A stretch of DNA of 64,000 nucleotides from Membranipora membranacea (Eukaryota; Bryozoa; Gymnolaemata; Cheilostomatida; Membraniporidae), in the NCBI GenBank assembly GCA_914767715.1, contig OU612067.1, positions 6,820,001 through 6,884,000 of the forward strand, in the 5' to 3' direction. The notes under the pieces were generated by a model. The model saw only the letters and a program-made list of their open reading frames with translations. It was not told the DNA's origin and searched no databases. Both the position numbers and the translations under genes were made by a program. Each line of letters starts with the position of its first letter. Within the stretch, counting starts at the first letter, position 1. This document shows, one piece after another, positions 1-64,000 of this stretch.

Positions 1-3000
1 TACTCATGCTGGGTTATGTCTACACACATGGCGAGCTTATGCTGTGAATACTATACTCCTCCGTGGTAAACACTGTTATAGATATGTGAATGGGAGCATT
101 CTCACTCTATGAGGGACCAAGAGTGACAGAGCAGCTCCAGAGTTATATGTGACTATGTGGCTATCGATTGCAAATTGGCTGTAAATCAACATATCACGAT
201 TATAAAGAACACTACCAGAGTAGCCAAAATCTAAGTGGTTTTATGTTGTAGATGCATACCGATTTCCAGACTTCGGTGCTGAGACAGTTTCTATTGATAT
301 GAGCTATGATGGGAACCGAACAGGCACAATCCAGAACCCTCTAATGAATCAAACGAATGATGGCGGTGAATCCTTTATAGCGTTCAGCAATCTTCCTTCA
401 GTGGTTTGGTTATCACTCCAATATACTTCTAATTCGTGTCAACCCCTACCATTCAAAGTACTAGCATCGCCAGACAAGAAAGTAACATTTAAAACTACTC
501 CATGTAACGCAACAAGTGAAGCAATCATAAATAGAGCCCACTATGAGGGCTTGTACTTCACTATGCAGAGAGCCTCACAAATCTATGAGTTTACGCTAAA
601 ATATCAGAGTGAGTGCATCAATCAAATCTTATCGTGCATGAGACCTCTAGCTTGCCGGACAGCATTTCTCTGTAATGTTGAAGGGCAATTTAGCGGTCAA
701 AGACAATTTTAGAGCTATGATTGCATTACATGCTGCTATTGTTGATAAGCTCCCAAGAACTCCCTTTTAAATTCCAACAATTCCTCAGCAGACATATATA
801 CTGTGAATTTCTTATAAAAATCAGAGAGAAGATCATGAAGATTCTAGCCGTCCACTGCCGGAAGTGTTACAACATGCATAATATGTAAAAATATGTGAAA
901 TGCGCTTTCATAATTGCTGTCATTACTTTGTTAGTGACATATGATTTATTTATTTATTTTATTTTCAGTCAAAGCTAGCGTATCCATCCTAAGAAGAGAA
1001 CCAAACACACCTCCAGTCGCTTTTTCAACACCATCAGGTTACATTATGAGCCATGAAAACTTCAATTTTGGTGTAGACATACCTGCTGCTTCCATATTCG
1101 ATCCCCCGAAGTCAGCGTCCTATCTGCGCTGGACCGACAGCTCTCTACTTCTCACACTCCCACCAGCTACCACTCATGTAAATCTCTACTTTATACGCTT
1201 TGATATTGGAAACAATAATGTCACAGTATGTGAGCAGAGCCAGACCAATGTCGATCAGTTTGCTGTTTACAATGGGGATACAACGCTCTACCAATGTTCT
1301 GGTGGAAATTCACCGCCACTCAATCAGACCTACAACATCACCACTGAGAACAGCAAACTCCGCTTCATGTTCAAAGCAAACAGCGTTGCCGTTGGAGCAA
1401 GAAATACAACAGGGTTCACAGGATTTCTGCTCCGTTATAACAGTTTGTACAATGTATCAGTGCTTTGTGTTTACATGTGGCACACAGGTACTCTGTGTGA
1501 AAAGCTTCGAATTGATATTCAACTGTCCTCAAACAGCATTCAAATTTCACAGTGTACCACAAGTTTAATGTGCTCTGTTTACTTTTAATGGATCTGTTTG
1601 TCAAGATTTTAATATTCAATTTCACTAATACCGCATCATACCTAGCCAATGTGATTTTATCACCCTACTGATCAGATTAAAACCCAAGAGAATTGACAAA
1701 TCACCTGAATTAGTAGAATTGATGTACCCTACTGACCTTAATATTTCACGGGCTCCTAATTCGCGGAGGGCACTACTCCACCCTTTTTCACTAGTCTTAA
1801 TTATTCACGGATCTCAGGCCCGCGAAAGTAGTAGTAGCAGTAGTATTCTATTTTAAAAAAACAGACCTCATTTGGATTTGAACCTGCAACAACCCAAGGC
1901 AGATGCTTTACACACTGAGCTATTCAGCCTCTTGACATATATACTGAGTATTTAGCTAGTTTTAATTATTCGAGGTTTCTGTCATCGCTAACCGCGAAAT
2001 ATTAAACCACTTGAAAACATAAGGTCAGTAGGGTATATAAAAAAATACATTACAATAAAATAATTCTCCCTACTCTAGTAACAGGCTGTGAAGTTGACTA
2101 TCCTCATGCTAGAATAAACCGTCAACGAAACTCTACATCAGAGTTTATCCTGAACTGCACTGACAATGTGACTGCTGCTGAAATCACTTGCAAGGATGGG
2201 AATTGGACAGGAGGTCTTCATCCATCACTCTGTCCAGTCCCCTCATCATCGATAGAATCCACAACGGTATCAGGTAAGGAGTTCTCTGTCTCCAAACGGA
2301 TTACACTTGTTGTAACTCATTTTTTCACCCTCAAATCAAAGAGTTTGAACCTCCCTGCTCATATGAAGGTCTATCTACAAAAAAGCCTTACAGTTTAACC
2401 TGTCTATACAGAGAAAGCACATGGTACATGATGCTGTCTAGTGATAGGACACAAGTATTCTACCTTACTTTTGAAGTTTGTATGTAAGATCGATAACACC
2501 AGGTCGGGCTGTAAAATAAATCACTGGCCTATTGGCTAAGATCAAAGTGTCATGGCTAATGGCTGATTAGTGCCTGTTTCAGTTTCTGGCAGCTTGCTGC
2601 ACACTCACGATTAGGAGGTCCACCATTGCCTCACCTCTAGGATGCATTCTAGGATGTATCACACTCTCAGTATGAGGACTCCGGGCAACTTGCGTCCTTC
2701 TGTAGGGGCAGCCCACCCTCTGTTTTATCATAAACAGGGGGGGACTGTTTGATTATTTTTGCTATATATTGTATTATATTATTTTCGTTGATTGCAGGAA
2801 CCACAACTAATGGCAGTACCGCCACCACCGTCACTACCGGCACTACTGGCACTACTGGCACTACTGGCACTACACAAGCTGGAGGTTCAAATAGCAATAA
2901 TAAAACTGTGTTCACTCCAGATTCCAAAGGTACTGGCCAGCCTTTCCAGTGGGAGATGATACACACAGTATCTGTGTCAGCTGGAGGAGGCTGTCTTGTT

Positions 3001-4220
3001 CTGATTATCATCATCGTGATCCTGGTGGTGGTCATCTGTAGGAATAAATCCCATAGCAGGTTAGTGACTAAATTCAGAGCAGATTTTTTCTAAATAATAT
3101 CCCCATGGTCATAAAATGTCCAGCATGTCCACTATGACCTCAGTTGTATCTGTTACAAGCGTAGATATTGATAGCTTCTCGTCAATTATGCTCTGCCTTA
3201 GAGAACTGAAATTTTTATCACCTGGTTTCAGAGAACAGACAAAATTTAAAGATGGAGAGGACGCGGATACATACGAGCCACCAGACAATGATTATCACTG
3301 CCTGGAGGAGAACACAAATGAGTGTAACGACACTCATGTACAACCTGGTATGTTGACCTGGTGTTTGTCCTGCTCCTGTCTTCTTTGCTACATTTTGGCT
3401 TGGAGTGGTGCTTCAAGAAATATCAAGTCTGAAATAATTTATTACCATCAACAACAGCTATCCAGATGATGTTACATTGTAATATGGCATCTATTTGGTC
3501 CTTTCACCGCTTGTTGGAACAGCAGTGATTAATTTTGTTGACATATTGAATTATTTTCACTAGATAATAACAGAGACAGTGACGGCGATGGTTATGCTAT
3601 GGTTGATATGTCTGAAAACAGGAGAGCCGCAGAAGCTGCAGGTTTTGAAGATAAGAAACCATCCTCAGAACTGATTGATCCAAGCGATGGAGGTCCATAT
3701 TCTACAGTGAACATCATATCTGATGAGTCAAACGCTCCACCTGAGGATGATACCCACAATGCATCTGAAAATAAGGATGCAGAGGTAGAGGAGAGCTCTA
3801 CAGCTCTCCCAGACTCTACAGATGCGGTGGAGGGAGAGCAAGACTGTGAGAGAGATGAGGATGATGTGGAAACTTACGCAAACCAGGCAACCATAAAGAG
3901 ACAGTAAGTTAGATTATCTTGTGACAGTACCGTTACTTACCAGTCAAAATAGGTCATATTGTAGGCGCTACAGTTCAACTTGAACTAGTATTCAATAGGT
4001 CATATTGTCAGTGTCAACTTGAACTAGTAGTCGATAAGTCATGATAGGTCATGACACTGACAATCTCTTCTCTTCTGACAGGAACACTGAAAAACAGAAA
4101 GGAACCACTGATTTGTATGGAAGCATATTAGCGGAAAATAAGAAGAAGCCAGCGTCAGATGAACAGCCAATGACATCTACAGATGAAGAGATGGTAGACA
4201 ATGACCTATACGGTACATAG
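1..4220 (+). CDS. Gene 1: type A CUB-CUB-sushi membrane receptor, 5' partial
   Basis: Coding exons that I place at 252-608, 969-1442, 2079-2273, 2798-3059, 3232-3347, 3564-3903 and 4082-4220 (TAG). The window opens inside intron 1; the signal-peptide exon lies upstream and is inferred from paralogs. Exon 252-608 encodes CUB-like domain 1 (a GTIQNP strand, closing FTLKYQ). Exon 969-1442 encodes CUB-like domain 2 (VDQFAVYNG matches the CUB Dx[LF]xVYDG strand; closing GFLLRY). Exon 2079-2273 is a sushi-like module with four Cys and a Trp before the last Cys. Exon 2798-3059 carries a Thr/Gly repeat stalk and a transmembrane helix starting GGGCLVLIIIIVIL. The tail has DGYAMVDM, PYSTVN, TYANQATI and DLYGSIL. 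All splice sites are GT..AG and phases match throughout. A MITE sits in the intron before the sushi exon. The family is not one I can name; receptor function is inferred from architecture. Confidence 0.85.
1727..2033. mobile_element. MITE with 14-bp terminal inverted repeats and TA target duplication
   Basis: The element starts CCCTACTGACCTTA and ends with its exact reverse complement. It is flanked by TA at 1725-1726 and 2034-2035. The same intron of gene 4 (around 23315) reads straight through as an uninterrupted GATGTATATAAA, which is the empty site. A TA duplication is the hallmark of Tc1/mariner-type mobilisation. There is no transposase, so the copy is non-autonomous. The core holds a decayed tRNA-like stretch on the minus strand (1862-1935). 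Confidence 0.9.
1862..1935 (-). repeat. tRNA-derived sequence inside the MITE
   Basis: On the minus strand there is an A-box-like TAGCTCAGTGTGTAAAGCA and a B-box GGTTCAAATCC at tRNA-like spacing. The acceptor ends do not pair, so this is not a functional tRNA. It is probably a SINE head or pseudo-tRNA captured in the MITE. Confidence 0.6.
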
Positions 4221-5043
4221 GCATAGTAGAGTTATTGAGATTGTTTACCAAGCAAAATCATCTCAACGTGCGATATATATTAATTAATTCTGACTCTAAC
4301 ATTATATTTGGTCGGTACACTAAAGAAGAATTACCATCTCATCTGGGTTTCAGTTGCAGAATCATAGGAAAAAGAGGCATGCTTGGCTTTCCCTACAATT
4401 TTTTAATGATTTCAGTTACGATCAATTACATTAACTATCCAAGATTTAGTGATGTTGCTATTATGGTTATTTACAAAATGATTGCGCTAAAACTTAATAC
4501 AATGTAATTTTTTTCACTGTCATTATCAAATACATAGATTAACTTTTTGTTTGATCATATACTAGTATAATTCTGCATGCTGCATACAATTCTGCAAACA
4601 ACCAAACAAGTATGATTTGCTCCTATTGTGACATATTCAAAAAATACTGTACAAAACAGTACATGCATGCATCTGTTAATTGCCTCCTGTAAGTAGGGAT
4701 AGCTTCTAAGATAACCCATTATATCGCTGGTAATGACGGCTCAAATTATCGCTCTTTCTATCAGGGTGTTTTTTTCAGCTCATGCATCTCTACCAAGGCT
4801 ATATATAGCCAGATTAATACTAGTTTTCTACTATGTTTGTACAATGGTTAATATCCTGAGGTTTTTTTGTAGCATTTGTCTGGTTGAAACAATAGTTTTC
4901 TTAAAAATGAAAAATGTGAATGCTGACCAAATATTTATATATCGTTTTCAGTGCTGCTTTGAAGAAGGAAGTACTACTATACTTGGGTGTTATGCTGCTA
5001 ATCATTCCTCTCAAGCAAGGAGTGTCTCTAGTATTCAAGAAAC
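4221..5043. other. Intergenic between gene 1 and gene 2
   Basis: No gene is seen here. The sequence is homologous to 34334-35662 and 46351-47310, the spacers between type A and type C genes. It therefore contains the gene 1 3' UTR and the promoter/5' UTR of a type C gene, with a conserved stretch at about 4960-5043 just before the start codon. Confidence 0.6.
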
Positions 5044-7928
5044 ATGAAGTCTCTAATGTTTCTGGTTATAATCATCATGCTAAGCTTCATATCTAGAGGT
5101 ATGACTATCTGATCGTTCTTCTAAGTTAGTAGTTGGTTTTCATTATCACTCTACTTCAAGAACGAGAATCATCCATTTTGTATCAGGGTGACTATGCTTG
5201 GTAGAACATCATGATTAGAAATAAGACTGGTTTTGAACACTCTCATCATTTTTGTTATGTAGAGGATTATGGATATCAGTTTCTGCTCACAAACACCACA
5301 ATAGATATTGCTGTGGCAAGTAATCGCCAAGGCAAAATCGTAAGTCCAAGCCATCCAAATGCTTACAATGTTGGAACAACGTTGTTCATCTATTTCATCA
5401 ATCTCCCTGAGTTATTCTGGTTAAGAATGGAGACAAAATATGTTGGCGTCGGTGGTCCATGTATGCCAGTGCCTGTCAAGGTCAACCTGTCACATCCTCC
5501 TGGGTCAGTCAGACTCACTCAAGGGGCGTGTAAGAGCGGAGTGATGGTATATGACTCTATGATCAGAAAGCAAGGATCAGCGCATCTGGAAATGAGCACA
5601 CCAGACCAAGTTTCAGAAGGTTCCTTACCAGCTTTTGAAATATATTATCGAAGTAAGGAGTTAGTAATGTGTATACACATTATATGATGTTTCAAAATGG
5701 TAATATTGTGATTGTGAGCAATCCAGAAGTACTCTCTACTTCTGAACTGCAGAAGATTACTTATTCTCTAGGACACCCTAGGATCATTCCCTCTGATTTT
5801 ACACAAAGATGCCTAAAGCTGCATTCAAGGACTTCTTTTTCTCTGGCTGTACAGGGCCGTAGTTTAGAAAAAATGGTAGGGGAGGCAAAAGTCTGAGGCA
5901 TCACCAGTAACCTCCTCCTTGTGAAATTCGAGGAGTATAATAAGCAAATGGAAGTCCCAGAGGGTCTGATTCTGACGTAGATTATTCAATTATAGTGTTT
6001 TAGGCCACTATATTTAGTTTTCTAGGGGAGGCAGTGCCTCTCTGCCTCCCCTAGAACTACGGCCCTGCTGTATGGCAAGTTTTCATTCCATACTTTGTAT
6101 TACCATGCTTTCTGAGACAAACAATAGCAAGTGCTTCATGCTTCCTTTATGATTTGCATTTCAGTAAAAGATGGGGTTAAAACCCTAACAGATTCTTCAA
6201 CAGGTCAGGATTCCGGCGATGCTGGGCTCATCATGAGTCACAGAGACTTCGACTTTGATCACTCAACTTATGCAAGAAATATAAATTACTTCCTTATTTT
6301 AAATCTACCAGTAGCTGCAAAAAGTATCCATATAGAATTTATCAAGTTCAATATTGGGTTGAGTAAGGAAATGTGTAAAGAAGCTGAAGCACTGGCGGAC
6401 CTGTTTATAATCTAGTATGTATCATAATAGAAACATCCAAAGATAATTTTTATGGCTGGCATTAATTCCATGACAATCAGCTATATATTTGATGAAAGAA
6501 TATATTGCTCACATCTGGAACTTATTTCCAACTATCAAAGTGTGCCCCTGCCTTTATGAGAAACACTGTTTTTCCTAAATATATCCTATTACACCATAGT
6601 TCCACCGGCCCACAGCACAGGCAAATGTTTAAATTATATAACTTAGCCAATTATTCTGTTGTTTTCAGCTTTGCAGCAGCATCTGACTATATCTGAGAAA
6701 CCAAAGGGTGAGCCTCTAAACAAGAGAGTAATCTCATTGCAATTCTTAAACAGCATTGCCCCTGCCATTAAGTTGATTGTAAACGCTTAGTTGTGCCTCA
6801 GTCCTCGTTTTTGTTGGGACGAATTTCATCTCCCTTCTTTTTAGATAATAGATTGACAGACAGTAAAAAAGCTTGCCATGTACTGAGGATGTAACTATTT
6901 TGAATAAGAAAACACAAGTCAATGAAGTCATCCAAAACAGTAGATATTATTATACATTAAAAGACACCTATTATCTATCGCGTTCGTAACAAGTCAATTT
7001 GATAGCTTTTTTTTTTCATTGTAGGTGATCAACCCATAGTTATGATAGGTTCGGTCCTCGGAGTTGTCTGCATACTTCTGGTTGCTGGTTTGATTCTGTT
7101 GGGGATCAGAAACAGAAACTTGAATACAGAAATTCAAAGGTATGTCGAGATAATTGCTGTTTGTCTTAATGAGCTAGGTCCCTGGTCTTGGTAATAATTG
7201 TTCCTTTCCATCTTTTTCTATCCTCATAGTTCAATGGTGATAATAAGCTAATCACCATTTCTATTTCAGATTGAATGCATCTGGGAGAACAACTCAACCT
7301 GTTATGGAGAGAAGCGCCATTGAAGGTATTAGTTTGGCAATGACTCAAACACATTATATACATAGTTAAACTTACTTACTATTAAGGATTTACTTTTGAG
7401 CCATGATATTGTTGTGAGTCCCTCAGATTCATGCAATGAATGATCCATTTCACATGTTCTTGCAACACAAAATTAACATGAGGGTAAAACATATTCCACA
7501 AAATCAAATCTGAACATAGTTTCAGCGAGAAAAAAGTTGATGGGAGTTGGATTTTTAATGTAGGCCTAGAATTATTTATGATAAGGATTTTTGTAAATTC
7601 ATGTCTTCATTTTCGAAGAAAAATTTATATTACACAAAAAATGGAGTATACAATTATAGTCTCAGCCACATAATTATTCCAATCACGCAGTGTTTCCCTA
7701 CTTTTCTTTAAAGCTGGATTGAGCGATCCTACCGAATATGAGACTGTGGGATTGGACCTCTCCCGAATAAATCCATCAATTGATTATGAGACCGTCATTC
7801 AAGGCACCGACAGTACTTATAAGAACACTGGTATGGCAGGAAATATTCAGTCGCAAAATCCAGAGTATGAGATGGTGAAGCAAGAAGGAGGAGTAGAAGA
7901 TCATGTTTATACATCTCTAAATAACTAG
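5044..7928 (+). CDS. Gene 2: chimeric receptor, type C ectodomain fused to type B transmembrane/tail
   Basis: Exons: 5044-5098 (signal peptide, MKSLMFLVIIIMLSFISRG), 5263-5652 (CUB-like 1, type C), 6165-about 6415 (5' part of type C CUB-like 2), 6669-6707 (13-codon stalk), 7025-7139 (transmembrane, GVVCILLVAGLILLG), 7270-7325 and 7714-7928 (tail, TAG). The type C CUB 2 exon matches gene 7 up to ADLF and then diverges into a stop at 6413-6415; its normal second half, the sushi exon and the type C transmembrane exon are absent. Skipping the truncated exon restores frame, because exon 5263-5652 and exon 6669-6707 are both phase 1, giving a one-CUB receptor. The tail has PTEYETV (ITSM-like), SIDYETV (ITIM-like), PEYEMV and a terminal VYTSLNN. 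Whether the chimera is expressed is unknown. Confidence 0.7.
5852..6067. mobile_element. hAT5-like MITE in gene 2 intron
   Basis: The 216-bp insertion starts CAGGGCCGTAGTT and ends with its reverse complement. It is flanked by 5-bp direct repeats CTGTA (5847-5851, 6068-6072). The paralogous intron near 36492 shows the empty site as GGCTATATGGC. CAGGG ends with a short 5-bp duplication fit the hAT5 subgroup by family knowledge. No transposase is present. Confidence 0.8.
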
Positions 7929-8885
7929 AGACATATGCTCATTTTGCTGAATAGAGATGTTGATGCTAGTGTTTGAAGTCTAACAATGTTTCCTTGATTT
8001 ATATAGTTTTCTCCTTGATGTTTTATAAAATTTGATGTCACAAACAAATTGTTATTGGGTCTGACTTTCATGTTTCATGTTTTGCATTATTCCAAGATGG
8101 CATAGTCTTATTTGTCGCCTGCGTGACTATTTGATCAGCTAAAACAAAGTATATATAAACAAAAAATTAAACAAATCTAAAAATTATGAGAGGATCACTG
8201 TTGAACCATTACTAGTTATGTCCTTCCGGCAAGAGAGGGGATAACCCCTGATCACAGCGAGCATCTTGCATTGCCTCATCTATATCTGGTTATCCTAAAG
8301 TTTAGGGAGCCAATTTGATTGATAGGCTAAGTTTTGACTTAACAAGGTATTAATGACTACTAGATGAAGGTATTGGAGGAGAGCAAAATTAGCCATACTA
8401 CATTACCATTTCTTAACAATCTGATTGGTCTTTGCTCGCAAATAATAAACAATTACAAACGTTATTTTAGTCATTATTATAGATAAACCTTTACCTCAAA
8501 TTTGCGAGTGGTAAATGACATCCATCTCCCAATATGTGTCATCTTTTAATGCTGGTGACATCAGGATGGCCCAGCATGATAGAGTATCTAGGTATGCCCT
8601 GCCTTTAGGGTATTACATATGTACAGTCTCGTCACATTTGACAAGTTTCATTGTAGAAATTGAGCATGTAGCATAGACTTATTATTAAGTCTATGGTATG
8701 TAGCATTGTAGTATGATGTTATCTTTTCGCTAAATGACACAAAATGAATGGTAATAGTTTGCATAAAAAATAGTGAACACTGAGCCCATTCAAATGGTTA
8801 GTATTCATGATTGTGGACTTCCTCTTACCTATAACTAACTTTAATATTAAAACTACACTGGAGATCAGAGGTTTGTTACACAAGG
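7929..8885. other. Intergenic between gene 2 and gene 3
   Basis: This holds the 3' UTR of the type B tail and the upstream region of a type A/B signal exon. Related sequence recurs at 19983-21018, 28629-29490 and 41276-42151, for example the GGATAACCCCTGATC block near 8239. No further gene is seen. Confidence 0.6.
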
Positions 8886-11800
8886 ATGATTGAGTTATAT
8901 AAATTCAGAATTGGATTGTTTGTCTACGTCTCTATTTCACAGATATCGTGTGGTGAGTTACCTGCTATTAATGGAGTTGAACTTGGGACCTGAGGATAAA
9001 ATATCTCTTCCTACACCATTTTTTGCATAAAAAGAAGGGTAATTCCTCTAAGGCTTTATCAACTAGACACACATATTTATATGAAATATTGGCAAAACAA
9101 AATAGTGTATCTGCAAAGTCAATAAACTTCAGCACCTCTGAAATAAATAGAACAGACTCGCCTGAAACCGATCACTTAGATCTAACTTCCTCATTGTGTT
9201 ATCTGTTACGGTAATACCTTTTGAGATGAATTTACAAGTTTCATCCACATCGTGTATCAGTTAGCTATCCTGATAGGAACACCTGTTAAACAGTATACAA
9301 CTTTGGTATAGGAAACTGAACCACGACTAAGGCTGTTGTTTGTGTAGTTGTTGTGGCTGTTGTTGTTGTTGGTTGTGGTGGCTGTTGTTTGAATATTGGA
9401 AATGCTTTTGTTTGAAGGTACATAGCATTTCGTTAGACTTCATTTTTGTTTGAAAAGATTTCGTGGAAGTTATTGCTTATGTCTTTAGACTCCTTGCATT
9501 GGGAGAAGGTCTCTCAGTACAAAATATATAGTCTCTACCATCTGGTTGCTACCGGGATGCTCTAGTTTTTTACTAAGCAATCATATTTCTCTAACAACCC
9601 CAAAGAAGTAAATATTAGTCAAAGTTTGGTGCTGACATAATGTCAGGTTGCATGAACTTTAGCTTGTGAAAATGAGAGTTGAAAGAAAGTTTGGTGAACG
9701 GTTGAGTGAAAGTTAGTTAGAACTAAATTTCACTATATCTTGCCTGTGAGAAATGGTGAGCTTATTATGCGAATACTTTACTCCTCAGTGGTATACCCTG
9801 TTATAGATATGTGAATGGGAGCATTCTCACCAAGAAGTCAATGCGACAGGACATCTCCAGAGTTATATATGACGGCTATCACTTGCAAATTGGCTGTAAA
9901 TTAATATATCACAATTATAAAGAACAATACCAGAGTAGCCAAATATAAGTGAATTTATGTTGCAGATGCATACAGATTTCCAGACTTTGGTGCTGAGCCA
10001 GTTTCTATTGATATGAGCTATGATGGAAACCGAGCCGGCACAATTCAGAACCCTCTTATGAATCAAACAAATGATGGCGGTGAATCCTATATAGCGTTCA
10101 GCAATCTTCCTTCAGTGGTTTGCTTATCACTTCAATATACTTCTAACTCATGTCAACCCCTACCATTCAAAATACTAGCATCGCCAGACAAGAAAGTAAC
10201 ATTTAAAACTACTCAATGCAATGCAACAAGTGAAGCAATCATAAATAGAGCCCACTATGAGGGCTTGTACTTTTCTATGCGGAGGGCATCACAAATCTAT
10301 GAGTTTACACTAAAATATCAGAGTAAGTGCATCAATCAAATCCAGTTGTGCATGAGACCTCTAGCTTGCCGGACAGCATTTCTCTGTAATGTTGAAGGGT
10401 AATTTAGCGGTAAAAGACAATTTTAGAGCTATGATTGCATAACATGCTGCTATTGTTTATAAGCTACCAACACCTCCCTTTTGAATTCAAACATTTCCCA
10501 TCAAACATATATGCTCTCCTGTGAATCTCTCATGAAAATCACAGGGAAGATTCTAGCCGTCCACTACCTGATGCGTTCCAATATACACATGTAACGATAT
10601 GGTAAATGTACTGTCATAATTGCTGTTATTACTTTCGCAGTGACATATGAGTTATCCACAAATGTTTTCTCACTTATTTTCTTCTCAGTCAAAGCCAGCG
10701 TCTCTATCCTAAGTAGGGAACCTAACACAGTTCCTGGCACTATTGCTACACCATCAGGTTACATTATGAGCCATGAAAACTTCAATTTTGGTGTAGACAT
10801 TCCTGCTGCATCATTGTTACAAGCTCCAAAGTCAGCGTCCTATCTGCGCTGGACCCACAGCTCTCTACTTCTCACACTTCCTCCAGCTACTACTCATGTA
10901 GATTTCTACTTTATACACTTTAATATCGGTAATAATAATGTCACGTTATGTGAGCAGGCACAGTCTGATAGCAGTGTAGATCAGTTTGCTGTTTACAATG
11001 GGGATACAGCGCTCTACAAATGCGCTGGTGGAAATTCACCACCATCCAATCAGACCCACGAAATCACCACTGACAACAGCACACTCCGCTTTACCTTCAA
11101 ATCAAACAGTGTTGGAGCAGGAGATACAACAGGGTTCACAGGAATTTTGTTCCGATATAAAGGTATGTACTATGTCCTTTGTCTGGTGCTCACTGTTCGT
11201 GGTTGGTAAAGAGCCCTGTGCTAACTGGCTTAAAACTTGAAATTGATAGGCCTCCTTATGAGCAGTCGACTGAAGCAAAAAAGACATTCAATTTTCACAG
11301 TATACAAGCATAGTCTGGAATTGCTCTGGAACCTGAATTGCATGATAGTTACTTCTGCAGAACCATACCCTTCAGGTTGAAATCATCTATAGAGGTGATT
11401 GATGCAAAGTGTCACAATGAGTATAGGGATATGTGAGAAGAAATCAATAAAATTGGTATATTGTAGATCATGTGACTTTCTACAGATTTATATTTCTCTA
11501 CTCTAGTGTCAGGTTGTAAGGTCGACTACCCTTATGCTAAAATAAAGCGTTTACAAGCGCCTGTATCAAGCTTCAACCTAATCTGTGCTGACAATGTGAC
11601 TGTCGCTGAAATCGTTTGCATCAGTGGGACCTGGTCTGGGAGCCTTCATCCATCACTATGTCCAGGTCCGCCATCACCGCAACATTCCACAGCAGAATCA
11701 GGTACGGAAACCTCTGTCTCCCAATGTATTGCTCTAGTTGTAACTCATTAAGGTAGAGACACGGTTGTCAATAGTCTTTCCAGGATAGCGTTCGTTTACG

Positions 11801-14470
11801 CAATAGATGTTGGCGATACAGTTTGCCTGTTTTTATCACATAGAACGAAATTCAATATATATCTCGACATTGTTGACACAAAGGTTCATATAATATTCAG
11901 TCCTATTTTTAGTAAATGGTCCATTATTTTCTTAGTAGTTGATAATGTAATGCCACCAACTCCACTGAGCACTTAGACTATATGTACATAAAATCCCAGC
12001 TAAGACACCAGTGTGGGTGATAATGCACACTGGGACTAATGTGCGTACAACATAGCATACTACCGAAACCACATTGTTCATGTCTTGAATGGAGTAATAT
12101 GGTTGACATAGCTCTAACAAACATTGCTGACTTGGTCAGTTGCTTGGCACCTATCTGAACAAGAGAGAGATTCTGTTTGATTTCTTTGTGAAATATATTG
12201 GAATATTATTCTTTCACTTGCAGAAATTACATCTTATGGCATTATGACCACTCCTCAACCAGATGAGTCAGAAGGTCATGGTACCACTCGGCAACCTGCA
12301 AGTAGCACCCAAGGTAATGGTATATAACTGGTTGATACTTTATATTGATTGTTCACACTTTCCCACTCAATACACATATTGCAATGCAATGGTTCAATAG
12401 TGTAAAGGATGTAGTTTTGCTCTTTTGTTCTTGTCAAGAAAGGATTTGCCGGACTATAATACCAATAAGGCTTATGTGAGTTGTCTATCCTGTCAAATGA
12501 ATTTATGCTGCTTGCGCAGTTTTAGTACAACCGGCCTAGCAATATGATAATTAGAACTAGTTCAAGGCTCAACCCTCGTGATGCAATGCTATTGGTCATT
12601 CTGCTTTCATGAATGTTTGGATACTTGGAAAATCAGATCAAAGCTGAGTCAAACCTCCATTTGTATTAAAACACCTGTCTTCCCTTCTGATGCTTTGCGA
12701 CATAATCTAGTTGCCAAAAAGTCAAAAATGTGTTCAAATAAAATCAGAGTGAGTGTTCTTGTGTGTTCGATGTTTGGTTTTCTAGGCCTTCGGTACAGTT
12801 TTTTAATAGATATTAGGGGTACCAAAAGATAATGTTTCTTGACAGAACAAGAAAAAAGGATTCCTATCCTACACTGAGGTTGAAAGTCTCTGAATTAGAT
12901 GAAACCACTTACACAAAACGTTATGATACATATGATGGTTATAAGAAGAACCAATTACCTCATTGCTATGGGAGCAAGTCAAATAGATATTTGAATGAGA
13001 GATCGATCCCCCTTTGATTGTAGGTGATCAACGGATAGTTATTATAGGTTCCATCTTTGGTGTTGTCTGCATACTTCTGGTTGCTGGTTTGGTTTTGTTA
13101 GTGATCAGAAACAGAAAGCTGACTACAGAAATTCAAAGGTATGCAGAGATAATGGCTGTTTGTGTTAATGAGCTAGATCCCTGGTCTTGATAATAATTGT
13201 TCCTTCCAATCCTTTTCCATGCCGATAATTCCAAGGAGATGATAAGCCAATTGCCATTACTATTTCAGATTGAATGCAACTGGGAAAACAAAGCAACTTG
13301 TTATGGAAAAAAGTGACATTAAAGGTATGAGTTTAGCAACGATTCAAAAACATATCAATTATATAGTAAAAATTCTAAAAACCACTTTTGAGGCTTGATA
13401 TTAATTGTTAAGTCAAAGCAGCTACATGCCTTGAACAACTCTTTTCTACATGTTCTTGCAACGCAAGATTCAAGCCATTGGTTTGAAACCAATGAAGAAA
13501 AATCAAACCTGGATATTGTTTTCAGATCCCTGTCAAGCCGCCCGTTTCTGTCTATTTTTTGTGACAGTGTTGGATCAAGGAGTTAAAAACTTTAACTCCT
13601 TGGTTGGATGGATAATATGTACTAGATGGGCATGAAATTTGTTTGATGGAGGGGCAGAAAAGTTTTGACAGACATGGAATGACTTCAAGGTGATTTGCTG
13701 GACAGGCAAAATAATTCCTTCCATTATGATAAGGTTGATTAAAAGGTTGATTAAATCGGATGTCTTATCACTCGCCACATCCTGAATAATGGGCGGCGAA
13801 ATTGTAGTGCCTTTATGCCAAGGCCGCGATATCTGCGCCAATTTGATCTCAGTTTGCAGGCAGGTCGGAGCACACCATGGGGCCAACCAAGCCCCAGTAG
13901 TTGATGGACTGCAATGGGATTCGAAACCACGACATTCAACATGTGCATGTTAAAGGACGGGGCTCTAACCAACTGAGCCACCTCTTACTCCTAATGAAAA
14001 AAATTTTATTGCTCGTCTATCAAAAAACTTTGTCCGTCCATGACCTTCCAGCAAAAACTGTTTCTCAAGAATTTTTCTGCCCGTCCATCCAAAAGAACTT
14101 TGTTACAAAATAATGAAAGCAAGGTATTTTAAGGTATTCATGTTTTAAGAAAAATTGACACTTGTGAAATAAGTATATGATAATAACCTTAGCCATATTA
14201 TAATTATCCCAATCACGCAGAGTTGTCTTTCTTACTTCTTTTTAAGCTGGATTAAACAATCCTACTAACTACGACACTGTTGGGTTGGACCTCTCCCGAA
14301 TTAATTCATCACTTGAATATGAAACTGTCGATCAAGTCGCTGTCGGAGCCAGTACTTATGAGAATGCTGGTGCTTGTATAGCAGGAGATATTCAGACACA
14401 AGGTGCAGAGTATGAGTTGGTGAAGCAAGGAGGAGTTGAAGATCATGTATATACATCTCTAAATAACTAG
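8886..14470 (+). CDS. Gene 3: complete type B receptor, 525 aa
   Basis: Exons 8886-8952 (signal peptide starting MIELYKFRIGLFVYVSISQ), 9966-10322 (CUB-like 1), 10689-11162 (CUB-like 2), 11507-11701 (sushi), 12224-12313 (Ser/Thr/Pro stalk), 13024-13138 (transmembrane, GVVCILLVAGLVLL), 13269-13324 and 14247-14470 (tail, TAG). The total is 1578 nt with every phase consistent. The tail carries PTNYDTV (ITSM consensus TxYxxV), SLEYETV (ITIM consensus), TYENA (YxN, Grb2-type SH2 site), AEYELV and C-terminal HVYTSLNN. The ectodomain is close to type A while the transmembrane region and tail are unrelated to type A, which suggests module exchange. The intron before the last exon has gained a tRNA-derived SINE and a micro-palindrome. 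It is the best intact type B gene in the window. Confidence 0.85.
13576..13602. repeat. Ultrashort palindromic insertion, CAAGGAGTT family
   Basis: This 27-nt near-perfect palindrome (CAAGGAGTTAAA..TTTAACTCCTTG) is flanked by the 7-bp direct repeats GTTGGAT (13569-13575 and 13603-13609). A sister copy lies at 52928-52948. Confidence 0.75.
13735..13988 (-). repeat. tRNA-derived SINE in gene 3 intron
   Basis: On the minus strand an A box TGGCTCAGTTGGTTAGAGC and a B box GGTTTCGAATCC are correctly spaced. They are followed by a body and a left end of GGTTGATTAAA-type tail repeats. The homologous gene 2 intron (7326-7713) lacks it. The edges are approximate. Confidence 0.75.
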
Positions 14471-14507
14471 CAAGAAATGCTCCTTTTGCTGAATAGAGTT
14501 GGTGATG

Positions 14508-15147
14508 TGCTATATTGAATATTAGTCAAATTCTAATAGCCATCATATGTTACTTTGGAGTTGCCCCACCACACATAAATTAAGGCAACTCCCATTTTTA
14601 CATGTAGTTGGAATACAAAGGTATAAATAATATGACTCAGCCAGAAACCAGTCAGTCATATAACGGCAACCAGATAGTGCAGACTACTATCATACTTCGT
14701 ACCGAGGAATCATATTATACCTTTGTACCAACTACATATATATATATGCATCATTACAATTATAGATCCAAACAAATCAACCAAAAACTTGTAGGACGCT
14801 ACAACAAAAACAGAAAATAAAAACCGACAGAAAAAGCAAAAGAAAATAAAGGAAGAAGGCAAGAATGGGAAAGGGACTCTACTTATAACTGCTTACTGTA
14901 CAACATGTATACTCATGAGGACAGCTAGATTACTCATATGAGGATTATATTACTTGTAGAGTCACCCAGAAGGCTGGCGGCTAGTAGAGAGGACAATCCA
15001 CTGATAGCTCTGTACTGAGAAGATCTTGCTTGAGCAAGTCAGACATTTGTAACAGTGATTTGAGGTGAGCCTGTTCTATCGATTGTATTGAGTTTAGGTA
15101 TAGTATTGTATCGGTTATTCTAAAACCCCTTAGTTTCAGATATAACA
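14508..15147 (+). repeat. 5' LTR (640 bp)
   Basis: TGCTATATTG..GATATAACA. It contains a 9-nt perfect hairpin (GGAGTTGCC 14557-14565, GGCAACTCC 14584-14592). It also has a long inverted repeat, 14603-14634 against 14710-14736 (TGTAGTTGG..ATATGA). Both structures are repeated in the 3' LTR. Confidence 0.93.
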
Positions 15148-15309
15148 TAATGGTGGAACATAAGGGTTGTATTCAGAGGTACCCTCACTGCAAGCGAGTT
15201 GTTTCCTGTTGGTAGTTGTTCTTAGGCGCAGGGACGCGCCATTGTCGTTGTCAGCGAGGCTTAGAGTCTCTTATTTAAGTAGGGTATTTTGAAATTGGGC
15301 TAAAAAGCC

Positions 15310-16371
15310 ATGGATCAAATTCCTTCATTAATTAAACAAATTACAGTCTTGGCAAAGAACTATAAAAACCCACTTCACATCCCCATTTTCAATGATTCAG
15401 CAGAAGGGGTAAACTATGCTGAATTCAAATTCAGATTTTGCAGCGTAGCAGGTGCTCTTGGTATTGCATCGCATCATCAGCAAATATCTCTATTAGGGTT
15501 GTTTCTCAAAGACTATCCCCTCGCAGTTTTCAAAAACAAGACCAAAGACTGCGACAATGTGAACGACCTATTTTCGTATATGGATAAGATTTTTGAGCCA
15601 CTAATAAATGATGACTCGTATATTAAAATGATGGTTCAGCAAAATAAAATCCATCAGAATGCTGACGAGTCAGTCTCTTCCTTTCTGGCCAGAATAATGC
15701 GAGCCTTTGAGACAATAGAGGGAGATGCATTGAGTTTGTATGTCGACCAGGCCCTTAAACAAGGCCTTAGATCAGACTTACTCAGATCATACTGGCTGAA
15801 ATTCGGTTCTTTTAAAATAATTAATTTGAATGAGGTGTATAGATTTCTTCGTTTTGAGGAGACATTGGATCATCACTTACAGAATAGTGATGGCGATGAG
15901 AGTTTCATTACAGGCAACACATCTAGAACCCATAGCTCACAGGTTTTTAAAGGTACCAGAAAAAGGAAACGCCGAAGACGGCAAAATTCCTCTGCAAAAC
16001 TGGTATTTGTTGATAAATGCTTGGAGGTTCAGGAAGATTGTGTTGAGTTGAAGGTCCCACATACAGTATCATTTCAACCTCGCCCAATGGGTGAGTCTAT
16101 GGCTAAGTTTAGCTTAGAAGCTTTTGGTATGCTTGAGAATTATTCAGTAACCCAGGAAGTTGTTTATCTCCCACCAAAAAGTCCCTTAGTTGAGCCATTT
16201 GCTGTCAGACGGATGGAAGATTATCAGCCCACAGAAAAACCTTCATGTACCATGAAGCCAGCGGCCGATCCTCAATGTGGAACTGTCACAATCACACCAG
16301 ATTCATCATTAAAATTATCAGCAAGGAAGGGCACAGACCCATTGTCTGATGAGGGCTATAATTCAGGGTAA
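15310..16371 (+). CDS. gag-like structural protein of the LTR element, 353 aa
   Basis: This single-exon ORF begins 162 bp after the 5' LTR. The N-terminal two thirds is a helical, capsid-like region: the stretch around residues 30-190 has the sparse aromatic and leucine pattern of retrotransposon gag (SSFLARIMRAF, LKQGLRSDLL). A basic cluster RKRKRRRR at about 217-224 could bind RNA. The tail is Pro/Ser-rich and acidic and ends SDEGYNSG. No CCHC zinc knuckle and no DTG/DSG protease motif are seen. The gag assignment rests on position and character rather than a catalytic motif. It could in principle be a captured host ORF, but its place behind the LTR argues for gag. Confidence 0.75.
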   Translation: MDQIPSLIKQITVLAKNYKNPLHIPIFNDSAEGVNYAEFKFRFCSVAGALGIASHHQQISLLGLFLKDYPLAVFKNKTKDCDNVNDLFSYMDKIFEPLINDDSYIKMMVQQNKIHQNADESVSSFLARIMRAFETIEGDALSLYVDQALKQGLRSDLLRSYWLKFGSFKIINLNEVYRFLRFEETLDHHLQNSDGDESFITGNTSRTHSSQVFKGTRKRKRRRRQNSSAKLVFVDKCLEVQEDCVELKVPHTVSFQPRPMGESMAKFSLEAFGMLENYSVTQEVVYLPPKSPLVEPFAVRRMEDYQPTEKPSCTMKPAADPQCGTVTITPDSSLKLSARKGTDPLSDEGYNSG

Positions 16372-19342
16372 TGTGAGAAACGGATTGGGCCGTGTACACA
16401 ACAAGGTGTAGTTGGATTGCTCCGAGTCTACTCCTTGATGAGCGAGTGGGCTTTTTATCTAGAGTTTTAGAAAATGTGTTATAAAATGGTTAGCAAGTCG
16501 GTGGACGACTCCAAACTTAACTGCAAACAAGTTAAGTCTAATAGTTTTTGTGTCGATTAAGATTGAATAATTCTTTGTGTGTTATAGTTCACTGGTGACT
16601 AAGTTTATAAATCATCATTCATTCAAAAGGTTTACTCCTTTATTCATAAAACTATATTTCTCAAATCATCTTGTCTTCACTGCCAAATTCTTTCTCTCTT
16701 TTCTCACTGCTGACCTACTGTCAAGCTTCACCATAGTCTTTTGTAACAATCAATCCTGCAATCAAATATGACATGTAACAGTGTGCTTTTACATAGGTCA
16801 TAAATTAGCCTATCCAATGAGGTTATAGTTTGTGGAATCAGTGGGCAGGATTTCGGTGAGGTGAAGTGCACTTGTCTCATCCCCTGCCTCCTTTAGATGT
16901 TTCGCATAGTTTCATATGTATTGTGGACAGAGTACATAATATTGTTGCCATCATTAATCATGGGGCAGCGTACCCCACACTAAAGATTGTCTAGAGGTTT
17001 TGACTTACGATTTTCTACCCACACAAATATCACAAGAGTATTTGGCCAATACCATGTGGTATAGACATAAATTAGGCCAGTCAGTCCTTCTCAGTGAAAT
17101 CTGAGAGTTTGAAGTCAGAAGTATGCCTTCTCTTATTACGGGCAGGTAGCTGGGATAAAACCTGGAAGGTCTGTATCTAGAATGATACCTTTTGTCCATC
17201 TCAAAAAAAAAAAAGAGGAATGTTCTGCTACCACAAAGGCGGAATTGACGTCATATCCTGTGCTGCGTCTTTCATTGTTTGACATGTAAATCTGCCATTG
17301 AATTAAGACAGGGTTTTTCCCACCCTGACAGTAACATGACCTGGAATATATTTTGTGCAATTATAATCTGCATTAAACAGGCAGGTGATATATCAGTATT
17401 TTATCACCATATCATGTTGGTGTAAATGGTAGTCAGTAGTGATACCAGTTCTATCTTGTTATCAAGGTTATTACAGTTATAATCCAGTTGAGCCAATATA
17501 AGTAATTACAGATAATTAGCTCAGCTAATAAACATAATTACAGTAACAATGAGCTCGGCTAGTATGCACCTCTATCAGTATGGAGGTTAGGGGCTCAGGA
17601 ATATATTTTTAAACAACTAGGGCCGGACCGGATGTCAAAAAGCCTGCATCATTGACCATAGCGTTGCATATATTTTTTTTAACAAGCAGGGCTTACAAGA
17701 TGTCATAAAGCCTGCATCATTGAACATAGCATTACGATTTTCACAGATTTTTATAACCAGCTACTGAGGTAGTCTGAGCAATCACTCGATATCTGACCCT
17801 ACTGAGGATAATTTTGAAAATGTGTCCCTCACTGTTGTTAGGTTTCTTTTCATTAAATCAAGTCTGGAAAGCTTGATTCCACCACAGCGTTATATTTTTA
17901 CCATTCGATGATCGAGCTTCATTTTTGATTGTTAGAGGATGACAAGATTTATTTTCTCCGAATTCCAAATCGCTGAGATAGAGCGTTGTATGTCGAGTTT
18001 GTTGAGGGAAATATTCACCTTCTCAAGATAATTAATCATTTTTACCTTGCTCTCATCTCAAAGAATGTGTATCAAATTAAAATACAATGTAGGGTTAATT
18101 CAATTTACTTGGGAAGTAGAATCACCTATGTAATGTATCATTCGGAGGTTTGATTAATTATCACCTCAGAGAAATGTAATTTTTGAACCAAAAGCATATA
18201 AATTGAAACAATAATGGGTGAAAAATCCTCTGCGCAGGGGTCCCGGCCGGGTGGGTCTACAGGATATCCATGACCTGACTTAGCAAACGACATGACTTAT
18301 ACTGAGAATGTATGATCATGAAATGTATGTGTGTATAGAATGAATGTCTTTCATAGCGTATTAGAAAAGGGTCGGTAATGGAAAGATAGAGTTTACTAGC
18401 TTTTGATGACCCATTAATTATATTTATGTAGATGCTTGGCAGTGAAACCTTTATCGCACAACCCAATTAAACTGTCTGGCTGCATGATTTGTGTTGCTAT
18501 CATCATGCTTATTTTATGCTCGTTATTGTGGTGGTAGATATATTAACCCACTTAAAATATCTTCGTCGGCCAGCATCAGATTGTTACAGGCAAAGGAAAT
18601 GAAGAGTGACCTTTATGCCAGAATGATTAATAGCTACTTTATCAAGCAACCAAACACTGTTTGATAAGTCTATGATAGGGGTACCATCATGAGCCGTAAT
18701 CATGATCTTCACCACAAAGAATTTGTATACATGCCGATATAGGAAATCGGTATCAGCTAAGTGACGAGCCTATCGTTACAACGCCCAAGACATGAGTACC
18801 CGGTACCATGGTTATGTGGTCAAAAATCTGTGATCACCCGAATTCAGAGACACTCAATCGTGCCTGAACCGAGAGAGAGAGAGAGGCACGTCTTCACACC
18901 CCACGATAGATGACTCAGTGTATCATATCTATCCCCAATTTAGTTCACATAGTATATAATATTAAACAAATTTCTTGCTGACCGTGTGTTTCAAGCGATC
19001 GGAAAAAGTTGATTATCTCTTGATGTTAAAGCAGCACTCATATTGAGGATTGTACCACAATCACATTGAAATGTATGCTCTTATGTATGCACTAAAACCT
19101 TTCCTCCCACAGCTTTATTATAGAAGAAATCATTTGTCAGTAAACCAGACTACGGTGCCTGGCAGTCAAAGCCCAAGATATGCACTGTCTATATATAGAT
19201 AAGATGTTGGTATACAGAGAGGAGCGGCATTCAGGTGGTATAGTGAAACACGGTAGAGTAACTCAATTACTATTTCAAGAGATCTTTCGTTTTATAGTGT
19301 AGACTGTGACCTAGGGACTAGGTCATTTAAGAGCCAGAATAA
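16372..19342. other. Non-coding interior of the LTR element
   Basis: There is no ORF of note on either strand. A direct repeat of about 75 bp lies around 17610-17750 (shared AAGCCTGCATCATTGA at about 17640 and 17707). Position 17203-17215 is an A run. No convincing polypurine tract is seen immediately before the 3' LTR. Confidence 0.6.
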
Positions 19343-19982
19343 TGCTATATTGAATATTAGTCAAATTCTAATAGCCATCATATGTTACTTTGGAGTTGCC
19401 CCACCACACATAAATTAAGGCAACTCCCATTTTTACATGTAGTTGGAATACAAAGGTATAAATAATATGACTCAGCCAGAAACCAGTCAGTCATATAACG
19501 GCAACCAGATAGTGCAGACTACTATCATACTTCGTACCGAGGAATCATATTATACCTTTGTACCAACTACATATATATATATACATCATTACAATTATGG
19601 ATCCAAACAAATCAACCAAAAACTTGTAGGACGCTACAACAAAAACAGAAAATAAAAACCGACAGAAAAAGCAAAAGAAAATAAAGGAAGAAGGCAAGAA
19701 TGGGAAAGGGACTCTACTTATAACTGCTTACTGTACAACATGTATACTCATGAGGACAGCTAGATTACTCATATGAGGATTATATTACTTGTAGAGTCAC
19801 CCAGAAGGCTGGCGGCTAGTAGAGAGGACAATCCACTGATAGCTCTGTACTGAGAAGATCTTGCTTGAGCAAGTCAGACATTTGTAACAGTGATTTGAGG
19901 TGAGCCTGTTCTATCGATTGTATTGAGTTTAGGTATAGTATTGTATCGGTTATTCTAAAACCCCTTAGTTTCAGATATAACA
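19343..19982 (+). repeat. 3' LTR (640 bp)
   Basis: A near-identical copy of 14508-15147, starting TGCTATATTG and ending ATAACA, followed by the GATG target duplication. Confidence 0.93.
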
Positions 19983-21018
19983 GATGCAAGTGTGAGCCTC
20001 CCCAGACTGTTGCCCCCTACCCTATGGCCCCCGGCCAGGGACTCTAGGTTTTTTCCCATGAATTATATAGTTTTCTCCTTGCTGTTTTATAAAATTTTAT
20101 GTCACCCAACTATTGTTACTGGGTCTGACTTTCATGTTTCTGAGCCTTGTGTCAATCTTTTAACAAGTATGGGAGGATCGCTGTTGTAGTTATGTCCTTC
20201 TGACAAGAAAGGGGATAACCCCTGATCGCAGCAAGCATCATGCAACCCTAGAACAAGTTTGTTCCCTCTGTGGTAGCGGAGGGATATTGCACATGTTTGG
20301 TATCGAGGCGCCTTGATGCCAAACATTTGCAATATGCCTCCGCCACCACAGAGAGAACAAACTTGTTCTATGCAACCCCTCATCTATAATAACTATAACT
20401 ATGGTTGTCCTAAAGTTTAGGGAGCCACTTGGATCATTAAGCTGACGTTTTGTCTCATCAATGATATTAATGAACTACTAGTTGAAGATACCTGAGGAGA
20501 AAAAATTTAGCCATACTGTATCACCACTTCGGTAAACACCTGAATGGTCTTTGCAAGCAAATAACTGCAAAACAATAATAAATTATAGTCATCCTGCAAA
20601 TTTTTCAATACTCTACCTCAAATTTGAGAGTACTAATTAGCATCTCTCTCCTGATATATATACTCTTATAATGCTGGGTATCATCAGGATGACCTAAATG
20701 TGCTTTCTTTTCAATAGAATATCTTGGTATGTCATGACTAGCCATGCTTTAGAAATCTTTAGCCCAACATTGAGGATTTATGTGGGTACCCTTGTCAAAT
20801 TTGGCCTGCAACAAGTCTTTTTGTGGAAATTAACATGTAACAAGAATGTTTTCTTATTGCTGAATGACACAAAATTGAATGGTAATAAGTTAGCATAAAA
20901 AATCTGTGAACAATGAGCCCATTCAGGTGTTGAATATTCATGATCATGGACTTCGTCCTACCTGTAACTAAATTTAATATTAACGCTACACTAGAGATCG
21001 GCGCTTTGTTAGACAAGG
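19983..21018. other. Intergenic before gene 4
   Basis: This is the remainder of the gene 3 type B 3' flank, homologous to 28670-29490, and then the gene 4 promoter region. It contains the hairpin MITE at 20249-20370. No gene is seen. Confidence 0.6.
20249..20370. mobile_element. 122-bp full-hairpin MITE with 8-bp target duplication
   Basis: It is almost entirely a fold-back, with arms TAGAACAAGTTTGTTC.. and ..GAACAAACTTGTTCTA, and is flanked by TGCAACCC at 20241-20248 and 20371-20378. Homologous intergenic copies near 8258 and 28930 lack it. An 8-bp duplication fits a hAT-type element. Confidence 0.85.
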
Positions 21019-24000
21019 ATGATGTGGATATCTAGATTCAGAGTTGGATCGATAATCTTGGCCTCAATTTCTCAGATAATGTGCGGTCAGTTACCTGCTT
21101 TGAATTATTCTGTGAGAGTGACGGGGCGAACATTGTTGCATTGAAACAATGAAGAGTTGGCAGCCTCTCTGGTTGCGCAACAGCGTAAACACACCAATTA
21201 CGTCAAAACACCGAAACTGACAAAATGCGCAGAGGGATCGAGCCATGAGGAGGTTGTACTAGAGAAGGCCTCGAAAAGCGCTTGACTCATGGTTTCTAGC
21301 TGAAGACCTGTGTGTTGTGCAGTGGTACGTGCCCCACTGTATGTTGGATCTTAGTGGTTAACTATCACTCTATGCTTACACCAGGGAGCTTATCCAAAAC
21401 TCAACTTATGCCCCAATTTTCAAAAGGACACTGTGCGAAGATTAGGGTACAATATTATTATCTGACTATGAAACTAACACAAAATGATTGCAACAGGCTT
21501 GATATACTGGTGCTGGCATTTTGCCAAAAAGTCGATCCATGCTGACGCACATTCAAAAAGGTCAGAGCTCAACTTTCTGACCGTAGTACTGCGCAAACCC
21601 CCTACACTCATTTTATTCTGTAGATGACTACCAGTTTTCCAAGGTGGCTGATCCTATTGATATGAACAGAGACGAGAACCGCATCGGTACGATTCGGAAC
21701 CCGCTGACTAATCAAACCAGTAGTGGCAGTTATTCTCTGTCGTCTGACTTGTATGTTGTCTTCAGCAAGATGCCCACAGTTGTTTGGTTATCACTTGACT
21801 ATACCGCAACTATACAGATGTGTCAACCCCTGCCATTTATTGTTTATGGCTCAACTGATCAGAAAGTGGCATTCGATACTACAAGATGTTATACAAAAAG
21901 TGATGCAATCTTGAGTAGAGCCCACTACATTGAGGATGCATTGACCTTTGTGATAGAAGCAAATACACAAATCCCAGAATTCCAGCTAAAATATCAGAGT
22001 AAGTACATGAATCCAAGTATGTGCCCAATGGAGATATAACAGCTAGGGTTGGCCCTAACTATATAGACAGATAACTTGTAATATCCCACTAAGACTTGGA
22101 ATTTTCTAAACCCTTCAAGAAAATAGGTCGCTACTATAATATAGTGGGCAAGAGTCTGGGGGGGCTCAGACAAGATATTCTCCTTTTTCGGATTCAAACA
22201 AAACTCCTCATTATATTATGGCCATTTCACAAAATTAGTTGAGCATGAGGCCACTAGATACCATTGCTCTGTGGCATTTGTGGCGTGTTATTTTTAATCA
22301 TTAGGGAATATGATATGATATGTAATGGTTTGTGTCCTACAGACATTCCTCAGTCTGTATTGCCATATATATTTCTCGGATTCCACTGCCTGTATGTTGC
22401 CTCTTGTGCTGCTGCCGAACTAATGCATTATCTGCATACAAGGATTAAGCAATGCAGTGTGCTCTAAGATATCTTGCTTTTATGTCGCACTCATAAAGCA
22501 CAGTATTGTCAATTTCTGTCATTTTACTTTTAGTAAAAGCTGATGTCTTCATCCTAAGTGAGGAATCTGAGACGCCCTCTGTGACCCTTTCAACACCAAC
22601 AGGTTACATTATGAGCCATGAAAACTTCAATTTTGGTGTAGACATACCTGCAACATCCTCATTACAATCTCCAAAGTCAGCGACCTATCTGCGACAGACC
22701 AACAGCTCACTAGTTCTCTCACTTCCACCAGCTACCACTCATGTAGATCTCCACTTCATACACTTTAATATCGGTAATAATAACATAGCAGTATGTGAGC
22801 AGGAACAGTCTGATAACACTATAGATCAGTTTGCTGTTTACGATGGGCCTAGAGCACTCTACAAATGCGCTGGGGGAAATTCCCAGCCACCCAATCAGAC
22901 CTACAACATCACCACTGAGAACAGCAAACTCCGCTTCGTGTTCAAATCAAACAGCGTTGCCGTTGGAGCAGGAAACACAACAGGTTTTATAGGATTTCTG
23001 CTCCGTTATAAAGGTTTTTACCATGTCTTCTACTCAGTGCTTTGTGTTTACATGTGGCACACAGGTACTCTGTGTGAAAAGCTTTGAATTGATATTCAAC
23101 GGTCCTCCGAGAAATTCTCTGACTGGAGCATTCACATTTCACAGTGAACCACGATTTTAGTTTGCTCTTTTTATTATTTAATAGATCGGTATGTTATGAT
23201 TTTCATATTTAATTTCACTTATACCACATCATTCCCTAGCCAATGTGATTTTATCACCCCACTGATCACATTAAAACTCAAGACAGTGAACAAATCAACA
23301 AATTTAGTAGAATTGATGTATATAAAAAAAATACATTGCGATATAATAATTCTCCCTTCTCTAGTGACAGGCTGTGAAGTTGACTATCCTCATGCTAGAA
23401 TAAACCTCCACCGAAACTCTACATCAATGTTTACCCTAAACTGTACTGACGATGTGACTATTGCTGAAATCACTTGCAAGGATGGTAATTGGACTGAGGG
23501 TCTTCATCCATCACAATGTCCAGGTCCGCCATCACCGATAGATTCCGCAATGGTATCAGGTAAGGAGTTCTCTGTCTCCAAATGGATTACACTTGTTGTA
23601 ACTAATTTTTTCACCCTCAAATGAAGGCCTATCTACAGTGAACTTTGCATATTCTACCTTACCCTTGAAGTTTGAATATATGATGAGTAACACCAGTTCT
23701 GGATGTAAACCAAAACATAGGCAAGCTCCAACAAACAGAAAATTAGGAGTATACTGTTTGATTATTTGTGAAATACATTAGAATATAAATTTCCTTGATT
23801 GCAGGAACCACATCAATGGCAGTACAACCACTCTTGAGCCAACGGATCCTGCTGGTGGCACTGGCTCTACTGGCAGTATTGTCTCAACTGGCCCTACTGG
23901 CACCACTGGCACCACTGGCTCTGCTGGTACTACCGGCGGTACTGGTACTTATGGCGCCACTGGCAACACTACACAAGATGCAAGCTCAAATAGCTATAAT

Positions 24001-24938
24001 ACACCTATTGCCACCCCAGATTCCAAAAGTACTGACATGATGATATGGACCAATTCTATCCAGCCTTTCCAGTGGGAGATGATACACACAGTATCTGTGG
24101 CAGCTGGGGGAGGAGGTCTTGTTCTGATTATCATCATTGTGATTTTGGTGGTAGCAGGTCAGTAACAAAATTCTGAGCAGATTTAATCTAAATAATATTA
24201 TCACCATCGTCATAAAATGTCCAACACATCCACTGTTACCTTTGATGAATCTGCTACAAGCATCACTATCGATAACTTCTCGTCAATTATGCCCTAATTT
24301 AGAGAACTGAAATTTATTTCCCTTGGTTCCAAAGAAGAGATATAACTCAAAAACGATGACAGATGAGTGTAACGAGTCGCATGTGCAATCTGGTAGGCCT
24401 ATGTTGACTCTCTGATACCTGTTTTGCTCATGTCTACCTTGCGTCAAAAAAGACTAAAATATTAAATCATTTTTAACCACAGCAACAGGGCTAAAGCAAT
24501 GAATTTATTTCATCATTATTACGCTCTTTTGAACTGTAGAGTTTAAAGTCATAAATGTTGTAATTATTTCCACCACAATTCTGGATTATTTTCTCCAGGA
24601 AATGACAGAGACAGTGATGGTGATGGTTATGCTATGGTTGACATGTCTGAAAACAAGAGAGCCGCAGAAGCTGCAGAGAATGAAGATCAGAAACCATCTC
24701 CCGAACTGATTGATCCAAGCGATGGTGGACCTCATTCTACTGTAAATATAATATCTGATGAGTCTAACCCTCCACCTGAGGATGATACCCACAATGCATC
24801 TGAAGATAAGGATACACAGGTAGAGGAGAGCTCCACCATTCTCCCTGACTCTACAGATGCGGTGGAGGGAGAGCTAGACTGTGAGAGAGATGAGGACGAT
24901 GTGGATACTTACGCAAACCAAGCAACCATAAGGAGACA
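21019..24938 (+). pseudogene. Gene 4: type A receptor with frameshift and lost 3' exons
   Basis: Exons: 21019-21085 (signal), 21624-21998 (CUB-like 1, 125 codons), 22534-23013 (CUB-like 2, 160 codons), 23365-23559 (sushi), 23805-about 24153 (stalk and transmembrane) and 24599-24938 (tail with YAMVDM, HSTVN, YANQATI). Relative to gene 1 the stalk exon lacks one nucleotide just before the ATGGCAG at 23815, so the Thr/Gly repeat is read one frame over as a Leu/Ala-rich segment ending in a stop. The transmembrane exon has also lost its end and now splices in phase 1. The 116-nt juxtamembrane exon has lost its acceptor (about 24335), and the final LYGSIL exon is gone. Phase 1 to phase 1 joining to 24599 compensates for the juxtamembrane loss but not for the stalk frameshift. 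A sequencing error at the stalk would make it a working gene. Confidence 0.75.
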
Positions 24939-25183
24939 GTAAGTTCGATTGTCATGTGGTTATACTGTGTTAGAGTGACTTGATCAGCAAATAAAATTGA
25001 TATATTTGTTGAAAAAAGTTCATATTCCAGGCACTACAATTCAACTTGAATGGATAATAACTTGAATAAAAAACAGTGAACAATGAGCCCATTCAGATGG
25101 TTAGTATTCATGATTGTGGTCTTCCTCTTACCCGTGACTAACTTTAACACAACACTAGAGAAAAGAGGTTTGTTACACTAGGG
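24939..25183. other. Gene 4/gene 5 fusion junction
   Basis: The normal intron, final exon and 3' UTR of a type A gene are replaced at about 25050-25080 by the upstream region of a type A/B signal exon. The short match GAATGG..AATAA is shared by both parents (compare 4000 and 29350), which suggests a deletion or unequal crossover. Confidence 0.6.
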
Positions 25184-25477
25184 ATGATGTGGTTATCTAG
25201 ATTCACAGTTGGATTTTTCATATACCTCTCAATTCCACAGATGTTGTGTGGTGAGTTACCTGCTTTGGACTGGGGCTCCTGTGGAGCAAGTTATGTCTTG
25301 TAGCAACAGTTTTACTTAAAACTAAGTGTTAAGCCTCTAAGGCTCTATCAACTAGACTGGCCTTTTATCAGATGATGTTATCAACCTACACTCATCTGTA
25401 GAGACGATAAACTTCAGCACTTAAAATCGGTAGAGCAGACTTACCTGAAATCGTGATCACTTAGATCAGCAACTGGA

Positions 25478-26360
25478 TGGGCAACCTGCGGCCTTTTTGC
25501 CAGCGGGGCCTAATGGGTAATCTTTCGCGGCCTAAATATGGCCTTACGCCTGTAAAATTTATTACACATTAATTGACTCCTTCTTCGTTATGTGCAGAAC
25601 CAAGTTTGCATAGCGCTCTGTAAGATATTTCAAAATAGTGGCCATTCTGTATTATGCGTAGCCAAGCTTCCTCAGCCACTCTACACAAAATCATCATAAC
25701 TGCACTGGTGCCAACGACAAGTTGTTTTCTTTCCATTTAACACAAATCAGTGACCTTTGGATGTTAAAATTACAAACTTCTCTCACATAATAGTAATTTT
25801 ATTTTTTGCAAAACCGCCTTTTTGGACTGAAGGCAGATTAGTATCAAAAAGTCTCTCTGTTACAAGTGCTCATGCATTATGGCTGCACTATAGCTGGAAT
25901 GTTCCATATTGCCTTTCATTCCACAATCGTTTGCAAAAAATTCCCCCTTTCGTGAGGGCGGGCGCTGTAAGATGAAAATTATGACAGGGCTTGAAAAATA
26001 TTCAAAAGAATTTTCTGCTGCGGTTCTCCATCATAACTGATCCCGTATGAACTTTTTTACAATTTACCCCCTCCCACGCAAACCTGCCCTTTGTCATAGA
26101 CATGAAACACAGGGTTACAGACTTGAACACAATCAAATCATGAGGTAAATCGACGTCACAAAACTCAAGAAGATTAGAAAAAGCGGTATTTCTGCTGAGT
26201 TGATGGTTCTTGCAACATACTCCAGTTTTTACACAAATTTGTTTTAGTTTCTTACAAAATAGGAGGTGGCAAAATTGCTGCTCCAGCTCTAATTTTATCC
26301 CTGAAAGATATGTTGCGGCCTTTGGAGTTGAGCCTGTGTGAATTACAAAACAAATCCGTC
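25478..26360. mobile_element. Possible hAT-like fragment in gene 5 intron 1
   Basis: The region is absent from the homologous gene 3 intron (break near 9180-9240). Its left end GGATGGGCAACCTGCGGCC resembles the ends of many animal hAT elements. The right part has a roughly inverted TGCGGCCTTTGGAGTTGAG at about 26313. A minus-strand ORF of 128 codons (26002-26388) shows no domain I recognise. Edges and identity are uncertain. Confidence 0.35.
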
Positions 26361-26667
26361 GAAAATAATTTACCAGTTTTATCCACATATGCTTCAGTTC
26401 GCTGTCCTCATAGGCACACTTATTACAACTTCATTACAATTTCGACCCAACGTTCAAGGTATTAGTATTATTGGTTGTTGCTATCGTGGTTTGAATATTG
26501 GAAATGCTATTTGAAGGTGCAAAAAATTGTTAGATTGAGTTGATTCCCTCTAGTTTGTTGGCAGAGGAAAATTGACTACGATGGTATTGGCAAAATAAGG
26601 TGATTCCTCAGTACAAAATATGCAGTCAACACTATCTTGTTGATTTTAGGAGATTCTGTAGCCTCTT

Positions 26668-26683
26668 CCCCCCCCCCCCCCCC
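26668..26683. repeat. Poly-C tract
   Basis: An uninterrupted run of C in the gene 5 intron, a likely site of assembly or polymerase error. Confidence 0.8.
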
Positions 26684-28628
26684 GTCCGACGGCCTTATTA
26701 TTTGTTGAGCAAAGTTATTTATAAATAATTGCTAAGAGTAAAGTTTTGCTAGCTTAGGGCTTGCAACATGCCTGTGAGAGATGTCGCACTTCTCTTGCGA
26801 ATACTTTGCTTCTCTACAATTGTGTACTGTTTTATCTTGTGAATGGGAATGTGCTCACTTTATGTGACACAGGACAACTCCAATGTAATTTTTGATTCAA
26901 TGAATCAATATTTATATATTTATTTCAATATTTAATCATAAATAGAGCCCCCTTCACAAGTCCCAGAATTCAGGTTAACGTATCAGAGTAAGTGTATCTA
27001 TCTGAGTGTGTACGTGATAGAGATATATAAGTGGATTTTGGTCCTGCATGGTTGCATGTGATATTTCTTTTAGGCTGGAAGCTTCATAAACATAAACAGA
27101 TATTACCTTTCTCAAAGGTTTTACCATATATCAGTAAATACAGAATATCGCCATATTTTGGTTCAGCTCACTAATTTTGCTCATTTCTAATTCAACCTCT
27201 ATCCCTCACAAACATTGTAACCATTATGCACATGCGAGAATATGTTGTGCCATTCCATCAAGGAGTTAGAGAGACGCCCTGATTTCATACAGTGTCATAC
27301 GATGATTATGCAAGATTTTTGTCAATTCTTGTTTTTCAGTAAAATCTGATGTCTCCATCCTAAGAAGAGAACCAAACACAATCTCTGTCACTATTTCTAC
27401 ACCATCAGGTTACATTATGAGCCATGAAAACTTCAATTTTGGTATCGACATTCCTGCTGCATCATTATTACAATCCCCAAAGTCAGCGTCCTATCTGCGT
27501 CAGACCGACAGCTCTCTAATTCTAACACTTCCACCAGCTACCACTCATGTACATCTCTACTTTGTACACTTAATATCGGTAATAAAAGTGTGATCATGTG
27601 CGAGCAAACCCAGTCTGATAATAGTTTAGATCAGTTTGCTGTTTGCAATGGGGATATGGTGCCCTATCAATGTGCTGGTGGTTATTCCCTGCCACCCAAT
27701 CAGACATACGACATCACTGCTAAGAACATCATCCTCAGCTTTACATTCAAATCAAACAGTGTTGGACTAGAAGATACAACCGGGTTTTCAGGATATCTGC
27801 TCGAGTATAAAGGTTTGTATCATGTCATTTGTCTTGTGCTCTGTGTTCATTATTGGTAGGGATACCCTGTGCTAAAGGCTTATAATTAATAGGTCTTCTT
27901 ATGAGTAGTGGACTGGAGCCACTAAGCCATTCACATTTCACAGTATGCATAGTCTGCAATCTGCTCTGGAACCTTAATTGCATGATAGCATTATCTCTAC
28001 AATACCATACCCTTCAGGTTGAAATTATTCATAGAGATAATTGAAATGAAGTGTGACAAAAAGTGTAGGAATATTAGGGAAGAAATCAAAGTAATTGATA
28101 CAATGTGGATGTGACTTTCTACAGATTTAATTTTCTCTACTCAACATGCTTTGAACTACTCATTTCCACATTGTGCAGCGCAAGTTTTGAACTATTGAAA
28201 AAAAATCAATCCTTGAAAAGATTTTAGCAAGAAGAAGAAAAAGATTTTAAATATAATTTTTTTGAAGGCATTCTAATGTCTTCATGTTCTAAGAAAAAGT
28301 AAATACAAAATTAAAGTTACACAGTAAAATGGCACATGATCTAAGTAATAATGATAACCTAGCCATATGATTTTCTCAATCACCCAGTGTTGTCTTTCTT
28401 TTTTTAAAGCTGGATTGAACACTCCTACAAATTACAAGACAGTGGAATTGGAACTATCTCAAATTAATCCATCACTTGAATATGAAACTGTCAATCCGGC
28501 CGGAGCCAGTACAATGCTGGTGCTTGTATGGCAGGAACTATTCGGTCTCAAGGTGCAGAGAGGTGCATGAGATGGTGAAGCAAGAAGGAAGATTAGAAGA
28601 TCATGTGTATACATCTCTAAATAACTAG

Positions 28629-29490
28629 CGACAAATGCAGCTCATTTTGTTGAATAGAGATGTTGATGCTAGTCTGAGCCTCCCCCGGCTCTTGCCCCCC
28701 TCCCAATAGCCCCCAGGCCGGGGATGCCAGTTTTTGTTTCCCTGAATTATATTTTTTTCTCCATGATGTTTTATAAAATTTTGTGTCACATACCACTGTT
28801 GCTGGGTCTGAATTTAGTGTTTCTCTGAGCTTTGTGTCATTCTAGATACCATGAGAGGAGCACTGTTGAGCCATTTGTAGTTATGTCCTTACGACAAGAG
28901 AGGGGATAACCCCTGATCGCAGCGAGCATCTTGAAACCCAGGATATAATACCCCTATCAATATCTGATAATCCAGTCAATTGTATCAGGATTGGATAGAT
29001 AAGCTGAAATTTAGACTGAACCAGATATCAATGACTACTAGTTGAAGATATAAGAGGAGAACAAATTCAGGCATACTACAATACCATTTTCGCAAGGAAT
29101 TACAAACATTATTATAATTCAACCATTTACCTCAAATTTGTGGGTGACAATAATATCATTCGTCTCCCAATATATTTCATCTTATAATCCTTGTGACATC
29201 CCGATGACCCGATGTTGCACTCTTTATGATAGCATATATCGGTATGTCCTGCCTAATTAAGAGTAGTACTTGTGTACAGTCTTAAACAGGTGTTTTGTAG
29301 AAATTGACGCGAAGCATAATGGTATCTTTTCACTGAATGACCCAAAATGAATGGTTAATAATTTGCATAAAAAAACAGCGAACAATGAGCCCATTCAGAT
29401 GGTTAGTATTCATGATTGTGGACTTCCTCTTTCCTGTGACTTACTTTAATAAAAACGCAACACTAGAGATCAAAGGTTTGTTACACGAGG
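28629..29490. other. Intergenic between gene 5 and gene 6
   Basis: Type B 3' flank and type A promoter region, homologous to 41276-42151 and 19987-21018. No gene is seen. Confidence 0.6.
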
Positions 29491-30121
29491 ATGTTGTGGT
29501 TATCCAAATTCATAATTGGATTGTTTCTCTACGTCTCAATTTCACAGTTATCGTGTGGTGAGTTACCTGCTATTAATGGAGTTGGACTTGGGACCTAAGG
29601 ATAAATTATCACTTCCTACAGCATTCTTTGCATAAAAAGAACAGTTAACTCTCTAAGGCTTTATCAACTAGACCTGCTCCGTATCAATTTCTTACTCATG
29701 CTGGGTTATGTCTACACATGGCGAGCTTTGCTGTGAATACTTCACTCCTCCGTGGTAAACACTGTTATAGATATGTGAATGGGAGCATTCTCACTTTATG
29801 GGTCACCAAGAAGTCAATGTGACAGAGCAGCTCCAGAGTTATGTGACGGCTATCGATTGTAAATTGGCTGTAAATCAACATATCACGATTATAAAGAACA
29901 CTACCAGAGTAGCCAAAATCTAAGTGAATTTATGTTGTAGATGCATACAGATTTCCAGACTTCGGTGCTGAGACAGTTTCTATTGATATGAGCTATGATG
30001 GGAACCGAGCCGGCACAATCCAGAACCCTCTAATGAATCAAACGAATGATAGCGCTGAATCCTATATAGTGTTCAGCAATCTTCCTTCAGTGGTTTGGTT
30101 ATCACTTCAATATACTTCTAA

Positions 30122-30804
30122 AGGTGTGGCTACATGTCACGATTTTTACATCGATTTGGGGTCACGAGTGGTTAATCGGTGGATCTGCACGAGTGATTAC
30201 TCGTGTTAAGTGGACATCCAACTTGTTGGTCTTTTGCCCGAGTGATCTAGACGATCCTCTATGCTGATTGGTTGTTGATTGCTTGCTTAAATAATTACGC
30301 GGTTAAACACGTCATCTATCAAATCGTGACAGGCTATCAAAAATGGAGGAGTTGATAATATCTGTAGTTAAATCACATCCTCCTATTTATGATAAAAAAG
30401 ACCATAACTACAAAGATAGGAGTGGTGCTGTAGTGAAAATATGGAAGGTAATAGCTGTATCACTTGGAAATGGAAGCTGTCCTGACATGACATCCATAGT
30501 ATAGCATAGGAAAATCAATTTTACAGAAGAATGAAATTTTATTTGGTGAAGATTCTAAGTGACAAAGACCCGGATTTAATATGACATATCCGGTCATTTG
30601 TTAACACGCCCATTAAATATCATTGGTCAATCGATTGAACTGAGGGAGTTAATTGGTCAATCTAGGCACCTGATTTATTACCCCACTATAACTCACTAAA
30701 CCATCGAGTACTAACTCATAGGCCTGTGTAGCAGTGTGAGATCGGCCTAGCATGTCTAGACATGCCATCGGCCTGTGATTACATCGTGACATGTAGCCAC
30801 ACCT
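30122..30804 (+). mobile_element. PIF/Harbinger-like non-autonomous element with MADF fragment
   Basis: The terminal inverted repeats begin AGGTGTGGCTACATGTCAC and match at the right end. Flanks are TAA (30119-30121) and TTA (30805-30807). The empty site CTTCTAACTCGTG is preserved in gene 6' at about 42777, so the duplication was TAA with one later change. A 3-bp TWA duplication plus a MADF-type ORF is the signature of PIF/Harbinger elements. No DDE transposase is present. Confidence 0.88.
30343..30504 (+). pseudogene. Truncated MADF DNA-binding domain ORF, 53 aa
   Basis: The frame reads EELIISVVKSHPPIYD then YKDRSG and IWKVIAVSLG. This is the first half of a MADF/Myb-SANT-like domain: an LI..V..P.IYD helix, then Y.DR, then W..IA..LG. 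The frame stops at 30502-30504 before the second half of the domain. Harbinger elements encode such a protein beside their transposase, so this is probably the accessory gene remnant of the parent element. Confidence 0.75.
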
Positions 30805-33171
30805 TTACTCGTGTCAACCCCTACCATTCAAAGTACTAGCATCGTCAGACAAGAAAGTAACATTTAAAACTACTCAATGCAATGCAACAAGTGAAGCAAT
30901 GATAAATAGAGCCCACTATGAGGGCTTGTACTTCACTATGCAGAGAGCATCACAAATCTATGAGTTTACGCTAAAATATCAGAGTGAGTGCATCAATCCT
31001 AGTATTTAGTCTATTGTTTATTATTTTAATTATAACAGATAGAGTTTGTCTGAAGGGTTTCTTGTGAAGCCTGAAGTCAGTTTTAATAAATATTACCTCA
31101 CTCCAATGAATTAATGTTGCATGAGAACTCTAGCTTGCCGTACAGCATTTCTCTCTAGTGTTCAAGTGTTATTTAAACGGTCAAAGAAAATTTTATAGAT
31201 TTTATTACATTAATGCGCTTTTACGATAGCATACTACTATGGCTACCGACACCTCCGTTTTGAATTCAAACAATTCCTCAGCCAACATAACATGCTTTCC
31301 TGTGAATTTCTCAAGAAAATCATTGGGAAGATCATGAAGATTCTAGCCGTCCACTGCCTGACGCCTGCCAATACATGTATGCACATGTAACTATACGGTA
31401 AATGTGTTGTCATCATTGCTGCCATTACTTTGGCTGTGACATATGAATAATTATCCACAAATGTTTCTTCACCTATTTTCTTTTCAGTCAAAGCCAGCGT
31501 CTCCATCCTAAGTAAGGAACCAAACACAGTCCCTGTCACTATTGCTACACCATCAGGTTACATTATGAGCCATGAAAACTTCAATTTTGGTGTAGACATT
31601 CCTGTTGCATCATTATTACAAGCTCCAAAGTCAGCGTCCTATCTGCGCCGGACCAACAGCTCTCTACTTCTCACACTTCCTCCAGCTACTACTCATGTAC
31701 ATCTCTACTTTGTACACTTTAATATCGGTAATAATAATGTCACGTTATGTGAGCAGGCACAGTCTGATAGCAGTGTAGATCAGTTTGCTGTTTACAATGG
31801 GGATACAGCGCTCTACAAATGCGCTGGTGGAAATTCACCACCATCCAATCAGACCCACGAAATAACCACTGACAACAGCACACTCCGCTTTACGTTCAAA
31901 TCAAACAGTGTTGGAGCAGGAAATACAACAGGGTTCACAGGATTTTTGGTCCGATATAAAGGTTAGTACTAGTCCAGTGTTAGTTCTTGGTGTTTTTTTG
32001 TTTTTTTTAATACTTCATTACCATTTGGTACATTAACACACGTTACCATTTGGTACTAAGGATACTCTGTGTGAAAAGCTTTGATATTTGATGTTCAACT
32101 TCACAGAGAAAATTTACTGATTCAAAGCTGATTTGAGCAACAAAAGTGTTGATACTTCACAGTATATGTATACAGTATAGGTTTTCAATGTGCTCTATTA
32201 ATCAATCATATGTCAACTGGATTGCATGACAATAACATCTACTGAGTGTAATTCCCTGCAGGCAGAAAAAAATTCATAAAAGCTAAATAACTAACATGAC
32301 ACAAAACAAATATAGGAATTGGAGGAATTTTTGAGAAGAAAGCAACAAAAATAGTCCAAATAATATAATTGAACAGATTACAGTAGCCTATGTCATTTTC
32401 CTTGTTCTAGTGACAGGTTGTGAAGTTGACTATCCTCATGCTACAATAGAGCATAGCATACAACAAGCATCACAGTTTACCCTCACCTGTGCTGACAATG
32501 CAACTAAACATGAAGTTTTTTGCGTTGATGGGAACTGGTCGGAGAGTTTTCATCCATCAGACTGTCCAGGCCCCCCATCACCGGTACATTCTACAACGGT
32601 ATCAGGTAAGGATTCCTCAGTCTTTCGTTGTATTGCAATTTTTTTATTTATTTTTTGCTTGTGTGTTCGAAATACACTTCCTTAAATAGCCTCTAGCCTA
32701 CCACAACTGAGGGTGGGAACCAGTACAGAGTGCCTAATTCTGTACAACCAACACTGCAACTCTATATATCACCATGATTTGAAGAACTATACAAAGAGCT
32801 TCATGAATGAAGCCCAACATTTTTGCCTATCTATCAAAAAAACCAGACACGTAAATGTTATAACTTAACTTTTTGTTACTTGCAGATATCCCAACTAATG
32901 GCAGTACTGGCACTACTGACTCTACTGGCACTAATGGCACTACTGGCATTACACAAGCTGCAAGTACAAATAACAATAATATAGATGTGATCACCCAAGA
33001 TTCTAGAGGTACTGGGACGATAATTCAGGTAGATTCTGGCCAGCCCTTCCAGTGGGAGATGATACACACAGTATCTGTAGCAGCTGGTGGAGGTGGTCTC
33101 ATACTGATTATCATCATTATGATCCTGGGAGTAGTCATCTGTAGGAATAAATCACATACCAGGTTTGTGAC

Positions 33172-33205
33172 TAGCCTGCCTTAACAAGCTTGTCAAGACA
33201 GGCTA
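33172..33205. repeat. Micro-palindrome, TAGCC..GGCTA family
   Basis: A 34-nt fold-back flanked by 9-bp direct repeats GTTTGTGAC (33163-33171, 33206-33214). The gene 1 homolog has a single GTTAGTGAC, the empty site. The repeat includes the 5' splice donor of the transmembrane exon. The same insertion is present in gene 6' (45184-45217). Confidence 0.88.
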
Positions 33206-34333
33206 GTTTGTGACCAAATATTGAGCAGATTTCATCTAAACAATATCACCATGGTCATAAAATGTCCAGCACAACCAGTTCCTTTGTTGAATAATGATTG
33301 ATAGTTTCTTGTCAATTATGCCATTATTTTGTGAACTGAAATTTTTTATCACCTGTTTCCAGACAACTGATAAAACTTGAAGATGGGGAGAACACGGATA
33401 CAAGCCAGTGCCCTGACAATGATTATCATTGCCTGGAGGAGAACACAGATGAGTGTAACGAGACTCACATAGAACCTGGTATGCTGACTTGCTGATACTA
33501 AGTCTTGTCTAGCTCCTGTCTTCCGTGCAAAAAAAAATCTAAAATATGAAATCAGCAACAGGGCTATCCAGATAAAAGAAATGAATTTATGTGGTCATTT
33601 CTTATTCTTAATTGAGCTGTAGGGTTTAAAGTCATTAATGTTGTAAACATATTCTCAGCTTCATATAGAGAATTACTTTCTCCAGGTAATAACAGAGACA
33701 GTGACGGTGATGGCTACGCTATGGTGGACATAGCTGAAAACAGGAGAGCCGCAGAAGCTGCAGGGAACGCAGATCAGAAACCACCTCCTGAACCGATTGA
33801 TCCAAGCGATGGAGGCCCTTATTCTACTGTAAATATAATATCTGATGAGTCTAACCCTCCATCTGAGGATGTGACCCACAATGCAGCTGAAGATAAGGAT
33901 ACACAGGTAGATGAGAGCTCTACCGCTCTCCCTGACGCTACAGACAAGTCAGAGGGAGAGCAAGACTGTGAGAGAGACGAGGACGATGTGGATACTTACG
34001 CAAACCAGGCTACCATAAAGAGACAGTAAGTCTGATTGTCTTGTGGTACTACTGTTACCTACAAGTGACTTGATTAGAATAAAATTGATATATTGTTAGA
34101 AATAATTCATTCTCCCGGCACTGCAATTCAACTTGAGCTAACGGGCTATTGGTCATGTAATTGATCTCATTGTCATATGGTTTTATCCTTACAGGAAAAC
34201 AGAAAAGCAGAAAGGCACCGCAGATTTGTATGGAAGCATATTAGCCGAAAATAAGAAGAAGCTAGCGTCAGATGAACAGACAAAAGCAACTACAGATGCA
34301 GATATGGTAGACAATGACCTCTATGGTACATAG

Positions 34334-35662
34334 ACTCGCAAAGTTGTTGGGAACGTTGACCAAACAAAATCATCTCAACTGCCGATATGTATTTATTATT
34401 TAATCTCGGGGAGTCTGACTTTACATTTGATAGGTGCACAAAAGAAAGATGACCTTCTCATCTGGGTTTCAGTTGCAGAATCATAGGAAAAAGAGGCATG
34501 TTTGTGTTTCTCTACAATTTACCGATGTATATTCATATATCAACCATCAAAGTTATGAATTCATCAAACTATATCCCTAAAGAAACTCCATCTACTATTA
34601 ACTTATTGAATAAAATTATTGGAATTCTGTGAGATGAATTGATGTCATCCGAATTTTTTCTGACAAACAATGATTTCAGATAAGATCAATTATATTAACT
34701 ATCCAAGATTTAGTGATATTGCTATTATGGTTATTTACAAAAAAAAATTTTCCGTTGTCATTATAAAATACATAGATTAACTTTTTGTTTGATCATATCC
34801 TAGTACAATTATGCATGCTGCATACAATTCTGCAAACAATTAAACAAGTATGATATGCCATTCTGCGCATGCTCAGCCCTGGGCATGAGCTGATCTCTGC
34901 AAAATTGAGTCTCGGAATTCCGAAGCCATCTGATTGGCTACCTGCTCTGGTGGCACACTCCCAAATGCGTGCGGAATTTTTAGAAAGAGTTATCTACTAC
35001 TGTCACTATTAGCTAAATTTGATTAGTAGTTTATGCAGGGGACATCCCATTTCCTCAGACCAAAATTGCAATCAGAACCCAAACTAAACTCATTGTTCCT
35101 GCACATGCGCAAATTAAAATCACGCATGATGCATACTTAGCCTTATGACAACTTCTTTGTGGTAATGATATCCTAGTTTATCTGTGATCTACATGCTCAG
35201 TCAGATCACGAGAGTCAGTATGATGATATGCTCCTATTGTAACATATACAAAAATACAAAAACAATGTACAAAACGGTACATGCATGGTCCCATCTGTTA
35301 ATCGCCGCCTATAATGAGGGATAGCTTCTGAGATAACCCATTATATCACTGATAATGACGACTCAAATAATCTCTCTTTCTATTACGCTATTTTTCAGGT
35401 TATACATCTCTACCTAGGCTAGATAAAGTATAGCTAGATTACGACTAGTTTTTTACTATGTTTGCATGATGGTTAATATTCTGAAGTCTTTTTGTAGCCT
35501 TTGTCTGGTTGAAAGAACAGTCACTTAGAAATGAAAAGTATGAATGCTGACCAAATATTTATATCTCGTTTTCAGCGCAGCTTCGAAGAAGGAAGTACTA
35601 CTACTTCTTGGGTGTTATGCTGCTAATCATTCGTCTCAAGTAAGGAGTGTATCAAGTAAAAC
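34334..35662. other. Intergenic between gene 6 and gene 7
   Basis: Gene 6 3' UTR and gene 7 promoter region, homologous to 46351-47310. It includes a left-copy-specific insertion at 34859-35222. No gene is seen. Confidence 0.65.
34859..35222. mobile_element. Insertion of about 364 bp specific to the left duplication copy
   Basis: It is flanked by 9-bp repeats ATGATATGC (34850-34858, 35223-35231). It is absent at the homologous site in the right copy (about 46884) and near gene 1 (about 4612). The class is not recognised; terminal inverted repeats are not obvious. Confidence 0.65.
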
Positions 35663-38600
35663 ATGATGTCTTTAATGTTTCTGGCAATAATCATCATATC
35701 TAGAGGTATGATTATCTGATAGTTCTTCTTAGTTAGTTAGTTCATTTCTTCTCTACCTCGAGAACTATAAACATCCGTATGTATTAGATTGACGATGATT
35801 GGTAGAACATCATGATTGGAAGCAAGACTGGTTTTAAACATCCTCATCTTTTTTGTTATGTAGAGGTTTATGGATATCAGTTTCTGCACACAAACACCAC
35901 GATAGATATTGCAGTAGGCAATAATCGCCAAGGCAAAATCTTAAGTCCCAGCTATCCAAACGTTGACAATGATGGAACAACGTTGTTCATCACTTTCATC
36001 AATCTCCCTGACTTATTCTGGTTAAGAATGGAAGTAAAATCTGTCGATCTTGGCAGTTCATGTATGACATTACCAGCCAAAGTCAGCCTGTCACATCCTT
36101 CTGGACCAGTCAAACTCTCTCAAGGCAGCTGTAACAGCGGAGTGATGGTATATGATAGTATGGTCAGAAAGGGAGGATCAGCGCATCTGGAAATGAGCAC
36201 ACCAGACCCACTCTCAGAAGTTCCAATCCCAGCTTTTGAAATATATTATCGAAGTAAGTCAATGTTGTATCACACATGATGAAAGGTTTATGAATGAATC
36301 CGTCTTAGCAAGGAGAAACAGGGTCATAGTAAGTGATAGTAGTGAGCAGCTAAGCAGTACACTCTAGTTCTGTTCCTTCATCAGTATTTCCTGACAGTTG
36401 TTTGCCTATTCCCTCTGGTTTTACACAAAGATGCCTAAAGCTAAATTCTAGGACTTGGCCTCGTCAGCAGCAGCGGCTAAATTTTTCTGTGGCTATATGG
36501 CAAGATTATATATCCTTGGTCCCCTGTAATACCACGCTCTCTGAGAAAAATCAACAATAGCAAGTTTGACCCTGTCCAAGCTTTCTTACGGCTGTGAAGG
36601 GGCACACTGACGTTTGTGTGGCTACCAAATTCCTTTTGGTTGTATTGTATCCTATCATATATAGTTTTCATTTTGCTCTGAAATACCTGAGAAAATAGTG
36701 CAATTTGTATTTATTTGAATGCTGCCTATATTTATGATTTTTGTTTCAGTACAAGATGGGGTTAAAGCCCTGACCAATTCTTCAACAGGCCAGGATTCAG
36801 GTGATGCTGGGCTTATCATCAGTCACAGAGACTTCAACTTTGGCCCTTCAACCTATGCAAGAGATACAAATGACTTCCTTATCTTAAACCTACCAGTAGC
36901 TTCAACAAGTATTCATATGGAATTCATCAAATTCAATATTGGGTTGAGTAAGGGAATGTGTAAAGAAGCTAAAGCACTGGCGGACCTGTTTAAAATCTAC
37001 AATGGAGGCAGTTCTCTTTATGAGTGTAGAGGGAGAGCAGATCCCCCGAGTAACAAGACATTCAGTATTGAGCATACATTACTGATAATTCAGCTTACAG
37101 CTGGGAAGAGCTCTTCTGATGACTTCAATGGATTTCTGATCTATTATAAAAGTAAGCACTCCGGTACATCACTCCGGTACATCGCACTGTTGATTTTAGG
37201 AGGAACAAAAATACAAAAATACGCATAGCAGTGAGTTGAAATAGTAGTTGTGGATGCTGAAAACAGGTTATTGCTCAATTCAGCTAACATAGTTGCATGG
37301 TGGTTGTTGGTGTATACAAAATGATTTCTGATCCTGGCTCATGAGCTAAAAATTCTTTCTTCTATTGGAAGCAAGATGGCCAAAATATGAGAGTTGCAAT
37401 TTGCTTGCCAGTCATCGAAAGAGCAATATCAAACAAAATATTTTGGTTGAGCGTATACGGTATGAATTTCTAGATAATTGACAATATTGTCTCGCAAAAG
37501 AACATAATGAACGCAACTTGCCCAGCAAACCGACACTATGGATCAAATTTAGAAGCACATACACTTACTGTTTAAAACTAGGCTCCTTGCTGAAAATATC
37601 ATCACTCGTTTCACAAACCAATCAGAACATTAAATATAAAAAGTAAATGCGAGTTGATACTTTGTACTGGGCAACCAACCCAAACTTGTGGCTATCAGGA
37701 TCTCATTCTATTGAATTACATCGCCATTTAGGTCACTGACACATCCATTTTAATAAAAAAAAAATTCTCAACAACTCATTGAACATTGACCTGATACTGT
37801 TTTTAATTTTTAGTTGAGAGCTGTAACAGTGCATTGCCGCAGGTAACAGACATAACACGTCATCATGGATCAAGCTCAATGTTCAAAATCACCTGTATGA
37901 ATGACAGCAACTTTGTCCTCAGATGTGAAAACGGTATTTGGGCAGGCCATGGAGAAACCACATGCTCACAATCTCCAACAACCTCTACAGGTAATAGCCA
38001 TTTTTAAAGTGGCTTATCACACCTACAGTACAGGCCTAAAAATAATTCATTTGTTTCAGTTAGGGTGTCCAGTCACAAAAGACTTTATTGGCCTACCTAT
38101 CATGGTTCAAATCTACAATCAATGTTCTTGGTATCAATTTTTTGTGAGAATTATTTGCGAAAATAAAACAACATCTGACATTTCCATGATGAAATTACAA
38201 TACTGACATATACACTGTTATATATATTTTAATAATCACTTATTATTACCACAGATATTTCTTATTATTTCTTAGCAATACCAACAATAAGAATCGGGAC
38301 AAGTAAGACTACTGCTAGGAATAATGCTGGTATTACAGCACACTCAACAAGATCCACGTCCCTGTCGATCACTCATAGCTCAATTACTACAACCAGAGAC
38401 ATACAACAGCAATCAAGTCAACCAAGTTTTACAAAGAGACAGGATGATTCTGAAATCCCAGACGCCAAGTCCTCCACAGGACAGTCCAGGTTATTCCAGT
38501 GGAGGTCTATATACACAATAGCTGTTGGAGCTGGAGGTGGCGGGCTAGTTCTGCTAATTATCATCATAGTACTTGCAACAATCACATGTCGTAGTCACCC

Positions 38601-39902
38601 TCAAAAGTAAGTTTATGAATTGTATGATTACTTCGTAATAAGATAAAACAATGTTTTTAAAGAAAGATTAACAGTTATTGCACTAATACGAGTGAGCATG
38701 AGGGGAGGGGACGTTGATAGCAAACCACCACAGCATGCTCATATACAAAAGGTCCGAGTAAACTACGGAATTTGTTGCAATGTAAGCAAAAAGTTTTTAA
38801 ATTTTCTTAACAGATCAAGAACCAGAGACAATAATAGTGTCAATGATCAGAGAGAGGGTCAAGAAAACCTATACCATACCTTGCAGGAAAACTCACAAGT
38901 CATCAATGATCATCAATCAAACACAAATATCGGTAAGCTACTATGTTGTATTCTTAGAAAGCCATAACTCCCTACCCCCCCCCCTCCCTACAGTCTGATT
39001 TCTGTTGTGGCATTCATCTCTGATCTCATGAAAATAAGCTGTGTGACATGAATTATACAACACTGGTGCGCGTATTATGTTGATTATCATTATTCTTCTG
39101 CCATAATATGTATAAATATCAACTATGGAGGGTGAGTCTGAAGGCAATATCTTAGCTTATAGATATGGCGTTTCCTCCCAGTAACAATAGGGTGTCAAAT
39201 TGATATTCATGGTTCAACTTTTTGCACTCTTAATTACAAAGTACAATTTGAAAAAGTACAATCACAGTCTGTAAAGTTGTTAAAATCAATGATGTGTTAC
39301 CAGAAATGCTTTTGCTCCAGAAATTCAGATATGCATTGATAATGAGTCGGATGGATATGCAATGGTTGACATGACCAAAGCACTGCCAGGGGCGGCTGCT
39401 GGCGAGGAAAATACAGAGACTACCAACGGCTCAACTGATCCATATGAAGTGGGACCATACTCGTCTGTGAATCTTATTCCGGGAAATTCAGAAACAGGGG
39501 CAGAGAGCAACACCTAGAATGCATCAGGCCAAAAGATAAACGGAGCTAGCGACCCGGCATATTGTATGAATGAAGATAACCATAATACAGAGGAAACCTA
39601 TGCAAACCAGGCTTCTATCAGAGAAGAGTGAGTCCAGTCTTATCAGTCGAGTGTACATCGCAATCAGCTGTCATGACCGGTTGATGAGGTAGATCTGATT
39701 TGATATCTTAGTCATTTTCCATGTAGTAGAATGAGATGATACAGTCTGGCGTTTTTATTACAGAGACACTAAAAGACAAAAAAATACAGGAGATATATAT
39801 GCCAGCATACTCGCTTCAACGAAGAAAGAGACCGCTCAGACTGAGCCATCTTTGGCCTCTGCAGCTGTAGTTGAGATGGTTGAAAATGATTTTTATAGCT
39901 AA
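35663..39902 (+). pseudogene. Gene 7: type C receptor with nonsense codon in the tail
   Basis: Exons 35663-35705 (short signal peptide), 35864-36253 (CUB-like 1, 130 codons), 36750-37151 (CUB-like 2; DLFKIYNGG), 37814-37990 (sushi-like, four Cys and a Trp), 38255-38606 (Ser/Thr/Gln stalk and transmembrane helix starting GGGGLVLLIIIIVLA), 38814-38932 (tail, LYHTL), 39321-39627 (YAMVDM, PYSSVN) and 39764-39902 (IYASILA, TAA). A TAG at 39515-39517 stands where gene 7' has CAG (51137-51139). The protein would keep ectodomain, membrane helix and the first three tyrosine motifs but lose YANQASI, IYASIL and FYS. It could act as a signalling-altered version or be an early pseudogene. Confidence 0.87.
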
Positions 39903-40228
39903 TAACTTATAAAAATTGCACAACCATGATAAACTCTGGTTGACTGCTGATGATGGACAGTTCAGAAAAACTGACATTCAAACATAGATTTTGGTGTTTT
40001 GTTAAGATAAAATTCTGACTGGCGCCAAGCTATACTGATATCAAAATGAAATTTTTTATAAAAAGATTCTCACAAGATGTTTAATTTTTATGTGTGAAGT
40101 TATCAAACCGTAGCCTTGTCACGCGGCCACTGGTTTCGGTTTTTTTGGTTTTTTGGGTGGCCTTGTATTTCTCGGTATAGTATCGGTAGTTGTCTTCTGC
40201 TGTTTTAGCTCTAATCTTCATGATCATG
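39903..40228. other. Tandem-duplication junction
   Basis: The gene 7 3' flank continues to 40110, matching 51791-51998. Then about 118 bp of unique sequence begins TAGCCTTGTCACGCG, like the left arm of the TAGCC micro-palindrome family, and ends where right-copy homology starts at about 40229. The breakpoint therefore abuts a palindromic element. Confidence 0.65.
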
Positions 40229-41275
40229 ATCATGTGCGAGCAAACCCAGTCTGATAATAGTTTAGATCACTTTGCTGTTTGCAATGAGGATATGGTGCCC
40301 TACCAATGTGCTGGTGGAAATTCCCCGCCACCCAATCATACATTCGACATCACTGCTAAGAACATCGTCCTCAGCTTTACATTCAAATCAAACAGTGTTG
40401 GACTAGAAGATACAACCGGGTTTTCAGGATATCTGCTCGAGTATGAAGGTTTGTATCATGTCATTTGTCTTGTGCTCTGTGTTCATGATTGGTAGGGATA
40501 CCCTGTGCTAAAAGGCTTATAATTAATAGGTCTTCTTATGAGTAGTGGACTGGAGCCACTAAGCCGTTCACATTTCACAGTATGCATAGTCTGCAATCTG
40601 CTCTGGAACCTTAATTGTATGATAGCATTATCTCTGCAACACCATACCCTTCAGGTTGAAATTATTCATAGAGATAATTGAAATGAAGTGTGACAAAAAG
40701 TGTAGGAATATTAGGGAAGAAATCAAAGTAATTGATACAATGTGGATGTGACTTTGTACAGATTTAATTTTCTCTACTCAACATGCTTTGAACTACTCAT
40801 TTCCACATGTTTGTGCGGCGCAAGTTTTGAACTATTGAAAAAAAATCAATCCTTGATAGGATTTTAGCAAGAAGAAGAAAAAGATTTTAAATATAATTTT
40901 TTTGAAGGCATTCTAATGTCTTCATGTTCTAAGAAAAAGTAAATACAAAATTAAAGTTACACAGTAAAATGGCGCATGATCTAAGTAATAATGATAACCT
41001 AGCCATATGATTTTCTCAATCACCCAGTGTTGTCTTTCTTTTTTTATAGCTGGATTGAACACTCCTACAAATTACAAGACAGTGGAATTGGAACTATCTC
41101 AAATTAATCCATCACTTGAATATGAAACTGTCAATCCGGCCGGAGCCAGTACTTATGAGAATGCTGGTGCTTGTATGGCAGGAACTATTCGGTCTCAAGG
41201 TGCAGAGAGGTGCATGAGATGGTGAAGCAAGAAGGAAGATTAGAAGATCATGTGTATACATCTCTAAATAACTAG
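40229..41275 (+). pseudogene. Gene 5': type B remnant
   Basis: Only the second half of CUB-like 2 (40229-40448) and the last tail exon (41050-41275) remain. The tail keeps PTNYKTV and SLEYETV plus TYENA, which gene 5 has lost. It shares the AGGTGC lesion that leads to TGA at 41223-41225. No promoter or signal exon belongs to it. Confidence 0.85.
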
Positions 41276-42151
41276 CAACAAATTCAGCTCATTTTGTTGA
41301 ATAGAGATATTGATGCTAGTCTGAGCCTCCCCCGGCTCTTGCCCCCCTCCCAATAGCCCCCAGGCCGGGGATGCCAGTTTTTGTTTCCCTGAATTATATT
41401 TTTTTCTCCATGATGTTTTATAAAGTTTTGTGTCACATACCACTGTTGCTGGGTCTGAATTTAGTATTTCTCTGAGCTTTGTGTCATTCTAGATACCATG
41501 AGAGGAGCACTGTTGAGCCATTGGTAGTTATGTCCTTACGACAAGAGAGGGGATAACCCCTGATCGCAGCGAGCATCTTGAAACCCAGGATATAATACCC
41601 CTATCAATATCTGATAATCCAGTCAATTGTATCAGGATTGGATAGATAAGCTGAAATTTAGACTGAACCAGATATCAATGACTACTAGTTGAAGATATAA
41701 GAGGAGAACAAATTCAGGCATACTACAATACCATTTTCGCAAGGAATTACAAACATTATTATAATTCAACCATTTACCTCAAATTTGTGGGTGACAATAA
41801 TATCATTCGTCTCCCAATATATGTCATCTTATAATCCTTGTGACATCCCGATGACCCGATGTTGCACTCTTTATGATAGCATATATCGGTATGTCCTGCC
41901 TAATTAAGAGTAGTACTTGTGTACAGTCTTGTCATGTTTGACCTTAAACAGGTGTTTTGTAGAAATTGACGCGAAGCATAATGGTATCTTTTCACTGAAT
42001 GACCCAAAATGAATGGTTAATAATTTGCATAAAAAAACAGCGAACAATGAGCCCATTCAGATGGTTAGTATTAATGATTGTGGACTTCCTCTTTCCTGTG
42101 ACTTACTTTAAAAAAAAGCAACACTAGAGATCAAAGGTTTGTTACACGAGG
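41276..42151. other. Intergenic before gene 6'
   Basis: A copy of 28629-29490, with the type A promoter region at its right end. No gene is seen. Confidence 0.6.
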
Positions 42152-45100
42152 ATGTTGTGGTTATCCAAATTCATAATTGGATTGTTTCTCTACGTCTCAA
42201 TTTCACAGTTATCGTGTGGTGAGTTACCTGCTATTAATGGACTTGGACTTGGGACCTAAGGATAAATTATCACTTCCTACAACATTCCTTGCATAAAAAG
42301 AACAGTAAACTCTCTAAGGCTTTATCAACTAGACCTGCTCCGTATCAATTTCTTACTCATGCTGGGTTATGTCTACACATGGCGAGCTTTGCTGTGAATA
42401 CTTCACTCCTCCGTGGTAAACACTGTTAAAGATATGTGAATGGGAGCATTCTCACTTTATGGGTCACCAAGAAGTCAATGTGACAGAGCAGCTCCAGAGT
42501 TATGTGACGGCTATCGATTGTAAATTGGCTGTAAATCAACATATCACGATTATAAAGAACACTACCAGAGTAGCCAAAATCTAAGTGAATTTATGTTGTA
42601 GATGCATACAGATTTCCAGACTTCGGTGCTGAGACAGTTTCTATTGATATGAGCTATGATGGGAACCGAGCCGGCACAATCCAGAACCCTCTAATGAATC
42701 AAACGAATGATAGCGCTGAATCCTATATAGTGTTCAGCAATCTTCCTTCAGTGGTTTGGTTATCACTTCAATATACTTCTAACTCGTGTCAACCCCTACC
42801 ATTCAAAGTACTAGCATCGTCAGACAAGAAAGTAACATTTAAAACTACTCAATGCAATGCAACAAGTGAAGCAATGATAAATAGAGCCCACTATGAGGGC
42901 TTGTACTTCACTATGCAGAGAGCATCACAAATCTATGAGTTTACGCTAAAATATCAGAGTGAGTGCATCAATCCTAGTATTTAGTCTATTGTTTATTATT
43001 TTAATTATAACAGATAGAGTTTGTCTGAAGGGTTTCTTGTGAAGCCTGAAGTCAGTTTTAATAAATATTACCTCACTCCAATGAATTAATGTTGCATGAG
43101 AACTCTAGCTTGCCGTACAGCATTTCTCTCTAGTGTTCAAGTGTTATTTGAACGGTCAAAGAAAATTTTATAGATTTTATTACATTAATGCGCTTTTACG
43201 ATAGCATACTACTATGGTTGATATGCTACCGACACCTCCGTTTTGAATTCAAACAATTCCTCAGCCAACATAACATGCTTTCCTGTGAATTTCTCAAGAA
43301 AATCATTGGGAAGATCATGAAGATTCTAGCCGTCCACTGCCTGACGCCTGCCAATACATGTATGCACATGTAACGATACGGTAAATGTGCTGTCATCATT
43401 GCTGCCATTACTTTGGCTGTGACATATGAATAATTATCCACAAATGTTTCTTCACCTATTTTCTTTTCAGTCAAAGCCAGCGTCTCCATCCTAAGTAAGG
43501 AACCAAACACAGTCCCTGTCACTATTGCTACACCATCAGGTTACATTATGAGCCATAAAAACTTCAATTTCGGTGTAGACATTCCTGTTGCATCATTATT
43601 ACAAGCTCCAAAGTCAGCGTCCTATCTGCGCCGGACCAACAGCTCTCTACTTCTCACACTTCCTCCAGCTACTACTCATGTACATCTCTACTTTGTACAC
43701 TTTAATATCGGTAATAATAATGTCACGTTATGTGAGCAGGCACAGTCTGATAGCAGTGTAGATCAGTTTGCTGTTTACAATGGGGATACAGCGCTCTACA
43801 AATGCGCTGGTGGAAATTCACCACCATCCAATCAGACCCACGAAATAACCACTGACAACAGCACACTCCGCTTTACGTTCAAATCAAACAGTGTTGGAGC
43901 AGGAAATACAACAGGGTTCACAGGATTTTTGGTCCGATATAAAGGTTAGTACTGGTCCAGTGTTAGTTCTTGGTGTTTTTTTGTTTTTTTTGTTTTTTTT
44001 AATACTTCATTACCATTTGGTACATTAACACACGTTACCATTTGGTACTAAGGATACTCTGTGTGAAGAGCTTTGATATTTGATGTTCAACTTCAAAGAG
44101 AAAATTTACTGATTCAAAGCTGATTTGAGCAACAAAAGTGTTGATACTTCACAGTATATGTATACAGTATAGGTTTTCAATGTGCTCTCTTAATCAATCA
44201 TATGTCAACTGGATTGCATGACAATAACATCTACTGAGTGTAATTCCCTGCAGGCAGAAAAAAATTCATAAAAGCTAAATAACTAACATGACACAAAACA
44301 AATATAGGAATTGGAGGAATTTTTGAGAAGAAAGCAACAAAAATAGTCCAAATAATATAATTGAACAGATTACAGTAGCCTATGTCATTTTCCTTGTTCT
44401 AGTGACAGGTTGTGAAGTTGACTATCCTCATGCTACAATAGAGCATAGCATACAACAAGCATCACAGTTTACCCTCACCTGTGCTGACAATGCAACTAAA
44501 CATGAAGTTTTTTGCGTTGATGGGAACTGGTCGGAGAGTTTTCATCCATCAGACTGTCCAGGCCCCCCATCACCGGTACATTCTACAACGGTATCAGGTA
44601 AGGATTCCTCAGTCTTTCGTTGTATTGCAATTTTTTTATTTATTTTTTGCTCGTGATTTTGAAATACACTTCCTTAAATAGCTTCTAGCTTACCACAACT
44701 GATAGTGCCAGTACAGAGTGCCTAGTTCTGTCAAACGGACACCGCAACTCTATATATCACCATGATTTGAAGAACTATACAAAGAGCTTCATGAATGAAG
44801 CCCAACAATTTTGCCTATCTATCAAAAATACCAGACACGTAAATGTTATAACTTAACTTTTTGTTACTCGCAGATGGCACTGCTGGCACTAATGGCAGTA
44901 CTGGCACTACTGACTCTACTGGCACTAATGGCACTGCGGGCACTAATGGCACTACTGGCATTACACAAGCTGCAAGTACAAATAACAATAATATAGATGT
45001 GATCACCCAAGATTCTAGAGGTACTGGGACGATAATTCAGGTAGATTCTGGCCAGCCCTTCCAGTGGGAGATGATACACACAGTATCTGTAGCAGCTGGT

Positions 45101-46350
45101 GGAGGTGGTCTCATACTGTTTATCATCATTGTGATCCTGGGAGTAGTCATCTGTAGGAATAAATCACATTCCAGGTTTGTGACTAGCCTGCCTTAACAAG
45201 CTTGTCAAGACAGGCTAGTTTGTGAGCAAATATTGAGCAGATTTCATCTAAACAATATCACCATGGTCATAAAATGTCCAGCACAACCACTGTTACCTTT
45301 GTTGAATAATGATTGATAGTTTCTTGTCAATTATGCCATTATTTTGTGAACTGAAATATTTTATCACCTGTTTCCAGACAACAGATAAAACTTGAAGATG
45401 GGGAGGATATGGATACAACCCAGTGCCCTGACAATGATTATCACTGCCTGGAGGAGAACACAGATGAGTGTAACGAGACTCACATAGAACCTGGTATGCT
45501 GACTTGCTGATACTAAGTCTTGTCTAGCTCCTGTCTTCCGTGCAAAAAAAAATCTAAGATATGAAATCAGCAACACGGCTATCCAGATAAAAGTAATGAA
45601 TTTATGTGGTCAATTCTTATTCTTAATTGATCTGTAGCGTTTAAAGTCATAAATGTTGTAAACATATTCTCAGCTTCATATAGAGAATTACTTTCTCCAG
45701 GTAATAACAGAGACAGTGACGGTGATGGCTATGCTATGGTGGACATAGCTGAAAACAGGAGAGCCGCAGAAGCTGCAGGGAACGGAGATCAGAAACCATC
45801 TCCCGAACTGATTGATCCAAGCGATGGAGGCCCTTATTCTACTGTAAATATAATATCTGATGAGTCTAACCCTCCACCTGAGGATGTGACCCACAATGCA
45901 GCTGAAGATAAGGATACACAGGTAGATGAGAGCTCTACAGCTCTCCCAGACTCTAGTGACAAGTCAGAGGGAGAGCAAGACTGTGAGAGAGATGAGGACG
46001 ATGTGGATACTTACGCAAACCAGGCTACCATAAAGAGACAGTAAGTCCGATTGTCTTGTGGTACTACTGTTACCTACAAGTGACTTGATTAGCAAATAAA
46101 ATTGATATATTGTTAGAAATAATTCATACTCCCGGCACTGCAATTCAACTTGAGCTAACGGGTTATTGGTCATATATTTAATCTCACTATCATATGGTTT
46201 TATCCTTACAGGAAAACAGAAAAGCAGAAAGGCACCGCAGATTTGTATGGAAGCATATTAGCCGAAAATAAGAAGAAGCTAGCGTCAGATGAACAGACAA
46301 AAGCAACTACAGATGCAGATATGGTAGACAATGACCTCTATGGTACATAG
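42152..46350 (+). CDS. Gene 6': complete type A receptor, 662 aa
   Basis: Exons 42152-42218 (signal, MLWLSKFIIGLFLYVSISQ), 42602-42958 (CUB-like 1), 43471-43944 (CUB-like 2), 44403-44597 (sushi-like), 44874-45174 (Thr/Gly/Asn stalk and transmembrane), 45378-45493 (juxtamembrane, two Cys), 45701-46040 (YAMVDI, YSTVN, YANQATI) and 46212-46350 (LYGSILA, DNDLYGT, TAG). The total is 1989 nt, open throughout, with consistent phases. The stalk is eight codons longer than in gene 6 through extra repeats of the ACT/AAT-GGC type. Tyrosine motifs include YxxV/I sites (possible SH2-phosphatase or endocytic sites) and YAN, a YxN site typical for Grb2-family SH2 domains. This is the cleanest type A reference in the window. 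Cell-surface recognition is inferred. Confidence 0.9.
45184..45217. repeat. Micro-palindrome, TAGCC..GGCTA family
   Basis: The same insertion as 33172-33205, inherited through the duplication. The flanking copies are GTTTGTGAC and GTTTGTGAG. Confidence 0.85.
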
Positions 46351-47310
46351 ACTCGCAAAGTTGTTGGGAACGTTGACCAAACAAAATCATCTCAACTGCC
46401 GATATGTGTTTATTATTTAATCTCGGGGAGTCTGACTTTACATTTGATAGGTGCACAAAAGAAAGATGACCTTCTCATCTGGGTTTCAGTTGCAGAATCA
46501 TAGGAAAAAGAGGCATGTTTGTGTTTCTCTACAATTTACCGATGTATATTCATATATCAACCATCAAAGTTATGAATTCATCAAACTATATCCCTAAAGA
46601 AACTCCATCTACTATTAACTTATTTAATTTTGTGAGACGAATTGATGTAATCCCAATTTTTTCTGACGACAATGATTTCAGTTTAGATCAATTATATTAA
46701 CTCTCCAAGATTTAGTGATTATGCTATTATGGTTATTTACAAAATGATTGCACTAAAGCTTAATGCAATGTCATTTTTTTTCGTTGTCATTATAACATGC
46801 GTAGATTAACTATTTGTTTGATCATACATATACTAGTATAATTCTACATGCTGCATACAATTCTGCAAACAACTTAACAAGCATGATATGCTCCTTTTGT
46901 GACATATAAAAAAATACAAAAACTAAATACAAAACGGCACATGCATGCATCTGTTAATCGCAGCCTGTAATTAGGGATAGCTTCTGAGATAACCCATTAT
47001 ATCGCTGGTAATGACGACTCAAATAATCGCTCTTTCTATTAGGGTATTTTTCAGGTCATGCATCTCTACCTAGGCTAGATATAGCAATATTACGACTAGT
47101 TTTTTAATATTTTTGTACAATGGTTAATATCCCTAAGTCTTTTTGTAGCCTTTGTCTGGTTGAAACAATAGTTTTCTTAGAAATGAAAAGTATGAATGCG
47201 ACCAAATTTTTTTATAGCATTTTCAGTGTAGCTTTAAAGAAGGACGTACTACTACTTGGGTGTTATGCTGCTAATCATTCATCTCAAGTAAGGAGTGTAT
47301 CAAGTAAAAC
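46351..47310. other. Intergenic between gene 6' and gene 7'
   Basis: Gene 6' 3' UTR and type C promoter region, without the 364-bp insertion of the left copy. No gene is seen. Confidence 0.6.
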
Positions 47311-50300
47311 ATGAAGTCTCTAATGTTTCTGGCAATAATCATCATATCTAGAGGTATGATTATCTGATAGTTCTTCTTAGTTAGTTCATTTCTTCTCTAC
47401 CTCGAGAACTATAATCATCCATGGGTATTAGATTGACAATGATTGGTAGAACATCATGATTGGAAGCAAGACTGGTTTTAAAGTTAAACACCCTCATCTT
47501 TTTTGTTATGTAGAGGTTTGTGGATATCAGTTTCTGCTCACAAACACCACGATAGATATTGCACTAGGCAATAATCGCCAAGGCAAAATCGTAAGTCCCA
47601 GCTATCCAAGCGTTGACAATGGTGGAACAACGTTGTTCATCACTTTCATCAATCTCCCTGACATATTCTGGTTAAGAATGGAAGTAAAATTTGTCGATCT
47701 TGGCAGTTCATGTATGACGTTACCAGCCAAAGTCGGCCTGTCACATCCTTCTGGACCAGTCAAACTCTCTCAAGGCAACTGTAACAGCGGAGTGATGGTA
47801 TATGATAGTATGGTCAGAAAGGGAGGATCAGCGCATCTGGAAATGAGCACACCAGACCCACTCTCAGAAGTTCCAATCCCAGCTTTTGAAATATATTATC
47901 GAAGTAAGTCAATGTTGTATCACACATGATGAAAGGTTTATGAATGAATCCGTCTTAGCAAGGAGAAAGTGATAGTAGTCAGCAGCTAAGCAGTACACTC
48001 TAGTTCTGTTCCTTCATAAGTATTTCCTGACAGTTGTTTACCTATTCCCTCTGGTTTTACACAAAGATGCCTAAAGCTAAATTCTAGGACTTGGCCTCGT
48101 CAGCAGCAGCTGCTAAATTTTACTGTGGCTTTATGGCAAGATTATATATCCTTGGTCCTCTGAATTACCACGCTCTCTGAAAAAAATCAACAATAGCAAG
48201 CCTTCTTATGTCTGTGAAGGGGCACACTGACGTTTGTGTGGCTACCAAATTCTTTTTGGTTGTATTGTATCCTATCATATATAGTTTTCATTTTGCTCTG
48301 AAATACCTGAGAAAATAGTGCAATTTGTATTTATTTGAATGCTGCCTATATTTATGATTTTTGTTTCAGTACAAGATGGGGTTAAAGCCCTGACCAATTC
48401 TTCAACAGGTCAGGATTCAGGTGATGCTGGGCTTATCATCAGTCACAGAGACTTCGACTTTGGCCCTTCAACCTATGCAAGAGATACACATGACTTCCTT
48501 ATCTTAAACCTACCTGTAGCTTCAACAAGTATTCATATGGAATTCATCAAATTCAATATTGGGTTGAGTAAGGAAATGTGTAAAGAAGCTGAAGCACTGG
48601 CGGACCTGTTTAAAATCTACAGTGGAGGCGGTTCTCTTTATGAGTGTAGAGGAAGAGCAGATCCTCCGAGTAACAAGACATTCAGTATTGAACATACAAA
48701 CCTGATAATTCAGCTTACAGCTGCGAAGCACTCCTCCTTCAATGGATTTCTGATCTATTATAAAAGTAAGCACTCCGGTACATCACTCCGGTACATCGCA
48801 CTGTTGATTTTAGGAGGAACAAAAATACAAAAATACGCATCGCAGTGAGTTGAAATAGTAGTTGTGGATGCTGAAAACAGGTTATTGCTGCTCAATTCAG
48901 CTAACATAGTTGCATGGTGGTTGTTGGTGTATACAAAATGATTTCTGATCCTGGCTCATGAGCTAAAAATTCGTTCTTCTATTGGAAGCAAGATGGCCAA
49001 AATATGAGAGTTGCAATTTGCTTGCCAGTCATCGAAAGAGCAATATCAAACAAAATATTTTGGTTGAGCGTATACGGTATGAATTTCTAGATAATTGACA
49101 ATATTGTCTCGCAAAAGAACATAATGAACGCAACTTGCCCAGCAAACCGACACTATGGATCAAATTTAGAAGCACATACATTTACTGTTTAAAACTAGGC
49201 TCCTTGCTGAAAATATCATCACTCGTTTCACAAACCGATCAGAACATTAAATATAAAAAGTAAATGCGAGTTGATACTTTGTACTGGGCAACCAACCCAA
49301 ACTTGTGGCTATCAGGATCTCATTCTATTGAATTACATCGCCATTTAGGTCACTGACACATCCATTTTAATAAAAAAAAAATTCTCAACAACTCATTGAA
49401 CATTGACCTGATACTGTTTTTAATTTTTAGTTGAGAGCTGTAACAGTGCATTGCCGCAGGTAACAGACATAACACGTCATCATGGATCAAGCTCAATGTT
49501 CAAAATCACCTGTATGAATGACAGCAACTTTGTCCTCAGATGTGAAAACGGTATTTGGGCAGGCCATGGAGAAACCACATGCTCACAATCTCCAACTACC
49601 TCTACAGGTAATAGCCATTTTTAAAGTGGCTTATCACACCTACAGTACAGGCCTAAAAATAATTCATTTGTTTCAGTTAGGGTGTCCAGTCAAAAAAGAC
49701 TTTATTGGCCTACCTATCATGGTTCAAATCTACAATCAATGTTCTTGGTATCAATTTTCTGTGAGAATTATTTGCGAAAATAAAACAACATCTGACATTT
49801 CCATGATGAAATTACAATACTGACATATACACTGTTATATATATTTTAATAATCACTTATTATTACCACAGATATTTCTTATTATTTCTTAGCAATACCA
49901 ACAATAAGAATCGGGACAAGTAAGACTACTGCTAGGAATAATGCTGGTATTACAGCACACTCAACAAGATCCACGTCCCTGTCGATCACTCATAGCTCAA
50001 TTACTACAACCAGAGACATACAACAGCAATCAAGTCAACCAAGTTTTACAAAGAGACAGGATGATTCTGAAATCCCAGACGCCAAGTCCTCCACAGGACA
50101 GTCCAGGTTATTCCAGTGGAGGTCTATATACACAATAGCTGTTGGAGCTGGAGGTGGCGGGCTAGTTCTGCTAATTATCATCATAGTACTTGCAACAATC
50201 ACATGTCGTAGTCACCCTCAAAAGTAAGTTTATGAATTGTATGATTACTTCGTAATAAGATAAAACAATTTTTTTAAAGAAAGATTAACAGTTATTGCAC

Positions 50301-51791
50301 TAATACGAGTGAGCATGAGGGGAGGGGACGTTGATAGCAAACCACCACAGCATGCTCATATACAAAAGGTCCGAGTAAACTACGGAATTTGTTGCAATGT
50401 AAGCAAAAAGTTTTTAAATTTTCTTAACAGATCAAGAACCAGAGACAATAATAGTGTCAATGATCAGAGAGAGGGTCAAGAAAACCTATACCATACCTTG
50501 CAGGAAAACTCACAAGTCATCAATGATCATCAATCAAACACAAATATCGGTAAGCTACTATGTTGTATTCTTAGAAAGCCATAACTCCCTACCCCCCCCC
50601 CCCTCCCTACAGTCTGATTTCTGTTGTGGCATTCATCTCTGATCTCATGAAAATAAGCTGTGTGACATGAATTATACAACACTGGTGCGCGTATTATGTT
50701 GATTATCATTATTCTTCTGCCATAATATGTATAAATATCAACTATGGAGGGTGAGTCTGAAGGCAATATCTTAGCTTATAGATATGGCGTTTCCTCCCAG
50801 TAACAATAGGGTGTCAAATTGATATTCATGGTTCAACTTTTTGCACTCTTAATTACAAAGTACAATTTGAAAAAGTACAATCACAGTCTGTAAAGTTGTT
50901 AAAATCAATGATGTGTTACCAGAAATGCTTTTGCTCCAGAAATTCAGATACGCATGGATAATGAGTCGGATGGATATGCTATGGTTGATATGACAAGACA
51001 AACAATGCCAGGGGCAACTACTGACGAGGAAAATACAGAGACTACCAACGGCTCAACTGATCCATATGAAGTGGGACCATACTCGTCTGTGAATCTTATT
51101 CCGGGAAATTCAGAAACAGGGGCAGAGAGCAACACCCAGAATGCATCAGGCCAAAAGATAAACGGAGCTAGCGACCCGGCATATTGTATGAATGAAAATA
51201 ACCATAATACAGAGGAAACCTATGCAAACCAGGCTTCTATTAGAGAAGAGTGAGTCCAGTCTTATCAGTCGAGTGTACATGGCAATCAGCTGTCATGACT
51301 AGCTCAGATGTACACATTAGCCAGTCTTGAAAAGCTTCGTTCGTTCGGTGAACAAAGCTTGTCAAGACATGCTAATGTACACAGTGCAGTTCACTTAATT
51401 CAAACCTCTGTGGACCACAAATATTTGTCCTAATTAAGCAGAGTCTGGAATAAGTGCAAAAAAAAATGTATTTAGGTCTGGCTGAAGGGACTTATTTTCC
51501 TTGTCCGAATTAACAGGAGTCTGAATTTACCAGCTTACACTGTAGTTATCGTTCAAGCTAAGCAGCGTTGATGAAGTAGATCTTAATTGATATTTCAATC
51601 ACGTCCCCTGATGTCAATTATGAGGTGACACTATCTGGCATTTCTGTTACAGAGCCACTGAGAGACAAAGAAATACAGGAGATATATATGCCAGCATACT
51701 CGCTGCAACGAAGAAAAAGACATCACAGACTGAGCCATCTTCAGCCTCTGCAGCTGTAGTTGAGATGGTCGAAAATAATTTTTATAGCTAA
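47311..51791 (+). CDS. Gene 7': complete type C receptor, 641 aa
   Basis: Exons 47311-47353 (signal, MKSLMFLAIIIISRG), 47514-47903 (CUB-like 1), 48370-48765 (CUB-like 2), 49431-49607 (sushi-like), 49872-50223 (stalk and transmembrane), 50431-50549 (LYHTL), 50940-51249 (YAMVDM, PYSSVN, TYANQASI) and 51653-51791 (DIYASILA, ending NNFYS, TAA). The total is 1926 nt, open, with consistent phases. The ectodomain is distant from types A/B, but the tail has the same motif order as type A (DGYAMVDM, PYS[TS]VN, YANQA[TS]I, [LI]Y[GA]SILA), so A and C tails share ancestry. The signal peptide is short; a longer start was looked for and not found. The last intron carries a nested insertion (51309-51383 within about 51300-51570). 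Confidence 0.88.
51309..51383. repeat. Micro-palindrome, TAGCC family, in gene 7' last intron
   Basis: The fold-back TTAGCCAGTCTTG..CAAGACATGCTA has flanking direct repeats ATGTACACA (51308-51316 and about 51375-51383). It is absent from gene 7. It sits at the left end of a larger right-copy-specific insertion reaching about 51570. Confidence 0.75.
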
Positions 51792-52149
51792 TAACTTATA
51801 AAAATTTCACAACCATGATAAACGCTGGTTGACTGCTGATGATGGACAGTTCAGAAAAACTGACATTCAAACAAAGATTTTGGTGTTTTGTTAAGAAAAA
51901 ATTCTGACCGGCGCCAAGCTATACTGACATCAAAATGAACTTTTTTATAAAAATATTCTTACAAGATGTTTAATTTTTATGCCTGAAGTTATCAAACCGC
52001 TTTTCATGGAAATATTTAGCAGTTCAGTATCCCATAATGCAATTTTCTGGATTTCTTAGAGCTGAATAATAATACCCTTATGCCTACAGACATCCCTTGG
52101 AATGACTGGGTTAGTTTTTTCAAATTTTTTTTTTCCTATGCACTACTTC

Positions 52150-52425
52150 TTATTTGACCGCCCTATTTAACGGGCCCCCATAAGCTCAGGTGGCTTTTGT
52201 TGGGTAGTACCCTATACCCTATCCAAGAGGCAAAGGGGGATCTTTATACTGCATGCAAGCACACAGTAGACCTGCTGTATTTATGGTCCTGATCTGAACA
52301 GACCTGGCTAAGATGAATGGCTTGCCAGTGCCAAATCAGAAATGACAGCCGGCGCCAGGAATCGAACCTGGATCATTAGATCACAAGTTCATACCCTTAA
52401 CCATCAGACCTTTAGCGCACATTTT
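52150..52425 (-). repeat. tRNA-derived SINE
   Basis: On the minus strand an A-box-like TGATGGTTAAGGGTATGA is followed by a B box GGTTCGATTCC within a paired T-stem (CCAGG/CCTGG). The acceptor stem does not close, so it is not a functional tRNA. The body extends leftward; its outer edge is approximate. Confidence 0.6.
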
Positions 52426-52927
52426 TTACCGATAGATAAGAATAAAATGCCAACTTTTGTCACTCAGCCTTCATATTAGGACAGACTTTATCTCAAAACT
52501 TTTTTCATATGCTGCATATATATTTCACAACTTCAGTATAGGAGTGAGTCAATGAATCGGGAAGTTACAACAAATATAATCTGTCAGTAATGATACAAGG
52601 TTATATCTCCTGTAGAACCTATATCTATTGTGTATAGTTTGTTTTCAGACTTTCATTCACGATCAATTTTATTTGCTCAGCTTTGTTTGAATAAAAAACC
52701 TATCAAAAGCTGTTGAGCAGCAGGTATTGACTTCTTATTAAACTGAATCAGACATGGTATATAGCCCACTTCCTGAATAACAAGCCTATTAATACATGAG
52801 ATAACTGAGTCTTAAAAATCTCATATCGTACGGCCGCTTCACACCCCAGGCAGCCAACATAGGCTGTGGTGTGGACAGTATGACGCAGATAGAAATTGTA
52901 CCAGGATACTCAAGTTATGAGTATGAC

Positions 52928-52948
52928 CAAGGAGTTAAAGACTCCTTG
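52928..52948. repeat. Ultrashort palindromic insertion, CAAGGAGTT family
   Basis: A 21-nt palindrome CAAGGAGT..ACTCCTTG flanked by 7-bp repeats GTATGAC (52921-52927, 52949-52955). Sister of 13576-13602. Confidence 0.75.
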
Positions 52949-53544
52949 GTATGACAGAGTGAATACATATGTTGCCTATAAATACCAACAACACTTCATC
53001 TTCGTATTCACCATTTCTAAATTACTTCCAATGAACACTATGATACTTCGAGAGAGGATATGGACATGACAGATTACATTTTTCACATCTTATTAAAACC
53101 TCCCAAATTTGATGATCTGTTGAATGATGTGTGCTTTAGCTTCTCGTTTTAGTGACAAACTTTATATTATATTCAGGCCTGTCCCTAAGATCAGGTCAGG
53201 CTGGACAAAATTATTTTTTTGTGTGACCCGAATGAATAAAAATCATTGGGAGTTGCCCGCCTTTTGGGCTTCATATGGCTGCGATTATTGGCAGAAATAT
53301 AATGTTTGAATGCTAACATACATAGGCACTGTATCCTGTTATGTGAAGCAGTGATAATTTGTAGACTGCTGGTGTGAAAGGAACGAGGGTAGTTCAGCAA
53401 TAGCCAATGCAATGTTAGAGCGCATTGTTTAAAGCAGATCTAGTACACTTGGGAAAATGAATAATTCAAAACTAGAATTTTGTAACAATATTGAAAACCT
53501 TTATTTGTCACTCAACACAAAGCTGCTGATGGAACGTAGTCAGC

Positions 53545-56500
53545 ATGAATATCCTAGATACCATTGGTCTTATAGTCACAGCTCTTTGCTTGGCTCTTTC
53601 ATCACATAAAGTAGCTGGTAAGTAGATTAACAGCGTATACATCTGGCAATCAACCTATCAACCTAGTTTCAGATTATTTTATTGAGGTTGTTTTACGAAG
53701 CACTTTCGGAGATGAATCTGAAGACTGCTCCACATGTCTGCTAAGTCTTCGAAAACCTGCCCTATATGTAGGTCTCATATCCCCTTCTCTGTCACCAGCA
53801 TGTTGAAGGGAAAAAATGATTTTCCTTTCCCATAAGTAATAAATGTGAAGCACTGTTAAACTGTGTTTTAATCCTATCACAGAGCTTTGGCAATATAACC
53901 AGTAGAGTGACACAGAACATGAGGTGACAATGTTGAGATTGAAGCCTCATTTTCTCTTTGAGCTATACATAATTCAAAGGGCACACTTCCCAAAGGGGTG
54001 GCAGTAGTAGGCAATACGAATCAGCACAGATGCTTGTTTAAAACTAACAACTAAGGTCGAATCACCAGGAGACATGCATTGAAGATTGTAGTGATTTTAT
54101 ACAGGAGACTGTGGGGAATTACCTGTCATCGCTAATGGAGCTCATGAGGACAACCCCTCATATAGCCTTGGTTCTGAGGTCAGATACAGCTGTGAGATAG
54201 GGTTTGAATTCCCCTCCCTCAATTCTGTGGAGACAGATATAGTATGTGGTGATGGAGACACGTGGTCCACAATTAATGATTGCGAAGGTAAAAGATATCT
54301 ATGATGAAAACACACTTATCTATGGACTGCTAAAACCATTTTTAAATTCCCATACCTAAGTTGTTATACGTCTGGTGTAGCCTTGTTCACGCGTCCACGG
54401 GTTTTTGCCGCGTGAACAAGGCTACGTCTGGTGTAAGTATAGCCTGTCTTGACTAGCTTTGTTTGGTGGGGAGGGGGGACAAGGCTTGTAAAGACAGGCT
54501 AGTGTAAGTAGTGAGTCAAGCTACTCGTATTTAGTTCGGACCCCATTACTCAATGTCTATTCAGAGGCTGCATTGTTCTGGAAGAAGCTGAAACTGTCCC
54601 AGGTATGACAGCAGTTAATGACACTGAATAAAGGGAGTTTTTTTATGATCATTTTAGCTGCTTGTTTTCTTCATGTTTACAGCCGTTACCTGCCCATCTC
54701 TACCTGGGGAGGCTGAATTGACCACAGCAGAAGTCACATATGGTACTGAGGTGACTATGTCATGCTCAGATCCTGCTAATAAGAGAATACCTGGAGTCCC
54801 TGTTGGGGACTCCCTCACTCTGACATGTGAGGCTAACAGAACATGGTCTAACTGGAATGAGAATATCACAGAGGCCTGTGTAGGTCAGTTATAAGTATAT
54901 AAAAATTTTCCAAGATAATAACTTTACTTTAAATTGCGCATATTCTCAACATATGTGTTGCTGACCTGAGATTTCTGGTATTCAGAATCTTCCCTCAAGC
55001 CGTAAATTATAATGGTAACTTGTTGTTCAAGCACTCAGTCAGTTTTCCTACCGTGATTTAACAGTCTTGACAAATATCAGTTGTCACAACACAACACACA
55101 TAATTTCCAATAATTGATGAATTATTGATAAATTTGATAATGCAACTCAAAGCTGACCATAGTATAGTTTTGTAGAGATAGCATGCCAATATCCCATGGA
55201 GAATTCTGTTGGAGATTTGACAGATAACCCGCTGTCAGTAGGTAGAAATGACGTAGTTTCATTCACCTGTGACGTCCCGTACTATTATGCGGGTGGGGAC
55301 CTGTCAAAACTTTTCTTGTGTAATTCTGATGGATTATGGGAGGAGGATACTACATCTCGTACAGACATACAATGCATTGGTAAGACTAGAGGCTATTATT
55401 TAAAACTAAAGTCAACTACTGTATAAGTGTATATGACTAACTACTCACAATTATCTCTGTACTCTCTTACATTGCCTCTGAAATATGAAGAGTTATCCCC
55501 TTTTCTGCATGTGGGCACAACTCCGGTATAAATATCAAGACACGCACAGGTTGTACTCTTGAAAGAAAACCTGCGCCACCATGTAATAACATGTATCAAA
55601 CTTGCATACCCACCTGAAATACCAAACAACCACAATACAAGCTGACATGATAGTAGTAAAACCATACATAATAACAGACATAGCATAGAGTACCAAAACC
55701 AAGTTAAGAGATAATTTTTCCTTTGTGAAATCTGCTTTTAGCTGATGAGTGCCCCTCTCTGAGGGATATTTTCTCCATTAGTCACGTCTCTTTGGACCCG
55801 CCCACACAATTCACTGGTGATGAGATTGTAGTAAGCTGTATACCTGGTTATAACTGGAATGATACAAGTACAGAGAAGAGTGCTACATGCTACGATAATC
55901 AGACATGGTCACTCGGACTCTATGACTGTGAACGTAAGTGATAATATACATGTTCCTTCAACGCAATGCTTAAATGACAGATTCCTGGAATGTGTTACTG
56001 CATATTGCGTTAAAAATAGCTGTATTTGTATTTGAACTCATCAAGTTTTATCTTGATAGAATAAAGTCTTATATATGTGCTGTATCTGAGCTCATCAATT
56101 ACCCAGCATGACATCTCAATATTATCTTGATATATTATATAGCCTACAGTATACATTCTAGCTGATCCTTTCCCCTACATGGTTATTTCTAGGATATAAA
56201 TTCATGCAGCCTTCATTACACCATTATTTTCTTTATTCTTTAGTTGTGATTTCATAATATAAGTTATAAGGCTGTAGTCATCAGAACTAAGATGTTCATT
56301 TTTTTTCTGTCGGTCGGAGGAGGTGGCACAATAGGGCAATGGCAAATTACACCCAGGATAATCACCAAATATACATTACAGCTAGGTTGTGTCCAGAAGT
56401 ATTTGAGCTGACATATGGTAATGCCAGCTCTACAGATAACTGGTATCCCAGCTGGGTTAACTTCACCTGTATAGAAGGTTACTGGTTCCCTGATGGAGAC

Positions 56501-58048
56501 ACATTCAGAATGTCTCAGTGCAATGAGCATGGAAAGTGGTCCGAGATCATTCCTCAATGTACAAGTAAGTGAAGTGAACTCAAAGTTTCTCCAGCTGACT
56601 CGTACCTCTGCGTAATCATTCGTCAAAACTGAGAGGAGATGTTGTAAGATTGTAAATGCCTACTGGCAGCAAACATTTCACGTACACTGGCATAAACAAA
56701 AATATTATTTAGATATTTGCATTGATACAAGGAGTAATGATAAGTGCTCATCCTGCTTAAAAAACACAAAAACAGCGCACACCACTAATTCACAGTGTGG
56801 ATGAACCTGATTACAATCCAAAATTGAATATAAGTATCATCATTATTTCTGACAGATGATTCTCTGGTCATCGAGACTAAATTTGAGACGGAGGAGTTTG
56901 CAGCAGATAACGCTGACAGGTATACTTATATAGCAGCAGGTATCGGCAGCACTGTCATCATACTGGTTATTGTGTCTGATATCTTCACATTCCCTCGTCA
57001 GATCAGCTTCCTCAAGGTAAGATTTGTCTCTTATCAGCCTGGCCTTAGATGAAGGTGTCTCAGCTTAGCTTAAGAGGTAGGTGGCCCAGCTTAGCATCAG
57101 AGGTAAGTGTCTAGGTCTAGCATTATAGATGGACGACTCAGACTAGTTCTAGAGGTGAGTGTGTTAGCTTGGCCTATAGAGGTATACTCCTCAAAGGATA
57201 AGAGTCCTCGGTTTGAAACTATTGCCTATTGACCTTTAGGTAGTTCAGTTATTGTTAGTAGAATCATGGGTTGTCGAGTCGAAGAAGTGCTCCAACAGCC
57301 CAATCTACTTGTTAACTGAGAGTAATTTGTTACAGTTTCCTACCAAATGATGGCATTATTGAATAGACAAATATCTGAATCAATGACAAATGGCTTAAAA
57401 GCTGGATGGGTTGCTCAAAAGTTGTTGAACTCGAAAGTATACAACTCAAATATATGCGCATCTAATTTACAGAGAAATTTACGCAGCAAATGCAAGTGTC
57501 TACAAGATGCTGAGGAAATAGAGGAAGAAGAGTTGAAATCACTGGATGGTGATGAAGTTATGAAGTCGTCAACTGTGAGCGTTAAAGGTTTGTAGTCATC
57601 ATTTATTTAGTTATCACATAAATTATTCTAGCAAAAGCGTATATATTTCTTAGAGAAGAAATTTAATTTCTCTGCCAGACGATAACGATGACGCTGTATC
57701 TAGGTATAAGTTATGAACTAGGTTCAACAATATAGGGCAACATACCCCTACTGTATTGATGTATGCCGCCTGTTTTCATTCATTTGTATTCTGGGATCAT
57801 TTAATATTAATATAGACCAAAATAACGGCTTTATCGAAAATGCCCCTACCTACGTTGTTTTTATTACTTTTGGTAGTAACATGTAATCTAGATTGAGAGA
57901 TTTATTAGGAGAGGCTACATGGACACATTGTTGTTTTACAGCTCGGGGGACAGGAAGGATAACTCCAGCCCCTGTTCCTGACAGCATCATGTACGATGAT
58001 GAGAAGGGGAATCAGACCCCAAAACATGCTGCCGTCCAAGATATCTAG
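53545..58048 (+). CDS. Gene 8: five-sushi type I membrane protein, 511 aa
   Basis: Exons 53545-53617 (signal, MNILDTIGLIVTALCLALSS), 54105-54287, 54683-54883, 55176-55379, 55742-55933 and 56382-56564 (five sushi/CCP modules of 61-68 codons, each with four Cys and a Trp near the last Cys), 56856-56996 or -57016 (transmembrane, YTYIAAGIGSTVIILVIVS), 57336-57587 (acidic tail, EEIEEEELKSLDGDE) and 57942-58048 (PDSIMYDDE, TAG). All sushi exons are phase 1-1. The membrane exon has two donors: the weak GTCAGA at 56997 keeps the tail in frame, while the strong GTAAGA at 57017 leads to an early stop (FPTK). The gene lacks CUB modules and is diverged from the array receptors, although it lies beside them. 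It could be a complement-regulator-like or adhesion protein; function is unknown. Confidence 0.82.
54378..54424. repeat. Micro-palindrome, TAGCC family (CACGCG subtype)
   Basis: TAGCCTTGTTCACGCG..CGCGTGAACAAGGCTA, 47 nt, flanked by CGTCTGGTG (54369-54377, 54425-54433). Confidence 0.88.
54440..54501. repeat. Micro-palindrome, TAGCC family
   Basis: TAGCCTGTCTTGACTAGCTT..AAGACAGGCTA, 62 nt, flanked by GTGTAAGTA (54431-54439, 54502-54510). It lies 15 bp from the previous element. Confidence 0.88.
57030..57190. repeat. Degenerate tandem repeat of about 40 bp
   Basis: Units share CAGCTTAGC..AGAGGTAAGTGT in the gene 8 intron just after the membrane exon; each unit carries a splice-donor-like GAGGTRAGT. 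Confidence 0.55.
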
Positions 58049-58833
58049 TCAAGAGCATTCAAATACATAACATTGTAGGCATTATGTATATATATATACA
58101 TATATATATACACATATATCAGTCCGGTATCAATAGCTCCATATCAGCAGATTGTGGACTCACAAATAAATGAATGAGGTATGAAAAAGGAATTGAGTTC
58201 AACATAAGACTGAACCAGATTAGATACTATCTGAAGAGGCCAGATTATGGCGGTAAAGATCAGTATTCATATTTATTCCTTATGTTCGCCTTGTTCTTAC
58301 TAAAATTGTATGTTTCTTCTTTTTCTCACTGCGGTGCATGTTGATTACACTAACATGTCACATTATTTAGTTCAAACCATACTATGACTATGATATCTAT
58401 ATTGTGATTCTACAAATATTACAGCTTTCTCTGTCGATGCAAGATAACTTCCACATCTATTTAGCAGAGTGAGAAAAGAATACAAATGATCGGATTTTGT
58501 TAATCTAACATTGTTGTAACAATTATATAAAAAATGATACAGCTTTCAGGCAATTTGAAGTACACATTTCGCTGTCCATACAATGCATGTAAGTTTAAAC
58601 AGTCTCTGATACGAGACCTAAAAAAACGTTTTCCCCAAGGAGTGGAGGATTTCTAACGATTTTCAGAGATAATACTGACTACCAAGGCCTGGAAATTCAG
58701 TTAGAGTGAAGGCGGTAAGTGTAGCTGTTGTCGTTTTCACCGACATTGTTTGTTTACTAACAGCTTCCCATAACGACCAGCACACAACCAGAATGAGTAC
58801 ACTCTGAATGTTCAGTGTTTGTCGAGGGTGGTG
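58049..58833. other. Convergent 3' ends of gene 8 and NTMT1
   Basis: An AT dinucleotide tract at about 58087-58117 and the two 3' UTRs. No gene is seen. Confidence 0.6.
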
Positions 58834-60629
58834 TTACCTGAACGCAATCATAGGTACATCAAATATTCCTACTGGGAAACCTTCCTGTAACTGTTCTTTT
58901 ATAATCCTCATTCCTGAGTCTGCTATCACTTTCTTCATCTCCAACGCAGTTCTAAATCAGAATGAAAAACACATTTTTCTTTCTGATTGGGAAACATAAA
59001 TGCGGATACCCAAAAACGCCAAAGGGACTGAGGTGGAAATCTGAGAATTCTTAAGGTGTTATCCGATTTTGTTGCAGACAATCCCTGAAGACAATCCACA
59101 TATTCAAATCTTAGATGGCATTATTGCATCTTTATGAAACCAGTAATTTTCGGCCAAGCCTATTAGCAATATCAAATATTAACAAATGCAGCAAGCTCAT
59201 CAGTATTATAAGTATATATAATCATTGGTATATGGTGTTACTGCCCTATTGTTGGAAAATAGGCTGAGCTTGATGACTGGTACAACAAGATTACTACCTT
59301 GTAAAGCTGCTGTCATCAGAGTCAAACGTCCTAGTCTTCGATACATTGTCTTTTATACAGATAACTCCATTTGTATTCAATGATTGTTTGCACCTTTGGA
59401 AGAACTCTGCTAAATGTTTATCTGTCAGATGCCCAACGACCTGCAACACGAAGACAACAAAATGACATCACATAGCATACAGGGAGTTAAAATATCACAC
59501 GCACAAGTTACCATTGATTCAAACTCAATTGAACATGCGACAAGCAGAGGATATCATATACAGTGCTAGCCTGGCGTGACAACCGTACAAAGCTTGTCAA
59601 GACAGGCTAATACAGTGTAAGGTTAAAATATCTCGATTGGTTGACATATTATTAAAAAGTTCGCTTTTTGTTTTTAATCCATGTATTTATTTTGCGGTTG
59701 CTTCTCAAGCCTATGCAAAGCGTACATACATAACACAGTCAATTGGTGAAAGCTGCGAGTTCAAAAGGAACATAAATTAGGCATCTACATGCAAACTCAC
59801 CCACTGGCACCATATGACATCATATTTCTGTGTTGGAGTAAATTCCTGCATTCCAAGGCAAATATATTCTCCAACTCTTCCCTTTTCAGCGCCTGAAATG
59901 TAAAAATCGGTAATAAGCACAAATTTATTTAACATGGCTCATGAGGATTTTCAAAACAAAACCATCTTGCCGATCTGGTAAAATGGAAATTACTAGCAAA
60001 TTATTCAATATAATATTGAATAACTGGTGGTAACATCCATGTATAGACACAGCTAGCATCTTGTGCGCCTCAAGTCAACAGATCGCTTTGAAAACAGGTA
60101 AGTGGCTGGCCATTACATTACATTTGCATTGGTGAATTGAGACATTGATTGTTCACATAGGAAATGCTTGTCAAAGCCATTATCAGTGAAGTAAAGTAAG
60201 TGTTGTTATAACTAAGTTACTAGATAGTATCCCAGTGTTACTTTAAAATAAATCTTCACTCAGTATATATGTAGCCTTTTCACCAAGATGTCATGCATAC
60301 TCACCAATATAATTAGGTGCTTCATCCAGAAAACCTTTGTTGAATTCAAGAAGATCCACTGTATCAAATAAGGGAAGAAGGAGATTCTTAGTTACTCTTC
60401 CAATACCAGCTCCACAATCCAAAGCTCTGGATCTGCCCATCTTTTCATGGTTCATTAAGTCTTTTAAAAATGATGTTGATCCTCTGACATCAGTTTTGGT
60501 GATGTAAGCAAAGCCTCCAAGCATCCCATCAACTGTGGGTGGAATCTTGGACCAATATGATAAGGCATCTTGATAGAAAGGGTCTTTTGTGTCAGCTTTC
60601 TCCAACTCTGAGTAATTTGGGCCAGGCAT
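58834..60629 (-). CDS. NTMT1: N-terminal Xaa-Pro-Lys N-methyltransferase 1
   Basis: Minus-strand exons 60305-60629, 59801-59892, 59298-59440 and 58834-58951, together 678 nt, 225 aa; vertebrate orthologs are about 223 aa. The enzyme uses S-adenosylmethionine to methylate the alpha-amino group of proteins starting X-Pro-Lys. Visible hallmarks are YWSKIPPTVDGMLGGF near residue 30, the AdoMet-binding DCGAGIGRVTKNLL near 70, VDLLEFNKGFL, then YDVIWCQWVVGHLTD across the second and third exons and NGVICIKDNV after that. It ends in an ALEMKKVI..GMRIIKEQ helix and FDVPMIAFR. Splice sites are GT..AG and phases agree. It is head-to-head with KIFAP3. Confidence 0.95.
59567..59609. repeat. Micro-palindrome, TAGCC family, in NTMT1 intron
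   Basis: TAGCCTGGCGTGAC..GTCAAGACAGGCTA, 43 nt, flanked by ATACAGTGC (59558-59566) and ATACAGTGT (59610-59618). Confidence 0.8.
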
Positions 60630-60920
60630 GATTGCTTGAAGTGCCCTTGACCTTGGTTACTAATTGTAGTCCTGGCATGAAAGTAGACCTACCGACTCGA
60701 ATTCCATATCACTATTATCTCAATGATTTATAAAGCGATCCATTACTAATAGTCTAAATATTTCTGGAAAAACTCGGACTAACGCTTTTCTCATAAAAAA
60801 AGAAAAATCAGAAATTTGTGTTGACAATTTGCATTATTATTACAAGACACACAGTGACCAATTTAGAATATCTGAGAGTAGTAATGAACCTCACCTGAAG
60901 TATAACAGTGGAGATTAACC
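60630..60920. promoter_or_regulatory. Bidirectional promoter region NTMT1/KIFAP3
   Basis: Only 291 bp separate the two start codons, so both promoters must lie here unless upstream non-coding exons exist. No TATA box is clear. Two conserved genes sharing a short interval suggests co-regulation; this is inference. Confidence 0.6.

Positions 60921-64000
<3,080 letters not shown>

Follow-up and report, generated by a model that had tools for sequence, protein, structure and literature searches.

A tandem array of CUB-sushi receptor genes lies in the window (the whole 64,000-nucleotide stretch of DNA that was analysed), where self-BLASTN and tblastn with exons located 10 gene copies between positions 252 and 51791; these copies, like all the features placed below, are on the forward (+) strand. 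The reading that we favour, to which we give about an even chance, is that of a paired-receptor-like recognition array diversified by segment exchange. The gene plan comprises two CUB-like modules (CUB1 and CUB2), a sushi module, a stalk rich in Gly, Thr and Ser, a transmembrane (TM) segment and a tyrosine-rich tail, and these genes for type I membrane proteins can be read as following one another in repeating A-C-B trios. The general picture given by an earlier, sequence-only reading, of modular phase-1 receptors with swapped ectodomain segments, chimeras and decay, was borne out by exon matches, segment identities, a mosaic test and splice models.

Results

Spliced models with GT-AG introns and the order CUB1-CUB2-sushi-stalk/TM-tail were obtained for four copies, A1, AB, A5 and C5. 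The type A gene A1 (252..4220; 624 aa) has CUB1 at 252-608, CUB2 at 969-1442, sushi at 2085-2273, stalk and TM at 2798-3059 and tail exons at 3232-3347, 3564-3903 and 4082-4220 (stop); its 5′ end probably lies beyond the window edge. In A5, also of type A (42602..46350; 637 aa), the corresponding exons are at 42602-42958, 43471-43944, 44409-44597, 44874-45174, 45378-45493, 45701-46040 and 46212-46350 (stop). The type B gene AB (9966..14470; 500 aa) combines A-like CUB1 (9966-10322) and CUB2 (10689-11162) exons and a sushi exon (11513-11701) with a separate stalk exon (12224-12313), a TM exon (13024-13138) and tail exons at 13269-13324 and 14247-14470. All six introns are GT-AG in each of these three genes, and none has an internal stop. 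The type C gene C5 (47311..51791) gave a complete model of 641 aa, likewise free of internal stops, with a start exon (47311-47353), CUB1 (47514-47903), CUB2 (48370-48765), sushi (49431-49607), stalk and TM (49872-50223) and tail exons at 50431-50549, 50940-51249 and 51653-51791 (stop). These were the only copies (4/10) with an open reading from CUB1 to the stop; the other six (A3, A4, C4, C1B, B4 and B5) are damaged, so that the earlier figure of seven or more full or nearly full genes was an overcount. Ectodomain exons were in phase 1-1 in all four models, as had been proposed. The fixed exon lengths proposed with it hold inside a type (CUB1 357 nt and CUB2 474 nt in A1, AB and A5; sushi 189 nt in A1, AB, A3 and A5) but not in A3 (CUB1 375, CUB2 480) or between types (C5: CUB1 390, CUB2 396, sushi 177).

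The damaged copies are broken in different ways. A3 (type A; 21624..24942) retains a divergent CUB1 (21624-21998), CUB2 (22534-23013), sushi (23371-23559) and an open tail exon 2 (24601-24936). Its stalk/TM exon is frameshifted, with in-frame stops past the stalk acceptor after splicing, and tail exons 1 and 3 had no match by exon tblastn in the window; A3 was ruled out as an intact variant because the spliced frame is broken in the stalk. In A4 (type A; 29941..34333) some 686 bp of inserted DNA (30121..30807) split CUB1; the insert contains an ORF and is bounded by inverted terminal repeats approximately 24 bp long. Downstream of it the CUB2, sushi and TM exons were located together with three exons of the tail, and none of those checked, from CUB2, TM and tail, contains a stop. 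The insert ORF resembles a MADF domain (E 0.0022; 18.8 bits, below the Pfam cut-off of 22), and by inference the insert would be PIF/Harbinger-like. C4 (35663..39902) has a start exon, CUB1, CUB2, sushi, TM and tail, with an in-frame stop in tail exon 2. C1B (5044..7928) joins a C-type front (start 5044-5098, CUB1 5263-5652, CUB2 from 6167) to a B-type TM exon (7025-7139) and tail (7270-7325 and 7714-7928). Its CUB2 runs into a stop after 82 residues, half a CUB2, and exon tblastn in the window gave no match for its sushi; a hypothetical exon skip would leave a short product of start, CUB1, TM and B tail in frame (276 aa). The two B remnants had no match for sushi or TM in the same search. B4 (25083..28628) runs from a candidate signal ORF at 25083 through the end of CUB1 (about 26940-26987, by eye) and a frameshifted CUB2 (27342-27811) to a fragmented B tail (28409-28628), and B5 (40232..41275) consists of the second half of CUB2 (72 residues) and a B tail split between two reading frames into pieces of 53 and 20 residues.

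A signal exon, claimed for the genes in general, was evident by eye as a hydrophobic start exon in C1B, C4 and C5, whereas for types A and B there is only a candidate. This is a conserved A/B 5′ block (41975..42334 ahead of A5) with a candidate signal ORF (MSPFRWLV.MIVDFLFPVT). The A5 block is frameshifted ahead of its presumed donor (42047) and the copies at 29385 and 25083 are open; overall, only two of the five copies compared keep the ORF open as far as the presumed donor. An ATG at 42380 was also considered as the A signal exon, but its frame is lost in A1 (by eye), and the 41975-42334 block is the better candidate.

Types A and C had been described as unrelated ectodomains on homologous tails. 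The homology of the tails was upheld by tblastn matches of the tail exons and by alignment of their tyrosines; the ectodomains proved to be homologous as well, with identities of 37-39% for CUB2 and 26-30% for CUB1 and tblastn E values within the window down to 6e-23 and 2e-9, respectively. Judged from these alignments, A and C are diverged paralogues over their whole length and form one gene type; in the exons that were compared, synonymous sites between them are saturated or nearly so. The A/C tail exons and the B tails did not match in either direction at E 1e-3. The combination is narrower than had been proposed: the B tail alone is unrelated to the others, and the swap that stands is an A-type CUB1-CUB2 on either an A or a B tail, together with the damaged C1B fusion.

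A and B genes had also been said to carry near-identical ectodomains on unrelated tails. This holds for the tails and for CUB1 and CUB2, where AB and A5 are 94.7% and 96.0% identical in DNA, but not for the sushi module (56% protein identity); DNA identity falls to 57.7% in intron 2 and 70.6% in the sushi exon plus 33 bp. With high identity in CUB1 and CUB2, low identity in intron 2 and sushi, and an unrelated tail, homogenisation ends after CUB2, and the trait of paired receptors, nearly the same ectodomain on different tails, is found for the CUB1-CUB2 part only. On the evidence of shifts of closest relative, AB is a mosaic of differently related segments, and A1 is one that combines A5-like with A3-like stretches. 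Counted over the sites that distinguish A3 from A5, A1 agreed with A5 rather than A3 at 106:6 in CUB1, 135:27 in intron 1 and 44:29 in CUB2, and at 17:111 in intron 2 and 9:36 in sushi (CUB1 versus sushi, Fisher p 7.5e-21, with linked sites counted as independent). An informative-site test on four copies did not detect topology differences among exons (2029 of 10,000 permutations reached the observed value; 54 sites).

Self-BLASTN further delimited two units of about 12 kb, 27591-40110 and 40227-51999, whose long blocks are 95.5-97.6% identical and whose last block is 89% identical. These may be a tandem duplication or unmerged haplotypes. In the latter case part of the copy number would be an assembly artefact, two haplotypes laid in tandem, which we regard as a serious possibility though short of an even one: the units are adjacent, their features are 91-100% identical, the second begins within the CUB2 exon of a B remnant, and the insert is present in one unit only. 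Genuine unequal crossing-over would, however, give the same junction, and A1, C1B, AB and A3 diverge more from the units in most segments, even if A1 and AB are still 95-96% identical to A5 in CUB1 or CUB2.

The domain names given to the ectodomain were not returned by the Pfam search that had been suggested as a check. Pfam found no CUB in module 1 or in module 2 (7/7 members each, the latter at E up to 10), no sushi in module 3 (5/5) and, among the exons of the array that were scanned, no match to Ig. Profile comparison supports module 2 as a CUB domain: against a nine-sequence CUB profile, hhalign gave a probability of 88.6% and a score of 39.8 over 87 columns, compared with a maximum of 18.0 in 60 column-shuffles and 16.0 for the reversed profile. 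Module 1 is supported only marginally (probability 4%; score 19.6 against the shuffle maximum of 18.0, over 19 columns only). Neither alignment found a CUB among PDB sequences at E up to 10. Models of the CUB-like modules resemble MASP-1 and C1r CUB2, and the fold lists also contain TNF-like, collagen-binding and enterotoxin-domain sandwiches; a CUB jelly-roll fold is a candidate for both modules. For module 3 the comparison supports sushi, as all 16 PDB matches at E up to 10 were sushi proteins (factor H and relatives, factor XIII B), the best at 6.5e-5 (a sum of three weak stretches), followed by one at 0.053. The sushi signature, four Cys with a Trp between Cys3 and Cys4, was seen by eye in all five aligned modules (A1, AB, A3, A5 and C5). 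The fourth Cys of C5 aligned one column off.

The two kinds of tail carry different motifs. Both an ITSM and an ITIM motif were present in the B tails of AB, C1B, B5 and B4 (4/4); in AB these are the ITSM-type TNYDTV and the ITIM-type LEYETV, and both appeared in 261 of 20,000 shuffles of that tail. As the four B copies are related, their agreement does not amount to four independent events. ITIM and ITSM are short motifs. Neither was found in the six A/C tails scanned (A1, A5, C5, A4, C4 and, for exon 2 only, A3); a classical ITAM was ruled out in the six tails scanned for one (A1, A5, C5, AB, C1B and B5). Each intact A/C tail has four YxxI/L/V motifs and one YxN. Each of the six tyrosines in the A5 tail is matched in the alignment by one of the eight in the C5 tail, and their flanks (-2 to +3) are identical at 19/28 positions against 36/149 elsewhere (p 2.3e-5); the damaged A3 is short of one tail tyrosine. 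The TM segments of A1, A5, C5, AB and C1B contain no charged residue (by eye), and thus no adaptor-pairing residue.

Among A copies, dN/dS in tail exon 2 was 0.21-0.38, so the tails are constrained. Point estimates among A and AB copies were 0.12-0.55 for CUB1 and CUB2 and 0.57-1.27 for sushi, where three of six pairs gave 0.89-1.27 on about 43 synonymous sites. These values leave positive selection unsupported; between C4 and C5 the point estimate for CUB1 was 2.96 on 11 changes. Values below 1 in CUB1 and CUB2 also fit a cluster of CUB/sushi adhesion or endocytic receptors of the Neto/SEZ6 kind under ordinary birth and death, in which the tails would be sorting or adaptor sites, gene conversion a by-product of the tandem layout, and recognition no part of the function. 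YxxI/L/V can also be read as the endocytic signal YxxPhi, and six of ten copies are damaged. We nevertheless consider this explanation less likely, given that nearly the same CUB1-CUB2 is joined to unrelated tails, that the ITSM and ITIM pair is kept in all four B tails, and that A5 and C5 are strongly conserved around six tyrosines.

Discussion

Under the paired-receptor-like reading, one surface ligand would be common to the ectodomains, and the A/C and B tails would send different phosphotyrosine signals. The B tail, with TxYxxV plus [LI]xYxxV, would be inhibitory-like by comparison with SHP-recruiting receptors, and the A/C tails, with four YxxI/L/V and one YxN, would be adaptor-type. Gene conversion would keep the ectodomains matched between tails, and the receptors may act like the vertebrate paired receptors (KIR, Siglec-11/16, CEACAM) or Botryllus FcoR. 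A recognition role for the array is a reasonable inference; it probably serves to recognise either self or microbes, and allorecognition is one candidate. It is improbable that the array is a graveyard without any functional gene, its intact frames being recent duplicates from a working cluster at another site: the damage to six of ten copies, the frameshifted A5 candidate signal and the inserts would fit, but C5 is complete including its start exon, A1 (624 residues) and AB (500 residues) stay open through six GT-AG introns each, and tail exon 2 is constrained. Both LTR and inverted-repeat inserts occur within the array.

KIR and LILR are paired receptors and, like Siglec-11/16 and CEACAM, are of Ig type. 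The array resembles all of these in placing near-identical ectodomains on different tails, and differs in its CUB-like and sushi modules, in that both partners have tyrosines of their own, and in TM segments that lack an adaptor-pairing residue. Neto1/2 and SEZ6 have CUB pairs, or CUB with sushi, on a single-pass receptor, together with LDLa or many alternating CUB and sushi domains; they are single conserved genes that are not known to form arrays, in contrast to the tandem array here. MASP, C1r and C1s have an EGF domain between their CUBs and end in a serine protease, whereas the A1, AB, A5 and C5 models end in a TM segment and tyrosine tail. The resemblance to them is in two CUB domains followed by sushi, MASP being outlined in PMC8260672 as two CUB, sushi repeats and a serine protease. 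Paired receptors are defined in outline in PMC3533184, and homogenisation of Siglec-11/16 ectodomains by gene conversion is summarised in PMC5701461. Botryllus FcoR, as outlined in PMC12065747, is a type I TM protein of 520-610 aa with sushi and a long tail bearing ITIM, hemITAM or core YxxI/L/V motifs, and its gene content varies between haplotypes; the membrane topology, sushi domain and long tyrosine-motif tail are as in the array, but its ectodomain there is IgV-sushi-IgC2-IgC2, whereas that of the array is CUB-like. Ciona vCRL1, a polymorphic complement-receptor-like protein proposed as an individuality marker, shares CCP (sushi) domains with the array; the outline in PMC5465252 mentions no CUB, unlike the array.

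No described CUB-CUB-sushi paired receptor was among the matches listed from the open-licence literature. Protein searches with A5, the A5 CUB2 exon and C5 found no relative in mainly prokaryotic and metagenomic collections, two of the three scoring only the top 7991 and 7995 word-sharing candidates; the one A5 match (P0001, E 0.16) is to a Gly/Thr-rich low-complexity stretch (by eye). A pattern scan of genome contigs, also mainly prokaryotic and metagenomic, gave 286 matches, none a relative. Given the make-up of these collections, such negatives say little about animals.

We tentatively propose, at rather less than even confidence, that the array is an undescribed family of animal paired receptors with two CUB-like modules and sushi, in which B (ITSM and ITIM) and A/C (adaptor-type) tails exchange their recognition segment by exon-level conversion. 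The array supplies concrete gene models, tails and breakpoints for work in the source animal. If the proposal is true, an immune or allorecognition locus would here do without Ig, LRR and lectin domains, and the paired-receptor strategy would have arisen from CUB/sushi modules as well as from Ig.

Organisation and intactness of the array

Self-comparison of the window revealed repeated blocks across 1-52 kb, in which exon-by-exon tblastn searches and spliced models placed ten receptor gene copies, all on the + strand and in the order A1, C1B, AB, A3, B4, A4, C4, B5, A5 and C5 (letters denote gene types; AB is a B-type gene with A-like CUB1 and CUB2, and C1B carries a C-type start and CUB1 on a B-type transmembrane (TM) segment and tail). 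Reading this order as a repeated A-C-B trio would require whole-gene losses and one deletion joining C1 to a following B. If the 12-kb units at 27591-40110 and 40227-51999 are two haplotypes, the count of ten copies may be too high. The window is intron-rich and of animal type, its gene content pointing to an animal origin; GC content was 35-42% per 2-kb block, ARAGORN found no tRNA in it and no Rfam match reached the gathering score. No relatives were matched in the collections searched, which were mainly prokaryotic and metagenomic.

Exons for CUB1, CUB2, sushi and stalk/TM are followed by two or three tail exons, the stalk having its own exon in AB. All introns of the A1, AB, A5 and C5 models obey the GT-AG rule. 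Those within the ectodomain are phase 1, and the end of the TM exon falls in phase 2 (4/4). A hydrophobic start exon was identified by eye in C1, C4 and C5; in the A and B genes a block conserved upstream contains a candidate signal ORF, which reaches the presumed donor unbroken in 2/5 copies inspected and is frameshifted in A5. The frame is unbroken from CUB1 to the stop in A1 (624 residues), AB (500) and A5 (637), and in C5 (641, counted from its start). C4 has a stop within the tail, A3 a frameshift within the stalk and C1B a CUB2 reduced to half; B4 and B5 are remnants. CUB1 of A4 is disrupted by an insert of ~686 bp (30121-30807) that is missing from A5; it contains a MADF-like ORF and is bounded by ~24-bp inverted terminal repeats. 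A 9-bp tandem repeat of Gly-Thr-Thr type (2806-2873, 23859-23970, 32894-32952 and 44874-44964) codes for the stalk of type A; as its length is unequal among copies, stalk length could vary easily.

An LTR-type element (14508-19982) begins 38 bp past the AB stop codon, with two 640-bp direct repeats, 99.7% identical, around its interior. It is probably non-autonomous, since besides one long ORF (15304-16368, without a Pfam match) the interior stop-to-stop frames are no longer than 81 aa. Adjoining the array on the same strand (+) is an ordinary-looking gene for a multi-sushi membrane protein (53546-58048, limits by eye), with a signal-like start, several sushi exons, three of which exceed the Pfam cut-off, and a TM-like segment. 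Beyond it lie a minus-strand exon of N-terminal Xaa-Pro-Lys N-methyltransferase 1 (60294-60656; PF05891, E 2.2e-29, with PDB relatives) and, at the window end, an exon with a match to kinesin-associated protein (KAP) (63676-63999; PF05804, E 4.9e-18).

Identity of the ectodomain modules

The sequence-only reading had looked to an HMM search for its CUB and sushi domains, and this did not bear them out: Pfam named no A, B or C ectodomain module among those scanned. Against a CUB profile, module 2 scored 39.8, well above its shuffles (60 shuffles reached at most 18.0); a PDB sequence-profile search did not find CUB for it, and in its weak predicted structure (pLDDT 59.9) CUBs and TNF-like folds tied. 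Module 1 was marginal against the same profile (19.6 versus a shuffle maximum of 18.0, probability 4%). Its predicted fold looked CUB-like, with MASP-1 CUB2 as the top Foldseek row (E 2.7e-3), but a second structure comparison placed collagen-binding folds above CUB. Module 3 has the sushi-type four Cys and Trp in 5/5 copies, and every match in its PDB profile search (16/16, E up to 10) was a sushi protein, only the best being below 0.05. On the combined Pfam, profile, fold and Cys/Trp results, we call the predicted modules CUB-like (1), CUB (2) and sushi (3).

Kinship, exchange and selection

The sequence-only reading described types A and C as unrelated ectodomains on homologous tails. The tails are indeed alignable, but the ectodomains share 26-30% identity in CUB1 and 37-39% in CUB2; A and C are paralogues along their whole length, and this description is wrong. 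In AB, CUB1 and CUB2 are both of A type, matching A5 at 94.7% and 96.0% DNA identity, but sushi matches at 70.6% and the TM/tail is unrelated to that of type A. A1 is a mosaic of A5-like and A3-like segments: at sites where A3 and A5 differ, its A5:A3 agreement was 106:6 in CUB1, 44:29 (mixed) in CUB2, 17:111 in intron 2 and 9:36 in sushi, although Fisher tests of these counts treat linked sites as independent. A stricter four-copy test of conflicting topologies was not significant (2029/10,000 permutations).

As point values with no significance test, dN/dS was 0.21-0.38 for tail exon 2 of A copies, 0.12-0.36 (CUB1) and 0.31-0.55 (CUB2) for A and AB copies, 0.57 to 1.27 for sushi in A/AB pairs (~43 synonymous sites), 0.53-0.54 for CUB1 of C1 versus C4/C5, 2.96 for C4-C5 CUB1 (11 changes) and 1.11 for A4-A5 stalk/TM (13 changes); A-C pairs were omitted because dS was infinite or above 2. 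The tails thus appear constrained and the sushi module to be changing faster; we do not claim positive selection.

Tyrosine motifs in the tails

All six A5 tail tyrosines align with C5 tyrosines. Their surroundings are 19/28 identical, versus 36/149 elsewhere, even with the A-C synonymous sites saturated or nearly so. In A1, A5 and C5 alike, the tail contains four YxxI/L/V motifs and a single YxN. The motif scan used the generally known definitions of ITIM, ITSM and ITAM. Canonical forms of all three were absent from the A1, A5 and C5 tails, as were ITIM and ITSM from the A4 and C4 tail exons and A3 exon 2. TxYxxV (ITSM-type) and [LI]xYxxV (ITIM-type) are both present in AB, C1B, B5 and B4, a combination found in 261/20,000 AB-tail shuffles; at least four YxxI/L/V occurred in 146/20,000.

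A proposed paired-receptor-like locus

The array genes do not qualify as members of the FcoR or MASP families. Siglec-11/16 offers an analogue through ectodomain conversion (PMC5701461), and Botryllus FcoR through sushi domains with tails bearing ITIM or core tyrosine motifs (PMC12065747). Comparison of the copies finds CUB1-CUB2 in common, unrelated tails, mosaicism and conserved motifs, and the locus is best read as paired-receptor-like; we infer ligand binding, the sign of signalling and an immune or allorecognition use. A common recognition head would be joined to two kinds of tail, inhibitory-like in B and adaptor-type in A/C, and exchange among copies would keep the heads matched while creating new combinations.
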